Positions 1-64,000 of a stretch of DNA of 64,000 nucleotides are shown here, piece by piece. The notes under the pieces are model-generated. The model was not told the DNA's origin. It worked only from the letters and a program-made list of their open reading frames with translations, and searched no databases. The position numbers and the translations under genes are program-made. Within the stretch, counting starts at the first letter, position 1, and every line of letters begins with the position of its first letter. The stretch covers positions 6,352,001-6,416,000 of the forward strand of contig NZ_CP107899.1 in assembly GCF_036013915.1 (NCBI RefSeq). The letters are read 5' to 3'. The stretch is from Streptomyces sp. NBC_00464. GTDB lineage: Bacteria > Actinomycetota > Actinomycetes > Streptomycetales > Streptomycetaceae.

Positions 1-473
1 TGACCGCCGGTCACTGCACCGACGGCAACCCTCCCTGGTACACCAACTCCTCGAACACCACCTACATAGGCCCGACGGTCGGCTCCAGCTTCCCGACCAA
101 CGACTACGGTCTGGTGCGCTACGACAACGCCGCCGTCTCCCACGAGGGCACCGTCGGCAGCGTCGACATCACCAGTGCGGCGAACGCCACGGTCGGGATG
201 TCCGTCACCCGGCGCGGCTCCACCACCGGCATCCACAGCGGCACCGTCTCGGCGCTCAACGCCACGGTCAACTACGGCAGCGGCGACATCGTCTACGGCA
301 TGATCAAGACGAATGTGTGTGCGGAGCCCGGTGACTCCGGCGGTCCGCTCTACTCCGGCTCCAGGGCGATCGGACTCACCTCGGGCGGCAGCGGCAACTG
401 CAGCTCCGGTGGTACGACGTTCTTCCAGCCGGTCACCGAGGCGCTCAGCGCGTACGGCGTCAGCGTCTACTGA
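1..473 (+). CDS. Streptogrisin-like S1 serine protease, 3' part (5' end outside window)
   Basis: C-terminal 156 residues of a secreted chymotrypsin-fold protease; the reading frame is open from base 3. All three catalytic landmarks are present: His in TAGHC at the very start, Asp in NDYGLVRY, and Ser in PGDSGGP. The end matches the complete streptogrisin-like protease at 12857-13942, which shares [10 protein letters not shown] and the GLTSGGSG substrate-pocket region. Such enzymes are made as prepro-proteins and degrade extracellular protein. The signal peptide and prodomain lie upstream of the window. A strong hairpin terminator follows. Confidence 0.93.
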
Positions 474-541
474 CGCACCGGGCGGCCGGATCTGTCCCCC
501 GGAACCGGCCCGTCCCTCGAAAGCGCACCTCGAACACGCCG

Positions 542-570
542 AGCCCCCGCCCGAATTACGGGCGGGGGCT
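542..570 (+). terminator. Rho-independent-type terminator after protease
   Basis: Perfect 12-bp inverted repeat, AGCCCCCGCCCG and CGGGCGGGGGCT, around the loop AATTA, 69 bases after the protease stop. No U tract, as is normal in Streptomyces. Confidence 0.8.
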
Positions 571-703
571 CCCGCTGGGGCCGCGGCTTTTGAGAGGATG
601 TGACACAGGACGGTCACGCAGGAGCAACGGGGGCGGACGCTGCGTCTCCCGGAGGGACGCCCTCCGGGAACCCCCGGCAGACATCCCAGGGGGTTCCAGG
701 TCC

Positions 704-1183
704 GTGAAACGCATCGGAGTGACCGGTCACCGCAGCATTCCGCAGGAAGCCCATGACCATGTGCTGGCGTCGATGCGCGCGGCGTTCCACGGATTCGACG
801 GCTCGGTGGAGGCGCTGTCCAGCCTGGCCGTCGGCGCGGACCAGCTCTTCGCGGACCTCGCCCTCGCCCACGGCGCCCAGCTGACGGTGGTCATCCCCAG
901 CGGCGACTACGAGGCGTGCTTCGCCGACGGTGCCGAACTGGCCCGCTACCGGTCCCTCAAGGCCCGCGCCGCGCGGGAGGTCAGACTGGACTTCCCGCAC
1001 TCCACCGACGAGGCGTACTACGCGGCCGGTGCCTACATCGCCGACCACTGCGACCGGTTGCTCGCCGTGTGGGACGGCCGCCCCGCCCGCGGCCTCGGCG
1101 GCACGGGGGACATCGTGACGTACGCCCGCGGGCTCGGTCGCCCGGTCACCGTGATCTGGCGCGACGGGGTGGAGCGCGCCTGA
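704..1183 (+). CDS. SLOG/LOG-like Rossmann-fold protein
   Basis: 159-residue protein beginning VKRIGVTGHRS. It has a nucleotide-binding Rossmann-like layout of the SLOG superfamily (DprA/LOG/YspA-like): an N-terminal GVTGHR strand-loop, SLAVGADQLFADLAL in the middle, VVIPSGDYE, and GGTGDIVTYARGLGRPVTVIW near the C-terminus. I chose the GTG at 704 because the TGHR motif sits next to it; the longer open frame upstream adds low-complexity Arg/Gly sequence. SLOG domains bind or process nucleotides and are often encoded with SLATT membrane effectors in conflict systems. A SLATT-like gene and its decayed copy lie 0.1-2 kb downstream on the opposite strand, so a functional link is possible but not shown. 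No substrate can be named. Confidence 0.7.
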   Translation: MKRIGVTGHRSIPQEAHDHVLASMRAAFHGFDGSVEALSSLAVGADQLFADLALAHGAQLTVVIPSGDYEACFADGAELARYRSLKARAAREVRLDFPHSTDEAYYAAGAYIADHCDRLLAVWDGRPARGLGGTGDIVTYARGLGRPVTVIWRDGVERA

Positions 1184-1290
1184 TGGCCCGTCATGGGCGG
1201 TGGCGGGCCGCGCGTGCGGTCCACCGGGGTTCCTGGCGCCTGCGGTACCAATGTCGCTGTTCGTTCGGCCGGTCACGCCCGAGGCGTCCG

Positions 1291-1663
1291 GGTTCTGTGT
1301 GCCGGTATCGAAGGTGATTCGTGCACGGAGAAGCGCCAGCTCATCGATTTGATGAACTCCGCTGCGAAGTCATTGAGTTGCCCATGCATCTTCCCTTTCC
1401 GCCGGGAGGTGAGGTCGGTGGCGACCGGGATGCCGAAGCAGGCCGGCATGGCCGCGCTGTCCGCGCTGGAGTGGGTCCACGGCCTCCGTGCGCCGGGGTG
1501 GCGCGGCCGGTGACGTGCCTCCGACCAGCAGGATGAGCTGCCGGCGGGCGGAATTCACGGCCTCCCGCCGGCGGGCGATCGTCATGGCGCCCGTGTGGTG
1601 AGAGGGCAGATCGGCGTTCCTGAGGACCGTGCTCGGCAGGGGGCCGGGAATCGCTGTCGTGAT
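1291..1663 (-). pseudogene. Decayed 5' half of a SLATT/DUF4231-like gene
   Basis: Relic copy of the N-terminal ~110 codons of the intact gene at 2362-3288, on the same strand. Translated pieces such as REAVNSARRQLILLVGGT parallel REAVNTTRWQLILLVAGT. The frame is then broken by indels, the start codon position reads ACG in place of ATG, and everything corresponding to the C-terminal two thirds is missing. It is part of a longer direct repeat, described separately. Confidence 0.8.
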
Positions 1664-1830
1664 GATTCCGGTCTGCGGTTATGTCGTCACCCCGGTGGCG
1701 GAATCTACCGTTCCGTTCGATCGAGTCGGGTCCTGTGACGCTCTCGTTCCAAGTGGACGTCCTCAGTTGCCAACCGAGGTCATGAGAGTAAAGAGGTCAT
1801 GAGAGTAAAGTCGTGCCGCCGGACGTTGAA
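1291..1830. repeat. Segmental duplication, copy A
   Basis: About 540 bases that align almost end to end with 2911-3440, covering the 5' part of a SLATT-like gene and its upstream region. The best preserved part is noncoding: CTCTCGTTCCAAGTG and GTCCTCAGTTGCCAACCGAG at 1741-1775. Copy A has an extra tandem repeat of the 17-mer GAGGTCATGAGAGTAAA at about 1775-1808; copy B has it once. Confidence 0.8.
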
Positions 1831-2086
1831 AGAGTGCAAGTTCCAAGGCGTTGTCCGTGCCAACCAGCCTCTTCAGCAAAGAAGTTGAAGGGCGATCACC
1901 CTCACCTGACCATCCGTCATCGGTGTGGCGTACTGGCGCGGTCGGGCTCCGATCTCCCGTCGGGCGCCGAGTAGAATCCCGGTAACGCAAAAGGAGCTCT
2001 GCCCCGACTCCGGTTCCTAGGCCAAGTGAGTCGAGGCGAGCTCCTCGCGCGGTGCCATGTCAAGCGGAAGCATGAAAGGACACCAC

Positions 2087-2290
2087 ATGAAGAATAGCTC
2101 GGAAGGTGACGAGCACAGCGCCGTTCGGGAGGGAGTGTCCCGGCGGACCCTCCGCGGCCTGCGGGTTTACCTGAAGCGTCGTGGACACCGCTCCTTCGAT
2201 CTGGGGTACGAAGCCCTCCGCGGAGCGGCCTACCAGGCAGGAAGCGGCCTGGTGACAGTACTCGTCCTCTGGATGAGCACCCGCCGCTGA
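2087..2290 (+). CDS. Small hypothetical protein, 67 aa
   Basis: Unrecognised. The ATG at 2087 has a good ribosome-binding site, GAAAGGA, with suitable spacing, which I prefer over the upstream in-frame ATG at 2057. The product has a charged N-terminal half (KNSSEGDEH...REGVSRRTLRGLRVYLKRRGHRS) and a short hydrophobic C-terminus (GSGLVTVLVLWM). It could be a small membrane-associated or DNA-binding peptide. It lies between the decayed and intact SLATT-like copies and points toward the 3' end of the intact one. Confidence 0.45.
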   Translation: MKNSSEGDEHSAVREGVSRRTLRGLRVYLKRRGHRSFDLGYEALRGAAYQAGSGLVTVLVLWMSTRR

Positions 2291-2361
2291 CCCCTCGCGA
2301 AGAGATCAATGGGCGCGTCACCCTTCCGGTGGCGGGCCCGTCTCTGCTTCGAGAGGCAGCG

Positions 2362-3288
2362 TCACATCTGGTGCCGGGCGAGCCAGTCGGTGTGCTGGGG
2401 GGAGACGATGCGTTCGGTCTCGAACACCGCCCGGGGCCACTGCCGCTCGTTCAGTGTGGTCTCCATCGCTATCTGCATCGACTCCAGATCCTTCTCCACC
2501 AGGGAGTGGGCCGAGATCAGCGGGTGGTGACGGCGCATCTCGCACCAGGCGAGACAGGCGGCTGCCGCCGCTGAGAGCACCCCGGTCAGTGCGAAGGACT
2601 GTCCGGTCGAGAAGGCCCTGAACAGGGCGAGGACCAGGGCGAGGGCGGTCAGCCCGGCAATGGTGGTCGACCAGACCAGGGTGGCCCGCCGGGACACCTC
2701 CTGGCGCCTGCGATACCAGCTCCGCTGTTCGATCAGCCGGTCACGCACATAGGTCTCCTTGCGCACGGTGAAAGCCTTGTCCCGCAATGCGTGCATGGAA
2801 TCGGTGATGAGCCCGCCGGAATCGGCCGTCTGGTCCCGGGGGTCGGACCAGCCCACCTTGCGAAGTTCCTGAAGCCCCTCTTCGAGCCGGTTGGCGAACA
2901 CTGCTTCGGGATGCTGTGTGCCGGTATCGAAAGGTGAGCCATGCACGGAGTAGCGCCAGCACATCGATTTGATGAACTCTGCCGCCGAGCGATTGAGCTG
3001 CCAATGGGACTTGGCTTTGCGCCGGGAGGTGAGGTAGGTGGTGACCAGGACGCCGAGGTAGGCCAACGCTGCCGCACAGTCCGTGAGTTGGAGCGTGCCG
3101 GCGACCTCCGCGCGCCAGGGCAGGGCGGCCGGGACCGTGCCCGCGACGAGTAGGATGAGCTGCCAGCGGGTGGTATTCACCGCCTCCCGCTGGCGGGCGA
3201 TCGCAATGGCATCCGTGTGGTGAAAGAGCTCCGGCAGATCAGCGTTCCTGAAGACCATGCTCTGCAGTGGTCCGGGAATCGCCGTCAT
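2362..3288 (-). CDS. SLATT/DUF4231-like four-helix membrane protein
   Basis: 308 residues with two pairs of hydrophobic helices: WQLILLVAGTVPAALPW plus AAALAYLGVLVTTYL near residues 40-90, and TTIAGLTALALVLALF plus GVLSAAAAACLAW near 210-250. Between them is a soluble helical, charged stretch. The pattern and the REAVNTTRWQ entry resemble SLATT/DUF4231 proteins, predicted pore-forming effectors that associate with nucleotide-signal enzymes such as SLOG or SMODS. I chose the ATG at 3288, with GGGAG five bases upstream, over the GTG at 3294, which leaves no spacing. A SLOG gene lies nearby at 704-1183. The upstream region is shared with the decayed copy, and fxsA diverges from it. Confidence 0.65.
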   Translation of the reverse strand: MTAIPGPLQSMVFRNADLPELFHHTDAIAIARQREAVNTTRWQLILLVAGTVPAALPWRAEVAGTLQLTDCAAALAYLGVLVTTYLTSRRKAKSHWQLNRSAAEFIKSMCWRYSVHGSPFDTGTQHPEAVFANRLEEGLQELRKVGWSDPRDQTADSGGLITDSMHALRDKAFTVRKETYVRDRLIEQRSWYRRRQEVSRRATLVWSTTIAGLTALALVLALFRAFSTGQSFALTGVLSAAAAACLAWCEMRRHHPLISAHSLVEKDLESMQIAMETTLNERQWPRAVFETERIVSPQHTDWLARHQM

Positions 3289-3440
3289 GTTCACTCCCGT
3301 CTGCGGTTATTTCGTCACCCTGATGGCGGAATCTATCGTTCCGGTCGAGCGTGGCCGGTCCCGTGTGACGCTCTCGTTCCAAGTGGGCGTCCTCAGTTGC
3401 CAACCGAGGTCATGAGAGTAAAGTCGTGCCGCCGGACACT
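2911..3440. repeat. Segmental duplication, copy B
   Basis: Intact partner of the repeat at 1291-1830. It contains the start of the SLATT-like gene and about 150 bases of its upstream region. The block CCTCAGTTGCCAACCGAGGT is identical in both copies, which suggests a conserved promoter or operator. Confidence 0.8.
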
Positions 3441-3514
3441 GCAATGGTGCAGGTACCAACGCTGGTTTCCTGTCCGGAACCATTCCATCGGAACGAATCC
3501 CCTCAAGGACGGCC

Positions 3515-3682
3515 GTGAAGACCACTGAATCCTCCCTCTCCTTCGCCGTTGCGAAGAAGAGCCGTGTGCCGCTCGCCGCGATCGACGCGCGTGGTGGCGA
3601 AGCAGCCAGGAAGCTCGGTCGGGTGCATGTTGCCTCCGCCGGTCGCCCCAGCCAGGCATCCACCTTCAACTCCTCTCTCTGA
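3515..3682 (+). CDS. fxsA: FxSxx-COOH precursor peptide
   Basis: 55-residue ribosomal peptide ending ...QASTFNSSL, i.e. the diagnostic C-terminal F-x-S-x-x-COOH motif (F51-N-S53-S-L55). It starts at GTG 3515 with AAGGA five to six bases upstream. The leader is basic and small-residue rich (FAVAKKSRVPLAAIDARG). In characterised FxsA/FxsB pairs the radical SAM enzyme links the Phe ring to the Ser beta-carbon two residues on, giving a three-residue cyclophane (triceptide). Here the predicted ring is F51-N52-S53. The partner fxsB starts 74 bases downstream. Only one copy was seen; the duplicated region near 1830 does not contain a second. Confidence 0.9.
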   Translation: MKTTESSLSFAVAKKSRVPLAAIDARGGEAARKLGRVHVASAGRPSQASTFNSSL

Positions 3683-3756
3683 CCCCGCATTACGGATCAC
3701 TCCTCCGGGACGGCCGGTTTGCCGGATCACCCTTCCGTGCTGGCTAGACTGGTGGA

Positions 3757-6018
3757 ATGACAGGACCCCTGGTCCCTTTCCGCGAAGTAGTCCTCAAGGT
3801 TCACAGCAGGTGTGATCTTGCCTGTGACCATTGCTATGTCTACGAACATGCCGATCAGAGCTGGCGAACCCGTCCGAAAACAATCTCTGATGAAGTCATC
3901 TTCCGGACTGCTCAGCGCCTGGCTGAGCATGCCAAGACACACGCACTGCCCTCCGTGTCAGTAATCCTGCACGGAGGGGAGCCACTGCTTGCTGGCCCCG
4001 CCCGGCTGCGGCGCATCTGCGAAGAGCTCACGTCGGCCTTCGATGGCGTCGCCGCGCTCGATCTCCGGATCCACACCAACGGCCTGCAGCTCAGCCCGCG
4101 CTATCTCGACCTCTTCAGCGAGTACGACGTCAAGGTGGGCATCTCCCTCGACGGCGACCGCGAGGCCAACGACCGGCACCGCCGCTTCGCCGACGGGCGC
4201 AGCAGTCACCCCTTGGTGCTCAAGGCCGTCGAGCTGCTCCGGCAGGAGCGCTATCGCCATCTCAACCTCGGCCTCCTGTGCACCATCGACATCGCGAACG
4301 ACCCGGTCGCGGTCCTCGACGCACTCACGGAGCTCGAACCGCCGCTCATCGACTTCCTGCTTCCCCATGCCACCTGGGACGACCCGCCGCCGCGGCCCGA
4401 CGGATCGCCCACCGCCTACGCCGACTGGCTCCTCGCGGTCTTCGACCGCTGGCAGGAGCGGGGGCGTCCGGTGCCCGTGCGGATCTTCTCCTCGGTCGCC
4501 TCCACGCTGAACGGCGGCCCCAGCCTCACCGAGTCACTGGGCCTCGCGCCGACCGACCTCGTCGTCGTCGAGACCGACGGCCGGCTGGAGCAGGTCGACT
4601 CGCTGAAGAGCGCCTACGAGGGCGCGGCGGACACCGGATTCGACGTCTTCGCGAACGCCTTCGACGAGGTCGCGGCACACCCCGGGGTGCGGGCCAGGCA
4701 GCTCGGTCTGGAGGGCGTCAGCGAGACGTGTCGCCGTTGCCCCGTCGTACGTTCGTGCGGGGGAGGCCTGTACACCCACCGCTACAGCTCCGCGGGCGAT
4801 GGCGAGGGATTCGACAACCCGTCCGTGTACTGCCATGACCTCGCCGCCCTGGTGCGCGGCATCGAGGCCCGTACGCCCGCGGACACCGTGGCGCCCGCGG
4901 TCGCGGATCCGGTCGAACTGCTCGCGGCCCAGGAGGACCTCACCCGCACCCTGCTGGCCCGGCTGCACGCGGACCTGGACGGCAGGGGCGGTGAGCGGTG
5001 GGCGGCGGCGTGGGAGCTGGCGGCCGCGCTGGAGGGCTCGGAGGAAGGGGCCCGGGGGCTGGACGGCGTACTCGCCCATCCCTACACGCGCACCTGGCTG
5101 CTCGACGCCCTGGACGCCCTGCACGAGGACCGGCCGGAGGCGGCTTCACAGGCCGCGGACGGTCTGCAGACCCTTCTTGCCGCGGCCGCCGTGCGGGCCG
5201 GCCTCGATCTGCGGGCGCCGGCGCCCTACCGGGACGGCGGGCTCGTCCTGCCCACCCTGGGCCGGCTGACGGTCGCCGGACCGGGGGAGCGCGGCACCGT
5301 GCTGGTGCGCGCGGCCGGGGACGGGTTCCTGGTCGCGCCTGCCGCCGGAGCGGCGGAGCGGCGGATCCAGCGGTCCGCCGAGGCCGGGCCCGGCTGGCTG
5401 CCGGTGCGCGGGTTCGCCCTGCTGGGCGGCCCGTTCCCGGGGCACGGCTTCGTCATCGACGATCTCGACCCGTACCGGGACTGCTTCGGCGCACCCGTCG
5501 CCCCCACGCTCGACGCGGCTGCGGGCGACCGTCTGGGCGCCGAGCTCGCCGAGGCCTGGGCGCTGATCGGGCAGCGGGCTCCCGCCTACGGCGCGGCGGG
5601 AGCCGACGGCCCGCTCGCCTTCACCCCGCTCACCTTCACCCCGCTCACCGGCCTGGCGCCGGGCGAGCCCTCGGTGGGGCGGCACGGATACGGCGCGCTC
5701 GGCATCGGGGCGGACGAGAGCGCCGGCACGCTGGCGCTCGCGCTGCTGCGCGGAGTGCGTCGGGCGAGATTCCGGGCACTTGTGGACGTCACGGATCTTT
5801 ACGCGGCGGACGGCTCCTGGGAACATCGAATGCCCTGGCGGGAAGAATTGGTTCCGTTTTCCCGGCTGCTGGCCGACGTCTATGAACGGCTGGCGCTCGC
5901 GGCATTCGATTCCCGGTACCGGGACGGTGTGCCGCAGGCGCTCGACACGCTCGAAGGCGCGGCCGAACTCACCGTCGGTGGAAAACGACTGCTGGCGCTG
6001 ATGCGAAAAGAATTCTGA
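3757..6018 (+). CDS. fxsB: Radical SAM/SPASM peptide cyclophane synthase FxsB
   Basis: 753 residues. The N-terminal radical SAM domain has the 4Fe-4S motif C19-x3-C23-x2-C26 (CDLACDHCYVY) and HGGEPLLAG; a SPASM-type cysteine cluster follows near residues 325-365 (CRRCPVVRSCGGG ... YC). The family modifies the FxSxx terminus of FxsA. Residues ~380-753 form the long C-terminal extension found in this family, which in related proteins carries a metal-binding HExxH motif. Here no HExxH occurs anywhere, and the expected place reads LLRGVRRARFRALV, so that half is probably not an active metal enzyme. An 8-bp AT-rich hairpin overlaps the stop codon. Confidence 0.92.
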   Translation: MTGPLVPFREVVLKVHSRCDLACDHCYVYEHADQSWRTRPKTISDEVIFRTAQRLAEHAKTHALPSVSVILHGGEPLLAGPARLRRICEELTSAFDGVAALDLRIHTNGLQLSPRYLDLFSEYDVKVGISLDGDREANDRHRRFADGRSSHPLVLKAVELLRQERYRHLNLGLLCTIDIANDPVAVLDALTELEPPLIDFLLPHATWDDPPPRPDGSPTAYADWLLAVFDRWQERGRPVPVRIFSSVASTLNGGPSLTESLGLAPTDLVVVETDGRLEQVDSLKSAYEGAADTGFDVFANAFDEVAAHPGVRARQLGLEGVSETCRRCPVVRSCGGGLYTHRYSSAGDGEGFDNPSVYCHDLAALVRGIEARTPADTVAPAVADPVELLAAQEDLTRTLLARLHADLDGRGGERWAAAWELAAALEGSEEGARGLDGVLAHPYTRTWLLDALDALHEDRPEAASQAADGLQTLLAAAAVRAGLDLRAPAPYRDGGLVLPTLGRLTVAGPGERGTVLVRAAGDGFLVAPAAGAAERRIQRSAEAGPGWLPVRGFALLGGPFPGHGFVIDDLDPYRDCFGAPVAPTLDAAAGDRLGAELAEAWALIGQRAPAYGAAGADGPLAFTPLTFTPLTGLAPGEPSVGRHGYGALGIGADESAGTLALALLRGVRRARFRALVDVTDLYAADGSWEHRMPWREELVPFSRLLADVYERLALAAFDSRYRDGVPQALDTLEGAAELTVGGKRLLALMRKEF

Positions 6019-6029
6019 ATACAGAATTC
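6010..6029 (+). other. AT-rich stem-loop spanning the fxsB stop codon
   Basis: GAATTCTG-AATA-CAGAATTC: a perfect 8-bp stem with a four-base loop that includes the fxsB TGA at 6016-6018. It could protect the fxsAB mRNA 3' end or reduce read-through to fxsC; too AT-rich to be a typical Streptomyces terminator. Confidence 0.5.
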
Positions 6030-6253
6030 CGGTTCGGGGGAGGGTGGTCGCAGACTCGGGACAACCGGGAGGAACGGCCTCAGATCGCATGCGCGCAGAG
6101 GCGTGATCGACAAGGCCTGGGGACAGATGACCGAAAAATGGCGTTGATTGACCGAACGTCATGGGGGTGGAGCAAGGTCCGCTCCGGAATGATGAATTCG
6201 CTCGCATTCTCTTCACTCCTCGGGTGCGGGTGCTCACACAGGACGGGGGTCGT

Positions 6254-7588
6254 GTGCACGCGACGACGCAGCAGCGAGCGGCGGACCATCGGCCGTACTT
6301 CTTCTTGAGTTATGCCCACACACCGGGGTACGGCGGTGGCACGGACCCCGACATGTGGGTCGAGCGGCTCTTCCAGGATCTCTGTGGCCATGTGATGGCC
6401 ATGACCGACCTGCCCGCGGGCGCCCCCGCCGGCTTCATCGACCGCGAGATACGTTCCGGCGAGGGCTGGTCGGAACGGCTCGGCGAGGTGCTCGCCACCT
6501 GCCGGGTGTTCGTACCGCTGTTCTCGCCGCGCTACTTCGCCAGTGAGATGTGCGGCAAGGAGTGGTACGCCTTCGCCCAGCGCGCCATCCACCACCGGGC
6601 CCGCTCCAACCAGCCCGCCGAGGCGATCGTCCCGGCGCTCTGGGTGCCGGTGCCACCCAGCCAGCTGCCCGGACCGGCCGAGCGATTACAGTTCAACCAC
6701 CGTGATTTCGGAGACCGTTACGTCAGCGACGGACTGTACGGACTGATCAAGCTCAAGCTCTTCAACGAGGAGTACGAGCGTGCGGTGTACGAGCTCGCCA
6801 AACGCATCGTCAGCGTCGCCGACTCGGTACGGATCGGCACCGGCCGGCCCGTCGACTACCGGCTCGCCCCCAGCGCTTTCGGCTCGCCGAGCAGCGGGGC
6901 CGCCGGCGGCCCCCGCCCCATGCAGGTGACCATCGCCGCCGCCACCCGCCACGACCTGCCCGAGGGGCGCAACGCCGACTACTACGGCGACAACCCGCAG
7001 GACTGGAACCCCTACCACCCGGATGCCGCACGGCCCCTGGCGTATGTCGCCGAGGACCTGGTGCGCTCCCTCAACTACCAGGCCACCATCGCCTCCTTCG
7101 ACGAGGAGGCCGGCCTCCCGGTCGGGAAGCAGCCCACCACCCCGGAGATCCTCCTCGTCGATCGCTGGGCGCTCCAGGACGAGGACCGGTGCAGGCGGCT
7201 CGCCGCCTTCGACGCGGAGCATCGCCCCTGGGTGACGATGGTGGTGCCGTGGAACCGCGACGACCACGAGAGCAGAGCCGCGGAGGCCGAACTGGCCGCC
7301 AAGCTCGAACAGATCATGCCGACCAAGATGCGCCAGGGCCGGGCCTACTGCCGCGCCGCGGCCAAGGGCGTACCGAGCATGGAGGCCTTCGGCCAGATCC
7401 TGCCGCAGGTGGTCGAGGTGGCCGCCCAGCAGTACCTGAGACACGCGGCTGTCTATCTGCCCGCCACCGGCGGCGGAGGACCCACCGAACGGACGCGCTT
7501 GATGGGACCGATGGCGCAGACCCAGTACATCCCCCATACACATGACGCTGCGACGGATGCGGAGGACACGGATGACGGCCAGTCGTGA
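6254..7588 (+). CDS. fxsC: TIR-like protein FxsC of the FxSxx-COOH system
   Basis: 444 residues. The N-terminus reads RPYFFLSYAHTPGYGGG, a TIR-like opening, followed by FIDREIRSGEGWSERLGEVLATCRVFVPLFSPRYFAS, which matches the characteristic FxsC TIR variant. A second alpha/beta region covers residues ~220-400. I chose GTG 6254 because the TIR domain starts shortly after it and a GGACGGGGG ribosome-binding site precedes it; the ATG at 6161 is also possible and would add 31 unconserved residues. The gene contains an in-frame TTA leucine codon at 6686-6688, so translation should need the bldA tRNA. The last 17 bases overlap fxsT. Its biochemical role is unknown; it is always found with fxsA, fxsB and fxsT. 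Confidence 0.85.
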   Translation: MHATTQQRAADHRPYFFLSYAHTPGYGGGTDPDMWVERLFQDLCGHVMAMTDLPAGAPAGFIDREIRSGEGWSERLGEVLATCRVFVPLFSPRYFASEMCGKEWYAFAQRAIHHRARSNQPAEAIVPALWVPVPPSQLPGPAERLQFNHRDFGDRYVSDGLYGLIKLKLFNEEYERAVYELAKRIVSVADSVRIGTGRPVDYRLAPSAFGSPSSGAAGGPRPMQVTIAAATRHDLPEGRNADYYGDNPQDWNPYHPDAARPLAYVAEDLVRSLNYQATIASFDEEAGLPVGKQPTTPEILLVDRWALQDEDRCRRLAAFDAEHRPWVTMVVPWNRDDHESRAAEAELAAKLEQIMPTKMRQGRAYCRAAAKGVPSMEAFGQILPQVVEVAAQQYLRHAAVYLPATGGGGPTERTRLMGPMAQTQYIPHTHDAATDAEDTDDGQS

Positions 7589-10500
7589 CGGGCGCATCGT
7601 CACCTTCTACTCGTACAAGGGCGGTACCGGGCGCACCATGGCCCTGGCGAACACCGCCTGGATTCTCGCCGCCAACGGCAAGCGGGTACTGGCTGTCGAC
7701 TGGGACCTGGAGGCCCCCGGACTCCACCGGTTCTTCCACCCGTTCCTCGACCCCTCGACCCTCGGCGCCACCACCGGTGTGATCGATCTGATCACCGAGT
7801 ACGCCTGGGCCGCGACCAGCCCGGTGCAGCGGGCCGACGACTGGCACCGGGAGTACGCGCGGATCCAGCCGCACGCGGTCTCGCTCACCCCCGAGGCGCT
7901 CGGCTGGGAGTTCCCGCACGGCGGAACGCTCGACTTCGTCTCCGCCGGACGGCAGAACCGCGAATACTCCGCGACCGTCTCCACCTTCGACTGGGACAAC
8001 TTCTACGACCGGCTCGGCGGCGGCCACTTCTTCGACGCCCTGCGCGACGACATGAAGGCCAACTACGACTACGTCCTCATCGACAGCCGCACCGGCCTCA
8101 GCGACATCGCCGACATCTGCACCGTCCACCTGCCCGATGTGCTCGTCGACTGCTTCACCCTCAGCGACCAGTCCATCGACGGCGCCGCCTCGGTCGCCCG
8201 GCAGATCTCCGAGCGGTACACCGGCCGCCCCATCTCCATCTTCCCCGTCCCGATGCGCATCGACGAGGGCGAGAAGGAGAAGGCGGACGCCGGCCGGGCC
8301 CTGGCCCGGCTGAAGTTCGACCGGCTGCCGCGCGACCTGTCGGGGGACGAACTCACCGCCTACTGGGGCGCGGTGGAGATCCCGTACCGCCCCTACTACG
8401 CGTACGAGGAGACGCTGGCCACCTTCGGCGACGAGGCGGGGCTCACCAACTCCCTCCTCTCCGCCTTCGAACGGCTCACCTCCGTCATCACGGACCAGCA
8501 GATCACCTCGATGCCCCCGGTCGGGGAAGAGGTGCGGCTGCGCATCCGTGACGCGTTCACCCGGCGCAGGCCCGCGCTGCCCGCCGATCTCTTCCTCAGC
8601 TATGTGGCGGAGAACCGGATGTGGGCCGACTGGATCGAGTCCGTCCTCACCCGGGCGGGCTTCCGCGTCGTGCCCCGAGACGTGTCCGCCGAGCGGGGCC
8701 CCCAGGACGCGACCACCGTCACCACGGAGAACGCGGTCCGCACCGTGGTGCTGCTCTCCAGCGCGTACCTCAAGTCGCAGCGCGCGGTGAGCCTCTGGGA
8801 CCGGGCCGTCGCCGAGGACCCGGGCGGCGGGCGGCGCCATCTGCTGCCGCTCAGGGTCGGTGACGTACGACTGTCCGCGCCCTACATCGACCGCAACCCC
8901 GTCGACCTGTTCCGGCTCGACGAGGTGCACGCCACCGCCGCCCTGTTACGCGCCCTGGACCGGCCCGTACAGCTCACCGACGCGGTCTCGCCCGGACCGC
9001 GCTTCCCCGGCACCGTCCCCCGGATCTGGAACGCACCGCCGCGCAACCCCGGCTTCACCGGCCGCTCCCTGGTCCTGGAGCGGATGCGCGACCAGCTCGG
9101 CGGCGGCATGGCCGTCGTGCTCCCGCAGCCGCAGACCCTGTACGGACTCGGCGGCGTCGGCAAGACGCAGGTCGCCCTGGAGTACGTGCACCGGTTCATG
9201 GCCGACTACGACCTGGTCTGGTGGATATCGTCCGAGCAGACCGACGACGTGGTCGCCGGTCTTGCCGAACTCGCCGTCCGGCTGGGTGCCCAGGGCGGCG
9301 ACGACATGGCCGCCGCCTCCCAGGAGGCCGTCGACCTGCTGCGCCGCGGTGTGCCGTCGGACCGCTGGCTGCTGGTCTTCGACAACGCCGACGACCCCGA
9401 ACGGCTTCGGCGCTACTTCCCGCAGGGCGGCTCCGGCCACATCCTGGTCACCTCCCGCAACCAGGCCTGGTCCCAGCACGGCGACGCGCTGCCCGTCGAC
9501 GTCTTCCTGCGCGAGGAGTCCATCGAGCACCTCCAGCGCAGGGCACCGGGGCTGAGCGACGAGGACGCCGCCCAGGTGGCCACCGCGGTGGGTGATCTGC
9601 CGCTCGCCGTCGAACAGGCGGCGGCGTGGATCGCGGAGACCGCCACCCCGATCGACACCTACCTGGAACAGCTGGCCCAGCAGGCACCGGAGGTCCTGGC
9701 GCTCAATCAGCCGGCCGGATACCCCGAGCCGGTCGCCGCGACCTGGAACATCTCCATCCAGCGTCTCAAGGAGCGCTCGCCCGCCGCGGTGCGCCTCCTC
9801 CAGCTCTGCGCGTTCTTCGCCCCCGAGCCGATCTCGGGGAACCTGCTGTACAGCAAGGAGATGATCGAGGCGCTGAAGCCGTACGACGCCTCGCTCCAGG
9901 AGAAGCTGGTGCTGGGCCGCGTCATCCGGGAGATCGGCCGGTTCGCCCTCGCCAAGGTCGACCAGGTCTCCAACTCCATCCAGGTGCACCGGCTGGTCCA
10001 GGCCGTCATCCGGGCCCAGCTCACCGAGGAGGAGCAGCGGGACGCCCGGCACGCGGTCCACCGCATCCTGGCGGGTGCCCGGCCCGATGACGACGAGCCG
10101 ATCGACAACCCGGCCAACTGGCCCCAGTTCGCCTCGATATGGCCGCACCTCGGCCCGTCCGACGCCCGCAACTGCAAGGAGCCCGAGGCCCGCAGGCTCC
10201 TGATCGACCGGGTGCGCTACCTGTGGAAGCGCGGTGACTTCAGGACGGCCACCACGCTCTGCGAGGAGCTGCGCGAGATCTGGCGCGAGACGCTGGGGGA
10301 GCGGGACATCCAGTACCTCTACCTCTGCTTCCATCTGTCCAACATCTACCGCTCGCGCGGCCGTTACGTGGAAGCCATGGAGCTCGACGAGATCACCCTG
10401 GCGACACAACGGGAGGTGCTCGGCCCGGAGCATCCGCACACGTACATGAGCACCAGCAGCCTGGCCACCGACCTCGGCACGCTCGGCGAGTACACCAGGG

Positions 10501-11507
10501 CGATCGAGCTGGCGACCGAGGCCACCGACGGGTTCAACCAGATCTTCCACGACTCGCACCCCAGGGCCCTGGCCGCGGCCAACAACCTGGCGTTCACCCT
10601 GCGGTCCATCGGCCAGTACGCCAAGGCCCGCGAGATCGACCAGGACGTCTTCGACCGGCGCCGCGAGGTGCTCGGCGAGGAGCACCCGTACAGCCTCTCC
10701 TCGGCCATGAACCTGGCCCGCGACCTGCGGGACGTCGGCCGGTACGAGGACTCGGTCGGCATCCTCAGCCGTACGTACGACAGCTACAAGGCCACCCTTG
10801 GCCGGTCCTTCCCCGGCACGCTCAGCGCGGCCAAGAGCCTCGCGGTCTCGCTGCGCCGGGCCGGCAGGCTGGAGGACGCCCGCCGGCTCACGGTGGCGAC
10901 CAGGGCCCGGTACAAGGCCAAGTACACCTCAGCCAATCCGGAGTCGCTGGCCTGTGACCTCAATCTGGCGGCGGACCTGTTCGCGGGCGGTGAGACGGCC
11001 GACGCACGGGCCACCGCCCAGGAGGTCGTCGACCAGTATGTGAAGGTGCCGGGCGAGAAACACCCGTACACCCTGGCGGCCCTGAACAACCTGGGTGTCT
11101 ACCTCTGGGGGACCGGTGCGGCCGAGGAGGCGGAACAGGTACTGACCCGGGTGGTCGCCTCGATGCGCGAGGTGTACGGGCGGGCGCACCCCAACACGCT
11201 GTTCAGCGTGATGAACCTGGCCAATGCCACGGCGGAGCGGGGCGATCTCGACCTGGTGCTGAAGACCGAGCGGGAGCTGTCCACGCAGTTCCGGGAGGTA
11301 CTGGGCGCACACCACCCGGAGACGCTGGCCATGAAGTCGAACATGGCGGTCACGCTCGACGCGATGGGGCGCAAGGACGAGGCGCTCCAGGTCAGGATGG
11401 AGACAGTCGAGGAGCTGTCCCGGCAGCTCGGTGACGACCATCCGCTCACCCGGATCGCCCGGGACGAGCGCCGGTTCCAGCGCGAACTGGAACCGCAGGC
11501 GGTGTGA
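7572..11507 (+). CDS. fxsT: NLR-like FxsT: MinD-TIR-NB-ARC-TPR protein
   Basis: 1311 residues in four modules. Residues ~8-300 are a ParA/MinD-type ATPase with deviant Walker A KGGTGRT. Residues ~335-460 are a TIR domain (LPADLFLSYVAENRMWADWI). Residues ~500-820 are an NB-ARC/STAND NTPase with P-loop GLGGVGKT and Walker B LLVFDNAD. Residues ~870-1310 are kinesin-light-chain-type TPRs (repeated LGxxHPxT). The ATG at 7572 overlaps the end of fxsC, indicating translational coupling; the frame opens 30 bases earlier but without a better signal. A TTA codon lies at 8946-8948 (codon 459), so the protein should be bldA-dependent. The layout is that of a signal-sensing STAND switch; what it senses is unknown, plausibly the modified FxsA. 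Confidence 0.9.
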   Translation: MTASRDGRIVTFYSYKGGTGRTMALANTAWILAANGKRVLAVDWDLEAPGLHRFFHPFLDPSTLGATTGVIDLITEYAWAATSPVQRADDWHREYARIQPHAVSLTPEALGWEFPHGGTLDFVSAGRQNREYSATVSTFDWDNFYDRLGGGHFFDALRDDMKANYDYVLIDSRTGLSDIADICTVHLPDVLVDCFTLSDQSIDGAASVARQISERYTGRPISIFPVPMRIDEGEKEKADAGRALARLKFDRLPRDLSGDELTAYWGAVEIPYRPYYAYEETLATFGDEAGLTNSLLSAFERLTSVITDQQITSMPPVGEEVRLRIRDAFTRRRPALPADLFLSYVAENRMWADWIESVLTRAGFRVVPRDVSAERGPQDATTVTTENAVRTVVLLSSAYLKSQRAVSLWDRAVAEDPGGGRRHLLPLRVGDVRLSAPYIDRNPVDLFRLDEVHATAALLRALDRPVQLTDAVSPGPRFPGTVPRIWNAPPRNPGFTGRSLVLERMRDQLGGGMAVVLPQPQTLYGLGGVGKTQVALEYVHRFMADYDLVWWISSEQTDDVVAGLAELAVRLGAQGGDDMAAASQEAVDLLRRGVPSDRWLLVFDNADDPERLRRYFPQGGSGHILVTSRNQAWSQHGDALPVDVFLREESIEHLQRRAPGLSDEDAAQVATAVGDLPLAVEQAAAWIAETATPIDTYLEQLAQQAPEVLALNQPAGYPEPVAATWNISIQRLKERSPAAVRLLQLCAFFAPEPISGNLLYSKEMIEALKPYDASLQEKLVLGRVIREIGRFALAKVDQVSNSIQVHRLVQAVIRAQLTEEEQRDARHAVHRILAGARPDDDEPIDNPANWPQFASIWPHLGPSDARNCKEPEARRLLIDRVRYLWKRGDFRTATTLCEELREIWRETLGERDIQYLYLCFHLSNIYRSRGRYVEAMELDEITLATQREVLGPEHPHTYMSTSSLATDLGTLGEYTRAIELATEATDGFNQIFHDSHPRALAAANNLAFTLRSIGQYAKAREIDQDVFDRRREVLGEEHPYSLSSAMNLARDLRDVGRYEDSVGILSRTYDSYKATLGRSFPGTLSAAKSLAVSLRRAGRLEDARRLTVATRARYKAKYTSANPESLACDLNLAADLFAGGETADARATAQEVVDQYVKVPGEKHPYTLAALNNLGVYLWGTGAAEEAEQVLTRVVASMREVYGRAHPNTLFSVMNLANATAERGDLDLVLKTERELSTQFREVLGAHHPETLAMKSNMAVTLDAMGRKDEALQVRMETVEELSRQLGDDHPLTRIARDERRFQRELEPQAV

Positions 11508-11513
11508 GTCACG

Positions 11514-11554
11514 GCACGGGGGGCGTCCGGCCGGTGGCCGGACGCCCCCCGTGC
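11514..11554. terminator. Bidirectional terminator between fxsT and hydrolase gene
   Basis: Very long near-perfect palindrome: GCACGGGGGGCGTCCGGCC and GGCCGGACGCCCCCCGTGC around GGT, between two convergent genes. Confidence 0.9.
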
Positions 11555-11561
11555 TCGTCGC

Positions 11562-12437
11562 TCAGCTCTCGGAGGTGTCCAGCAGCCAGTTGAGGATGCG
11601 GGGGAGTGCGTGCAGTGCGTCGAAGTGCGCCGCCGCCGGTTCCACCACAACGGTGGCGCCCGGGATGCGGCTCGCCAGCCAGCGGGTGTGCCCGACCGGT
11701 GAGAACACGTCCTTCTCGCCGTGCCACAGCAGCACCGGACCGGTGATGTCGGCCGGGTCGAAGCCCCATGGGTGACTGAACGCGAGCGCGTCGTCGATCC
11801 AGCCGTATGCCGAAGTTCGCAACCCCTCACGGTAGTTGCGCAACAGCATGGTGCGGACGCCGACGTCGTTGACCACCATCCGGTCGGAGTTGGTCAGCTC
11901 CTGGCGCAGATCGTCGATCAGCTGCACCGGATTCTTCCTGATCACCGCGGACCGTGAGATGAACGACTGTGCGAGCCCGTCCGGATCGCATCTCGCCGTG
12001 GTGTACGCCAATACGTTGGAGGGGGCCATCCCCTCGAACCAGTCGAGGCCCTCGGCGTCCCGGGGGGCCAGTCCGACCAGGGCGGCGGTACGGGTGACCC
12101 GCTCGGGCATCAGCGCGGCGCAGGCCAGGGCGTGTGACGCCCCACCGGACCGGCCCACCACGGCGAACCGGTCGAGTCCCATGTGATCCGCGATGGCCCG
12201 TACATCCTGCACCGCGTCGGCGACACTACGGCCGGGCAGCCGGTCGGAGTCGCCGTATCCCGGCCTGTCGTAGGTGATCAGCTGTGTCTTGCGCTGGTAC
12301 AGCACCATGCCCCGCGGCGCCGGACCGAGCCTGCTGCCGGGCATCCCGTGCAGCAGGAAGACCGGTCTGCCGCGAGGATCCCCCAGGCGTTCCACCACCA
12401 GTTGCCGCCCGTCGGCCACGCGCACCCGACTGCGCAC
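11562..12437 (-). CDS. Alpha/beta hydrolase
   Basis: 291 residues. Oxyanion-hole motif LLHGMPGSR, strand [11 protein letters not shown], nucleophile elbow GRSGG (Ser), acid in WHGEKDVF and late His in [10 protein letters not shown], so a complete catalytic triad for an esterase, lipase or related reaction. I chose GTG 12437 because GAGGAGG lies seven bases upstream; the open frame extends ten codons further to a GTG at 12467 without a ribosome site. No signal peptide, so probably cytoplasmic. Convergent with fxsT; no operon partner. Substrate not predictable. Confidence 0.88.
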
Positions 12438-12492
12438 TCCGTGCCTCCTCGCGATTCCTGCGGGCACGACGTGCCCGGCTTTCCCCGCACCA

Positions 12493-12512
12493 TCTGATGA
12501 TGACCCATCAGA
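12493..12512. promoter_or_regulatory. Inverted repeat upstream of hydrolase gene
   Basis: TCTGATG-ATGACC-CATCAGA, a 7-bp perfect inverted repeat with a six-base spacer, about 55 bases upstream of the hydrolase start. A plausible operator of a dimeric repressor. The rest of 12438-12856 shows no convincing gene. Confidence 0.45.
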
Positions 12513-12856
12513 GCCGTTACGGGGATGGCGCGTGGGGAGAATCCGGGAGGCTTTGGGGTAGCGGGCCGGGGCAGGCTCCCCGGGGATGCGCCGGGAATCG
12601 GATCAGCAGGGGCGGATATCGGACAGGACCAGTCCTCACGCGCTGCCGACCGGACGGTTGCACCGGGTGTTCGCAGAAGGAATCGGCACGGCCTGAAGAC
12701 CGGTTGGTGAACATGGCACGACCGAACCGGTGTTGTCGTGTGTGCGTCCTGAAGTCGGCCTTGTGTGCTATCTGGGCGGTCGGAATAGTGGGCGCCCCAT
12801 CCTCCGCGTACGGGCGACCCCACATCATCCGTGCGCGGCCCCACGGGAGGTCGAAG

Positions 12857-13942
12857 TTGAAGCATCGACACATGTCCAGGAAGCGCGCAGTGCTGGCCGG
12901 TTCGGCCGCGGTCGCCCTGGTCGCAACAGGAGTGACGTTCCAGAGTGCGAACGCCAGTGACGATGTACCCCAGTTCACCGCCCGGACGCTCGACGCGGCA
13001 GCGGCCGGAAAGCTCGCCACCGGTCTGGGCGAGGACCTCGGCGCCGACGCGGCCGGCGCGTACTACGACGCCACCGCCAAGAACCTTGTGATGAACGTCG
13101 TCGACGAGGCCGCCGCCGAGCAGGTCCGGCAGGCGGGCGGCAAGGCGAGAGTCGTGCAGAACTCGCTCGCCGAGCTGAAGTCGGCCCGGCAGACCCTGAC
13201 CGGCAAGGCCACGATCCCCGGCACCTCGTGGGCCGTCGACCCGGTCGGCAACAAGGTCGTCGTCACCGCCGACCGTACGGTCAAGGGCGATGCCTGGCGG
13301 CAGCTCAGCTCGGTGGTCGAGGGGCTGGGCGGCAAGGCCGAGCTCAAGAGGTCCGCCGGGGAGTTCAAGCCGTTCATCGCGGGCGGCGACGCGATCTGGG
13401 GCAACGGCGGGCGCTGCTCGCTCGGCTTCAACGTGGTCAAGGGCGGCGAACCGTACTTCCTGACCGCCGGGCACTGCACGGAGGCGATCTCCAGCTGGTC
13501 GGACTCCCAGGGCGGCGCGGAGATCGGTACGAACGCGGGCTCGTCGTTCCCCGACAACGACTACGGCCTGGTGAAGTACACCTCCGGCACCGCGCACCCC
13601 AGCGAGGTCGACCTCTACGACGGCTCCACCCAGCCGATCACCAAGGCGGGCGAGGCGACCGTCGGGATGACGGTGACGCGCAGCGGCTCCACCACCCAGG
13701 TGCACGACGGCGAGGTGACCGGGCTGGACGCGACGGTCAACTACGGCAACGGCGACATCGTCAACGGCCTCATCCAGACCACGGTCTGCGCCGAGCCCGG
13801 CGACAGTGGCGGCTCGCTCTTCGCCGGTGACACGGCGATCGGGCTGACCTCGGGCGGCAGCGGCGACTGCTCCTCGGGCGGCGAGACGTTCTTCCAGCCG
13901 GTGCCGGAGGCGCTGGCGGCGTTCGGGGCGGAGATCGGGTGA
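12857..13942 (+). CDS. Secreted streptogrisin-like serine protease (S1, with prodomain)
   Basis: 361-residue prepro-protease. Basic N-terminus and hydrophobic signal ([19 protein letters not shown]) end near residue 37; an alpha-lytic-type prodomain covers ~40-165; the mature enzyme starts near the GGDAIWG region. Catalytic residues: His in TAGHC (~206), Asp in DNDYGLVKY (~233) and Ser in PGDSGGS (~316). The TTG at 12857 has GGGAGG six bases upstream and gives the usual MKHR start of such proteases. It degrades protein outside the cell. It is a paralogue of the partial gene at 1-473; the two copies bracket the SLOG/SLATT and fxs region. Confidence 0.92.
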
Positions 13943-13964
13943 CGCTTTCGGTGCGGTGACGCAC

Positions 13965-13987
13965 GGCCCCCGGCGCAGCCGGGGGCC
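13965..13987. terminator. Terminator between protease and methylase genes
   Basis: GGCCCCCGGC-GCA-GCCGGGGGCC, a perfect 10-bp stem between convergent genes. Confidence 0.85.
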
Positions 13988-14028
13988 ATGCGCCGTGTCG
14001 CGCTGAATCCGGTCCCGCGCTGTCTCCG

Positions 14029-16014
14029 TCAGGTCGTCAGTCCGCCTGCCGCCAGCCGGTCGCGCACATCGTCCACCAAGCCGCGGCCGATGCCGGTCGT
14101 CCGGTGCAACAGGGACTCGAACGCGGTGAGGCGACGGAAGGCGTCGGCGTAGACCGCCTGCTCCTCAAGGGGCAGCTGGAGCACGAGAAGGCGGCGGACG
14201 TCGACCCGGGACGAGCTGGAGGCGTGGGTGCCTGCCTGCCGGCCGTTCATGGGCGCGCGCAGGCATCCGGCGAGGAAATGGGGGTCCACCTTCTCCGGGG
14301 CGACGCGCAGGACGTACAACTGCGGTCCCAGTGCAACGGGTTCGCCTTGGTGTACCCAAGCCTTGAATGCGCGCACCACCCCGGCGACGATCACGTCGCC
14401 GTCGTTCACCACCGTGTGCGGGGCACCCGCGTCCACCCGTCCGGTAGGCACGCCGTCCGTGAGCAGATCCGCCACCGTGAGCAGGGGCAGGCGGGCCCCG
14501 GGCCCGGCATCCGTGGCGTCCGCCGGCTGCTGCCCCGTCCCCAGGGTGAGGGCGCCGGCCTTGACGAGGTCCCCTACTGTGGCGGTGGTCTGCGGATCGG
14601 AGCTTGTCAGGGCCAGCTTCGAAAGGCAGCTCACCAGCTCGCCCAGCTCGTCGAGGGACCCCGTCAGTTCGCCCCACGAAGCGGTCAGCTCGACCCTGGA
14701 CGGTTCGGATCCGGACCCGGTGTACCGGCCCGGGGTGACGTCCACCTCGTCGTCGAGCAGGTCGAGCAGTGACACCCGCACGGCACCGTCCGGCAGCGCG
14801 TCCACCGTAGCGTCGAGCTGCGACACCGCCGAGCGGACGTACTCGGTGAGGGCCGCCCAGTCGGGCCCCTGCTCACGCATCACCGGTCTCGCCGAACGTG
14901 TCGCGTCGACGAGCAGGGCGTCCTGCGCGACGGGACCTGCGACAGGTCCGTCAGGAGCTGCCCGAAGGACCCACAGCTGGAGCGAAACGCTGTGCGGCTG
15001 TGCGCAGCCGGGCGGCAGGGCCACGACGGCCCGCAGCATTCCGGTACGCAACAGCGATCCCCGGATACGGCGCCCGGCCTTGCGGGAGGCGACAGCTGGA
15101 GGAAGCACGATCACAGCGGTGCCGCCGGGCCTGAGGTGGGCGAGCAGATGCTGGACCCAGGCCAGTTCCGGCTCGGTGCGAGGCGGCAGACCGTGGGTCC
15201 AGCGCTGATCCGTAGCCAGTTCCTCGTAGCCCCAGTCGCGCTCGTTGAACGGAGGGTTGCACAGGGCGATGTCCGCCCTCAGCCCGGGGAAAGGATCCGC
15301 ACGCAGGGCGTCGACGGATTCGATCTCGGTACGGACCTCCCGGCCCTCGGTCGCGAAGTCCAGTCGCGCGGAGGCGAGCGCGGCCAGGGCGGGGTCACGC
15401 TCACACCCCAGCAGGGTCAGTCCGGGGCCGTCGTACTCCTCGGTGGCCGCCGCGACCAGATGCCCCGTGCCGCAGGCCGGATCGAAGACCGTGAGCCCGC
15501 CTTCCCCGTCGCCGAGCCGGCTGTCGAGCGCGATCCGGGCCATCAGCCGGGCCAGTTGGGGAGGCGTGGTGCTGAGCTGGCGCACATGGGTGTCCAGCCA
15601 GCGCTGCAACAGGAACTCGAACGTCTCGCGCTGCCCCTCGCTGCGTCCCAGACGGGCGGCGTCCACGACCAGGCTCCGGGCTTCGTCGGACAGCGCCGAT
15701 GCGGTGGAACGGGCCCGGGGCGCACGCATCCGGCGCGCGGCCTCGGCGATCGTGAGGCCCGATTCATCACGACTGCCCAGCGCCTCGAACCGCGGCCACA
15801 GGAACTCGCGAGCCCCGGCGTCCGACAGCTTTCCCTTGCTGCGCAGCCACTGCTCGACCTCGGACAGGGAGAACTGCGGGCTGACGTCCGTGCCGCCGAT
15901 GCGGGAGGGGAACGAATCGTGACGGCGGCGCCAGTTGCTCACCGCCGCACGGCCCACCCCGGCGATCCGGGCGATCTCGGCGAGGCTGACGGGTACGGGG
16001 GTGGTTGTGCTCAT
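14029..16014 (-). CDS. HTH-fused N6-adenine DNA methylase (HsdM-like)
   Basis: 661 residues. Residues ~8-70 form a MerR/excisionase-like helix-turn-helix (VSLAEIARIAGVGRAAVSNWRRR ... LSEVEQWL). The class I methylase core has motif I FDPACGTGHL near residue 180 and motif IV NPPF near 250. The C-terminal third (~430-661) resembles a target-recognition region. The protein is like HsdM/Eco57I-type enzymes, yet no HsdS or HsdR gene is adjacent. It is divergent from the kinase gene at 16174 and shares a 160-base promoter region that contains the island's TTGACT...TTCACA element. It could methylate host DNA, act as a DNA-reading regulator, or pair with the neighbouring kinases. Confidence 0.82.
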   Translation of the reverse strand: MSTTTPVPVSLAEIARIAGVGRAAVSNWRRRHDSFPSRIGGTDVSPQFSLSEVEQWLRSKGKLSDAGAREFLWPRFEALGSRDESGLTIAEAARRMRAPRARSTASALSDEARSLVVDAARLGRSEGQRETFEFLLQRWLDTHVRQLSTTPPQLARLMARIALDSRLGDGEGGLTVFDPACGTGHLVAAATEEYDGPGLTLLGCERDPALAALASARLDFATEGREVRTEIESVDALRADPFPGLRADIALCNPPFNERDWGYEELATDQRWTHGLPPRTEPELAWVQHLLAHLRPGGTAVIVLPPAVASRKAGRRIRGSLLRTGMLRAVVALPPGCAQPHSVSLQLWVLRAAPDGPVAGPVAQDALLVDATRSARPVMREQGPDWAALTEYVRSAVSQLDATVDALPDGAVRVSLLDLLDDEVDVTPGRYTGSGSEPSRVELTASWGELTGSLDELGELVSCLSKLALTSSDPQTTATVGDLVKAGALTLGTGQQPADATDAGPGARLPLLTVADLLTDGVPTGRVDAGAPHTVVNDGDVIVAGVVRAFKAWVHQGEPVALGPQLYVLRVAPEKVDPHFLAGCLRAPMNGRQAGTHASSSSRVDVRRLLVLQLPLEEQAVYADAFRRLTAFESLLHRTTGIGRGLVDDVRDRLAAGGLTT

Positions 16015-16110
16015 CGAAGGCTCTCCGGGTGAGGGGCGGGCTCTGGCCTGTCCGGCCTGTGGGTCGGCATTCCCAGCGGCAACCGCTGTTCTGGCAGGCT
16101 ACTACGCACA

Positions 16111-16125
16111 TTGACTTTGTTCACA
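16111..16125 (+). promoter_or_regulatory. Island element 1 (TTGACTTTGTTCACA)
   Basis: 14 of 15 positions match the TTGACTnAGTTCACA consensus that recurs in this island. It lies in the divergent methylase/kinase promoter region, about 50 bases upstream of kinase 1. TTGACT could also serve as a -35 box. Confidence 0.65.
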
Positions 16126-16173
16126 GGCTCGGCTTGTGTCATCAGTGTGTGAATCATGTGGAGGGTGGGAGAT

Positions 16174-17115
16174 ATGCAGACGTTCGCGCCGGGAATGGTG
16201 CTGCACGATCGGTACCGACTGGAGTCCGTGCTCGGGCGGGGCGTGATGGGCCAGGTGTGGCAGGGGAGCGATCTGCGCCTGGACCGCCCCGTGGCGGTGA
16301 AGACCATCGCGTCCGAGCTGATGGCCGTGGAGCGCGGGCGTGACGAGGCCCTGGCGCGCTTCGGGCGGGAGGCCCGAGCGGCGGCCCGCCTCGACCACCC
16401 CAACGTCACCACCGTGTACGACGCCTCGGTCACCGAGGAGATCTGCTGCCTCGTGATGCAACTGGTCGACGGGACCACCCTGGACTACCTCTTCGACCAG
16501 CAGGAGGACGAACGCTTCGACGTGCCCACGGCGGCGGCTGTGGCCGCACAGCTGTGTTCCGGGCTGTCCGCCGTTCACGCTGCCGGACTGGTCCACCGGG
16601 ACCTCAAGACCCAGAACGTCATGGTCCGGAGTGACGGGATCGTCAAGATCCTGGACTTCGGACTCGTCAAGCTGCTGGCGGACGTGGACCCGCGCCTGAC
16701 CATGACCGGGGAGGGGATCGGCAACATCCTCTGCGCCTCTCCCGAGCTGCTGTCCGGCAGCGGTACCCTCGACGGCCGCAGCGACCTCTACGCGGTGGGC
16801 TGTCTCCTGCACCACATGCTCACCGGTGCACCCCCCTTCGCCACCGACCAGCCGGCGCGACTGGTCTCCTGCCACCTCGGCGAGCCCCCGCCGTCGGCTG
16901 CGACATCAGGCGTGGATGTTCCGGGCCCTCTGCAGGAGCTCATCACCGCGCTGCTTGCCAAGGATCCGGATGACCGCCCGGCTTCAGCCGCCGAGGTGTA
17001 CGTGGCCCTCGCTTCCTACCTTCCGAGCCCCGACCCGGACCGGGCCTCCCGTCGCGGCCCTGCCGAGGATCCCCGCCGCCCCTTCCATGTTCCGCAGGGG
17101 CCGCGTCCCCTGTGA
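16174..17115 (+). CDS. Ser/Thr protein kinase 1
   Basis: 313-residue Hanks-type kinase with no transmembrane segment. Gly-rich loop GRGVMGQVW, VAVK lysine, catalytic loop HRDLKTQN, DFG, and an activation segment ending with CASPELLSG. The APE motif thus reads SPE, which is common. I chose ATG 16174 (MQTFAPGMVLHDRYRLE) because the kinase fold starts there; ATG 16156 would add six residues. The last ~40 residues are Pro/Arg rich. It lies between the methylase gene and kinase 2, immediately upstream of DISARM, and is preceded by island element 1. Confidence 0.88.
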   Translation: MQTFAPGMVLHDRYRLESVLGRGVMGQVWQGSDLRLDRPVAVKTIASELMAVERGRDEALARFGREARAAARLDHPNVTTVYDASVTEEICCLVMQLVDGTTLDYLFDQQEDERFDVPTAAAVAAQLCSGLSAVHAAGLVHRDLKTQNVMVRSDGIVKILDFGLVKLLADVDPRLTMTGEGIGNILCASPELLSGSGTLDGRSDLYAVGCLLHHMLTGAPPFATDQPARLVSCHLGEPPPSAATSGVDVPGPLQELITALLAKDPDDRPASAAEVYVALASYLPSPDPDRASRRGPAEDPRRPFHVPQGPRPL

Positions 17116-17212
17116 TCGGTGAGAGGATGTTGCCGCCGATCGGGTGCGCCGCACTGCTCCGGTCGTAGGGGTGCGACAGGCGCTGTCGGCGCCGGAACTG
17201 GGGACGGGCGCG

Positions 17213-18472
17213 ATGCGGCGAAGCCTTGGGCGGTACGAGCTCACTCACGAGCTGGGCCGGGGAGGCATGGGCGTCGTCTGGGCGGCGCTCGACCCCGTGG
17301 ACGGCCGGGAGGTGGCCGTCAAGCTGCTCGTTCCCCGGGGGTACGGCTCCGAGCTCTCCACCCTGGAACGCCGGTTTCTGCGCGAGGCGAGGCTCACCGC
17401 CCGCCTGAGTCACCCCGGCATTCCGGAGGTGTACGACCACGGCAGCCAGGACGGTGAGCTGTACCTGGTGATGGAGCGCGTACCGGGCCGCGCCCTGGAC
17501 GCGGTGATCGAGGAAGAGGGCGGCCTGGCTGTCGAGCGGGCCGCCGCCGTCGCCCGGACCGTCGCCGACGTGCTGGCCTATGCCCACGGCCAAGGCGTCG
17601 TCCATCGCGACCTCAAGCCCTCCAATCTGATGATCACGCCCGCCGGTGAGGTCAAGGTGCTGGACTTCGGCGTCGCGGCCGCCCTGGAACCCCGCCCGGG
17701 CGAGACGCGCTTCACCGCGGCCAATGCCACGCCCGGGACGGTGATCTACATGGCACCCGAGCAGGCGGTCGGCAAGACCGTCCCGGCGAGTGACCTCTAC
17801 TCACTCGGCTGCGTCCTGTACGAACTGCTCGCCGGGAAACCGCCGTTCACGGAGGGCGGCCTCTTCATGCTGTACCACCAGCATGCGAATGATCCCGTGC
17901 CCCCGCTCGAAGGGCTTCGGCCCGGCGTTCCCCCGGGGCTGCGGAAGCTGGTGGAAGGGCTGCTGGAGAAGGAACCGGGGAACAGGCCCGGCTCGGCGGC
18001 AGAGGTGTGCGCGCTTCTCGCGGCCTGGGCTCCCGCACCGGCCGCGGCCGCACTCGTTCATCCGCGGCTGGCCGAGATCGAGGCCCTGCGCCGATCGGGT
18101 CACCCGGCTCCCGCGCTTGAGGAGTACCGGGACCTGCTCGCGGCCCCAGGCCTCGGTCCGGCCGATGTCCTCGCGGCCCGGGTCGGTACCGCCCTGTGTG
18201 ACGGGGCGCTCGGCCGTACCCGGGAGGCGCTGGACGAGCTCATGTCCGTACTCGCGGAACAGCGCAGCCTGCTGGGGCCGGCCGATCCCGGAGTGCTGGA
18301 CACGCGCTACGAGATCGCGGTGCTCCTGGTGCGCGCGGGGGAGCGGCGTCGTGCGGCGGAACTGCTGCGCCGACTGGCCGATGACGAGGAGCGCGCACCG
18401 GCTCAGGACGACCCGCGCCGAGGGCGTTCGCGCGCTCTCCTCAGGCGACTCGATCGCATGCCCCGCACTTGA
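17213..18472 (+). CDS. Ser/Thr protein kinase 2 with TPR-like tail
   Basis: 419 residues. The kinase domain (residues ~3-270) has GRGGMGVVW, VAVKLL, HRDLKPSN, DFGVA and APEQ, i.e. all catalytic elements. The C-terminal ~140 residues are helical and TPR-like (EALRRSGHPAPALEEYRDLLA, REALDELMSVLAEQRSLLG), without a membrane segment. The start is uncertain: ATG 17213 begins exactly at the kinase fold, while GTG 17144 or 17171 would add an Ala/Gly-rich leader. Its stop codon overlaps a TTGACT box and drmD starts 120 bases later, so the kinases and DISARM are adjacent transcriptionally. Role inferred only from context: a phospho-switch for the defence genes. Confidence 0.85.
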   Translation: MRRSLGRYELTHELGRGGMGVVWAALDPVDGREVAVKLLVPRGYGSELSTLERRFLREARLTARLSHPGIPEVYDHGSQDGELYLVMERVPGRALDAVIEEEGGLAVERAAAVARTVADVLAYAHGQGVVHRDLKPSNLMITPAGEVKVLDFGVAAALEPRPGETRFTAANATPGTVIYMAPEQAVGKTVPASDLYSLGCVLYELLAGKPPFTEGGLFMLYHQHANDPVPPLEGLRPGVPPGLRKLVEGLLEKEPGNRPGSAAEVCALLAAWAPAPAAAALVHPRLAEIEALRRSGHPAPALEEYRDLLAAPGLGPADVLAARVGTALCDGALGRTREALDELMSVLAEQRSLLGPADPGVLDTRYEIAVLLVRAGERRRAAELLRRLADDEERAPAQDDPRRGRSRALLRRLDRMPRT

Positions 18473-18492
18473 CTTTGTAATCTCTGTTCACA
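18469..18492 (+). promoter_or_regulatory. Island element 2 (split form) and putative drmD promoter
   Basis: TTGACTTTGT, then seven extra bases, then GTTCACA: both halves of the island element, pulled apart. TTGACT overlaps the kinase 2 stop; AGTAAT follows at 17-base spacing and could be a -10 box for drmD. Confidence 0.5.
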
Positions 18493-18591
18493 GTAATTGC
18501 GACATGTTAAGCTGCGACGTGCCGCTCGGATGGGAGACAGGGGTCCTTGTCCGCGGATGGCCACCGGAGATATCGAGGGGAAACAGCGCCG

Positions 18592-21500
18592 ATGACGTCA
18601 ACAGCCCAGCGCGGGAGCGAGCGGACCGGGGCGCAGGAGCTTCCCGAAGAGGGAAAGCTCGTCGAGGTACGCGGTCAGTCGTGGGTGGTCGCCCGCGTCG
18701 AGCCGTCCCCGCCCCAGGGCGACGACGACACCCGCAGGCCCGCCACCCTCGTTCACCTCCAGTCCGTGGCCGACGGCCGCTTCGGCGACACACTCTCCGT
18801 CATCTGGGAAGTGGAGCCCGGCCGCCGCGTCCTGCCCGCCGGCTCCCTCCCCGACGCCTCCACCGGTCAGTACGACCCGCCGTCCCGTCTCGCCGCGTTC
18901 CTCGACGCCGTTCGCTGGTCCGCCGTCGCCTCCGCCGACTCCAAGACGCTCCAGGCCCCTTTCCGCTCGGGGGTGGCCGTCGAGCCCTACCAGCTGGAAC
19001 CCGTCTCCCGTGCGGTCGGCGCGCCTCGCGTCAACCTGCTGCTCGCCGACGACGTCGGTCTCGGAAAGACCGTCGAGGCCGGCCTCGTCGCCCAGGAGCT
19101 GCTGCTGCGCGGCCGCGCCCGCCGCATCATGGTCGTCTGTCCCGCCGGGCTCACCCTGAAGTGGCGCGACGAGATGGCGGAGAAGTTCGGCCTCGACTTC
19201 ACCGTCGTCAACTCCGAGCACTGCGCCCGGCTCCGCCGCACCCACGGCACCGCGGCCAACCCCTTCCGCGTACACCCGCTGACCATCGTGTCCCTGCCCT
19301 GGCTGCGCGGCACCAAGGCCCAGCGCCTCCTCGACGAGGTCATCGGCGCCCCCGAGGAGAGCCGCGACGGCGACCACAAGCGGTTCTTCGACCTGCTGGT
19401 CCTCGACGAGGCCCACCACGTCGCCCCGTCCGCCCCCAAGCAGGTCTACGCGGTCGACTCCCAGCAGACGAAGCTGATCCGCCGCCTCGTCCCGCACTTC
19501 GAGCACCGCCTCTTCCTCTCCGCCACCCCGCACAACGGGTACCCCGAGTCCTACACCGCGCTCCTCGAACTCATCGACGACCAGCGCTTCGCCCGCGGCA
19601 TGGACCCCGACAAGGACGCGCTGAAGGACACGGTCGTCCGTCGCCTCAAGGCAACGGTCACCAACGCCGACGGCACACCTCGCTTCCGTGCCCGCAGGAC
19701 CGAACAACTCCCGGTCGACTACACGGACGCCGAGCGCGAGATCCACGGCCTGCTCAGCTCGTTCGCGGACCTGCGCCGCAAGAAGCTCGTCCCGACCGCC
19801 AAGGGCGGCCGCCGCGCAGCCGACCTGGTGACCCTGCTGCTGAAGAAGCGACTGTTCTCCTCCCCGGCCGCCTTCCTCCGCACGGTCCGCGTGTACCTCT
19901 CCCACCTGGAGGACACCGGCACCCGTACGCGCATCGCGGCGGCCGAAGTCCCGGACTGGCTCGACGACTTCGCGGACATGGTCGCCGACCTGGACGACCT
20001 CGGGCTCGTCGACGCGGAGGACGCCGCCCTCACCCGCTCCACCTCCCTGACCCCCGCCGAGGACAACCAGGAGCTCGACCTGCTCCAGCGGATGGAGCGC
20101 TGGGCGGTCACCCACGAGGCGGACGCCGACTCCAAGGCGGCCGTTCTCCTGCGTACCCTCAAGGCTGTCTGCCGCACCGCCGACGGCAAGCACTGGACGA
20201 ACGAGCGCATCGTCGTCTTCACGGAGTACCGGGACACCCTGGACTGGCTCGTCACCCTGCTCCGTCAGGAGAAGCTCACCGACGACGGCCGCACCGCCGT
20301 CCTGCACGGCGGCCTCAGCACCGAGGACCGCGAGCACATCCGCCTCGGTTTCCAGGCCGACCCGGCCACCGACGAGGGCGCGGTCCGCATCCTGCTCGCC
20401 ACCGACGCGGCCGGCGAGGGCATCGACCTCCAGAACCACTGTCACCGGCTGATCAACTACGACATCCCGTTCAACCCCAACAAGCTCGAACAGCGCATCG
20501 GCCGCATCGACCGCTGGGGCCAGCGCCACGACCCGGAGATCTCCCACTTCATCGGCTCCGGCTGGCAGCAGGCCCAGGCCGGATCGTACGAAGCGGACCT
20601 GGAGTTCCTGTCCCGCGTGGCAAAGAAGGTCGCCCGCATGGAACAGGACCTCGGCTCCGTCAACGCCGTCATCGCCGAGGCCGTCCAGCGCCGCATGACC
20701 GGCGACACCACGCCCGTCGACATCGACAACGCCAAGCCCCGCACCATCCAGGGCCGCCGCACCGGTGGTGAGGTCGCTCCCGAGCAGAACGTCACCGCCC
20801 AGTCCAAGCGTCTCGCCGACCAGTACGACGAGACCGTTTCCACACTCGGCCTCACCCCGGCCAACATCAAGCGCGTCGTCGACACCGCCCTCGCCCTCGA
20901 CCACCAGCCGCCCCTGGCCCCCGACCGCACCCTCGCCGAGGACTTCGACCCGGGCGACCTGTACGAGGTCCCGCCTCTCTCCGGCACGTGGGAACGAGCG
21001 AGCCGCGGTCTCACCCACAAGCTCCGTGAGGACGAGCAGCGCCCCATCACCTTCGACGCGGCCGTCGCCGCCCGGGGTCGTGACGACGTCGTCCTCACCC
21101 ACCTCAAGCACCCCCTCGTCGCCCTGTCGACCCGCCTGCTGACCGCGGCGGTCTGGAACGCGGACTCCGTCGGCCTGCATCGCGTGACCGCAGTCGTCAG
21201 CGACGACCCGGCGATCACGACCACCCTCGTCTCGGCCTACGCCCGGTACGTCCTCGTCGGCAACGACGGCACCCGGCTGCACGAGGAGGTCATCCACGCG
21301 GGCGGCTGGTTCGGCGACACGGGCCGCTTCCGCCGCTGGGAGTCCGTACGCACCCAGGCGGACGCCCTCGCGAAAGCCCTCACCGAAGGCACCGAGGCGG
21401 CCCCGCACCTCAGGCAGGAACTCACCACGGCCTGGGAGAAGCTCGCCACCCCGCTGAACACCTCCCTCGAAGCCCGCGCCCGCGAACGAGGCGACAGCCT

Positions 21501-21831
21501 GGTCAAGGCCCTCGCCGACCGCCGCAAGCAGGAAGAGGACCGCATCATGGCGACCCTCGGCCGCTTCGAAGCGACTCTGCAGGCCAAGCTCAAGGAGGAG
21601 GGCGACGGCACGGGCGAGCAGTACGCGCTCTTCAGCCGGCACGACATCACCGCCGCCGAACGCCGCCAGTACGACGACGACCGGGCCCGCTGGCAGCAAC
21701 GCCTCGACGGCATCCCCGCCGAACGCGAACGCGAACTCGCCGCGATCACCGCCCGCTACCGCGACCCCCGCGCCCACCTCTTCCCCGTAGCCGTCGTCTT
21801 CGTGATCCCCGCAAAGGAAGCCCGCCGATGA
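18592..21831 (+). CDS. drmD: DISARM SNF2-like helicase DrmD
   Basis: 1079 residues. SF2/SNF2 motor: Walker A ADDVGLGKT near residue 152, DEAHH near 271, SATPHNG (motif III), and a helicase C domain near 540-650 with AGEGIDLQ and RIGRIDRWGQ (motifs V-VI). The ~400-residue helical C-terminus contains charged coiled-coil stretches. The order drmD-drmMI with a 4-base ATGA overlap is the hallmark of class 1 DISARM. ATG 18592 is preceded by GAGGGG. The protein is thought to translocate on phage DNA as part of the DISARM restriction complex. Confidence 0.88.
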   Translation: MTSTAQRGSERTGAQELPEEGKLVEVRGQSWVVARVEPSPPQGDDDTRRPATLVHLQSVADGRFGDTLSVIWEVEPGRRVLPAGSLPDASTGQYDPPSRLAAFLDAVRWSAVASADSKTLQAPFRSGVAVEPYQLEPVSRAVGAPRVNLLLADDVGLGKTVEAGLVAQELLLRGRARRIMVVCPAGLTLKWRDEMAEKFGLDFTVVNSEHCARLRRTHGTAANPFRVHPLTIVSLPWLRGTKAQRLLDEVIGAPEESRDGDHKRFFDLLVLDEAHHVAPSAPKQVYAVDSQQTKLIRRLVPHFEHRLFLSATPHNGYPESYTALLELIDDQRFARGMDPDKDALKDTVVRRLKATVTNADGTPRFRARRTEQLPVDYTDAEREIHGLLSSFADLRRKKLVPTAKGGRRAADLVTLLLKKRLFSSPAAFLRTVRVYLSHLEDTGTRTRIAAAEVPDWLDDFADMVADLDDLGLVDAEDAALTRSTSLTPAEDNQELDLLQRMERWAVTHEADADSKAAVLLRTLKAVCRTADGKHWTNERIVVFTEYRDTLDWLVTLLRQEKLTDDGRTAVLHGGLSTEDREHIRLGFQADPATDEGAVRILLATDAAGEGIDLQNHCHRLINYDIPFNPNKLEQRIGRIDRWGQRHDPEISHFIGSGWQQAQAGSYEADLEFLSRVAKKVARMEQDLGSVNAVIAEAVQRRMTGDTTPVDIDNAKPRTIQGRRTGGEVAPEQNVTAQSKRLADQYDETVSTLGLTPANIKRVVDTALALDHQPPLAPDRTLAEDFDPGDLYEVPPLSGTWERASRGLTHKLREDEQRPITFDAAVAARGRDDVVLTHLKHPLVALSTRLLTAAVWNADSVGLHRVTAVVSDDPAITTTLVSAYARYVLVGNDGTRLHEEVIHAGGWFGDTGRFRRWESVRTQADALAKALTEGTEAAPHLRQELTTAWEKLATPLNTSLEARARERGDSLVKALADRRKQEEDRIMATLGRFEATLQAKLKEEGDGTGEQYALFSRHDITAAERRQYDDDRARWQQRLDGIPAERERELAAITARYRDPRAHLFPVAVVFVIPAKEARR

Positions 21832-24800
21832 GCCCCCGCCGCCCTGTCTCCCCTGGTCTCGCCGCAGCCAAGGCGCAGGCGCTCGACGGCCGCCGCCAGC
21901 ACCAGGAATGGCTGGACCTCACCGAGGTCTCGGGCCCCTTCCTCACCATGCCGGTCCTGCGACAGGCCTGGCCCCAGCTCGACGCCCTGGAGAAGGACGA
22001 ACGCGCCCGCCTGCGGGCCCGCCACGCGGACTGGCAGAACGACACCACGGCGGGCCGCGACGAGTGGGTCGCTTACGTCCTGCGTTCCCTCCTCGGCTGG
22101 GGCGACGCGCTCACACTCCGCCAGGGCGAGGACGAGGACATCGCCCTCGACCGCCTCACCCTCCACGTCCCCGAACACGGCGCGGTCCTCCGCCCCGACT
22201 TCGCCCTCGCCGAACCGGGCACCGACCTCGCCGCCGAACCCGACACGGCCTCGGCCGCGAAGCGCGTCCGCGTCCTCGGCACGACCGTCCCCTCGGGGAC
22301 CGTCCCCACCTCGCGCGCCGCCGCCGGCGCCGACTGGGCGGCAGCCCCGGCGGACCGCCTGGCCCGCCTGCTGCGCCACCACGACATCCCGCTCGGCCTC
22401 GTCACCGACGGCCGTTGGTGGTGCCTGGTCTGGGCCCCCCTCGGCGGCGTCACGACGACGGCGGTCTTCGACACGATCGGCTGGAACGAAGCCGCCGAAC
22501 GCAACGTCGTCCGCGCCTTCGTCTCCCTTCTGCGCCGCCGCCGCTTCTTCGAGTACGAGGACGCCGAGACGCTCGTCGGCCTGCTCAAGGCAAGCCTGGC
22601 CGCCGGCGAGGACGTCACCGAAGCGCTCGGTATCCAGGTCCGCCAGGCCGTGGAGCTCCTCGTCGACGCCATAGGGCGGGCGGACGTACGGGCGATGGAC
22701 GCGGGAGCCCCCGGGCTGCACGCCTCCGGAGTGGCCGCCGGTGAGATCTACCGGGGCGCGGTCGCCGTCATGATGCGCATCGTCTTCCTCCTGTACGCGG
22801 AGGAACGTGGCCTGCTCCCCTCGGACAACGAGGTGTACGCGACGGCGTACTCGGCCCGCTTCCTGCGCTCCGAACTCAAGGCCCGCGCAGACGAGGAGGG
22901 CGAGAGCGCCCTCGAACACACCACCTCCGCCTGGCACCGCCTCATCGCCCTCTTCCACGCGGTGCACGGCGGAGTGGACCACCCCGAGCTGCACCTCCCC
23001 GCGTACGACGGCTCGATCTTCGCCCCCGACACGTATGCCTGGCTGGAGCTCACCACCCCGCTCCTCCCGATCGACGACCGCACGGTTCTGCACATGCTCC
23101 AGTCGGTGCAGGAGGTCCGCGTCGGCACCGGAAAGAACGCGGAGGTCCGCACGCTGAGCTTCCGCGCCCTGGACGTGGAGCAGATCGGTTACGTGTACGA
23201 GGGCCTGCTCTCGTACGGCGGCGAGCGCGCGGTCGAGGACATGGTGGGCCTCATCGGCCCGGAGGGCCTCGAACACGAGGTGCCGTTGCGGGAGTTGGAG
23301 TCGCTGGCGGCGAAGTCGGGCGGCTCGGTCGCGGACCTGGCCAAGGCCATCCACGAGAAGTGGAAGGACCCGAAGCCCCCGGCGAGCGCTTCGCGGCTGG
23401 AAAAGCTGCTGGCCCCGGCGAAGGACGAGGTGGAGGCCCGCCGGCAGCTGAACGCGGTGACGAAGGAGGTCTCGCTGAGCGAGCGCCTGCTGCCGTTCTT
23501 CGGCATCCTGAGGCGCGACCTCCGTGACCTGCCGATGGTCATCCCGAACGGTTCGCTGTACGTCACGGAGTCCTCGCTCCGGAAGAACACGGGCACGCAC
23601 TACACGCCCAGGTTCCTGGCGGAGGACGTCGTCCGGCACGCACTGGAGCCGCTGGTGTACGAGCCGGGCCCGCTGCAGACGGCGGACGCGGGGGAGTGGC
23701 GGCTGAAGTCGCCCGAGCAGATCCTGAAGCTGAAGATCGCGGACATCGCGATGGGCTCGGCGGCGTTCCTGGTGGCGGCGTGCCGTTACCTGGGCGACCG
23801 ACTGATCGAGGCCTGGGAGAACGAGGGCCGCACGGACGCGATGACGTACCGGGCCGGCCGAGCCGTCGACGCGGTGACGGCCGCGGACGCGGAGCAGGAC
23901 CCGGTGGTGGTGGAGTCCCGCCGCGAGATCATCGAGCACTGCCTGTACGGGGTGGACATCAACCCGATGGCCGTGGAGATGGCGAAGCTGTCGCTGTGGC
24001 TGGTGTCGATGGACCCGACGCGGCCGTTCACGTTCCTGGACGACCGGCTCGTGGCGGGGGACTCGCTGCTGGGCGTGCACAGCATGGAGCAGCTGCAGTC
24101 GGTTCACATGAAGCCGAAGGCGCAGAGCGACGTGCTGGTCCACGAGGCCGCGTCGTTGATCGACGAGCTGACGAGGGAGCGCCTGGCGATCACGGCGATC
24201 AAGGGCGTGGACCTGCCCGCGCTCCAGCAGAAGCGGGAGCGGCTGGAGGACGTCAACCGCCACTCACGGCGCCTGCGGTTGGTGGGCGACCTGATCGCGG
24301 GGGCGGCGCTGGCGACTTGCGCGTCGGGGCGGGTGGAGTGGTACGCGCCGGACGGGGGCGAGCGGGTGAAGGACCTGTTCCCGCAGGCGGCGTGGCTCGT
24401 GGAGAAGCTCTTCGCGGAGGGCGTCGAGGACGACTCGGAGATCGTGCGGGAGACGCGGGCGACGGCTGAGGAGTGGCTGGGGGCGGAGCTGCCGGCGGGG
24501 GGTATGGAGCGGCGGCCGGTGCATTGGCCGTTGGTGTTTCCGGAGGTGTTTTCGGTGGGGGGTGGGTTCGATGCGGTGGTGGGGAACCCACCGTTCTTGG
24601 GAGGAAGCAAGATCACGGGTGCATCTGGTGACGCATTTCGTGAATACATTGTGGATTACGTTGCGGGCGGGAAGCGCGGCAATGGTGACCTGGTTGCCTA
24701 CTTTGAGTTGCGAACGCACGCATTGCTCAATATTTCGGGGCAAAGTGGCCTGATTGCTACAAATACTTTGGCGCAAGGGGATACCCGAGAGGTTGGTCTT

Positions 24801-26117
24801 GATCAACTGGCTGCAGCGGGAATTGATATTCGCAGAGCTATCAAAAGTGCTCCGTGGCCTTCGAGTTCTGCCGTGTTGGAATATTGTGCCGTGTGGACCA
24901 GTGTATTGAAAGTTTCGGAACTTGGTAAGCGTGTATTGAACGGGGTTGATTTGAGTGGAGGTATCTCGACATCGCTGAGCCCTGCGACGCGTCAAACTTC
25001 GAGCTGCCAGCCGTTGGCAATTAATCGAGGGCAGGCGTTCAATGGGTCATATGTTCTCGGTTTGGGGTTTACCCTCCCTCCTCGGGAAGCGAAGGCTTGG
25101 ATCACTGAAGGTCGCGAATATTCTGATGTGCTGTTTCCTTACCTTAATGGTGAGGATGTGAACAAAAGTCCAGCTCATGATGCGAGTCGATGGGTCATCG
25201 ATTTCAAAGATTGGTCCGAGCTCCGGGCGCGTGGATACGCAAAGGCCTTCGAGCGAGTCGAGCGAGATGTGAAGCCGGAGAGGTTGCTTAATAATAACGA
25301 GAAGGTTAGAAAGGATTGGTGGCAGTACAAAAGGATCGCTCCGGATATGAGGCGTGCGATCGAGGGTGCCGATCGCACGATAGTGATCGCGCTTGTGAGT
25401 AAGGTTGTGATGCCGGTCCTGGTGCCAACCGGGCAGGTCTTCTCACACATGCTGGGAATTTTCGCCTCCAGTGAAACTGGATTGCTGGCATTTCTTAGTA
25501 GCGCCCCCCATTACTGGTGGGCCATCGATCGCGCCTCCACTATGAAGGGTGACCTCCGCTACACTCTCACCGACGTATTCGAGACCTTGGTTCGTCCTCC
25601 GCTTACCCCGAGCCTTCGCGGGGCTGGAACCCGCTTGGACGTCTACCGTCGCGACCTTATGCTCGCCCGCAACATTGGACTCACAGCCACCTACAACCTT
25701 GTCCACAACCCCGAGTGCCAGGACGAGGACATCGTCGAACTCCGCCGCATCCACGAGGAGATCGACCGCGCCACCGTCGAGGCGTACGGCTGGTTCGACC
25801 TCCTGGACGACTCCGGGCAGACCCCGCACGCCGACCCGACTCACGAGACGTTCCCGCTCGACCACGGCTTCCACGAGACGGACCAGGGCACCCGCTACAC
25901 CATCGGCCTCCTCGCCCGGACCGAGATCATTGACCGGCTGCGCCAGCTGAACCACCAGGCGTACGCCGACGAGGTCCACCTCGGGCTGCACAAGAAGCCG
26001 GCCAAACACCCGGACATGCCAAAGCCCTCCGCCGACGCCATCCGGAAGCGCAAGGAGCAGCTCGCTGCGCGAGGCGGTTCGGACTTCGGTGAAGGTGGCG
26101 AGGGCGCCCTCTTCTGA
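21828..26117 (+). CDS. drmMI: DISARM class 1 adenine methylase DrmMI
   Basis: 1429 residues, the usual size of DrmMI/PglX-like enzymes. N-terminal ~600 residues are accessory and nuclease-like; SAM motif I is DIAMGSAAFLVA (~640), further methylase elements include DINPMAVEMAKLSLW, and catalytic motif IV is NPPFLGG (~918). It marks host DNA so that DISARM spares it. It starts in an ATGA overlap with drmD. Directly after motif IV, from about 24600 to 25620, base composition drops sharply: codons such as AAT, ATT and AGA appear in a gene otherwise almost all G/C at third positions. This is where the target-recognition domain should lie, so that part was probably exchanged horizontally. Confidence 0.9.
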   Translation: MSPRRPVSPGLAAAKAQALDGRRQHQEWLDLTEVSGPFLTMPVLRQAWPQLDALEKDERARLRARHADWQNDTTAGRDEWVAYVLRSLLGWGDALTLRQGEDEDIALDRLTLHVPEHGAVLRPDFALAEPGTDLAAEPDTASAAKRVRVLGTTVPSGTVPTSRAAAGADWAAAPADRLARLLRHHDIPLGLVTDGRWWCLVWAPLGGVTTTAVFDTIGWNEAAERNVVRAFVSLLRRRRFFEYEDAETLVGLLKASLAAGEDVTEALGIQVRQAVELLVDAIGRADVRAMDAGAPGLHASGVAAGEIYRGAVAVMMRIVFLLYAEERGLLPSDNEVYATAYSARFLRSELKARADEEGESALEHTTSAWHRLIALFHAVHGGVDHPELHLPAYDGSIFAPDTYAWLELTTPLLPIDDRTVLHMLQSVQEVRVGTGKNAEVRTLSFRALDVEQIGYVYEGLLSYGGERAVEDMVGLIGPEGLEHEVPLRELESLAAKSGGSVADLAKAIHEKWKDPKPPASASRLEKLLAPAKDEVEARRQLNAVTKEVSLSERLLPFFGILRRDLRDLPMVIPNGSLYVTESSLRKNTGTHYTPRFLAEDVVRHALEPLVYEPGPLQTADAGEWRLKSPEQILKLKIADIAMGSAAFLVAACRYLGDRLIEAWENEGRTDAMTYRAGRAVDAVTAADAEQDPVVVESRREIIEHCLYGVDINPMAVEMAKLSLWLVSMDPTRPFTFLDDRLVAGDSLLGVHSMEQLQSVHMKPKAQSDVLVHEAASLIDELTRERLAITAIKGVDLPALQQKRERLEDVNRHSRRLRLVGDLIAGAALATCASGRVEWYAPDGGERVKDLFPQAAWLVEKLFAEGVEDDSEIVRETRATAEEWLGAELPAGGMERRPVHWPLVFPEVFSVGGGFDAVVGNPPFLGGSKITGASGDAFREYIVDYVAGGKRGNGDLVAYFELRTHALLNISGQSGLIATNTLAQGDTREVGLDQLAAAGIDIRRAIKSAPWPSSSAVLEYCAVWTSVLKVSELGKRVLNGVDLSGGISTSLSPATRQTSSCQPLAINRGQAFNGSYVLGLGFTLPPREAKAWITEGREYSDVLFPYLNGEDVNKSPAHDASRWVIDFKDWSELRARGYAKAFERVERDVKPERLLNNNEKVRKDWWQYKRIAPDMRRAIEGADRTIVIALVSKVVMPVLVPTGQVFSHMLGIFASSETGLLAFLSSAPHYWWAIDRASTMKGDLRYTLTDVFETLVRPPLTPSLRGAGTRLDVYRRDLMLARNIGLTATYNLVHNPECQDEDIVELRRIHEEIDRATVEAYGWFDLLDDSGQTPHADPTHETFPLDHGFHETDQGTRYTIGLLARTEIIDRLRQLNHQAYADEVHLGLHKKPAKHPDMPKPSADAIRKRKEQLAARGGSDFGEGGEGALF

Positions 26118-26133
26118 GCGTGCCGCAAGACTA

Positions 26134-26173
26134 CGGGCTCGTCCGCATCACCTACTTGATGCGGACGAGCCCG
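26134..26173. terminator. Terminator after drmMI
   Basis: Perfect 17-bp inverted repeat CGGGCTCGTCCGCATCA / TGATGCGGACGAGCCCG with loop CCTACT, between convergent drmMI and the DUF397 gene. It ends the drmD-drmMI transcript. Confidence 0.92.
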
Positions 26174-26201
26174 TTGTTCCGTTCAAGGTGCCTCGTCGAC
26201 G

Positions 26202-26408
26202 CTATCCCCGCGCCAGCGTTACGAACGCCGCCCACTCGCCCCCGCCGACCCGCAGCACCGGCCCGCCGCCCGCGACCTTCGAGTCCCGGACGTACACCGC
26301 GCCGACGCCAGCGGCCACCTCTACGCAGTCGCCGCCGTCCGATCCGCTGTAGCTGCTCTTGAACCAGCGCAGCTCGTCAACGTTCTCGGTTACCTGCTCC
26401 ACGCTCAT
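26202..26408 (-). CDS. DUF397 protein
   Basis: 68 residues with the DUF397 signature: WFKSSYSGSDGGDCVEVA, VRDSK, and GGGEWAAFV near the end. Such small proteins are encoded next to Scr1-type XRE regulators in Streptomyces and act with them in developmental control, perhaps as antidote-like partners. The ATG overlaps the stop of the XRE gene by four bases, so the two are translationally coupled. Confidence 0.9.
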   Translation of the reverse strand: MSVEQVTENVDELRWFKSSYSGSDGGDCVEVAAGVGAVYVRDSKVAGGGPVLRVGGGEWAAFVTLARG

Positions 26409-27250
26409 GTCTCTCCCACCAGCCGTTCGATGAGCCGCGCAGACGCCTCGACGTTCAGGGCCTGCGATCGCAGCTTGCCATATCGCAACCCGAACGAGCT
26501 GACCTCCGTCGGATCGCCGACGACGCACCCGACGCCCTGCGACTCGAAGTAGCCGAGGTGCCGGAGCTCCTTCGTCTGGACCGTCACGAAGGGCCCGTTC
26601 TTCCCCGGGTGGAACCCCAGCCCAGCAGGCATGACCTGAACCTCGACGTTGCGCAACCTGCCTACCTCCAGCAGATGTTGCCACTGGCCCCGCATCACCT
26701 CGCCGCCGCCCACCGGATCGCGCAACGCCTCCTCCCCGACGATGAACGACAACTCCGCCAACGGATCCCGAGTCAGCAGCTTCTGCCTGCTCAGCCGCGC
26801 CTCCGTGTGCTGATCGATGATCTCCTCGCTGAACGGCGGGCAGTGGCCGCCGAACACCGCTCGCGCGTACGCCTCCGTCTGCAACAGGCCCGGCACCAGC
26901 AGCGGGTCGTACGAGAAGCGGCTCAGCACCTCCGCCTCGATGAGGGCGAAGTTGCGGAAGAACTTCGGCAGCTTCGCCCGGTCCACATCGGCCTGGAGCA
27001 CCTCCAGCACCCCGCCCGCCCCCAGCACCCGGTCCGCCGCGACCGTGAACGCCTCCTTCGCCGGCCGTCGTCCCTGCTCGACCGACGCGACCTGCTCCAG
27101 GGAGTAGCCGATGGCCTCCGCCAAGGACTGCTGGCTCAACCCGGCCCGCTTCCTCAGGTGCTGGAGGAGCTTGCCGTAGGCCACCCACACGCCCGGCAGC
27201 TCGCTGTCCTCCCTCGCCTTCGTCACCCGGCCGTTCCGCGTGTCCCGCAT
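26405..27250 (-). CDS. XRE-family regulator (HTH plus DUF5753)
   Basis: 281 residues. HTH_XRE near residues 25-80 (LLQHLRKRAGLSQQSLAEAIGYSLEQVASVEQG shape: helix, GLSQ turn, recognition helix). The C-terminal ~180 residues are DUF5753-like (LVPGLLQTEAYARAV, EARLSRQKLL, FVTVQ). Belongs to the WhiJ/Scr1-type family that forms a unit with DUF397 and a HATPase protein. It is divergent from the ATPase gene. This is a common Streptomyces regulatory trio, here placed inside the DISARM locus, so it is one candidate regulator of the island. Confidence 0.9.
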   Translation of the reverse strand: MRDTRNGRVTKAREDSELPGVWVAYGKLLQHLRKRAGLSQQSLAEAIGYSLEQVASVEQGRRPAKEAFTVAADRVLGAGGVLEVLQADVDRAKLPKFFRNFALIEAEVLSRFSYDPLLVPGLLQTEAYARAVFGGHCPPFSEEIIDQHTEARLSRQKLLTRDPLAELSFIVGEEALRDPVGGGEVMRGQWQHLLEVGRLRNVEVQVMPAGLGFHPGKNGPFVTVQTKELRHLGYFESQGVGCVVGDPTEVSSFGLRYGKLRSQALNVEASARLIERLVGET

Positions 27251-27500
27251 GCGCCTTCACGTCCCTTCCCGCCACCCGTTCGTGCCCGCCCGCCGCCACC
27301 CGTAGCGTTCCTCAACTCCACTACAGCTGGGCAAGGTTCAACGGATGAGCCCTTTCCCCGGACACGGCCCCGGCCCGTACGGCACCCGTACAAGACCCGT
27401 ACAACTCAGAGCGTCGCCCCCTCGCCCGGCCCGTACCGGCTCACTTCCGTACGGCCATCAGACCTGGTCAGCGACGCTCGCAGGGTTCCACGATGACGTC

Positions 27501-27953
27501 GTGAAGCAACAGAAGAGCATCCAGGAGACTCCGGCCTCGGCCCCCGAGTTGATCCTCCGCCTCAGCAGTACCCCACGCGGCGCCCGCCTGGCCCGCACCC
27601 TCGCCGTTCAGCAGCTCACCGAGTGGTGCGGATGCCCGTACGACTCCGATGCGGCCCGAACCGTCGCCCTGGTCACCGCCGAGCTGGCCGCCAATGCCGT
27701 CACCCATGGCCGGCTCCCCGGCCGTGACTTCCGGCTGACGCTCCTCCTCCTGCCCCACGCCCTCCGCATCGAGGTGACGGACACGCGCCCGGAGCGCCTG
27801 CCGCCCGCCTCGGTTGCGGCCCCCATGCCCGCCGACGCGGCTTCCGGGCGTGGCCTGTTGCTCGTCGAGTCCTACGCGGAACGTTGGGGCTACGTGGTCC
27901 GCGACCCGTACACCAAAACGGTCTGGGCGGAAGTAGGACGGGACCCCTTGTGA
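27501..27953 (+). CDS. HATPase-domain (anti-sigma-like) protein
   Basis: 150 residues of a small GHKL ATPase: N-box AELAANAVTHG, G-box region SGRGLLLVESYAERWGY. Matches the RsbW/SpoIIAB-like stand-alone ATPases that accompany XRE/DUF397 pairs. The start is uncertain: GTG 27501 gives the compact form; an in-frame ATG at 27345 would add a Pro/Arg-rich leader that looks noncoding. It is followed by an exact island element at 27949. Confidence 0.8.
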   Translation: MKQQKSIQETPASAPELILRLSSTPRGARLARTLAVQQLTEWCGCPYDSDAARTVALVTAELAANAVTHGRLPGRDFRLTLLLLPHALRIEVTDTRPERLPPASVAAPMPADAASGRGLLLVESYAERWGYVVRDPYTKTVWAEVGRDPL

Positions 27954-27963
27954 ACTAAGTCAA
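27949..27963 (-). promoter_or_regulatory. Island element 3 (exact TTGACTTAGTTCACA)
   Basis: TGTGAACTAAGTCAA on the plus strand, a 15/15 match to the island consensus in reverse orientation, just upstream of the CoiA-like gene. Confidence 0.7.
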
Positions 27964-28005
27964 TGATTGTCATCCTGGAGAGGTAGCTGTGACCCAGGGG
28001 GCGCC

Positions 28006-29886
28006 TTGCTTGACCATCGGCTCGTTCAGACCGCCGTGATCGGCGACAAGGACTCGGATCATCCGGTCATCCTTCCCATGGACGCACACGAGCTGGACAT
28101 ATGGCGAAGGATGCACCCGTCCTACGACTACTGGTGTGGCCTTCAGCTCGGCGGTTGTGGCGGCCAGTTGACCGACCGCCGGTACACCAACAAGGTGTGC
28201 CACTTCGCTCACCATGCCACCGCCCCCATCTGCTATCGCACGGCGAACGGTGAATCCAGCGCCGACCACCTCTTCATCAAGCGAGGCGTGCGGCGCCTGA
28301 TGGACAAACGACAGCTCCGCGGCAAGGTGCAGACGCGGGACCTGGGCAACGGTCCTGGTGACGCCGTAGACGTCTACCTCACGGAGAGCCGCCGACGGCT
28401 GCGGTTCCAGCTCGGCCCGGTCGACTACCGGGCCTGGCGTGGCGCTACGGACGAACTCGGGGCGGACGCCGATGACATCGACTGGATCTTCGCCGCCGAG
28501 GGGCAGATCACCCAGCAGATCATCGGGAGCCATGGGTACTGCCTCCGCGTGCGCTGCGAGACGGTGGGAGGCGAGCGGCGTGTGCACATCGGCGCCGAAG
28601 CCCGGGACCGTACCGTTGCCTGGACCCCGCTCGAAGACTGCGCGCTGACAGCGTCCGGCATCGTCACCCCGCACGTCGAGGAGATCCGGCTGTCCTTTCC
28701 GCGCCCGAAGCCTTCCGCATTTCCGGTGCAAGGAGGTCTGGTCTTCGCCCTCGCGCCGGAAGCAGTCGCACCCGCCGACTCGCCCTTCACTCTGGAAGGC
28801 CGACATCTGCTCGTGGCCGACGTGAAGCCGATGGACAGCCCCATCGTCCGTACCGTGATCTCGCTGCCGGGGGACACGGCGGCCCCACCCTCCGAACACG
28901 TCTACCGCGTGCCCGACGGTGCGCGCATCCTCGTGGCCGGGAACGGCCGGGAGTGGGCGGTCGAGGCCAACCGGTACATGCGGCTCAACGCCCACGATGC
29001 GCAGCGCACGGGGCTGTGGACGCCGGCCCCTGAGCGTTTCGAGTCGCCGGCAGTACGCCCCCCGGCTCCCGCGCGACCCGTTGGGCAGCCGAAGACACCC
29101 GCACCCGCGCCGGTACCGGCGCGTAGGGAAGTGTCGAAGACCGCCGCGACTGCCCCCGCGGCTCGCGAATCACTCACACGCCCCGAGATAGTGACGGCAC
29201 TACGGGATGCCCTGGCGCAGTGCGCTCGGGAGCGTGCAACGGCAACGTGGGAGATGCTCGCCCAGGTGATCGGGCCCGCCCTTGTCACGTATTCCCTTGA
29301 TGATCGATGTTCGCTGCTCATAGAAGTCGACCGACCACTGCGTGAACACGTACCGGTTCTGTCCGCGCTCATCCGTGAACGCGGCGCATCACTGTCCTAT
29401 CTGCCAAGCGTTCTTGCGCGGCTCGGGGTGCCTCATGCCGAACAGACTGCCTCCCTTCAGATCAGAAGCTGGGCGGTCGTCGAGAGCGAGCGGGCCTTTG
29501 CCGCCTACGCGACTCCCTCACGAGCCATGTCGGCGCGCTACGTGCTGGTGCCGAAGGCACCGAAAGCACGGCAGCCTTCGGCCGGGCGTCGGATCGCGTC
29601 CAGGCCCAAGCCGAGCAGCGTGACGCGTGTGCGGACGCTCCTTTCTCAACTCGAACAACTGCGACCGAGGTTGCAGGGCGCCATGGCTCGCCGGTCGGCT
29701 TCCAAAGCGATCAGTGGTGGGCAAGCATGGCTCGCCCATCTGGACGGGGCAGATCAACCTGCGCAGCAGCAGAGGAAGCTTGCAGCTCAAACGCCCGAGA
29801 GCGTCATCGGCCGACTTGAGAGGGCCATCAGTGCAGCGCGCGACGACATCAAGGCCGCGGAGTGGCTGACGCAGCGCAAGGATTGA
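28006..29886 (+). CDS. CoiA-like putative nuclease-domain protein
   Basis: 626 residues. N-terminal part: a zinc-binding-like CGLQLGGCGGQL ... KVCHFAHHA, then GESSADHLFIKRGV and later DAVDVYL ... LRFQL. The FAHH, ESxxH and D-x-V / FQ layout resembles the competence protein CoiA and its PD-(D/E)xK-like nuclease. The middle contains a Pro-rich linker (~345-385) and the C-terminus is helical and Arg/Lys rich. The start is uncertain. The best ribosome site, GGAGAGG, serves a GTG at 27989 that is in another frame; a -1 shift at the G5 run 27997-28001 would join it to this frame. TTG 28006 and GTG 28036 are in-frame alternatives. A role in processing invading DNA is inference. Confidence 0.6.
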   Translation: MLDHRLVQTAVIGDKDSDHPVILPMDAHELDIWRRMHPSYDYWCGLQLGGCGGQLTDRRYTNKVCHFAHHATAPICYRTANGESSADHLFIKRGVRRLMDKRQLRGKVQTRDLGNGPGDAVDVYLTESRRRLRFQLGPVDYRAWRGATDELGADADDIDWIFAAEGQITQQIIGSHGYCLRVRCETVGGERRVHIGAEARDRTVAWTPLEDCALTASGIVTPHVEEIRLSFPRPKPSAFPVQGGLVFALAPEAVAPADSPFTLEGRHLLVADVKPMDSPIVRTVISLPGDTAAPPSEHVYRVPDGARILVAGNGREWAVEANRYMRLNAHDAQRTGLWTPAPERFESPAVRPPAPARPVGQPKTPAPAPVPARREVSKTAATAPAARESLTRPEIVTALRDALAQCARERATATWEMLAQVIGPALVTYSLDDRCSLLIEVDRPLREHVPVLSALIRERGASLSYLPSVLARLGVPHAEQTASLQIRSWAVVESERAFAAYATPSRAMSARYVLVPKAPKARQPSAGRRIASRPKPSSVTRVRTLLSQLEQLRPRLQGAMARRSASKAISGGQAWLAHLDGADQPAQQQRKLAAQTPESVIGRLERAISAARDDIKAAEWLTQRKD

Positions 29887-30020
29887 TGCGGGGAGGGCCG
29901 GGCGTCGTAGAGGGGGCCCGCGGAGCTTGTCGACAGGCCTGCTTCGTGCACGCCGTCCGTCATCGACCCGCCTCCGAAACTCAGTCGCACCGGTCCGCGC
30001 GAATCTGTTAGACAGCCAGG

Positions 30021-31448
30021 ATGTCTTCTCGGCGCCCCCTGCTTCCACGTTCGGCACCGGCCACCTCCGGGATTTCGGCCCGTTCGATCGCCCTGCTGCT
30101 GGACCGGCTCGAAGAGCGATCCGTCGAGTGTCACTCGATCATGGTCGTGCACCGCGGTCACGTCGTCGCCGAAGGCTGGTGGGCGCCGTACTCGGCCGAG
30201 CGCCCGCACCTCCTCTACTCGCTGACCAAGTCGTTCACGTCGATCGCCGTGGGGCTCGCGATCGCCGACGGCCTGCTCTCGCTGGACGACCGAGTGGTGG
30301 ACGTGTTGCCCGACCACGTCCCGGCCGACGTCTCGGAACAAGGAAGCCGCGTCACCGTTCACCACCTGCTGACCATGACGGCAGGGCATCCCACGGACAG
30401 CCTCACCGAGGCGTGGGAGCTGGAGCCCGAGGACCTGGTGAAGGGATTCCTGCGCCTGCCGTTCTCCGCGGCGGAGGGAACGCGGCACACGTACGACAAC
30501 TCGACCACGTTCATCCTGGCCAGGATGGTGGAACGGGTCACGGGCCGCGGCCTTCCCGAGTTCCTCGACGAGCGGCTCTTCAAGCCGATGGGTGTCGATC
30601 ACGCCGAGTGGGACCGGGTGGCGAGCGGTGCCGCCTTCGGGTTCCACGGCCTGCACCTCACGACCGAGGCCGTCGCCGCATTCGGCGAACTGTTGTTGCG
30701 GGGAGGCCTCTGGGGCGGACGGCAGCTGGTGCCCCGCACATGGGTGGAGCTGGCGACCCGACGGCACATTGACTGCTTGCCGTTCGAGGACGGAACGGAC
30801 GAGGCCGACTTCTCCTGCGGCTACGGCTACCAGTTCTGGATGTCCCGTCACGGGTACCACGGACATGGTGCCTTCGGGCAGCAGTGTGTGGTGGTCCCGT
30901 CGCACGACCTCGTCGTCGCCGTGACCGCCCAGGGGGAATCGCAGGAAGTGCTCGATGCCATGTGGGAGTGTCTGCTGCCCGGGGTGGGCGATGGGGGCAG
31001 AGTTCAGGGCGACGAGGTGCTTGCCGATCGACTGCGTCGTCTGTCGCTGCCGCCGGTGCCGGGCTCGGCCGACCCGGAGCGTTCGGTCGGCGCGCGGCTT
31101 GACGCATCGGCCGAGGAGTCGGCGCTGCCCGACGGAACGGCAGTGACCGTTGATCCTGACGGCGGTGGATGGCTCGTACGGTTCGAGGCGCTTTTCGATA
31201 TCGAGGTGGGCCACGGCGAATGGCGGGAGAGCTCTCCGCTCGGCCGGCCTGTCGTCGCGGCCGGAGCCTGGCAGGGCCACATGTTCGTAGCCGACCTTTA
31301 CGTCATCACCACCCCGCACCGCGTACGGCTGGTCATCGATGCCGATGCCGGGACTGCCACGGCCCTTTGGAGCAGTCTGCCGCTCACCGGCCCCAGCCTG
31401 GAGCTGCATGTGCGGGCGCCGCTGATGACACGACCTGATGTCGCGTAG
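30021..31448 (+). CDS. Beta-lactamase-family serine hydrolase
   Basis: 475 residues. Class C beta-lactamase/penicillin-binding fold: SLTK (SxxK nucleophile) near residue 68, Tyr in YDNS (YxN) near 160, and HGAFGQQ (HxG) near 285. An extra C-terminal ~130-residue beta-rich domain follows. No clear signal peptide, so it may be cytoplasmic, like many Streptomyces esterase-type members. It is a passenger in the DISARM interval and has no defence signature itself. Confidence 0.88.
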   Translation: MSSRRPLLPRSAPATSGISARSIALLLDRLEERSVECHSIMVVHRGHVVAEGWWAPYSAERPHLLYSLTKSFTSIAVGLAIADGLLSLDDRVVDVLPDHVPADVSEQGSRVTVHHLLTMTAGHPTDSLTEAWELEPEDLVKGFLRLPFSAAEGTRHTYDNSTTFILARMVERVTGRGLPEFLDERLFKPMGVDHAEWDRVASGAAFGFHGLHLTTEAVAAFGELLLRGGLWGGRQLVPRTWVELATRRHIDCLPFEDGTDEADFSCGYGYQFWMSRHGYHGHGAFGQQCVVVPSHDLVVAVTAQGESQEVLDAMWECLLPGVGDGGRVQGDEVLADRLRRLSLPPVPGSADPERSVGARLDASAEESALPDGTAVTVDPDGGGWLVRFEALFDIEVGHGEWRESSPLGRPVVAAGAWQGHMFVADLYVITTPHRVRLVIDADAGTATALWSSLPLTGPSLELHVRAPLMTRPDVA

Positions 31449-31479
31449 AACGTGGACACGGGAATGCCGAGGAGATGCG

Positions 31480-31516
31480 GGAGGCCCGCGCCCGCGGTGT
31501 AGCGGCTCGGGCCTCC
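31480..31516. terminator. Terminator between convergent hydrolase and phospholipase genes
   Basis: GGAGGCCCG and CGGGCCTCC form a 9-bp stem around a 19-base loop. Confidence 0.6.
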
Positions 31517-31532
31517 GTGCGAGGGGTGCGGG

Positions 31533-32030
31533 TCAGGCGGACCGGGGCAGTCTGGTGCCGCCCGCCTTCGCGGGTGCGACGCCGAAGATGTCCACCGCGT
31601 GGTAGTACGTCCAGGCCGTGGCATTGCAGGAGGTCAGCGTCGCACCGGAGTAGGCGGCGCAGACGCGCTTGAGGTCCGCGTAGAGGGCGGAGTCGAGGCG
31701 GGCCTTGTTGGCGGAGAACGTGCCGGCGGCCTTGTAGTTGCGGTAGCCGAAGTCGTGGCGGGCGCAGGCCGTTTGGAACGGGAAGCCGAACGGGTTGTCG
31801 GGGGAGGTGCTGCAGTAGTCCGTCGACCAGTCGAAGCCGTACGCGGACCATGCGCCCTTGTTGTTGCGGGCGGCGTTCCAGGAGTTGTAGCTGGAGGCGC
31901 TCGTCTGGGTCCAGGAGCTGAGGACCTGGGGCTTGTCCGCAGGGGCGGCGGTAGCGGATGCGGCGGGGAGCAGGGCGAGCGGTAGCGAGAGGGCGGCCGT
32001 GACGAGCAGAGTGGCGAAGCGACGATTCAT
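31533..32030 (-). CDS. Secreted prokaryotic phospholipase A2
   Basis: 165 residues. A clear signal peptide (RRFATLLVTAALSLPLALLP ... ATAAPA) ends near residue 29. The catalytic helix contains CARHDFGYRNY with the His-Asp pair typical of the bacterial PLA2 family, plus paired cysteines that can form disulfides. Strong ribosome site GGAGG before the ATG. It hydrolyses the sn-2 ester of phospholipids outside the cell. Its presence in a defence island may be chance. Confidence 0.93.
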   Translation of the reverse strand: MNRRFATLLVTAALSLPLALLPAASATAAPADKPQVLSSWTQTSASSYNSWNAARNNKGAWSAYGFDWSTDYCSTSPDNPFGFPFQTACARHDFGYRNYKAAGTFSANKARLDSALYADLKRVCAAYSGATLTSCNATAWTYYHAVDIFGVAPAKAGGTRLPRSA

Positions 32031-32421
32031 GGAACAACCTCCGGAGAAGCCAGGGGAGTTGTAACAGCTGTATGCCTCGTGGGTCTGGGGAGGCAGCTTC
32101 AGGATGCCGTCATGTACATGCCGTGTTTGGGGGTTTCGTCAAATGGCCTTCACTGTTTTCGAACGTCTCGGCCTGAGCGGTAGGCGTGACAAATCGGCCC
32201 GGATGCGCAAACTGCCCTATGGGCACGTCGCCGCACCCCTGCTCGGCCTTGCCTACCTGCTGCATCTTCACCTGAAGTCCCATGACCGCCCTATAGAGTT
32301 GTACTTCAACGGACATCCGTCGAAAGATGCGCCGGCCGCTGAGTCGCTGTGCTGAGACGTCAGAGAGGTTGTCCGGACCGGGCGACCCGGCTATGCGCTG
32401 AACTGCCTGGGGGGACGCGCC
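32031..32421. other. Intergenic region with doubtful 70-codon frame
   Basis: About 390 bases between the phospholipase and EcsC-like genes. A plus-strand frame from ATG 32143 to 32355 would encode a basic protein with a weak hydrophobic patch (HVAAPLLGLAYLLHLHL). No clear family, atypical composition and no ideal ribosome site; I do not call it a gene. Confidence 0.3.
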
Positions 32422-33537
32422 ATGACCGAAGCTCCGATAGACACCGACGTCATCGGCGACGAGGGCGCGCGGGAGGCTGTCGAGCACGAGCGCGACGAGC
32501 TACGGGAGTTCATCAAGGGGCTGAGCCCGCACGACATCAAGTCGGGCGGCTGGTTCACCAAGCTCAGTGCTCAGGCCCTGAACTCCTATACCTCCAAGGT
32601 CAACTGGCAGTACTTTCAGGAGCGGTACGCGGGTGTACCCGCGGATGCCATCGTCGATCAGCGGATCAAGATGGCGGCCCGGTACGCCGCGCTCGAAGGC
32701 GGGCTCTCCGCCGGGGCCTACACGGCGACCGTCGCCGCCACGCTCGGGACCCTCGGTGGTGCTTCGTCGGCGACGGTCCCGGCCGCCGTCGCGACCATGA
32801 TGGTCGATGTCGCGTTCATCACCCGGCTCCAGCTCCGACTGGCCTACGACATCTCGGTCCTCTACCGGGTCCCGCTCGACCTGTCCGACCCCGAGGACAT
32901 GTGGAAGCTCATTCGAGTCGCCTTCACGATCAGGGGCGGGGAAGTGGTCAGGGAGGGCGTGGTCAAGACGGTCCCGGTCATGATGCGGCCGTTGATCAAG
33001 CGCTTCTACTCCAAAGCGGTACTGAGCACTGCGAAGGGACTCCCCTTCGTCGGGAAGTTTCTGCTGCAGCGCAACGTCATCAAGATCGGCATCCCCGTGG
33101 TCGGCGTTCCCCTCGCGGTGGTGTTGAACCGCTACACGACACTGCTCGCGGGGCGGCACGCGCAGGCCGCCTTCAGGAACGAGGCGCGGGTGATCGAAAT
33201 CGCCGAGGGACTGAGCAAGCGGAGCCGGCACCCGCAGTTGACGCTGTGGGTGGCATGGCTCGTCATCAAGACGGGCACCAAGATGGCCGATGACGAGACG
33301 CTGTTGATGCGGCACCTGGTGAGGCTGGTCCGGGATCAGCACCAGGTGATCGATGAACAACTCGCTCACCTTGTCGATGTCGATCCCGCCGACGTGTGGC
33401 GACGCCTGGACGCGGAGCCGGGGGATCTGAGCGACCTCGTCGACGTCGCCGAACGTGTGGCTGCTGTGGACGGTGCCGTCAACGCGCGTGAGAGAGCCGT
33501 CATCTCCGAGCTTGCGGAGCGCTGCCGCCGGGCCTGA
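32422..33537 (+). CDS. EcsC-family protein with TerB-like tail
   Basis: 371 residues. The central part (~85-270) matches the EcsC layout: hydrophobic, glycine-rich helices (TVAATLGTLGGASSATVPAAVATM), followed by ITRLQLRLAYDISVLYRVPLD and VVGVPLAVVLNRY. The C-terminal ~70 residues (DVAERVAAVDGAVNARERAV) resemble the start of a TerB-like acidic helical domain. EcsC relatives are membrane-associated proteins of unknown biochemistry; TerB-like modules occur in stress and phage-response clusters. ATG 32422 is preceded by GGGGGGA. Confidence 0.75.
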   Translation: MTEAPIDTDVIGDEGAREAVEHERDELREFIKGLSPHDIKSGGWFTKLSAQALNSYTSKVNWQYFQERYAGVPADAIVDQRIKMAARYAALEGGLSAGAYTATVAATLGTLGGASSATVPAAVATMMVDVAFITRLQLRLAYDISVLYRVPLDLSDPEDMWKLIRVAFTIRGGEVVREGVVKTVPVMMRPLIKRFYSKAVLSTAKGLPFVGKFLLQRNVIKIGIPVVGVPLAVVLNRYTTLLAGRHAQAAFRNEARVIEIAEGLSKRSRHPQLTLWVAWLVIKTGTKMADDETLLMRHLVRLVRDQHQVIDEQLAHLVDVDPADVWRRLDAEPGDLSDLVDVAERVAAVDGAVNARERAVISELAERCRRA

Positions 33538-33542
33538 CATCG

Positions 33543-33752
33543 CCCACCCGTCTGGTCGAGGAGGGATTCCGGGAGACTCCGCAGCCCGACTATCCGCTGG
33601 AGGCCCTGCGAGAACTCTCCATGAATGCCCTGATGCACCGCAACTACGAGACCTCGTACGCCCCTGTACGGATCGCCTGGTTCGACGACCGAATCGAGCT
33701 GACCAATGCCGGCGGGCCCTACGGCCAGGTACGGGACGACAACTTCGCATGA
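33543..33752 (+). pseudogene. Fragment of AlbA_2/RecG-like HATPase regulator
   Basis: A frame without its own start, encoding YPLEALRELSMNALMHRNYE and then DDRIELTNAGGPYG before a stop. This is the GHKL-type C-terminal segment of AlbA_2 (Schlafen-like) ATP-binding regulators, which are frequent in defence islands. The N-terminal DNA-binding half and the end of the protein are missing. It directly abuts the EcsC-like gene and marks a deletion scar. Confidence 0.75.
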
Positions 33753-33765
33753 TGCCCGGAAGCCG

Positions 33766-33894
33766 ATGTTCGACCTCAAGGCCGCAGACGGCGCTCTCGG
33801 CAGCACACGGAAGTACGTGCAGACCTGTTATCGGGAGTTCCGGGGGCTGGCCGAGGGCGTGCTGGCCCGTACGGAGGAGCTGGCGCAGCCGTGA
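33766..33894 (+). pseudogene. Short gene remnant
   Basis: 42-codon frame beginning MFDLKAADGALGSTRKYV and ending in a stop. It directly follows the AlbA_2-like fragment and has no ribosome site. It reads like the amphipathic C-terminal end of a larger protein lost in the same deletion. Family unknown. Confidence 0.35.
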
Positions 33895-33905
33895 GGTGGC
33901 GGCCC

Positions 33906-33937
33906 TGCGCGCGGGGAAGGCAACCGCCCCGCGCGCA
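33906..33937. terminator. Terminator before DUF262 gene end
   Basis: Perfect 11-bp stem TGCGCGCGGGG / CCCCGCGCGCA with a 10-base loop between convergent units. Confidence 0.75.
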
Positions 33938-33950
33938 AGGCCCGAGAGGC

Positions 33951-36503
33951 TCAGCCCCGCCGGGCCAGATCCAGCGCTGCCGTGAGGACGAACCAGTCCA
34001 GCACTTCGCAGATCTCCTCGCTGTGCTCGGTGAAGAGCCTCAACGGGAACGAGGGGCGCAGTTCCAGCTTGGCCTCGGGAAGGTCGATGCCGTCGATCCT
34101 GTTGAGCCGGTGCAGCAGCTCGCGACGCTGTTCCGTGTCGTCGAACGGGCTGCGGTCCTTGAGGTACTGGAAGACGACCTCGACGGTCCCGCTGACCGGG
34201 TAGAGGCCCAACGGCCACATCAACTGCGGTCGGGTGCTCGTACCGGTGTCGAGCATGGGGAAGCAGCTTGTCTCCTCATAGCGCCCGTAGTCGAGATGAC
34301 CACCCTGGCGACGCCAGAAGTCGAGGGCCGCTGTCACCCCGGGCACGGCCTCCGGCCAGTGCTTCTGCAGCTGTTCGCGGAAGCGCTCGGCCGCCTCCGC
34401 GTTCTCGTGGTCCGGGAGCGGATCGTGGCTGGTCTGCGTGGCCACGTCCCTGCCCAGCAGGGTAGCCAGTTCCGCGGCCGTCAGGCGCTGGGATGTATGG
34501 GCGCGGCCGTAGCGGTCGAACCGCACGCCTTCGCTCGCCAGCACGTCCTGGGGAGGCAGCCGTTCGCTGCCCTCCGCCCAGCGGAATCCGGACGAGACCT
34601 TGCCCTCGGAGTTCAGCACGCGGTAGGCGCCGATCACTGCCGGGTTGGCCGCCAGGTAGGCGCCGACAGGGACCGGGCGGGTGCCGATGAGCTCGGCGAC
34701 GTCCCCGTACGCCGTCCATGTGCCGCTGGGCATGGCGACCAGTGCCGCGCGCAGCTCCGTCCAGCTGGACAGTTCCCCGGTGACCGGACGAAGCCCTCCG
34801 ACCGGGCCGGGCCAGAGCTTCACCGCGCGTTCCCAGAGGCCGTCGGCGCGAGTGATGATCTCCGCTTTGCCCCAGCGCTTCGACGAGGCGATCTCCTGGT
34901 TCATGCGCAGTGCGCTGGAGTCGAGAATCTGCTGCTTGCGCTCGAACGGATGATTGGAGAGCTTGGAGTTGTCGCCTGTCAGAGTCAGGTTGCCGAGAGT
35001 GTGGACCAGCAGGTCGTGCAGTTCCTGGGGCGACTGGCCGGTCTCCGTCTCGTCGGCGAGGAGATCGAACCACGCCTGGGCCGGCCGCTGTGGCAGGACG
35101 TGCTCGACGCTGAGAGAGGCCTTGGCGAAGTCGACGGGCTCGCTGGGGGAGTAGCTCTCCTCCAGGCGGCGCAGGATGTAGCTGCGCTGCGGAGGGCGTC
35201 CGCTCCAGTAGAACGGCTTGCTCCGGATCGCGTCCCGCAGTTCCTCGTCACTCGGCCACCGACGGCGCTTCCCTGACAGGAAGCGCCGAACGGCCTCGGC
35301 CGCCGGGCGGTCGGTCTCCAGGTCCTTCGGCGCCTCCATGAAGATGCGGTTGATGCCGGCGGTCGGCGTCTGGCAGATGAGCCGCCTGGCCAGGTAGGAC
35401 TCGACGTACAGCAGAGCCTCGGCCGCGTCCTCGGGTTTCGTCGATCCCGCGTCCACCAGGTCCAGCAGATGGAGGGCCAAGGGGTAGTGCGTCTGACCAC
35501 CCCAGGCGGCCAGACGTTCCAGCGCCGCACGGAGAGGCGCCGAAGGCTCGCGGACGGGTTCGACGATGCGGAGGAATCGCTGTGCCCGCTCGGACAGTTG
35601 GGCGATCTCGCGCTGAAGCGCATTCTCGTCGCCCGCCAGCGGTTGCAAACGCTTCTGTTGCTCGCGGTAGATCTCGCTCTGCTTGGTCTTGTTGTGACCG
35701 CGTACGACCAGGTCCAGCCAGACCAGCAGTTCCAGGTTCTTGGGGCCCAGCTTCTGCTGCATGGGAAGCCACAGTTCCTGGTACACCCGCTCGCCGCGCT
35801 GGGGCAGCAGCATGAAGACGTAGTTGCGCAACAGGTCGCTCTGGCTGAGGCCGACGCCGGTATTGTTGATCGATTCGAAGATCCGGTAGACGTTGTCACC
35901 AGGTTCGGCGGTGATCTCCACGATCGACAGCAGGCCCTTGAGGACGCTTTCCACGGCCTCCAGCCAGCTCTTCGCGTCCGTCGCTGCCTCCTGCCCCTCC
36001 GAGAGGGCGCCGAGGAAGAACCGGTACGCGCCGCCGATGTTGCCTCCGCCGCCTGATCGGGGTGCCGAGCCGACGCACTCGGTGAACTCCTGCCGGTCCG
36101 CCTGGGTAGGGAGCAGACGGTAGTGGTCCAGACCCTCCTGGTACTCGTTGACGAGGATCTGGCGGTGGACCCGCTCGGCCCCACGGGGGTCGCCGGAGTC
36201 CTTCAGCCGGTCGCGCAGTGCGGTGAAAGCGAGCATCAGAGTGGTGAGACGCTGCTGACCGTCCACGACCAGCCACTTCTGTACTCCGCCGGCCTGGATC
36301 TGCCCCGGCGCGAGAACGACGGACCCGAGGAAGTGCGGTGCGGCCGACTCGCCGGCCCGGTGCTGCTCGACGAGCTCTCCCACGTCCTCCCAGAGCCGCA
36401 GCAGTTGATCCCGGCCCCAGCTGTACGTCCTTTGGTAGAGCGGGACCTGGAACTGCTTCTCCCCCTGGATGAGATTGAGGAAGGTGATCTCCTGGGCGCG
36501 CAT
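33951..36503 (-). CDS. DUF262-DUF1524 nuclease fused to alkyltransferase-like domain
   Basis: 850 residues. The DUF262 (GmrS-like NTP-binding) part has FQVPLYQRTYSW near residue 20 and VVDGQQRLTTL near 82. A DUF1524 (GmrD-like His-Me nuclease) segment follows near 465-520 (SVEHVLPQRP, HTLGNLTLTGDNSKLSN). Residues ~580-660 read GTWTAYGDVAELIG ... VGAYLAANP ... AYRVLNSEGKVSSGFRW, the fold of O6-alkylguanine transferase/ATL DNA-binding domains without the PCHR cysteine. The last ~170 residues are unassigned. GmrSD enzymes cut modified phage DNA; an ATL module would be a reader of altered bases. The ParB-like gene lies directly upstream on the same strand. Confidence 0.82.
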   Translation of the reverse strand: MRAQEITFLNLIQGEKQFQVPLYQRTYSWGRDQLLRLWEDVGELVEQHRAGESAAPHFLGSVVLAPGQIQAGGVQKWLVVDGQQRLTTLMLAFTALRDRLKDSGDPRGAERVHRQILVNEYQEGLDHYRLLPTQADRQEFTECVGSAPRSGGGGNIGGAYRFFLGALSEGQEAATDAKSWLEAVESVLKGLLSIVEITAEPGDNVYRIFESINNTGVGLSQSDLLRNYVFMLLPQRGERVYQELWLPMQQKLGPKNLELLVWLDLVVRGHNKTKQSEIYREQQKRLQPLAGDENALQREIAQLSERAQRFLRIVEPVREPSAPLRAALERLAAWGGQTHYPLALHLLDLVDAGSTKPEDAAEALLYVESYLARRLICQTPTAGINRIFMEAPKDLETDRPAAEAVRRFLSGKRRRWPSDEELRDAIRSKPFYWSGRPPQRSYILRRLEESYSPSEPVDFAKASLSVEHVLPQRPAQAWFDLLADETETGQSPQELHDLLVHTLGNLTLTGDNSKLSNHPFERKQQILDSSALRMNQEIASSKRWGKAEIITRADGLWERAVKLWPGPVGGLRPVTGELSSWTELRAALVAMPSGTWTAYGDVAELIGTRPVPVGAYLAANPAVIGAYRVLNSEGKVSSGFRWAEGSERLPPQDVLASEGVRFDRYGRAHTSQRLTAAELATLLGRDVATQTSHDPLPDHENAEAAERFREQLQKHWPEAVPGVTAALDFWRRQGGHLDYGRYEETSCFPMLDTGTSTRPQLMWPLGLYPVSGTVEVVFQYLKDRSPFDDTEQRRELLHRLNRIDGIDLPEAKLELRPSFPLRLFTEHSEEICEVLDWFVLTAALDLARRG

Positions 36504-36689
36504 GCGCTTCCTTTCCCTGCTGCGGCCGGTGCGTTCGCCTGACCGGGGACGTGCCGGGGGCGTTCGAGTGTGCGCACTGGATGCTGACTGGTCGGCGGGG
36601 TTCGGCGTATGCCGACGCCGGCTCCGTCTGTCGCTTCCGGGAGCTTAGGTGACGTTTGAGTGCCCGGTCAGCCCATCTCCGGGATCGGC

Positions 36690-37535
36690 TCAATCGAGGT
36701 GTGAACTCAGTGCGTCCTGTGCATTCACGTGCTGGGAGATCCTGGGCATCGTCTCGTTGGGAGAGCGTCGCAGCAGCTTCATGCTGCGGCCCTCGACCCA
36801 CGCGTTCCAGGACTTGAGGTAGTACAGCAGATGTTCACGGGAGTCGTCGCGGCGGCGATGGGCTTTTCCACTGGCCAGGCCGAGCATCGTGTTGCGCAGG
36901 GTGAGGCGGGGGTCGCCGGACTCCAGCAAGGCGCCCGTCACCACTCCGTCCTGCCAGGCGGACTGGTCGATGTCGGGACGCGTGCGGGTGGTGACGTACC
37001 AGCCGATCGTCGCCGCTGTAGTGGTGATGCGACAGGCACGGTTGAACGCGATGCCGTGCGGGAGCGCCTCGCGGACGCCGGGATGCTTCTCCAGCATGAC
37101 CAGCAGCTGGTCATTGCTGGTGACCGACGAGCCGCCGCTCCATGCGGAGTCGGGTGCGTTCAGGTAGAGATGGAGGCCGCGCAGGGCTGCTGCCAGGTGG
37201 GTGGCGTTGGACTCCCCGGCGAGCGCGAGGGTGTCCCGCCCCGTGCGCTTGCGGCCTGTGTCCATCACCGTGAAGGCGGCGCGCGGCACCCCGTGTGTGA
37301 CTGTCAGCGGGACCGGGCGCCCCGCCTTGACGATGGCCGCCAGGCGATGCTGACCGTCGATCAGGCCGCCGTCCTCGTCGAAGGCGATGCCTTGGTGGGT
37401 GAGCTGCCATTCACCCCTCTGGATCTGTGCCGCGAGCTGCTGAACCGTGCCCTTGCTCAGCGGTCGGTTACTGGTGTTGTGAGTGAGCCAGGCAGCGGCC
37501 GTTTCGGGGGATACGTCGACGATTTCCATACGCAT
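36690..37535 (-). CDS. ParB/DGQHR-like protein
   Basis: 281 residues with a ParB-like N-terminal core: LSKGTVQQLAAQIQRGEW, then LIDGQHRLAAIVKAG. This is the DGQHR variant found in phage, plasmid and DNA-modification loci. The C-terminal ~150 residues are helical and basic. ATG 37535 has GAGAGG seven bases upstream. An exact island element lies 56-70 bases upstream, with TTGACT positioned as a -35 and CAATCT 18 bases on as a possible -10. It probably forms an operon with the DUF262 gene 186 bases downstream. Confidence 0.72.
   Translation of the reverse strand: MRMEIVDVSPETAAAWLTHNTSNRPLSKGTVQQLAAQIQRGEWQLTHQGIAFDEDGGLIDGQHRLAAIVKAGRPVPLTVTHGVPRAAFTVMDTGRKRTGRDTLALAGESNATHLAAALRGLHLYLNAPDSAWSGGSSVTSNDQLLVMLEKHPGVREALPHGIAFNRACRITTTAATIGWYVTTRTRPDIDQSAWQDGVVTGALLESGDPRLTLRNTMLGLASGKAHRRRDDSREHLLYYLKSWNAWVEGRSMKLLRRSPNETMPRISQHVNAQDALSSHLD
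36700..36714 (-). promoter_or_regulatory. Degenerate island element inside 3' end of ParB-like gene
   Basis: TGTGAACTCAGTGCG: 12 of 15 match. It is about 200 bases upstream of the DUF262 start on the same strand. It is coding sequence, so it may be chance. Confidence 0.35.
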
Positions 37536-37590
37536 GGGCGAGACCTCTCGTGGGTTGGTGAGTGGTTGCTGGCCTAGATTGCAGGAATGA

Positions 37591-37605
37591 TGTGAACTGA
37601 GTCAA
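37591..37605 (-). promoter_or_regulatory. Island element 4 (exact TTGACTCAGTTCACA)
   Basis: TGTGAACTGAGTCAA on the plus strand, a 15/15 match, in the divergent region between the ParB-like and helicase genes, oriented toward the ParB-like gene. Confidence 0.7.
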
Positions 37606-37704
37606 CTGATGAACGCTCGCGTTCGGGAGTGTCGAATCCTCGCCGGGGCGGGATGTCCGACGAGTCCTGTTCCGTGGCTCACGTCTGCTGGTACGCTCGT
37701 CGCG

Positions 37705-37719
37705 TGTGCTGAGTTCACA
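37705..37719 (+). promoter_or_regulatory. Island element 5 (degenerate)
   Basis: TGTGCTGAGTTCACA: the right half is exact, three mismatches in the left half. It points toward the helicase gene, whose start is 115 bases downstream. Confidence 0.5.
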
Positions 37720-37833
37720 CTTAGTTTATGGGGCGCGCTGGGGGGCGCACGTAACCCCGTGCTCCGGTTGGCCGGGGCGTGATTTCGCAAGTCGGCCACC
37801 TGTAGGGGGCCCTCAGTAGCAGTGGAGTGGCGT

Positions 37834-40800
37834 GTGAGCCAGGGTGGGAACGTGCTGAGCGACGGCATTGAGCCGGTCGGTTCCGTGCATCACTATGCGG
37901 ATGGGCTTCATGTCCGTATCGACGAGGTCGTCCCGTACGAGCCGGTGAGCGCCGCCGGCTGTGACGGGTACCGGCAGGGTGACGATCTGATCCGGTGCAC
38001 GCTGTATCTGAGTAACGGGACAGGGGGGCCCGTCGACCTGAGCGGAATCGGACTGTCGGTGCGTGGCGGACCGTATGGAAAGACCGGCCGTCGGGTGACC
38101 GACTCCGCGAGTGGTTCGCTCGACGGCGCATTCGTCGGGACGCTGCGCACCGGGCGTCGCGTCTCCGCGACCTGGGCCTACAGCATCCCGGCCGGCACTG
38201 GCCAGGAGCTCGATCTGGAGGTCCGTTTCGGTGGCACGCACCCGCGCGCGAGTGTCACCTTCAGTACCGCGCCCCCCGCTGCACGGACCAGCGCACGTGT
38301 ACCCGCCGCCCGGGCCGCAGCGACGCCCTTGCCCGATCAGGCCGTGCTCTTCGGTGACGAACAGCGGTCACTGTTCACGCAGACTCCGGAGGTGCCCGCG
38401 GCTTCGCGCGGGGCGGCGGACGAGAGTGACGCCGCACGTGTCCGGCAGATCTTCCGCTTCCTGGCGGAGGCCGAGGAGTCCAGGACGCGCGCCGTCCGCA
38501 CCCTCGACGGGGCGGCAGGGGCCGTGTGGTTCGAGGAACTGCCGGACGATCCGGGGGTGTCCGTGATGCTCGACGGCACCCTGGCAACCGACGACCCTGC
38601 CTGGCTGACCGTCGCGAGGCCCGATCGCGAGGATGCACCGCAGCCGAACGCGTTGCTGGAACCATGGATCGACGGGACTCGGATCCGTGACTTCAAGCAG
38701 CCTCGTGCCCCGCATCTGAGACGGCGCATCGAGCCCGAATTCCCGGACTGGTCCATCGGTATCCCGCTGGAGAAGACGTACCACGAGCTCGATCAGCACC
38801 CGAAGCGGGAGAAGATCGAGAAGTTGCACGCGGCCTGGGAGCAGGAGTGGGCCGCGTGGGCGCAGCGGCGGAGGGAGATCGACCCCCTGGTCAGACTGTA
38901 CGACCGGCTCCACAAGATGCATGAGGATGCCGCCAACCTCGGTGAGGCATACGAACTCGTCCTCGGATTCGGCCGGCTCACCTGGCAGACGCCTGAGGGC
39001 CAGCGGGTGGAACGGCATCTGGTCACTCACCGTGCGACCCTCCACCTCGACCCTTCCACCGGAACGCTCATCGCGGCCCCGGATCCGGGTGGAGTGGGGC
39101 TCGAGCTGGAAGAGGGAATGCTCGACGGGGCACAGCACGTGCCGGGTTCCGTCCGCGAGGAGATCGTGGAGGTGCTGGAGAGCGCCTCGGACGTCACCGA
39201 TTCCGGGCAGCTCGACGCCCTGCACACCGTCCTGCGGAGCTGGGTCAACGCCGCGCACAGCGCAGGGAACTATCTCCCGGCGGTACAGCGCGTCACTCCG
39301 CGCAGTCTCGATGTGCCCCAGGTCGGGCTCACACCGGCGCTCGTCCTGCGTGAGCGCAACCGCCGGTCCACGCTGGACGCGCTCAAGACCATCGCCCGCC
39401 AGATCGACGCGGGTACCCCGCCCACCGCTCTGCTGAGCTACATCGCGGGCCGAGATGGTGCGCTCACCGCCGCCGACCTCGTGGCGGCGCAGGGGGAGAG
39501 GAGCCAGGACGACGGCAGCGAGATGTACTTTGCGCTTCCGGCCAACGAGGAGCAGCGGACCATTGCCGAAAGGCTGCGGACCAACCGACTCGTCGTTGTC
39601 CAAGGGCCGCCCGGCACGGGCAAGACGCACACCATCGCCAACTTGGTGACGGATCTGCTCGCGCAGGGCAAGCGTGTCCTGATCACCAGCCAGACGCCGC
39701 GCGCCCTTCGGGTGCTGCGGGACAAACTGCCGGAGTCCGTACGCGACCTGTGTGTCAGCCGGACGGAGGACGGCGCCGCCGCGCAGCGCGAGCTGGAGGC
39801 GTCCGTGGCCCGGATCCTCGGTGAGTACGCCGGTTACGACCCGACGGCTTCGCAGCGTGAGATCCGTGCGTTGCAGGCTCGGCTGGCGGCTGCCCGGACG
39901 GCACAGCAGACCATCCTGCGGGATCTGACGGCACTGCGTGAGCAGGAGACGCACCGCTTCGCGGCGGAGATCGGGGACTACAGCGGCAGCCTGCAGGAGA
40001 TCGCCGAACGGCTGGCTGTCGAGGCGGAGACGTACGGCTGGATCGGCCCGGTGCCGCAGGAACAGCCGTCGCTGAGCGCTGAGCACGCCCTGCGGCTCCT
40101 GCGCGCCACCCGTGCCTACACCCCGCTCCACCAGTCGCTCGCCGCAGAGGTGCCGGGCCCCTCCGAACTGCCGGGACCGGCCGCCTTCGAGGACGCGGTC
40201 GGCGTCGTGCGTTCGGCGGAGGAGGCACACGAGGCTGTTCGTCAGGATGAGCTGAGCCGACGTTACGACTCCGCTGTGCGCCGCCTCGACATGCACGAAC
40301 AGGAGAAGGTGTCGGCCGCCCTCGACGCCTTCGTGGGTGCACGCGCGCGGGCCGGAGCTCTGGCCGCTGCAGCGGGCGGCTGGGCCGGCGCCCTGTTGGG
40401 CGAAGCCGCCTCGGGCCAGGACTGGCAGGTCCGTAGCCGCCACACCGCGGTGACGGACCTTCTCGCCGCTGCCGAAGCCTCCCTCTCCGTCCTGGGCAGC
40501 GCCATGGTCAGCGGACTGGAGCAGTACGAACCTGCTGTGGCACTCCGCCATGCCACCACCCTGCACGACGGGTTGCGGGACGGGCAGAAGCTGCGCGGGA
40601 CGCTCGGCATCCGTTCGAAGTTCGCCAAGGCGGTGGCCCCGTTCGTGGAGGCGGTGCGGGTGGACGGCCGGTCCCCGGAGGACACCGGCACAGCCGCTGT
40701 CGTACTTGCCCGGATCCAGCTGGAACTCCGGCTGTCCCAGGTCGAGTCCGAGTGGGGCACCTCCGGCGCACCGTGGCAGGGCCCCGGCCCCAGGCTGGCC

Positions 40801-43665
40801 CGGCTGCGGCAGGACGCCGAGGCGCTCGACGCCCTCCTCGCCGTCGCGACGGCCCGCACCGACCTCGTCACGGCAGCCGCCACCTCCTCGGAGCTGAACG
40901 CCGCCGCCTGGCAGGACCCGACGGTCGAGAACGCCGTACGGGCCCTGCTGCGCGCGGCGGCCACGCTGCGTGCGGCCGAGCAGTCACGACGGATCATTGC
41001 CGGAGCCGAGGAGCTGCTGGGCGAGTGGAGCGACCGGCCGGGCGCCTCCCCGTCGGTGAGGCGTGCACTGGACGCCGTGCGTGCCCGTGACCCGGAGGGA
41101 TACCGGGAGTTCAGCCAGGAGATCGCGAAGGTCCGCGACGCGGCGCATCTTCGCGCCGATCAGCACGCTGCTCGCGCCGTGGTGCAGGAGGTCTTCCCCT
41201 CCCTTGCAGAGAGGGTGGCCGGGAGCGCCGAGGACGGAGGCTGGGACGAGCGGCTCAGCGCTCTTGCGGGCGCGTGGGCCTGGTCCGCCTGGCGGGACCG
41301 TATGGAGCGTCTCACCGATCCGGATGCCGAGCGCGTTCTGCGCCGACAGCTCACCGAGGCCGACGACGAGGCCCGCATCATGCTGGCGCGCCTTGCGGCG
41401 GCACGGGCTTGGCACCGCTGCCTCGGGCTGCTCACGGGCGACCAGTCCAGGGCGCTCAGTGCGTATCAGCAGGCCGCCCGTCGTATCAAGGGCAAGTACC
41501 AGCACCGCTACCGCCGCGACGCCCAGGCCGCGCTGCGCAAGGCGCAGACCGCGGTGCCTGCCTGGATCATGCCCCTGCACCAAGTGGCGGAGACCGTGCC
41601 CATGGACCGGCCCGGCATGTTCGACGTGGTGATCGTCGACGAGGCCAGTCAGTCGGGGCTCGAGGCCATGCTGCTGAGCTGGCTGGCTGACCGGATGGTC
41701 GTTGTCGGAGACAGCAAGCAGGTGAGCCCCTCCAACGTCGGGCTCAAGCAGGACCAGTACTTCCACCTCAGGGACCGGCTCCTCACCGGGCTCGATGAGG
41801 ACGTACGGAGCCTCTTCGGCCCGGAGTCCAGCTTCTTCGACCTCACCGAGGCGCTTTCGGCGGGCCGGGGCACGCTCATGCTCAAGGAACACTTCCGGTG
41901 CATGCCGGAGATCATCTCCTTCTCGAACGAGCTCTGTTACAACGGCCGGCTTCAGCCTCTGCGCCAGTACGGTGCCGACCGGCTGCCTCCGGTGAGAACG
42001 GTGTACGTCGAGAGCGGCGAGGCCATCGGAACCAACACTCGTCTGGCCAACTCCGCGGAGGCCGAAGCGCTCGTCGCCGAGCTGGTGCGCTGCTGTGCCG
42101 ATCCCGCGTATGAGGGCAGAAGCATGGGGATCATCAGCCTGCGGAGCAGCAAGGCGCATCTGGAAGAACTGGAAAACCTTCTGGCCGAGCGGCTGGACTA
42201 CGAGGAGCGGGAGCAGCGCCGGATCAGGGTCGGCAACGCGGAGGACTTCCAGGGCGACGAACGCAGCGTCATGTTCGTCTCGTGCCTCAACTCTCCCACC
42301 ACAGCAGCCGGTACCGTGCCCGGGGGCTTCACCGGCAAGTCCTTCGAGCAGCGCCTCAACGTGGCTGCCTCTCGCGCCCAGGACCAGGTTTGGGTGTTCC
42401 ACAGCGCTCGCGTCGAGCAGTTCCATCCGAACGATCTGCGCCGCCAGTGGCTCGACCACCTCACGCGACCCGCGGAGGAGGAGACCGTGGCGGTGCGGGG
42501 CGAGGTTCAGCCCGACGTACGGCACGAGGCGTTCGACAGTCTCTTCCAGCAGCAGGTGTACCTGGAACTGACCATGCGCGACTACCGGGTCCGGCCCGGA
42601 TACAGGGTCGGCCGGCATGCCATCGACCTGGTGGTCGAGGGCGGTACGCGAAGGCTGGCGGTGGCCTGTGACGGTGACACGTTCCCGGAGGGCGAGGACG
42701 CTTCGACCGCGGCAGCCCGGCAACGCGATCTGGAACGTGTCGACTGGACCTTCGTCCGCGTCCGGGGCAGTCGGTTCCATCTGGACCGCGAGCAGGCGCT
42801 GGCTCCACTGTGGACGGAGCTGGAGCGACTGGGCATCGAACCCGTCACGGAGACAGGGCGGGACGCGCAGGAGGAGGCCGAGGGCGTCGGAGCGATCTCG
42901 GACGAGTCCGGCGGGAGCGGGACGGAAGTCTTCGACCGGGAGGGGGAGCCTGACGCGAAGGGGGCGGCGCCGCTCGGCGGGAGCGGGGCGGGCGTGGTCG
43001 CGGCGCACCGGCCCGAAGGGGACGGCCGCGGTGCGTACAGCCGCATGGAGCGCCGGGACCGGGAGCGCGAGGAGGTCAGGGCCACAGTCGCCCGGCAGCA
43101 TCCGGCCGAGTCCGTGTTCGCTGCAGGACCGGACGCGGCGCCGGACCGCCCCACCCCCGCAGCGGCGGCAGCAGAGCGGCGGGAAGCGCTTCGCGGCGCA
43201 CCGGGAGCCTTTCCGGTGCGGTCGATCCCCGTGGGGGCGTTCCAGCGGTTGATGGGGGAGATGCAGCGGTTGCAGACCGCCGTCGACGCACCCGACGAGA
43301 TCCCCGCCGGCATCGATCCGGCCAATCTGGTGTTCCTGCGCAAGACGCAGGCGGATCAGCGTGACCGCCGGGCCAAGCGGCTGGCTTTTCTGCGGGCCTT
43401 CATCGACGCGGTGGCCATCGGAGACAGCGACGAAGCACCGTCTGTCGTGGTGCCGGGTGTCGTGCTGGTCCTTGAGTTCGACGGCCGGGTCGACACGGAC
43501 ACGCTCTACACGGTTGCCGAGCTGCCGGGCGGAGACGCGGACGCGGTCTCGCCCTCCTCGCCCCTGGGCCATGCGCTGATGTGGCAGAGGACAGGGCGAG
43601 AGCTGTCGTACAACTCGAACCAGAACACGGCGCACTCGGTCGTGATCCGAGAGATCAGGGCCTGA
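37834..43665 (+). CDS. Giant SF1 helicase with Vsr-like nuclease and GreA-like C-terminus
   Basis: 1943 residues. The N-terminal ~150 residues form a beta-rich domain. An SF1B (DNA2/NAM7/UPF1-like) helicase follows with Walker A QGPPGTGKTHT near 589, a long helical insertion (~650-1250), Walker B VIVDEASQSG near 1267, and motifs NVAASRAQDQ and EDFQGDERSVMF. Residues ~1565-1665 resemble the DUF559/Vsr-type endonuclease fold (GRHAIDLVVEG, LAVACDGD). After a Pro/Ala/Arg linker, residues ~1865-1943 resemble the C-terminal FKBP-like domain of GreA/GreB (DAVSPSSPLGHALMWQRTGRE). I chose GTG 37834 for its GGAG site. Helicase-nuclease giants of this type occur in phage defence; the GreA-like tail suggests contact with RNA polymerase. 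Confidence 0.8.
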   Translation: MSQGGNVLSDGIEPVGSVHHYADGLHVRIDEVVPYEPVSAAGCDGYRQGDDLIRCTLYLSNGTGGPVDLSGIGLSVRGGPYGKTGRRVTDSASGSLDGAFVGTLRTGRRVSATWAYSIPAGTGQELDLEVRFGGTHPRASVTFSTAPPAARTSARVPAARAAATPLPDQAVLFGDEQRSLFTQTPEVPAASRGAADESDAARVRQIFRFLAEAEESRTRAVRTLDGAAGAVWFEELPDDPGVSVMLDGTLATDDPAWLTVARPDREDAPQPNALLEPWIDGTRIRDFKQPRAPHLRRRIEPEFPDWSIGIPLEKTYHELDQHPKREKIEKLHAAWEQEWAAWAQRRREIDPLVRLYDRLHKMHEDAANLGEAYELVLGFGRLTWQTPEGQRVERHLVTHRATLHLDPSTGTLIAAPDPGGVGLELEEGMLDGAQHVPGSVREEIVEVLESASDVTDSGQLDALHTVLRSWVNAAHSAGNYLPAVQRVTPRSLDVPQVGLTPALVLRERNRRSTLDALKTIARQIDAGTPPTALLSYIAGRDGALTAADLVAAQGERSQDDGSEMYFALPANEEQRTIAERLRTNRLVVVQGPPGTGKTHTIANLVTDLLAQGKRVLITSQTPRALRVLRDKLPESVRDLCVSRTEDGAAAQRELEASVARILGEYAGYDPTASQREIRALQARLAAARTAQQTILRDLTALREQETHRFAAEIGDYSGSLQEIAERLAVEAETYGWIGPVPQEQPSLSAEHALRLLRATRAYTPLHQSLAAEVPGPSELPGPAAFEDAVGVVRSAEEAHEAVRQDELSRRYDSAVRRLDMHEQEKVSAALDAFVGARARAGALAAAAGGWAGALLGEAASGQDWQVRSRHTAVTDLLAAAEASLSVLGSAMVSGLEQYEPAVALRHATTLHDGLRDGQKLRGTLGIRSKFAKAVAPFVEAVRVDGRSPEDTGTAAVVLARIQLELRLSQVESEWGTSGAPWQGPGPRLARLRQDAEALDALLAVATARTDLVTAAATSSELNAAAWQDPTVENAVRALLRAAATLRAAEQSRRIIAGAEELLGEWSDRPGASPSVRRALDAVRARDPEGYREFSQEIAKVRDAAHLRADQHAARAVVQEVFPSLAERVAGSAEDGGWDERLSALAGAWAWSAWRDRMERLTDPDAERVLRRQLTEADDEARIMLARLAAARAWHRCLGLLTGDQSRALSAYQQAARRIKGKYQHRYRRDAQAALRKAQTAVPAWIMPLHQVAETVPMDRPGMFDVVIVDEASQSGLEAMLLSWLADRMVVVGDSKQVSPSNVGLKQDQYFHLRDRLLTGLDEDVRSLFGPESSFFDLTEALSAGRGTLMLKEHFRCMPEIISFSNELCYNGRLQPLRQYGADRLPPVRTVYVESGEAIGTNTRLANSAEAEALVAELVRCCADPAYEGRSMGIISLRSSKAHLEELENLLAERLDYEEREQRRIRVGNAEDFQGDERSVMFVSCLNSPTTAAGTVPGGFTGKSFEQRLNVAASRAQDQVWVFHSARVEQFHPNDLRRQWLDHLTRPAEEETVAVRGEVQPDVRHEAFDSLFQQQVYLELTMRDYRVRPGYRVGRHAIDLVVEGGTRRLAVACDGDTFPEGEDASTAAARQRDLERVDWTFVRVRGSRFHLDREQALAPLWTELERLGIEPVTETGRDAQEEAEGVGAISDESGGSGTEVFDREGEPDAKGAAPLGGSGAGVVAAHRPEGDGRGAYSRMERRDREREEVRATVARQHPAESVFAAGPDAAPDRPTPAAAAAERREALRGAPGAFPVRSIPVGAFQRLMGEMQRLQTAVDAPDEIPAGIDPANLVFLRKTQADQRDRRAKRLAFLRAFIDAVAIGDSDEAPSVVVPGVVLVLEFDGRVDTDTLYTVAELPGGDADAVSPSSPLGHALMWQRTGRELSYNSNQNTAHSVVIREIRA

Positions 43666-43683
43666 CCGGCTGCCTCCGGCGGC

Positions 43684-43716
43684 GGCCGCTGCTCACCCGG
43701 CAAGGGGGCAGCGGCC
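43684..43716. terminator. Terminator between convergent helicase genes
   Basis: GGCCGCTGC and GCAGCGGCC around a 15-base loop. Confidence 0.65.
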
Positions 43717-43722
43717 GGCCGC

Positions 43723-45894
43723 TCAGCCGGTCACCGGGTCGAGCATCGGGCTGCGCTGTCCGTTCCAGGAGACGGCCAGCGCGTCACGGGCCCGGGTGCA
43801 CGCGACGAACAGCAGACAGTGCTCCGCCAGCAGGTCGGACTGGTGCTGGACCGGGTCCACCTCGACCGGAGTCACCTGCTGTGCGAACGGAAGCACCGCG
43901 GCTGTCACGCCGACAACGGCCACACAGCGGAACTCCAGCCCCTTCATGGCGTGCATCGTGGCCACCCGCACCCCCGAGGCTGTGGGGCCCGGATCGTCAC
44001 GGACCGCCACCGCGGGGATGCCTTCCCTGCGCAGGCGTGAGATGACCGAGTCGACCACGGTGTTGAACCGGGCACATACCGCCACCTCCGAGGGCTTCAC
44101 CCCGTCCTGGTTCGTCCAGGCCCTGATCTGTTCGACCAGCGCTCCGATCTCCGCTTCCTGACTGCCGTACCCGTGCGCGGACGGGGTGCGGCCGTGGAGC
44201 TGGGAGCGGTAGCCCCGCAGCGAGTCGCGGCGGCCCTCGGTGTCGTCGTCCTCGCCCAGCCGGCCCACCGGATGCCCGTCGAGCAGCGATGCGGACCAGC
44301 GCAGGATCTCTTCCGTGCTGCGGTAGTTGAGGCGCAGTCGGGACGTCCGTCCGCGCACATGGATGCCCAGCGAGCGCAGCGACACCCGGGAGTCGTAGAT
44401 GCGCTGATGCGGATCGCCCACGAGGAACAGATCGTCCGATCGCGGTGCCACGCAGGCACGCAGCACCCGCCACTGGGCCGGGTGGAGGTCCTGGGCCTCG
44501 TCGACCACGACATGCCGGTAGCGCGGACCGCTGTCGGCGAGGCAGCTTGCCGCCTGATCGCACAACTGCGTGTAGGTCGCCGAGTGACGGGAGGACACAT
44601 CTCCCGTGAACCGCTCCATCACACGCCACAGACGGGCACGCTGGACTCGTCCCACCTGGGTGCCGCGGCCTCTGCGTACACAGCGGAGATACTCCTCGGG
44701 CGTGCGAATGCCCTGGGCCAGCACGACGTTGCGGAGTTCCTGGGACAGGAACTGCTCGTTCCACGGGAGGTCCTCACGGGCCGTGGCACGGGTCCAGGCG
44801 CTCCGCTCCGCCGCCGCGGAGAGCGGCCGTGGTGCGGTGCCGCGTGCCTCCCGGACGACCCGCGCCGCCAGGGAGTCCACCGTCGTGACGTCGACCCTCT
44901 CGAGCAGGTGGGCGTCGGCCTTGCCGAGCAGGAGAGCCAGGCTGTCGCGCAGGGCGGCAGCCATGGCGTTGGTGAAGGTGGTGAGCAGAATCCGGTCGCC
45001 GTCGTGGCCGGTGCGCAGAAGGTGGCGTACGCGATGCAGCGCGACCACGGTCTTGCCGGTTCCGGGCCCACCGGTTACCTGAGCGGCCCCGTTGAACCCC
45101 GGGTGGTAGGCGAATCGCCGTTGGGCGGGGTGGAGGAAGATCCTCCACCGTGTCAGGTCCTCGGTGAGGATGCGCTCCAGTTCGCCCGGGCCGGTGACCT
45201 CGACGATGCGGTCGGGGCTGTTGAGGATGGCCTCGGTGAGGGTGACGGCCGGCCGGTCTCCGGCGGTACGGACCGTCTGGCCGCGGGAAGCGATCAGCTG
45301 TTCCCACACGTCCTCGGCCGAGTAGCCGGCCGCAAGGAACTCCAGTACCTCGTACTGGTCGGCCGGCATCATCGGCGGAGCCATCACGGAAAGGTCCTCC
45401 GCGGTGACGCAGACCCGGGCCAGTCGCAGCACCTGGTCGTCGATGCCGAGATCGCGCAGTGCGGTGTCGGATTGCTTCTCGAAGAGGCGGGCGGGGGCGG
45501 CAACGGCTTTTGTCTCGAAGTACGTCTCCATCTGCTCCAGGGCCTCGACGTTGCGTACTTCAAGGCCTCCGGTCGCACCGTTGACGGAGTAGGCACGCTT
45601 GCAGGCCCAGTTGATCGCCTCGTCGTGCGTGGCAACCCTCAGCAGAGTGAACAACTCGCTGCCGTCGTCGGGCGCGAGGAGGACGCCACGGTACGACTTG
45701 GTGATGCGGATCGTGCGGATCCGGCGGTCGTGCGCCCGTTCCAGCTTCTCCAGATGCATCCCTTTGCTCGCGTGGAGCTGGGGGACGGTCATGCCGCGGA
45801 ACATCTGGATCGCGTCGTTCACCTCCTTCTGCACAGGACGTTGCAGCGAGATGAGGTCCGCAACGAAGTCGTCGGAGAGGGCGAGTCGGGGCAT
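43723..45894 (-). CDS. RelE-like domain fused to UvrD/REP helicase
   Basis: 723 residues. Residues ~1-100 resemble a RelE/ParE-type toxin fold (FRGMTVPQLHASKGMHLEKL, IRTIRITKSYRGVLL). An SF1A helicase follows: Walker A TGGPGTGKTVVAL near 275, DEAQD, LRLNYRSTEEI near 520, and TMHAMKGLEFRCV near 645. I chose the ATG at 45894 (MPRLAL) because AGGA lies five bases before it; ATG 45906 is the alternative. It is divergent from drmA and shares its regulatory region with an exact island element. The RelE-like part may act as an RNA- or ribosome-binding sensor or as a latent toxin controlled by the helicase. Confidence 0.8.
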   Translation of the reverse strand: MPRLALSDDFVADLISLQRPVQKEVNDAIQMFRGMTVPQLHASKGMHLEKLERAHDRRIRTIRITKSYRGVLLAPDDGSELFTLLRVATHDEAINWACKRAYSVNGATGGLEVRNVEALEQMETYFETKAVAAPARLFEKQSDTALRDLGIDDQVLRLARVCVTAEDLSVMAPPMMPADQYEVLEFLAAGYSAEDVWEQLIASRGQTVRTAGDRPAVTLTEAILNSPDRIVEVTGPGELERILTEDLTRWRIFLHPAQRRFAYHPGFNGAAQVTGGPGTGKTVVALHRVRHLLRTGHDGDRILLTTFTNAMAAALRDSLALLLGKADAHLLERVDVTTVDSLAARVVREARGTAPRPLSAAAERSAWTRATAREDLPWNEQFLSQELRNVVLAQGIRTPEEYLRCVRRGRGTQVGRVQRARLWRVMERFTGDVSSRHSATYTQLCDQAASCLADSGPRYRHVVVDEAQDLHPAQWRVLRACVAPRSDDLFLVGDPHQRIYDSRVSLRSLGIHVRGRTSRLRLNYRSTEEILRWSASLLDGHPVGRLGEDDDTEGRRDSLRGYRSQLHGRTPSAHGYGSQEAEIGALVEQIRAWTNQDGVKPSEVAVCARFNTVVDSVISRLRREGIPAVAVRDDPGPTASGVRVATMHAMKGLEFRCVAVVGVTAAVLPFAQQVTPVEVDPVQHQSDLLAEHCLLFVACTRARDALAVSWNGQRSPMLDPVTG

Positions 45895-45984
45895 GGGCGT
45901 CCTCATGTCACTCGGTGGCCGGTGGTCGAGGAACAGACTAGAGAGTCTGTGCACGAGGATGTGCGGCACCACTGCATCGTCTTG

Positions 45985-45999
45985 TGTGAACTCAGTCAA
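45985..45999 (-). promoter_or_regulatory. Island element 6 (exact TTGACTGAGTTCACA)
   Basis: TGTGAACTCAGTCAA on the plus strand, a 15/15 match, midway between the divergent RelE-UvrD gene and drmA, 77 bases before the drmA start. Confidence 0.7.
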
Positions 46000-46075
46000 C
46001 GCTCTATATTGAACGGGTTGTTATACGCTCGAACCGATTTCGTGCCCACCGGCCCTGTCCGAAAGGACCCACCGC

Positions 46076-49000
46076 ATGCCGGCCCAGATCGACCCGGCCG
46101 TCGTTCCGCATCCGCTCGAAGAAGTGCCGCAGACCTTTCTTGCCGGTGATTCGTATGGAGTGCGGGACGGGCTCGTCACCTACATCCGACGCGATCTGCT
46201 CGGACCGTGGGACGGTGAGACCGAGACGTTGCCCCAGTTCTCTTCCGGCCCCCGGGACCGTTACCTCGTCGGCATGCTCGGTCCGCGGCCCGACATTCCG
46301 ACAGCGAAGGGCATCGCGCTGGCCGCCGCGCAGAGCGCCGACGACGAATCCGGAGACGAGAGCGAGGGGGACGACAGCGGGCTCGCGGACCGGATGACAC
46401 CGCAGGCGGCGGGTCACATCTGGGCCTCGTCCATGGGCTTGTCCTTCACTGTCCCCGCTTCCGTCGGGACGCTCAGCGTCACCGCGCGCTGGGGGCGCTA
46501 CACCCAGTCCGAGGAAGCGACGGACCGTGGCACCACCCGCAGGGTGTGGTCCCGTGAGCCGGTGGAGTATCCGGTCGATATCGACATCACCAGCGCCGGT
46601 GGCCGGGATGTCCCGCTGGAGGACACGGCCGTTGTTCTGGACGTGCAGGTACGGCACCACCGGGCCGGCCATGGCGGCGAGGATCTGCGCGTCGTCGAAC
46701 TCGCATTGGTGAACGGGCAGGAGGACAGTCGAGAGGCGCGCGATGCCCGCTGGCTCTTCCAGGCTTCGCTCGAAGTCACCGCCTTCCCGGTCGACCAGGC
46801 AGCGGTGTTCTTTCCGGTCGACGACCCTCTCGACCCGGCGAATCTGGGCAGCGGACCCGAGGATCCCGAAGAGCGCCGTCTTCGCCTCCTCTACCGGAAC
46901 AGCCTCAGCCATGCCAAAGGCCGCAACGTGGCTGTGCATGCCGAGGTCCGCGACGGCGAACGCAATGCGCACCGGCTCACCACCACCTGGCTGCCTGCCT
47001 ACGACGTCCGGGCCACCACGGCTCCCACCGTCGGGGACCAGGAACTGCTCCGAGGGCTTGAGCTCGGCATGGACGAGCTTGCAGCGCTCGCGGTCCCCGG
47101 GCGGCGCAGCGCACTCAGCGCCGCCCTCGCTCCGCTTGCCGAGGGCTATGCCGCATGGCTCGAACAGCAGCGTGGAGCGGCCCGTTCGCTGCCGGACGAC
47201 CTGCGGGAATCGGCACTCGTCGCCATCGAGCAGGCGCTGGAAATCTGCGACCGCATCACCCTGGGCATCGACACGCTCGCCGCCGACGACACCGCGCTCG
47301 CGGCGTTCCGGTTCGCCAACAGGGCCATGGCGCTTCAGCGTCGCAACACCGCAATCGCCGGAGCCAGGACGGGACGTGAGGACGACCCCGCTTCGTACCT
47401 GGAAGCACGTGACGAGGTGCACGGGAAGGGTAAGGACGGGGCCAGCTGGCGGCCCTTCCAGCTTGCCTTCGTACTGCTCAACCTCGCCTCACTGAGCAGG
47501 CCGGGTCATCCCCACCGAGGCACAGGGCGCGAGGCACTCGTGGACCTGCTCTTCTTCCCGACCGGTGGCGGCAAGACCGAGGCCTATCTCGGGCTGGCCG
47601 CGTACACCTTCGCCCTGCGACGGCTGCAGGGCACCCTCGGTACCGGAGCGGAGGCCCGCAGCGGGGAAGGTGGGGTCGGGGTTCTCATGCGCTACACCCT
47701 GCGGCTGCTGACCGCCCAGCAGTTCCAGCGCGCCGCCGCGCTTGTGACCGCATGCGAGGTGCTGCGCCGCGAGGAATTCGCGCGCGACTCTCGCTGGGGC
47801 GCCCAGCCGTTCCGTATCGGCTTGTGGGTGGGAACCTCCGTCTCGCCCAACTGGTTCGACGAGGCCAAGGAACAGATCGCCGGGGCCCGCGAGAGCGCCA
47901 GCGACAAGCACGCCAGAGTGCTGCAAGTGCTCACCTGCCCCTGGTGCGGCACCGGGTTGACTGCCCGCTCCCACATGGAGTACGACGAGGCCAGGCGACG
48001 CGTTCTGCTCTACTGCCCGCGAGGCGAAGGTACGGATCGGTGCCCGTTCTCTCGGCTGGAGTCCCGGGGTGAGGGCATTCCCGTGCTCACGGTCGACGAG
48101 GAGATCTACCGGCTCGCCCCGTCACTGCTGATCGCCACCGTCGACAAGTTCGCCCAGCTTCCCTGGAACGGGTATGCCGGGCTGCTGTTCGGCCGGGTCA
48201 CGGAGGTGTGCCCTCGCCATGGTTACCGCCATGACGATCTGGACGCCAAGACCGGCTGCGGCAGCCGCCATCACGCCAAGGGCGACCTTCCTGCGGTCAC
48301 CGCCCAGCCCGTCACGCGGCTCCGGCCGCCGGATCTGATCATCCAGGACGAGCTGCACCTGATCTCCGGCGCGCTCGGCACCACCGTCGGCCTGTTCGAG
48401 TCGGCCATCGATCAACTGTGCAGCTGGAGTTTCACCGATTCTCAGGGGCGGCACCAAGAGGCCGGCCCCAAGATTGTCGCGTCGACGGCGACCACCAAGC
48501 GGGCTGCGGACCAGGTGCTCGGGGTCTTCGGCCGCAAGGTCGCCGTCTTTCCGCCGCAGGTTCTCGATGTCGGTGACACCTTTTTCTCGCGGCAGGTAGA
48601 ACTCAGCCGGGAGGATCCGGGCCGGCGATATCTCGGCGTGTGTGCACACGGAACCCGCCTCAAGGCTGCCGAGATCCGGGTCGCCGAGATTCTTCTGCTC
48701 GCCGGGCAGCAGCTCTTCGACGACTACGGCACGCCCGCCGATCCGTACATGACGCTGGTTGGCTACTTCAACGCCACCCGTGAACTCGCCGGTATGCGGC
48801 GTTACATGGACGACGACATCACGACCCGGGTGCGTTCCAACGGAATGCGCAAGGGGAACGACACACTCGCCAACCGCATCGGCAGCAAGACGGGGATGCT
48901 CAACATCCAGGAGCTCACCTCGCGTATCTCCTCAGCCGACATCGGCAACGCGCTCAAGCGGCTGGAGACCTCCTTCGACCCGGAACGCGACACCTCGCTC

Positions 49001-49897
49001 CGGCGTGATGCCTTCCGACGTGAATACGCCACTGCCCTCAAGGAGAAGCGCGAGCCTCGTGCGTCGATGACCCCCATGGTCCGGCAGGCGGTCGACGTCG
49101 CTCTCGCCACGTCGATGCTCCAGGTCGGCGTCGACGTCTCCCGGTTCGGCCTGATGCTGGTCGTGGGCCAGCCCAAGAACACCGCCGAGTACATCCAGGC
49201 CTCGTCCCGCGTCGGCCGTGACGCCAAGCGTCCCGGGCTTGTCGTCACCCTCTACAACTGGGCACGCCCGCGCGACCTGGCCCACTACGAGGACTTCGAG
49301 CACTACCACGCCACGTTCTACCGGCAGGTTGAAGCCCTGTCCGTCACACCGTTCACCCGTCGTGCTCTCGACCGGGGGGTGGCCGCCACCTATGTCGCCG
49401 CCCTGCGCCAGGCCGCGTACGACACCTCGCGGAACCTCGACGCCCACGACGTCGATCTCAGCGGCCCTCTCGCTGCCGAGGTGGAACGTCGCTTCCTGGA
49501 CCGGGCGGAACGCGTGGGCGGGGAGCGGGCGCGTGCTTACCTGGGGGAACGGCTTGACCGGTTGAAGGACGAGTGGCGTCGTAAGCGCGATGAGAGCAGT
49601 GCGGCACTCGGCTATCGAAAAGAGAAGCAGAAGAACACGATCGTGAGCGGTCTGCTCCAGCGTGCCGACGGTTCTCGGTGGACCGAACTCACTGTCGGCA
49701 TGTCCATGCGTGAGACGGAGAACGAGATCAACCTTCTGCTCCCGGGCGGCGGTGCCTTTCTTGAGGAGTCCACCGGCGCGGGCCCCGACTGGAACTTCGG
49801 GAAACCCGATCAGGACCCGGATCCCGAGGTGGCGGCAACTGTGGACAGCGATGAGTACGGACCCACCACCGCCACCTCGGGGAAGGGACAGCGATGA
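46076..49897 (+). CDS. drmA: DISARM helicase DrmA
   Basis: 1273 residues. Walker A PTGGGKTEAYLG near 493, Walker B-like QDELHLISG near 757, and a helicase C domain near 1010-1070 with MLQVGVDVSRFG and QASSRVGRDAKRPG, followed by the YNWARPRDLAHYEDFEHYH stretch characteristic of DrmA. A CxxC pair (CPWCG, ~620) suggests a small zinc module. DrmA with DrmB forms the DNA-sensing core of DISARM, which is autoinhibited until it loads on DNA with a free end. ATG 46076 follows GAAAGGA. drmA, drmB and drmC are joined by 4-base ATGA overlaps. Confidence 0.92.
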   Translation: MPAQIDPAVVPHPLEEVPQTFLAGDSYGVRDGLVTYIRRDLLGPWDGETETLPQFSSGPRDRYLVGMLGPRPDIPTAKGIALAAAQSADDESGDESEGDDSGLADRMTPQAAGHIWASSMGLSFTVPASVGTLSVTARWGRYTQSEEATDRGTTRRVWSREPVEYPVDIDITSAGGRDVPLEDTAVVLDVQVRHHRAGHGGEDLRVVELALVNGQEDSREARDARWLFQASLEVTAFPVDQAAVFFPVDDPLDPANLGSGPEDPEERRLRLLYRNSLSHAKGRNVAVHAEVRDGERNAHRLTTTWLPAYDVRATTAPTVGDQELLRGLELGMDELAALAVPGRRSALSAALAPLAEGYAAWLEQQRGAARSLPDDLRESALVAIEQALEICDRITLGIDTLAADDTALAAFRFANRAMALQRRNTAIAGARTGREDDPASYLEARDEVHGKGKDGASWRPFQLAFVLLNLASLSRPGHPHRGTGREALVDLLFFPTGGGKTEAYLGLAAYTFALRRLQGTLGTGAEARSGEGGVGVLMRYTLRLLTAQQFQRAAALVTACEVLRREEFARDSRWGAQPFRIGLWVGTSVSPNWFDEAKEQIAGARESASDKHARVLQVLTCPWCGTGLTARSHMEYDEARRRVLLYCPRGEGTDRCPFSRLESRGEGIPVLTVDEEIYRLAPSLLIATVDKFAQLPWNGYAGLLFGRVTEVCPRHGYRHDDLDAKTGCGSRHHAKGDLPAVTAQPVTRLRPPDLIIQDELHLISGALGTTVGLFESAIDQLCSWSFTDSQGRHQEAGPKIVASTATTKRAADQVLGVFGRKVAVFPPQVLDVGDTFFSRQVELSREDPGRRYLGVCAHGTRLKAAEIRVAEILLLAGQQLFDDYGTPADPYMTLVGYFNATRELAGMRRYMDDDITTRVRSNGMRKGNDTLANRIGSKTGMLNIQELTSRISSADIGNALKRLETSFDPERDTSLRRDAFRREYATALKEKREPRASMTPMVRQAVDVALATSMLQVGVDVSRFGLMLVVGQPKNTAEYIQASSRVGRDAKRPGLVVTLYNWARPRDLAHYEDFEHYHATFYRQVEALSVTPFTRRALDRGVAATYVAALRQAAYDTSRNLDAHDVDLSGPLAAEVERRFLDRAERVGGERARAYLGERLDRLKDEWRRKRDESSAALGYRKEKQKNTIVSGLLQRADGSRWTELTVGMSMRETENEINLLLPGGGAFLEESTGAGPDWNFGKPDQDPDPEVAATVDSDEYGPTTATSGKGQR

Positions 49898-51783
49898 GTA
49901 GTAACGCGAACCGAAGGGTCGGCGCGGTCCGGCCAAGCCACCTCATGTTCACCGCCGGCATCGGTGCCCTCGTGGATCTGCCGAACTTTTCGGTTCTCAT
50001 CAAGGGGCTCGATTCCTGGAGCTACAACGGCATCACGGAATACGACATCGACGAGCCGCGGCTGCGTGCAGCCGTGAACCGGTCGCTCCAACGCTACGGG
50101 CGCAAGCAGATCGAGCAGCTCCGTGCTGCCCCCTGGCTGGAGGGAAGCGACAGCGACCCGAAGGGCTGGGCCGCGCAAGGAGTGGGCGTACCGGTTGTTC
50201 CGTTCCCGCAGTGGCTGCGTTGCACCGCGTGCAACGTCCTGGCTGCTGTTGACTCCGGCGAGTTCGCGTTCATCAATACCAATCCGCGAACCCCGCACGA
50301 GGCGAAGTTCGTCCACGACTGCAAGCGCGGGAAGCCCCTCGCGGTTGCGGCCCGATTCACGCTGGTCTGCACGGGGGGCCACCTGGACGAGTTCCCGTAC
50401 ACGTCCTTCGTCCACCACGGGCAGGCGTGCGCCAGGACTCCCCGTCCCAAATTGCGGATGAAGGACCACGGCGGAAACCAGGCGGCCAACGTCACCATCG
50501 AATGCGTCGCCTGCGGCACGAAGCGCAACATCCGTGAGGCGATGGGCGAACGGGGCCGCCACAACCTTCCAACGTGCCGCGGCCGGCACCCGCATCTCGG
50601 CACGTATGAGCCCAACGGGTGCGGCCAGGACGCTGTACTGATGGTCGCCGGCGCATCCAACCAGTGGTTCCCGCTGACCCTCAGCGCGCTCGCCCTCCCC
50701 AAGGGGCAGGGTGGCGACATCGAGAAGCTGCTCGACGATCACTGGCCCGAGCTGCAGGGCATCGAGTCCCGGGAGAACCACGCGCTGCTTGCAGCCATTC
50801 CGGCGTTCCGCTATCTCCAGGAATTCGACGCAGATGCCCTGGTCGCGGCCATCGCCGCCCGCAAGGCGGGTGGTGGGTCAGCGACCGCGGCACCTGATGT
50901 CCAGGCTGACCTGCTCGGGCCCGAGTGGGACGCCCTCTCAGGCCTGATCCCGCAGGCGAGCGATGACTTCACCCTGCGCGAAGTCCGCGTTCCGCCGCCG
51001 CTGGATGAACTCTTCTCCGATGTCCGCCAGGTCGAGCGGCTGCGAGAAGCCCGTGCGCTCATCGGCTTCACCCGTCTCGACGCCCCCGACCCTGAGTCGC
51101 CGGAGATCGCGACTCAGGTCGAGCTCTCCCGTTCCGCACAGAACTGGGTGCCTGCCAGTGAGGTGCGAGGCGAAGGAATCTTCCTGCGCGTGCGAGAAGG
51201 CCTCATGGCCGAGTGGGCGACGCGCATGGAGAAGTCACCGCAGATGGTGGCGCATCAGGAGGCCTTCGGGAGGTTCCGGAGCAACCGTAAGTCGGACCGG
51301 AAGACGAGCGATTTCGATCCGCTGTACGGCTGGGCCGGGGCCCGCTATATCGCTCTGCACACGCTCTCGCATCTGCTGATCCGCACGATCGCCCTGGAGT
51401 GCGGCTACAACTCGGCCTCTCTCGCCGAGCGCATCTACGCCGGCGATGAGCAGAGTCCGCGAGCGGGCATCCTCATCTACACCGCTGTGCCGGACTCCGA
51501 AGGCACGCTCGGGGGGCTGGTTTCCTTGGCGGAGGGTCGTGACTTCGACCGGATCGTCCGTCGGGCCCTGGCCGACGCCTCGCACTGTTCGGCCGATCCG
51601 CTCTGCTCGGAACGGTTGCCGCATGCTCCGGCCGACTACCTTCATGGAGCCGCCTGTCATGTCTGCCTGTTCGTCTCCGAGACAACCTGCGAGCGCGGCA
51701 ACCGATTCCTCGACCGCCGCTTTCTCGTCCCGCTCATCGGTGACAAGGACCAGGTGCTCACACCGGCCGGTCTGCTGCCATGA
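49894..51783 (+). CDS. drmB: DISARM DUF1998 protein DrmB
   Basis: 629 residues. Cys/His clusters near 110-150 (CTACN) and 205-245 (CVACG ... CRGRHPHLG) look like zinc ribbons. The C-terminal DUF1998 region has ALHTLSHLLIRTIALECGY near 486 and HGAACHVCLF ... TTCERGN near 583. Partner of DrmA: in DISARM the two proteins form a complex. It starts in an ATGA overlap with drmA and ends in one with drmC. Confidence 0.92.
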   Translation: MSSNANRRVGAVRPSHLMFTAGIGALVDLPNFSVLIKGLDSWSYNGITEYDIDEPRLRAAVNRSLQRYGRKQIEQLRAAPWLEGSDSDPKGWAAQGVGVPVVPFPQWLRCTACNVLAAVDSGEFAFINTNPRTPHEAKFVHDCKRGKPLAVAARFTLVCTGGHLDEFPYTSFVHHGQACARTPRPKLRMKDHGGNQAANVTIECVACGTKRNIREAMGERGRHNLPTCRGRHPHLGTYEPNGCGQDAVLMVAGASNQWFPLTLSALALPKGQGGDIEKLLDDHWPELQGIESRENHALLAAIPAFRYLQEFDADALVAAIAARKAGGGSATAAPDVQADLLGPEWDALSGLIPQASDDFTLREVRVPPPLDELFSDVRQVERLREARALIGFTRLDAPDPESPEIATQVELSRSAQNWVPASEVRGEGIFLRVREGLMAEWATRMEKSPQMVAHQEAFGRFRSNRKSDRKTSDFDPLYGWAGARYIALHTLSHLLIRTIALECGYNSASLAERIYAGDEQSPRAGILIYTAVPDSEGTLGGLVSLAEGRDFDRIVRRALADASHCSADPLCSERLPHAPADYLHGAACHVCLFVSETTCERGNRFLDRRFLVPLIGDKDQVLTPAGLLP

Positions 51784-52544
51784 GCAGGCATGGCTTCGAG
51801 GCTGCGGCCGAGGCCGCGGCCGCAGCCCTGGGGCCTTCCCGTACGAAGGACCTAGCGGGGCTGCTGGCGCGGGGACACAGCAGAGAGCGGGCTCTCACCG
51901 AACTCACGACACCACGAATACGGGAAGTCGTCGCGCGGTTGTACCAGGCGTTGGAGAACGATGCGTTACCGCGCTCGGAAGCCGCGGCCTATCTTCGGGG
52001 CTACGCGGCTGCGCAACTGCGGGCACGGGACGCGGTCCAGGTCCGAACGGTGTGGAGCGGCCCCTCCACCCCCGGTGTACCGGTGAGGGCGACCGCGCAG
52101 GTACTGGTCGAAGTCATCGACGGCGCTCGGGAAGAGCTGTTGGCCATGACCTATGCGGCCCGTCCGTATCCGGCGCTGACCGAGGCGCTGAGCAAGGCCA
52201 CGGGGCGGGGTGTGCAGACCCATGTGGTGGTGGAGACGCTGGCAGGCGCACGGGGGCTCCTCTCTGGCCATGAGCCGGCCGGCGCTTTCGCAGCCGTGCC
52301 CGGATTGTGCCTCTGGCACTGGGTACGCGACCCGGCCACCGGTTCCTTCGCCCGTCAGCACGCGAAACTTGCCGTCGCCGACCGGCAGGTTCTCTTCATG
52401 GGCAGTGCCAATCTCACGGAGTCCGCCGCCCGCCGCAATATTGAGGCGGGTGTCCTGGTGCGCGGCGGAGATGCTCCGCAGCGGGCAGCCGAACACATCG
52501 TGGAACTTCAGCGCAGGGGGGTTCTTCAGCGCCTGCACACCTGA
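51780..52544 (+). CDS. drmC: DISARM phospholipase D-like protein DrmC
   Basis: 254 residues with one HKD-type motif, HAKLAVADRQVLFMGSANLT, near residue 192; PLD-family nucleases with one motif act as dimers. Reported as non-essential for DISARM in some hosts, with a nuclease role suggested. It has an in-frame TTA leucine codon at 51966-51968 (codon 63, in DALPR), the only one I saw in the DISARM genes. Its synthesis should therefore need the bldA tRNA, unlike drmA and drmB in the same operon. No terminator is visible before the convergent membrane protein gene. Confidence 0.9.
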   Translation: MSRHGFEAAAEAAAAALGPSRTKDLAGLLARGHSRERALTELTTPRIREVVARLYQALENDALPRSEAAAYLRGYAAAQLRARDAVQVRTVWSGPSTPGVPVRATAQVLVEVIDGAREELLAMTYAARPYPALTEALSKATGRGVQTHVVVETLAGARGLLSGHEPAGAFAAVPGLCLWHWVRDPATGSFARQHAKLAVADRQVLFMGSANLTESAARRNIEAGVLVRGGDAPQRAAEHIVELQRRGVLQRLHT

Positions 52545-52561
52545 TCGTGGCGCAGCCCCCG

Positions 52562-53608
52562 TCAGGCCGGCGTCGAGCCCCCGCCCGCCGCTCCGGAGAG
52601 CGGGGCATCCGCCGCCTCCGGTTTCCTCCGCATCGCCATCAGCAGGGTGATGACCGTGCCCACCACCGCCCACGCGGACAGCACCAGCAGCGGTCCGGTC
52701 ACCGCGTTCCCCTTGAAGTACGCGATCGAGCGTGCCACCCAGGTCCCGGCCCCCGGCGGCAGCGCGGGGCCGATCGCCCGCCAGAAGTCCGGGAGCATCG
52801 GGAGCGGGAAGGCGCCGCCCGCGCTCGGGTTGCCCGCGACCACCACGATCAGGACGGCCAGGCCGATGCCGACGATGCCGGTGAGCGCCTCCAGGGCGAG
52901 GGTGATCATGCCGACCGCGAAGACGGTCAGCGCGCCCAGGCCCGACAGCCCCCAGAAGGATCCGGGGAGGGCTCCGAGGATCGGGCCGATGATGATCGCG
53001 CCGCCGATTCCGCCCGCGATCGAGTAGAGCGCCATGACCCCGGTCCGGATCACCGCGCGCTGGCGGTTGGCGGGGCGGGAGCCCGCGCTGATCGCCAGGA
53101 TCGAGGCGCAGAGGTAGCCGCCCACACACCAGCCCACGACCAGGTAGAAGGACGAGAGTCCGTCGAAGTCCTCGTCCGAGGCTGGGGCCACGTCCACGGA
53201 ACGCACCGTGCGCTTCTGGGTGAGCTCGACCTTGGCGATGATCTTCGTCAGGGAGTCGGCCAGGACGGTGCCGCCGCCGGAGGCGACCAGCACGGTGTCG
53301 GTCGTGCCCCGGGGGTCGACGATCACGGCGCCGTCGATGTCGCGGTTCAGGATCTGCTTGCGGGCGGTGGCCGCGTCGGTGACCGTGCGGGGGTCCAGGG
53401 GGCCGCCGGGGAGGTTCTTCAGTTCGGTGACGAGCTGTGCGGACACCTGCTGGGGTGCGACGACGCCGAAGGGGACGTCCGTCGGCTTCGGCTTGTGGAG
53501 CGCTCCGACGTAGGACGCGATGAACAGCAGCTGCAATGCCAGCACACCGATGACGAGCAGTGCGGCCCGTGGAGTGACGGCGTTCTTCACCTCGTCGACG
53601 AAAGTCAT
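52562..53608 (-). CDS. DUF3533/ABC-2-like membrane protein
   Basis: 348 residues. One N-terminal membrane helix (ALLVIGVLALQLLFIASYV), a ~130-residue extracytoplasmic domain, then five or so further helices from ~165 on (YLVVGWCVGGYLCASIL, IAGGIGGAIIIGPILG, ALTGIVGIGLAVLIVVVAG, and others). The layout resembles YhgE/Pip or DUF3533 membrane proteins with ABC-2 permease similarity. It may export something or act as a phage-receptor-like protein; substrate unknown. Right-hand neighbour of the DISARM island. Confidence 0.8.
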   Translation of the reverse strand: MTFVDEVKNAVTPRAALLVIGVLALQLLFIASYVGALHKPKPTDVPFGVVAPQQVSAQLVTELKNLPGGPLDPRTVTDAATARKQILNRDIDGAVIVDPRGTTDTVLVASGGGTVLADSLTKIIAKVELTQKRTVRSVDVAPASDEDFDGLSSFYLVVGWCVGGYLCASILAISAGSRPANRQRAVIRTGVMALYSIAGGIGGAIIIGPILGALPGSFWGLSGLGALTVFAVGMITLALEALTGIVGIGLAVLIVVVAGNPSAGGAFPLPMLPDFWRAIGPALPPGAGTWVARSIAYFKGNAVTGPLLVLSAWAVVGTVITLLMAMRRKPEAADAPLSGAAGGGSTPA

Positions 53609-53697
53609 GACCCCACGGTCCGGGGTGCCCGTTGTCCACGCAGTCGGGGCCGGGCCGAATGGCTGAGGGGCGGGGAGGGTGGCCCGGGCGCTGGGTA

Positions 53698-53713
53698 TCG
53701 TACGAATGTTCGA
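53698..53713. promoter_or_regulatory. LexA (SOS) box upstream of imuC/dnaE2
   Basis: TCGTACGAATGTTCGA differs by one base from the actinobacterial SOS box TCGAAC-N4-GTTCGA. It is 61 bases upstream of the error-prone polymerase gene, which is a classic SOS target. Confidence 0.85.
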
Positions 53714-53773
53714 AACTTGGTCTATGGTGGAGAGCGAGGGGGTGGTGAGTGCGGATTGGTTCAGGAGGTGCAG

Positions 53774-56700
53774 GTGCCCGGGTTCACGCATCTGCATACC
53801 GTTTCCGGGTTCTCCCTGCGGTACGGGGCATCGCACCCGGAGCGGCTGGCGGAGCGTGCCGCCGAGCGCGGGATGGACGCCCTCGCGCTGACCGACCGCG
53901 ACACCCTGGCGGGAACGGTCCGGTTCGCCAAGGCCTGTGAGCGGGCGGGGGTGCGGCCGCTCTTCGGGGTGGAGCTCGCCGTGGCTCCCGCCGGGCGCGC
54001 GGAGGGTGACGGGCATACGCACCGGATGCGGACCCCGGCCCGCGGGGGTTCCTTTGTCGACGAATCCGCACCCCGGGTCACCTTCCTCGCCCGCGACGGC
54101 GCCCGGGGATGGGCCGAGCTGTGCCGCCTCGTCACCGCCGCGCACGGAGCCGTGCCCGACGGCGGCCGGCCCCTGCTCGACCGCTCCGCACTGCCCGCCG
54201 AAGGGCTCACCGTGCTGCTCGGTCCCGCCTCCGAGGTGGGCAGGGCGCTGGCCGCCGGCCGCCCCGACCGGGCCGCCGCACTGCTCGCCCCTTGGCGTGA
54301 GGTGTACGGCGACGGTCTGCGGCTGGAAGCCGTCCACCACGGCCGCGACGGCACCGGACCCGGTTCGCTGAGGCTCGCCGCCCGTACCGTCGGCTTCGCC
54401 GCCGAGCAGGGGATACGGGCCGTGCTGACCAACGCCGTCCGGTACGCCGACGCGGGGCAGGGCCCGGTCGCCGATGTGCTCGACTCCGCCCGCAGGCTCG
54501 TCCCCGTCGACCCGCGCCGCGCCCCGCTCGACAGCGGTGAGCGCTGGCTCAAGGACGCCCGCGCGATGGCGGGGACCGCCGAGCGCATCGCCTCCGCCGC
54601 CGGGCTCGGCCCCGGCGCCGGGGCGCGACTGCTCGCGGAGACGCGGCGCACCGCCGACGCCTGCGTGGTCGACCCCCGGGGCGACATCGGCCTCGGCTCC
54701 GTCCACTTCCCCGAACCGCACCTCGTCGGCGCGGACCGTCGCACCGCCCAGCGGGTGCTGGCCTCCCGTGCAGCCGCGGGCATGGTGCTGCGCGGCTACG
54801 ACCGCAGGCGTGAGTACTGGGACCGGATGCACCATGAACTGGACATCATCGCCCACCACGGCTTCGCCTCGTACTTCCTGACGGTCGCCCAAGTCGTGGA
54901 CGACGTAAGGGAGATGAAGGTCCGGGTGGCCGCCCGCGGTTCCGGGGCCGGCTCCCTGGTCAACCACCTCCTCGGCATCGCCCACGCCGACCCGGTCGAG
55001 CACGGGCTGCTGATGGAGCGCTTCCTGTCCAAGCGCCGCTTCGTGCTGCCCGACATCGACATCGACGTCGAGTCGGCCCGCCGCCTCGACGTCTACCGCG
55101 CGATCATCGGCCGCTTCGGCGCCGAACGGGTCGCCACCGTCGCCATGCCCGAGACCTACCGGGTGCGCCATGCCATCCGCGACGTCGGCGCCGCGCTCTC
55201 CATGAACCCGGCCGAGACCGACCGGCTCGCCAAGGCCTTCCCGCACATCCGGGCCCGCGACGCCCTCGCGGCCATGGAGGAGCTGCCCGAGCTGCGCGAA
55301 GTGGCGAGGACGAAGGAGAAGTACGGGCGGCTGTGGGAGCTGGTGGAGGCGCTGGACGCCCTGCCGCGCGGCATCGCCATGCACCCGTGCGGGGTCCTCC
55401 TCTCGGACGCCTCGCTGCTGCGCCGCACCCCCGTCATGCCCACCAGCGGCGAGGGCTTCCCCATGGCGCAGTTCGACAAGGAGGACGTGGAGGACCTCGG
55501 GCTGCTCAAGCTCGACGTGCTCGGTGTACGGATGCAGTCGGCGATGGCGCACGCGGTCGCGGAGGTGAAGCGGGCCTCGGGCGAGGAAGTGGACCTGGAC
55601 GCCGTGGAGCCGGGTGACCCGGAGACGTACCGGCTGATCAGGACCGCCGAGACGCTGGGCTGTTTCCAGATCGAGTCGCCCGGTCAGCGCGATCTGGTCG
55701 GCAGACTTCAGCCGGCGGACTTCCATGACCTGGTGGTCGACATCTCGCTGTTCCGGCCCGGCCCGGTCGCCGCCGACATGGTGCGCCCGTTCATCGAGGC
55801 CCGGCACGGCCGGGCGCCGGTCCGCTATCCGCACCCCGATCTGGAGGGCCCGCTGCGCGACACGTACGGCGTGGTGGTCTTCCACGAGCAGATCATCGAG
55901 ATGGTCGACATCATGACCGGCTGCGGCCGGGACGAGGCCGACCGGGTCAGGCGCGGACTCTCCGACCCCGAATCGCAGGGCCGGATCAGGGTCTGGTTCG
56001 CGCAGCACGCGGCAGTGCGCAAGTACAGCGCCGAAGTGATCGCCCGCGCCTGGGAGATCATCGAGGCGTTCGGCAGCTATGGATTCTGCAAGGCGCACGC
56101 GGTGGCCTTCGCCGTACCGACGTACCAGTCGGCCTGGCTGAAGGTGCATCACCCGGCGGCCTTCTACGCCGGACTGCTCACCCATGACCCGGGGATGTAC
56201 CCGAAGCGGCTGCTGCTCGCGGACGCGCGGAGGCGCGGAGTGCCGGTGCTGCCGCTGGACGTGAACCGGTCGGCGGCCGCCCATCGGATCGAACTGGTGT
56301 CTGATGAAGAGAGGGGAAGGGCGGCCTGGGGGCTGCGGCTGGCGCTCTCCGACGTCCACGGGATCAGTGCGGCCGAGGTCGCCCGTATCGAGACCGGGCA
56401 GCCCTACACCTCACTGCTGGACTTCTGGCAGCGGGCCCGCCCGGGAAAGCCGGCCGCCGAACGGCTGGCCCAGGTCGGCGCGCTGGACGCGTTCGGCGCC
56501 AACCGCCGTGACCTGCTGCTGCACCTGTCCGAACTCCACCGCGCCCAGCGCGGCGCGGGCTCCGGCGGCCCGGGCGCGCAGCTCCCGCTCGGCGGCGGGC
56601 ACCGCACCGGCTCCATCGGCCTGCCCGACCTCAACGAGGCGGAACGGCTCAGCGCCGAACTGGGCGTGCTGAGCATGGACGTGTCGCGCCACCTGATGAG

Positions 56701-57250
56701 CGATCACCACGCCTTCCTGAAGGAGCTCGGCGCGGTCTCGGCCAAGCGGCTGCGCGAGGCACGGCACGGGGACACCGTGCTGGTCGCGGGCGCCAAGGCG
56801 GCCACCCAGACCCCGCCGGTCCGCTCCGGCCGCCGGGTCGTCTTCACCACCCTGGACGACGGTACGGGCCTGGTCGACCTGGCCTTCTTCGACGACAGCC
56901 ACGCCGCCTGTGCGTACACCGTCTTCCACTCCTGGTTGCTGCTGGTGCGCGGGGTGGTGCAGCGGCGCGGGCCGCGGAGCCTGAGCGTGGTCGGCGCCGC
57001 CGCCTGGAATCTGGCCGAGCTGGCCGAACTGCGGCGCACCGGCGGGCTCGACGCGGTCGCGGCCCGGCTGGCGGAGGTGCCTGTTCCGGAGGAGGGCGCC
57101 GCGTCTCACGAGTCCCCGGTGGACGACGGCCGCCGGATCCGGATGCCCACCGGCTACGAGATGAACCCCTGGTCCGACCTCCAGCCGCCCGGCGAGGGCG
57201 CACCCACCGGAAGGAAGCTGTGGCACCAGAGCCCGGGGAGCGCGGGATGA
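53774..57250 (+). CDS. dnaE2: Error-prone DNA polymerase III alpha (ImuC/DnaE2)
   Basis: 1158 residues. N-terminal PHP domain (FTHLHTVSGFSLRYGASHP, DALALTDRDTL), polymerase catalytic PDIDIDVES near residue 428, and the DnaE finger region RPGPVAADMVRPFIEARHG. A short C-terminal OB fold is present. The beta-clamp tail of replicative DnaE is reduced. It carries out mutagenic translesion synthesis after DNA damage. GTG 53774 is preceded by AGGAGG; a LexA box lies upstream. An ATGA overlap joins it to the Y-family partner gene. Confidence 0.95.
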   Translation: MPGFTHLHTVSGFSLRYGASHPERLAERAAERGMDALALTDRDTLAGTVRFAKACERAGVRPLFGVELAVAPAGRAEGDGHTHRMRTPARGGSFVDESAPRVTFLARDGARGWAELCRLVTAAHGAVPDGGRPLLDRSALPAEGLTVLLGPASEVGRALAAGRPDRAAALLAPWREVYGDGLRLEAVHHGRDGTGPGSLRLAARTVGFAAEQGIRAVLTNAVRYADAGQGPVADVLDSARRLVPVDPRRAPLDSGERWLKDARAMAGTAERIASAAGLGPGAGARLLAETRRTADACVVDPRGDIGLGSVHFPEPHLVGADRRTAQRVLASRAAAGMVLRGYDRRREYWDRMHHELDIIAHHGFASYFLTVAQVVDDVREMKVRVAARGSGAGSLVNHLLGIAHADPVEHGLLMERFLSKRRFVLPDIDIDVESARRLDVYRAIIGRFGAERVATVAMPETYRVRHAIRDVGAALSMNPAETDRLAKAFPHIRARDALAAMEELPELREVARTKEKYGRLWELVEALDALPRGIAMHPCGVLLSDASLLRRTPVMPTSGEGFPMAQFDKEDVEDLGLLKLDVLGVRMQSAMAHAVAEVKRASGEEVDLDAVEPGDPETYRLIRTAETLGCFQIESPGQRDLVGRLQPADFHDLVVDISLFRPGPVAADMVRPFIEARHGRAPVRYPHPDLEGPLRDTYGVVVFHEQIIEMVDIMTGCGRDEADRVRRGLSDPESQGRIRVWFAQHAAVRKYSAEVIARAWEIIEAFGSYGFCKAHAVAFAVPTYQSAWLKVHHPAAFYAGLLTHDPGMYPKRLLLADARRRGVPVLPLDVNRSAAAHRIELVSDEERGRAAWGLRLALSDVHGISAAEVARIETGQPYTSLLDFWQRARPGKPAAERLAQVGALDAFGANRRDLLLHLSELHRAQRGAGSGGPGAQLPLGGGHRTGSIGLPDLNEAERLSAELGVLSMDVSRHLMSDHHAFLKELGAVSAKRLREARHGDTVLVAGAKAATQTPPVRSGRRVVFTTLDDGTGLVDLAFFDDSHAACAYTVFHSWLLLVRGVVQRRGPRSLSVVGAAAWNLAELAELRRTGGLDAVAARLAEVPVPEEGAASHESPVDDGRRIRMPTGYEMNPWSDLQPPGEGAPTGRKLWHQSPGSAG

Positions 57251-58263
57251 ACGGGGCGAGTGGGATGAGCGAGCAGCCCGGAATCCTCTGCCTGCGGTTC
57301 CGCCGGGTCGGCGGCGGGCTCCCGGACGGCGCCGGTTACGCGGGGCTGCTCGCCCTGCTCGGTTCGTTCACCCCGGTCGTCGAGGCGGCGCCGCCCGACG
57401 GGGCGCTGGCCGATGTGCGGGGCGCGCTGCGCTACTTCGGGCGGGACGTGACGGGGCTGTCCTCGGTGATCCGGGTCCGCGCGCTGGCCCTGCACGGGGC
57501 GGACTGCGCGATCGGGGCCGCCGAGAACCCGATGCTGGCCCGGATGGCGGCCCGGCAGGCCGCGCCCGGGACGACCTTCGTGGTGCCCGCGGGAGGGGCC
57601 GCCGCCTTCCTCGCGGACCGGCCGGCCGCCACGCTGGACGGCGTCGGGGCGGCGACGGCCCGCACCCTGTGCGGATACGGGCTCGACTCCGTCGGCCGGA
57701 TCGCGGCCGCCCCGCTCGGTACTCTCCAGCGGATCACCGGGGTGCGGACCGGGCGCGAGCTGTGGGAGCGGGCGCACGGCATCGACCGTACGGCGGTCGT
57801 ACCGAACGCAGCGTCCCGCTCGCTCGCCGCCGAACGGACCTTCCCGCGTGACGAACTGGACCGGGAGCGGCAGCGCCGCGCGCTCATGTCGCTCACCGAG
57901 GAGCTGGGGGCGAGGATGCGCGGCGAGGGGCGGGTGTGCCGCTCGCTCGCGGTCTCCGTGCGCTATGCCGACCGGACCGGCTACGCGACGCTGACCCGCA
58001 GCCGTACGCTCCGCGAGCCCACCGCGCACTCCGCGGAACTCACCGCGCTCGCCTACCGGATCCATGACTCGTTCGCCCTGCAACGGGCCCGGGTACGGGG
58101 GATCGCGCTGCGCGCCGAGGGGCTCGGCGACGCCGGGCGGGCCGCGCACCAGCTGACCTTCGACCCGGTCGACGAACGGGCGCGGCGGATCGAGGCGGTC
58201 GCGGACCGGCTGCGCGAGAAATTCGGGCCGCAGGCAGTGATGCCGGGGCGACTCGCGGCCTGA
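57247..58263 (+). CDS. ImuB-like Y-family polymerase homologue (catalytically reduced)
   Basis: 338 residues. A helix-hairpin-helix region (LDGVGAATARTLCGYGLDSVG) and the little-finger domain of Y-family polymerases (RSLAAERTFPRDEL) are clear. The N-terminal palm is short, and the acidic motifs DxDxFFA and SIDEAYLD are not recognisable (ILCLRFRRV, ALADVRGALRYFGRD), as expected for ImuB-type accessory proteins that bridge DnaE2 and the clamp. Coupled to dnaE2 by a 4-base overlap. ATG 57265 is an alternative start. No ImuA/RecA-like gene adjacent. Confidence 0.85.
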   Translation: MNGASGMSEQPGILCLRFRRVGGGLPDGAGYAGLLALLGSFTPVVEAAPPDGALADVRGALRYFGRDVTGLSSVIRVRALALHGADCAIGAAENPMLARMAARQAAPGTTFVVPAGGAAAFLADRPAATLDGVGAATARTLCGYGLDSVGRIAAAPLGTLQRITGVRTGRELWERAHGIDRTAVVPNAASRSLAAERTFPRDELDRERQRRALMSLTEELGARMRGEGRVCRSLAVSVRYADRTGYATLTRSRTLREPTAHSAELTALAYRIHDSFALQRARVRGIALRAEGLGDAGRAAHQLTFDPVDERARRIEAVADRLREKFGPQAVMPGRLAA

Positions 58264-58295
58264 CCCGCCCGCCCGGGACTGTCCTGAAGCTACGG

Positions 58296-58355
58296 TTACT
58301 ACCGCGTCAGTTTTTACCGACGCGTAACTTCCCACGCAACCTTACTCGTGCGTAA
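58296..58355. promoter_or_regulatory. Operator array upstream of lipase (three TTAC-N6-GTnA repeats)
   Basis: TTACTACCGCGTCA at 58296, TTACCGACGCGTAA at 58314 and TTACTCGTGCGTAA at 58342. The last two are perfect TTAC-N6-GTAA palindromes with centres 28 bases apart. Typical of cooperative binding by a TetR-like dimer. The lipase start is about 97 bases downstream. Confidence 0.65.
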
Positions 58356-58451
58356 GTTGGCATGAGCACCTAGAACGTTGTCAGAACTTGTGGTCCGGGC
58401 CGCAGGGTGCACAGACATCGCAACTCCCTTGAGCCGCAAGGAGACCACACG

Positions 58452-59348
58452 ATGCTGCCCTGGACCCGTGCGTCGCGTACCCCACGTGCGCGGACAACCC
58501 TCGCCGCACTGTTCCTCGCCGTCGCCGCAGTCGCCACCCCCACGGCCACTGCCGCTGCAGCCACCCCCACCGTCGCCACGTCCACCACCTCCCGTGGCTG
58601 GAACGACTACTCCTGCAAGCCCTCCGCAGCCCACCCCCGGCCCGTCGTGCTGGTCCACGGGACCTTCGGGAACTCCGTCGACAACTGGCTCGTTCTGGCC
58701 CCCTACCTGGTCAACCGGGGCTACTGCGTCTACTCGCTCGACTACGGCCAGCTCCCCGGAGTGCCGCTCTTCAACGGCCTCGGCCCCATCGACAAGTCGG
58801 CCGGACAGCTCTCCGTCTTCGTCGACAAGGTGCTCGCCTCCACCGGGGCCCCCAAGGCCGACCTCGTCGGCCACTCCCAGGGCGGCATGATGCCGAACTA
58901 CTACCTGAAGTTCCTCGGCGGAGCGGCGAAGGTCAACGCCCTGGTCGGGATCGCGCCCGACAACCACGGGACCACCCTCCTCGGCCTGACCAAGCTGCTG
59001 CCGTACTTCCCCGGCGCCGAGGACCTGCTCAACGCCGGCACACCCGGACTCGCCGACCAGGTGGCCGGATCGCCCTTCGTCACCAAGCTCAACTCGGTGC
59101 CCGACACCGTGCCCGGCGTGCACTACACCGTCATCGCGACCAAGTACGACGAGGTCGTGACCCCGTACCGGACACAGTTCCTGGACGGGCCGGACGTACA
59201 CAACGTCCTGCTCCAGGACCTGTGCCCGGTCGACCTGTCCGAGCACGTGGCGATCGGGACCATCGACCGGATCGCCTACCACGAGGTGGCGAACGCCCTC
59301 GACCCGGCGCACGCCACCCCGACCACCTGCGCCTCGGTCATCGGGTAG
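58452..59348 (+). CDS. Secreted lipase (alpha/beta hydrolase)
   Basis: 298 residues. Signal peptide to about residue 37 (TTLAALFLAVAAVATPTATAAAA). Oxyanion HGTFGN, nucleophile GHSQGG, later Asp and the catalytic-like His in EHVAIGTID; four cysteines for disulfides. Matches Streptomyces lipase/esterase EstA-LipA type (Bacillus lipase-like). ATG 58452 with AAGGAG eight bases upstream. Regulated probably by the operator array in front. Confidence 0.9.
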   Translation: MLPWTRASRTPRARTTLAALFLAVAAVATPTATAAAATPTVATSTTSRGWNDYSCKPSAAHPRPVVLVHGTFGNSVDNWLVLAPYLVNRGYCVYSLDYGQLPGVPLFNGLGPIDKSAGQLSVFVDKVLASTGAPKADLVGHSQGGMMPNYYLKFLGGAAKVNALVGIAPDNHGTTLLGLTKLLPYFPGAEDLLNAGTPGLADQVAGSPFVTKLNSVPDTVPGVHYTVIATKYDEVVTPYRTQFLDGPDVHNVLLQDLCPVDLSEHVAIGTIDRIAYHEVANALDPAHATPTTCASVIG

Positions 59349-59366
59349 GGAACGGCGGGCAGTCCG

Positions 59367-59396
59367 GGGGCCGGCCTTCCCGGGGAGGCCGGCCCC
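59367..59396 (+). terminator. Terminator after lipase gene
   Basis: Perfect 11-bp stem GGGGCCGGCCT / AGGCCGGCCCC with an 8-base loop. Confidence 0.85.
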
Positions 59397-59426
59397 GCTG
59401 TCAGTGGCAGCTGGCACGATCGGTTC

Positions 59427-60905
59427 ATGACGACGATCGACTGGGATTCAGCCGCCGGTTCCTTCGACGAGGAGCCGGACCACGGCCTGCTCGATCCCGT
59501 GGTCCGGCACGCCTGGGCGCAGCGCCTGGAGAGCTGGCTGCCCCGGGAGCGTTCCGAGGTGCTCGACCTCGGGTGCGGCACCGGAAGCCTGTCGCTGCTC
59601 GTCGCCGGCCAGGGCCACCGGGTCACCGCCGTGGACCGCTCGCCCCGCATGGTGGAGCAGGCACGCGCCAAGCTTGCCGGTACGGGGACCGAGGTGCTGA
59701 CCGGGGACGCCGCCGCGCCGCCCGTCGGCAAGCAGCGGTTCGACGTGATCCTGGCCCGGCACGTGGTGTGGCTGCTCCCGGATCCGGCGGAGGCCCTGCG
59801 CCACTGGTTCGGCCTGCTGCGTCCCGGCGGCAGACTGGTGCTGGTCGAAGGCGTGTGGAACGGGGTGGGTCTGTCCGCCGGGCAACTCACCGCGCTGCTC
59901 GCCCCCTTCACCGAGCGCGTCCACCACGAGCCGCTCTCCGGCGACCGCGACCTCTGGGGCAAGGAGGTCGACGACGAGCGCTACGCGCTGGTGGCGCGGG
60001 CCGAACCTCCGCGCCGGCACACCGAGGTCGTCGATGTGCATCTGATCCTCCGCCGCGGCTCGGACGTCCTGCTCGCCCGTCGGGCCGGTACGGGGTATGC
60101 GGACGGGCTGCTGCACGCCCCGTCCGGACATGTGGAGGACGGGGAGGACGTCCGGGAGGCGGTGATCCGCGAGGCGGCCGAGGAGATCGGGGTGACGCTC
60201 CGGCCGGAGGAGCTGCGGATGGCTCTGGTCATGCAGCACCGGGGGCCGGGCGGCAGCCCCAGGACGGGCTGGTTCTTCGAGGCGGCGTACGACCCGGACC
60301 GGCCGCCGTACAACCGCGAACCGGACAAGTGCTCCGAGCTGGGGTGGTTCCCGCTGGACGCCCTGCCGGACGACATGGTCGCGTACTGCCGCGCAGGCCT
60401 CGACGGCTACCGGGCGGGGGAGCACTTCCTGATCCACTGGCACGAGGACGGCGACACCGTCGCGTTCGAACCTCGGGGCGTGCGACGGGCCGTCCCGCTG
60501 CCGGCCGGCGGGGTCCGCACCGGGCGGCTGCACCACATCGAACTGTGGGTGCCCGATCTGGTGGCCGCCGCGTCCGGCTGGGGCTGGCTCCTCGGTGAGC
60601 TGGGCCATGTCCCGTACCAGCAATGGGCGCACGGGCGGAGCTGGCGCCGGGGTGACAGCTACGTGGTGATCGAGCAGTCGCCCGACCTGGCCCCCGGAGC
60701 GCACGAGCGACGGCGTCCCGGGCTCAACCACCTGGCGTTCCACGTCGAGGACCGGGCCACCCTCGACGCGCTGGTGGCCCGGGCCCCGGAGCACGGCTGG
60801 CGGCTGCTCTTCACGGACCGGCATCCGCACGCGGGCGGCGACGGGCACGTGGCCGCGTATCTGGAGGACGCGGCGGGGTACGAGGTGGAGCTGGTGGCGG
60901 GCTGA
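59427..60905 (+). CDS. Methyltransferase-NUDIX-VOC three-domain protein
   Basis: 492 residues in three modules. Residues ~1-190: class I SAM methyltransferase (VLDLGCGTGSLSLL, VDRSPRMVEQA). Residues ~195-340: NUDIX hydrolase (HAPSGHVEDGEDVREAVIREAAEEIG, whose box is GHVEx5..EAxxREAAEEIG). Residues ~365-492: VOC/glyoxalase-fold domain (LHHIELWVPDL ... LNHLAFHV ... YEVELVAG). Each is usually a stand-alone protein; the fusion suggests successive steps on one small metabolite or nucleotide-like compound. Monocistronic; substrate unknown. Confidence 0.85.
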   Translation: MTTIDWDSAAGSFDEEPDHGLLDPVVRHAWAQRLESWLPRERSEVLDLGCGTGSLSLLVAGQGHRVTAVDRSPRMVEQARAKLAGTGTEVLTGDAAAPPVGKQRFDVILARHVVWLLPDPAEALRHWFGLLRPGGRLVLVEGVWNGVGLSAGQLTALLAPFTERVHHEPLSGDRDLWGKEVDDERYALVARAEPPRRHTEVVDVHLILRRGSDVLLARRAGTGYADGLLHAPSGHVEDGEDVREAVIREAAEEIGVTLRPEELRMALVMQHRGPGGSPRTGWFFEAAYDPDRPPYNREPDKCSELGWFPLDALPDDMVAYCRAGLDGYRAGEHFLIHWHEDGDTVAFEPRGVRRAVPLPAGGVRTGRLHHIELWVPDLVAAASGWGWLLGELGHVPYQQWAHGRSWRRGDSYVVIEQSPDLAPGAHERRRPGLNHLAFHVEDRATLDALVARAPEHGWRLLFTDRHPHAGGDGHVAAYLEDAAGYEVELVAG

Positions 60906-60935
60906 GGGGACCTCGGCCGGCCGGGGCGGGGTGGC

Positions 60936-61433
60936 TCAGCCCAGCAGGCCGGCCAGCCCCTCCTCCGTACGCGCGAGCCGTTCCAGCTCGTCCAGAGCAG
61001 CCGAGGCGGCCCGCGCCGCCTCCGGGTCGCGTCCGGCCAGACCGCTCTCCTCGAACTCGTCCTCGTCCAGCCGCAGTACGGCGGAGCGGTCCGCCGACAC
61101 CCACAGATCGAGATCCAGGTCCTCGACGAGCAGCTCGCCGTTCCGCAGCACGGCCGGGCGGGTCACATCGCAGTACCAGCCCTTGAGTTCGCCCGCCCCC
61201 GTGCGGACCTCCTTCACCGCGTACCAGGCGTCGCGCCAGTAGTGCTCGGTGAAGACGTCACCCGGCTCGAACCGTACGAAGCCGAAGTCGCGGACGCCGG
61301 GGGCGGCCCAGGGCGCCCGCACCGTCACCCGGGTGCCGTCGTCGGCGACCAGGGCGGCGGGGTACCGGATCTTGGTCTTTCCCGCCTTGACCAGGACTAC
61401 CGTCAGTCCGGCGTCAGCCGAGCCTGCGGACAT
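60936..61433 (-). CDS. DUF402-domain protein
   Basis: 165 residues with the DUF402 core: FTEHYWRDAWYAVKEV, GWYCDVTRPA, then VEDLDLDLWVSAD (an acidic Asp-rich motif that binds metal in the nucleoside di-/triphosphate phosphatase relatives). Excellent ribosome site GGAGG before the ATG. Its start lies within the end of the acetyltransferase gene (20-base overlap), so the two are co-translated. Confidence 0.9.
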   Translation of the reverse strand: MSAGSADAGLTVVLVKAGKTKIRYPAALVADDGTRVTVRAPWAAPGVRDFGFVRFEPGDVFTEHYWRDAWYAVKEVRTGAGELKGWYCDVTRPAVLRNGELLVEDLDLDLWVSADRSAVLRLDEDEFEESGLAGRDPEAARAASAALDELERLARTEEGLAGLLG

Positions 61434-62334
61434 GGCGTACCTCCGTGGCACAGAGTTCGTAGCCGAACCAGCGGTTGATCGCCAGCATCGGACCGTTGTC
61501 GGCGTCATTGCCGGTGTAGGCGTCGGTGTACCCGGCGTCGCGCGCCCGGTGCAGCGAGTCGTTCTTCGCGAGCTTCGCAAGACCGCGGCCGCGGTACGCC
61601 CGCCGGGTGCCGGTCATCCCCGACCAGTAGCGGCTCGCGCCGTCGGTCTGTGCCGCGCTGAACGCGGCCACCAGCCCGTCGGCCACGACGACCGAGGTGA
61701 GGCGGTGGTCGAGGCAGGGGTTGCGCCAGGTCTCGCCCAGCCACTCCTCGTAGTCCGAGAGCTGGGCCGGCGTGTCGCTGGGCTCGTCCGCGGTGGTCTC
61801 GGCGTCCGCCTCGAAGAGCGGGCGCGGGTCGTCGGCGAAGTCGGCGCCGGTACGCAGCTCGACACCGGCCGGGAGCTCCTGGCGGGGCGGCAGTGCGCCG
61901 CCCGCCAGGTCGAGATGGAAGAAGTGCGCCGGCCGGCTCGGCGCATAGCCGTGCTTCGCCGCGAACGCCCGGTCACCGGGGGTGTCCAGGACCCAGGTGT
62001 AGACCGAGGTCGCGCCGGCCAGGGCCAGATACTCCTCGGCCGTGCGCAGCAGCAGTGTGCCCGCTCCCCGGCCGGTCCGCTCCGGGTGGGTGTACGGATT
62101 GCAGAACGCCTGCCCCGGCTCGGGGCTCTCGTGCGCCAGACCCACCTGGGCCGTTCCGATGATCTCGCCGTCCTCCTCCGCGACCAGCATCCGGTAGCGC
62201 TTGTCGGGATGGGCGGAGGCCAGGTCGAAGGCCACCCCCTCCGGCGTCATGACCATGAACGGGAGTGCGGCGCGCCTCACCCGCACCCAGTCCTCGGCGT
62301 CGGCGGGCCGGAAATCGCGCACGATGACAGTCAT
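61414..62334 (-). CDS. Double-GNAT acetyltransferase
   Basis: 306 residues containing two GNAT modules: the first with HPERTGRGAGTLLLR (acetyl-CoA loop, ~90), the second with GTRRAYRGRGLAKLAK (~245) and the MLAINRWFGYEL ending. Similar to mycothiol-synthase-like tandem GNAT proteins of actinomycetes. Substrate unknown. Promoter region shared with the divergent GntR gene. Confidence 0.9.
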   Translation of the reverse strand: MTVIVRDFRPADAEDWVRVRRAALPFMVMTPEGVAFDLASAHPDKRYRMLVAEEDGEIIGTAQVGLAHESPEPGQAFCNPYTHPERTGRGAGTLLLRTAEEYLALAGATSVYTWVLDTPGDRAFAAKHGYAPSRPAHFFHLDLAGGALPPRQELPAGVELRTGADFADDPRPLFEADAETTADEPSDTPAQLSDYEEWLGETWRNPCLDHRLTSVVVADGLVAAFSAAQTDGASRYWSGMTGTRRAYRGRGLAKLAKNDSLHRARDAGYTDAYTGNDADNGPMLAINRWFGYELCATEVRHVRRLG

Positions 62335-62403
62335 GTGCCGGACCGTACCCGCAGGTCCGGCCCGTCCGCCCCCGAATTTCCGGCGGTGGGGCAGAATCGG
62401 CCC

Positions 62404-62778
62404 GTGACTCTGAAGATCGCCGTTGACCCGGATGCCGGCACCGCCCCGTACGAGCAGCTGCGCACGCAGATCTCCGAACTGGCCCGCTCCGGCGCGCTGC
62501 CGGTCGGCTACAGACTTCCGACCGTACGCGGCTTCGCCGAGGAACTGGGCCTCGCCGCCAACACCGTCGCCAAGGCGTACCGGGCGCTGGAGGCGGACGG
62601 GGTGATCGAGACCCGGGGGCGCAACGGGACGTTCGTCGCCGCTGCGGGCGACGCGGCCGAACGCAACGCGGCGTCCGCGGCGCGCGAGTACGCGGAACAG
62701 GCCCGGCGGCTGGGGATGTCCCGGGCGCGGGCACTGGAGCTGGCCCAGGACGCGGTACGGGCGGTGTACACGGACTGA
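62404..62778 (+). CDS. GntR-family (YtrA-like) transcriptional regulator
   Basis: 124 residues. Winged helix with APYEQLRTQISELARSGAL, LPTVRGFAEELGLAANTVAKAY and GVIETRGRNGTFV, plus a short helical tail typical of the YtrA subfamily, which usually controls ABC exporters. Starts at GTG 62404, 69 bases from the divergent GNAT gene, so it may control that gene and itself. Confidence 0.93.
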   Translation: MTLKIAVDPDAGTAPYEQLRTQISELARSGALPVGYRLPTVRGFAEELGLAANTVAKAYRALEADGVIETRGRNGTFVAAAGDAAERNAASAAREYAEQARRLGMSRARALELAQDAVRAVYTD

Positions 62779-62821
62779 GGCGGGGCGGGATCCAGCCGCC
62801 GGGCCCGCTCGTGCGCCGGTC

Positions 62822-63928
62822 TCAGAGGTACAGACCCGCGTCCGCCCCCGAGTCCTGCTTGGGGACCGATGCGGGGCCCGTGCCGCGGCGCAGTGCGTAC
62901 AGCTCCGCCAGGGTCGTCCCCTCGCGGGCCGCGTCCCGGCCCAGGCCCTCCTCCGTGCCGAGCCAGGCCACCGACTCCTTGCGGGTCAGCGGGCCCACCT
63001 CGATCCGGGCCAGGCAGCGGCCGGGTCTGACGACCGCCGGGTGCAGCCGTTCCAGGTCCTCGTTGGTCGTCACGCCCACCAGCACGTTGCGGCCCTGGCC
63101 CAGCAGCCCGTCCGTGAGGTTCAGCAGCCGCGACAGCGCCTGGCCCGCCGTGTGCTTGGCCTCGCCGCGGATCAGCTCGTCGCAGTCCTCCAGGAGCAGC
63201 AGCCGCCAGCGGCCCTTCGCGCTGCCGTCGTCCTCGCCGATCGCGATGTCCATCAGATAGCCGACGTCGTTGAAGAGCCGCTCCGGGTCGAGCACGCAGT
63301 CGACCTGGCACCAGTCCCGCCACGACCGGGCCAGCGTGCGCAGGGCGGACGTCTTGCCGGTGCCGGGGGGTCCGTGCAGCAGGAGCAGCCGGCCCGCGAT
63401 GTCGTCCGGGGTGACCTTCATCAGCCGGTCCATGGCATCGGCCACGGGTGCGGTGTAGTTGGGCCGGACCTCGTCCCAGGTGCCGGCCGCGATCTGACGG
63501 GTCGTACGGTACGGTCCGCGGCGCGGCGAGACGTACCAGAAACCCATGGCCACGTTTTCGGGCTGGGGTTCCGGTTCGTCCTGGGCGCCTTCCGTGGCCT
63601 CGTCGAGCACCTTGTGGGCCAGTTCGGCGCTGGTCGCGGTGACCGTGACGTCCGCGCCCCGGTTCCATCGCGAGATGAGCAGCGTCCAGCCCTCGCCCTC
63701 GGCGAGTGTGGCGCTGCGGTCGTCGTCACGGGCGGCGCGCAGTACCTTCGCGGCCGCGGGAAGGAGGGTGGCACCCGTTCTGACGCGGTCGAGGGATGAG
63801 CTGTGCGAGTACGGCTGCTCGCCCGTCGCGAAACGGCCGAGGAGCAGCGCGTCGACGACGTCGGACGGGGAGTCGCTGTCGTCGACGGTGAGCCGGATCG
63901 GCAGAGCGGACTCGGGGTTGGCAGACAT
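62822..63928 (-). CDS. AAA ATPase with N-terminal DUF5925-like domain
   Basis: 368 residues. The N-terminal ~170 residues are a beta-rich domain common in Streptomyces (PYSHSSSLDRVRTGATLLP, DUF5925-like). The AAA module has Walker A GPPGTGKTSALR near 190 and Walker B LLLLEDCDE, sensor-1 region VGVTTNED and an Arg-rich loop RPGRCLARIEV. ATG 63928 is preferred; a second ATG three codons upstream is possible. Function unknown; no partner gene nearby. Confidence 0.88.
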   Translation of the reverse strand: MSANPESALPIRLTVDDSDSPSDVVDALLLGRFATGEQPYSHSSSLDRVRTGATLLPAAAKVLRAARDDDRSATLAEGEGWTLLISRWNRGADVTVTATSAELAHKVLDEATEGAQDEPEPQPENVAMGFWYVSPRRGPYRTTRQIAAGTWDEVRPNYTAPVADAMDRLMKVTPDDIAGRLLLLHGPPGTGKTSALRTLARSWRDWCQVDCVLDPERLFNDVGYLMDIAIGEDDGSAKGRWRLLLLEDCDELIRGEAKHTAGQALSRLLNLTDGLLGQGRNVLVGVTTNEDLERLHPAVVRPGRCLARIEVGPLTRKESVAWLGTEEGLGRDAAREGTTLAELYALRRGTGPASVPKQDSGADAGLYL

Positions 63929-64000
63929 GGCGCCCATGATCCGGCACCGGCGCACCCGGCGCACCCATGTTTCGTCAGCTGCCTCCGCCCGCCCGGGGCG

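Follow-up and report, generated by a model that had tools for sequence, protein, structure and literature searches.

Little is known about how defence systems in general are silenced and switched on (PMC12255303), and what we say of described regulators holds for the available portions of the cited reports. Methyltransferases that act as transcription factors are already known: M.SsoII and M.Ecl18kI (PMC3695355, PMC3978073) are C5-methyltransferases with an N-terminal helix-turn-helix (HTH) region that serve one small type II pair, and M.Ecl18kI-type regulation reportedly persists without catalysis (PMC3695355). CapK/CapS (PMC13373217) couples a GHKL kinase to an autoregulated DNA-binding repressor with a STAS-winged HTH (wHTH) architecture, placed before diverse immune operons. 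RptR (PMC12255303), a small separate protein of Gammaproteobacteria, is a defence-island repressor tied to type I restriction whose TAGCTA repeats lie over the -10, and BrxR/CapW (PMC9122601, PMC9122589, PMC9122588) are WYL-domain regulators co-located with diverse defence systems.

The Streptomyces island studied here lies in a 64-kb window (the whole stretch of DNA that was analysed) and holds a complete DISARM class 1 set by PADLOC: drmD (18592..21831), drmMI (21828..26117) and drmA, drmB and drmC (46076..52544), all on the plus strand. Our proposed regulator is encoded at 14029..16014 on the minus strand (661 aa). Like M.SsoII and M.Ecl18kI, it combines a DNA methyltransferase and an N-terminal HTH in one chain, as seen with AF2, PADLOC and Pfam. 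The AF2 model showed a wHTH (pLDDT 86.9) and likeness to HsdM and HsdS structures; Pfam matched N6_Mtase (6.4e-29) and, weakly and below cut-off, HTH_17 (E 0.0013); and PADLOC matched mad1 at residues 9-58, MTase_I and, weakly, Specificity_I. In contrast to those enzymes, the C5-cytosine methyltransferase domain of the SsoII group was not found in this protein, its fold and profile being those of an HsdM-like N6-methyltransferase with an HsdS-like target-recognition domain, and the island site stands before numerous promoters belonging to several large systems. What would be new here is thus an N6-type variant with unusual reach. As in CapK/CapS, a kinase accompanies a repressor, here putative, but the kinase (16174..17115, plus strand; PD-T4-6/mad6-like by profile matches, its start taken from a codon-model gene call) is of the Ser/Thr family, the wHTH is joined to a methyltransferase, and phosphorylation is only putative. 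The candidate also differs from RptR in size, site and host group, and a Pfam scan found no WYL domain in it, unlike BrxR/CapW. By PADLOC and NCBIfam models, its HTH resembles mad1, its methyltransferase mad2 and the kinase mad6 of MADS; however, mad1 and mad2 are separate models, whereas the island protein unites both parts with a recognition domain, and its genomic company is DISARM, ARMADA-like and pPIWI-RE genes.

The initial annotation had singled out a 15-bp element, TGTGAACTNAGTCAA, as the promoter mark of the island. Window and genome scans confirmed exact matches at 27949, 37591 and 45985 and a one-mismatch match at 16111; 36700 and 37705 carry three mismatches each. The claim that such matches exceed chance also held, as the six window matches at up to three mismatches compare with a shuffled mean of 1.23 (0/100 shuffles reached six). 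All three exact sites are intergenic, as had been stated, but the one at 27949 shares bases with the HATPase stop codon. Across the whole genome (8.96 Mb, three contigs), exact matches occurred only at these three positions, confined to the island rather than scattered, and the only one-mismatch matches were 16111 and C1:4697970, 1.7 Mb away, which also lies upstream of a homologue of gene 14029-16014. TGTGAACTNAGTCAA is only an imperfect inverted repeat (TGTGAAC/AGTCAA), and TGTGAAC is the unit common to its variants, so that the dimeric regulator proposed in the initial annotation is no more than a possibility. Rfam at gathering scores returned no RNA family in the window.

When the scan was extended to other Streptomyces, as the initial annotation had suggested, the exact motif was present in 33/392 genomes of the genus, compared with 2/392 for the reversed pattern (Fisher 2e-8). 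Forty-three of the 47 exact sites lay within loci bearing DISARM-island, ARMADA-like or pPIWI-RE genes, and 46 lay clear of called genes when up to 30 bp of overlap at a gene end was allowed, the remaining one falling in an over-extended drmA call; because these genomes were chosen by the motif, both contexts and placement describe a selected sample. Less selected are the tests on drmA promoters, on homologues in genomes without an exact site, and on YprA. The ARMADA set comprises a YprA helicase, a BrxH/DrmD-like helicase and a PglX/DrmMI-like methyltransferase, according to the available part of PMC12458937; we tentatively assigned ARMADA-like loci by the gene order c16-drmD-c17 with PADLOC matches and without a tree. 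Among the best 30 of 68 listed YprA matches, the site stood upstream of 10/10 genes with at least 67% identity, all in motif genomes, and of 0/20 in a clade at about 60%. At site level, the proposal of a single element linking the cargo with the two DISARM halves is supported, and its reach is wider than proposed, as the identical site marks ARMADA-like and pPIWI-RE loci elsewhere. In a 396-genome sample of the phylum, matches were limited to the host genome and one congener. Other DISARM loci, 953 kb in all, gave four matches at up to two mismatches (1.6 in single-base shuffles), three of them preceding a methyltransferase, drmD or drmA gene, and so point only weakly to an extension of the motif beyond the genus.

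Conservation at orthologous promoters was clearest at drmA. In Streptomycetaceae with at least 65% identity, a site with up to two mismatches lay upstream of drmA in 28/28 cases, compared with 1/35 other drmA genes (63/79 loci examined; 16 omitted as lacking the N-terminus, or as distant and not entered; shuffles again single-base). One Streptomyces exception in this set was S. sp. JJ36, whose drmA (59% identity) had no site. In other actinobacteria drmA sits in an operon behind drmMI; owing to this position, a missing site before those genes is not a strict negative. Within 28 drmA promoters (the window and 27/28 relatives, L184 omitted; motif-anchored alignment), the motif block was 95% pairwise identical and the flanks 35%. 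The exact operator TGTGAACTCAGTCAA (45985..45999, plus strand) covers the -35 and spacer of a promoter composed of TTGTGT (45982-45987), 17 bp and TATATT (46005-46010). TTG at the -35 is missing from 9/28 drmA promoters and from the methyltransferase-gene promoters.

At drmD, the initial annotation had read a split form of the motif at 18469, near the second Ser/Thr kinase gene (17213..18472, plus strand; with TPR, by domain match, start from a codon-model gene call). This reading did not hold: the conserved 20-mer there is a different one, and the TTGACT half is present in the host alone. The element kept in the host and ten readable relatives is TTTGTAATCTCTGTTCACAG at 18474-18493 (identical in 7/10 relatives, two to four changes in three), a variant operator CTGTGAACAGAGATTACAAA on the minus strand that is unique in the host genome at up to three mismatches. 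Of the two degenerate sites listed before, that at 37705 stood and that at 36700 did not. The former (37705..37719, minus strand; TGTGCTGAGTTCACA on the plus strand) is a second operator of the giant-helicase gene (37822..43665, plus strand; resembling ProA/Hhe/MkoC by profile matches), just past a -10-like TACGCT (37692-37697). Here GTTCACA was found in 18/20 orthologous loci, 17/18 reading TGTGCTNAGTTCACA; it is preceded by TGTGCTNA in 17/18 and by TGCGCTCA in one, and TACNCT lies ahead in all 18. The latter falls inside the end of the ParB-like gene (36690..37529, minus strand; codon-model call), with three mismatches, and relatives do not keep it at this position. At the GmrSD promoter, 6/17 relatives have a site with up to two mismatches, elsewhere than 36700, the host not being among them. 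The suggestion that TTGACT doubles as a -35 box is consistent with the ParB-like gene, as the opposite strand of the exact operator TGTGAACTGAGTCAA (37591..37605, plus strand) supplies TTGACT with [TC]ANNNT 16-19 bp on in 18/20 loci, but fails for the UvrD-type, GajB-like helicase gene (43723..45894, minus strand; profile match, start from a codon-model call), with 2/19. A further exact operator, TGTGAACTAAGTCAA (27949..27963, plus strand), matched in both window and genome scans, lies upstream of the CoiA-like gene (28036..29886, plus strand; start uncertain, 27967-28036); CoiA-like and ParB-like are names from the initial annotation, and neither gene has a Pfam match. Gene calls in fetched regions came from a home-made codon model that missed or mis-started some genes.

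The initial annotation named no regulator, and the candidate gene begins 97 bp beyond its interval. A homologue was found in 33/33 motif genomes, 31 at 47% identity or more and near full length; as 26/40 genomes without the exact motif also have one, this family is common and co-occurrence alone is weak. The only homologue found in G053 (44%) is on another contig, far from the motif site. The operator between methyltransferase and kinase genes, TGTGAACAAAGTCAA (16111..16125, minus strand; one mismatch), is kept before homologous genes: in 30/30 loci of motif genomes a site with up to two mismatches lay 75-117 bp upstream, TGTGAAC always pointing towards the methyltransferase gene, although for some of these genomes the site is itself the exact match that led to their selection (loci L328-L340, 13/13 with a site, mostly repeat the genes of L262-L291 and were counted once). 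In 40 genomes drawn from the set without an exact site, 21/30 homologues were still preceded by such a site (loci for 30/37 listed matches). Site and recognition helix changed together in one subfamily. Six homologues with the helix GVTRATVSNW instead of GVGRAAVSNW have TGAAAGCANTGTCAA 68-81 bp upstream, once per genome at up to one mismatch and at the homologue's own promoter; the block is identical at 14-15 of 15 positions among the six, with flanks at 25-93%, and 4/6 of these genomes also hold a normal-helix homologue with TGTGAACCGAGTCAA. Of two homologues with the first helix change only (GVTRAAVSNW), L317 keeps TGTGAAC and L316 has a weak four-mismatch site. In a second-locus type, which has its site some 60-70 bp ahead of the likely -10, the helix is that of the DISARM type and the site centre is CG rather than mostly [AT]N, indicating that the helix cannot account for every position. 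The case for this regulator, made from sequence, rests mainly on the autogenous sites and on covariation within one subfamily of six related genes.

The wHTH (residues 8-60; 15835..15993, minus strand) is the best-conserved domain, with 19/52 residues (9-60) invariant across 48 homologues. Motif IV is intact in the island protein (CNPPF), which may methylate DNA; in 15/48 homologues its N/D position is His (14) or Thr (1), and in 8/48 its fourth residue is non-aromatic. The catalytic motif thus decays in some lineages while the HTH stays conserved, which the persistence of M.Ecl18kI-type regulation without catalysis would fit. Together, these data make it probable that TGTGAACTNAGTCAA serves a defence-island regulon as its operator, most likely read, repressively, by the 14029-16014 protein. 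We infer binding, repression, kinase input and signal: the predicted targets of the protein are its own promoter, the drmA promoter, the drmD promoter with its variant site, and the promoters of the ParB-like, giant-helicase, UvrD and CoiA-like genes, and repression is favoured because the sites cover the -35 or spacer (drmA, own gene, drmD, ParB-like) or the likely giant-helicase start point. The linked Ser/Thr kinase might release repression, or phage DNA or an inhibitor might do so by engaging the methyltransferase part.

That the same protein activates, or works both ways, is a possibility of some weight though not our expectation. M.Ecl18kI represses its own gene and activates its nuclease gene, in the available part of PMC3695355; the promoters without TTG at the -35 (methyltransferase genes and 9/28 drmA) and the upstream site of the second-locus type would suit an activator, whereas an operator over the likely giant-helicase start point and a ParB-like -35 inside another would not. 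Unlikely, in our view, is a reading by the island XRE/DUF5753 protein (26405-27250), of WhiJ type, which with the DUF397 gene forms a bldB/whiJ-like pair (26202..27250, minus strand) and would have BldB-like DUF397 and AbaA-like HATPase partners (HATPase_c_2 gene, 27345..27953, plus strand; domain match). WhiJ9 of S. venezuelae binds DNA adjoining its own gene, but its site is described as direct repeats CGXXCTCAAC in the available part of the report (PMC10294661), whereas the motif is a single imperfect inverted repeat. Genomes with a close XRE (E <= 1e-70) did have the exact motif more often (14/47 versus 19/345, significant), four of nine such genomes without an exact motif have one-mismatch sites, and the triad is whole in 10/35 mapped regions, spanning both defence types, with many of the regions truncated. 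However, the host XRE-HATPase intergenic region has no site; 29 relative XRE loci (L130-L158) gave no exact match, five having a best match at one to three mismatches; the exact motif is missing from 9/19 genomes whose XRE is full-length and at least 74% identical; and the motif genomes G116, G032, G099 and G288, DISARM-island genomes that hold the methyltransferase homologue, have no close XRE. XREs of the ARMADA type and of G310 have different recognition helices and the same site (compared without a tree; the G348 protein omitted, its gene call being in two pieces). We first held this reading and demoted it on the XRE loci without sites, the motif genomes without a close XRE and the differing helices.

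A core regulator of Streptomyces that lies outside the island, such as the redox repressor Rex, would account for motif sites in loci that showed no XRE triad, and the left half of the Rex palindrome, TGTGAACNNNTTCACA, equals that of the motif. We nonetheless consider it very improbable, as the right half of conserved sites is AGTCAA and not TTCACA, and as a core regulator leaves unexplained both the sites that change with the methyltransferase HTH and the link to module-bearing loci. In a comparison by eye, none of the motifs of PafBC, LexA, ECF or the other Streptomyces regulators considered fitted. The patchiness of the islands (33/392 genomes) could recall a recombination or mobility mark, a terminal repeat or att-like; narrow spacing to start codons and -10 boxes, placement between divergent genes and single use upstream of TGAAAGCANTGTCAA-type genes make this hardly credible.

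Returning to the HTH-methyltransferase as repressor, we tentatively raise a further, rather doubtful possibility, that it is an immune sensor whose methyltransferase and recognition domains are kept as a detector, so that infection pulls the protein off TGTGAAC. Some lineages probably lack catalysis (motif IV HPPF or NPPS), and the trigger could be kinase signalling, phage DNA itself or an antirestriction factor that mimics DNA or depletes SAM. If so, an attack on restriction itself would turn on DISARM, ARMADA-like and pPIWI-RE systems together, and co-resident HTH/operator pairs (TGTGAAC versus TGAAAGC) would be orthogonal channels.

Little is known of what holds large systems such as DISARM in check and then turns them on; here, a short, genome-rare site ties several unrelated systems to one candidate protein. 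The natural pairs in which site and helix have changed together are ready-made controls, and a gene with TGTGAACTNAGTCAA upstream offers a search rule for Streptomyces defence genes. Overall, this suggests that restriction-type methyltransferases can become immunity switches.

The 15-bp element that the initial annotation had placed at window positions 27949, 37591 and 45985 (exact) and 16111 (one mismatch) was re-found at each of them, and a whole-genome scan returned the exact form at those three window sites only, confining it to the island. The closest other genomic site, TGTGAACCGAGTCAA at position 4697970 of contig 1, precedes a homologue (46% identical) of the gene at 14029-16014(-). 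As 16111 lies before the latter, both one-mismatch genomic sites precede one gene family. Across the genus sample, the exact motif occurred in 33/392 genomes compared with 2/392 for a reversed control pattern; matches in a sample of 396 genomes drawn from the phylum were confined to the own genome and one congener. Gene maps showed three types of motif loci: class 1 DISARM islands, ARMADA-like loci (kinase, YprA helicase, DrmD-like helicase and DrmMI-like methyltransferase) and pPIWI-RE operons. Such loci contain 43 of the 47 exact sites, counting genome G131, where only island cargo and no drm gene was seen; the other four are in genomes G107, G310, G029 and G053. When overlaps of ≤30 bp with the ends of genes are allowed, 46 of the 47 fall outside gene calls, and the last is within an over-extended drmA call in G116, a named copy of this contig putting it upstream of drmA. 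Divergent or downstream genes within 500 bp of the 47 sites encode UvrD (13), DrmA (13), kinase (10), ParB-like (8), YprA (8), methyltransferase (7), giant helicase (6) and, less often, other proteins. The G053 site (L031/L064), with no recognisable defence gene adjoining, is perhaps the scar of a lost insertion; it adjoins a gene of protein cluster c81, and in G029 a c81 gene flanks a site-bearing UvrD-like helicase. Relatives (cluster c27) of a prokaryotic phospholipase A2 encoded at 31533-32030 recur by motif sites in G065 and G116.

Two tests were less subject to selection by the motif itself. In the first, we scanned the 400 bp before drmA, or as much as the contig offered, in 63 of 79 loci. 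The site was present before 28/28 Streptomycetaceae drmA genes with ≥65% identity (exact in 24, with one mismatch in 3 and with two in 1), in constant direction and 72-134 bp before the start, but before only 1/35 others, which include one from Streptomyces (S. sp. JJ36, 59% identity). Pairwise comparison of 28 promoters (locus L184 left out, the window drmA added) gave a mean identity of 95% in the block and 35% in its flanks. In the second, close relatives of the YprA helicase carried the site in 10/10 cases, 97-106 bp upstream, whereas in a second YprA clade the best upstream matches had 5-7 mismatches in 20/20, that is, no site; the motif thus tracks a regulatory module rather than the family of the helicase. 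Actinomadura drmA promoters (L196, L197, L188) contain other TGTGTA...TACA-like stretches, which are at chance level as matches to the 15-bp motif and are perhaps operators of diverged HTHs.

The 14029-16014 protein carries a winged HTH at its N-terminus, fused to HsdM-like methyltransferase and HsdS-like recognition domains. A homologue is encoded in 33/33 motif genomes, in 31 of them with at least 47% identity over nearly the full length; the weakest are in G310 (46%) and G053 (44%, on a different contig from the motif). Domain conservation across 48 homologues is highest in the HTH (19/52 positions invariant). In motif IV, 14 homologues have His and 1 has Thr at the catalytic N/D position, and 8 have lost the aromatic residue; the window protein retains CNPPF. 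All 30 motif-genome loci analysed have the site in this gene's own promoter. In a further test, which covered 30 loci and drew on 40 genomes lacking an exact site, it preceded the gene at ≤2 mismatches in 21 and ≤3 in 23; control stretches inside genes gave 4-7. Six of the remaining seven have a changed helix, GVTRATVSNW, in common, together with a changed site, TGAAAGCANTGTCAA, 68-81 bp upstream. At ≤1 mismatch this altered site occurs once per genome in all six, solely at the promoter of the altered-helix gene; four of these genomes also carry a homologue with the normal helix and a TGTGAACCGAGTCAA site. Where the first helix change occurs alone, one homologue (L317) retains TGTGAAC and another (L316) has a weak form, making the second change, A24T, the better correlate of the altered site. 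Mainly because helix and site covary, the HTH-methyltransferase is our preferred candidate for the protein reading the site, over the island XRE protein (26405-27250): four motif genomes with a DISARM island have no close homologue of the XRE protein, and its own promoter lacks the site.

The second locus under TGTGAACCGAGTCAA (G000:C1:4697970; L084:9971) is widespread, occurring in 12/40 genus genomes. Its HTH-methyltransferase has motif IV changed to HPPF and is followed, in the own genome, by a small membrane-like protein and a Ser/Thr kinase; many relatives have a GGTCAATAAGACCA-like stretch upstream. In other actinobacteria, an HTH-methyltransferase gene of this kind lies immediately downstream of drmC and is itself followed by a kinase gene (L188, L189, L195, L196, L200, L201, L203, L210, L217, L219), so that the methyltransferase looks like an old DISARM companion.

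At drmA, the site spans a TTGTGT -35 and the spacer up to TATATT; TTG is present in 19/28 promoters and a -10-like hexamer in 25/28. For the ParB-like gene, the site provides the -35 (18/20, against 2/19 on the control UvrD side). The match at 37705, listed as degenerate in the initial annotation, holds as a conserved second site of the giant helicase gene, immediately preceded by a -10-like box, TACNCT. In the drmD promoter, the likely -35 is covered by a variant site that combines TGTGAAC with GATTACA, and the HTH-methyltransferase gene has its site at the likely -35. As a protein bound at these positions would block RNA polymerase, we favour a predicted repressor acting at the drmA, ParB-like, giant helicase, drmD and own promoters. 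Activation at some promoters, although less likely than repression, would fit the second-locus type, where the site is farther upstream. Repression might be lifted by the linked kinase (16174-17115(+) in the window), a natural candidate by analogy with CapK, which lifts CapS repression (PMC13373217); most of the motif loci mapped include a methyltransferase-linked kinase, and none was seen in the G107 locus.

Immediately after drmC come genes for a DnaE-type DNA polymerase III alpha and for a Y-family polymerase (52547-58263), a mutasome-like pair. The giant helicase (37822-43665) is similar to ProA, Hhe and MkoC, and a GreA-like domain (residues 1845-1942) forms its C-terminal end. Left of the island, 2362-11507 encodes a SLATT_3/SLATT_1 protein, a radical-SAM protein, a TIR protein and a TIR/NB-ARC/TPR protein; a tRNA-Gly gene lies at 13195-13284.

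Methyltransferases that regulate transcription via an N-terminal region are already known, namely M.SsoII and M.Ecl18kI, and regulation by M.Ecl18kI survives loss of catalysis (PMC3695355). The protein described here is likewise predicted to regulate transcription through an N-terminal winged HTH on a methyltransferase. Five spelled-out forms of the motif were absent from the full-text literature searched, and no earlier report on DISARM regulation in Streptomyces was found among the papers listed, most subscription papers and preprints lying outside the scope of both searches. As far as we have found, three features are new: the type-I-like N6 architecture of a regulatory methyltransferase, a site set spanning several large, unrelated defence systems, and naturally occurring pairs of apparently orthogonal operators.
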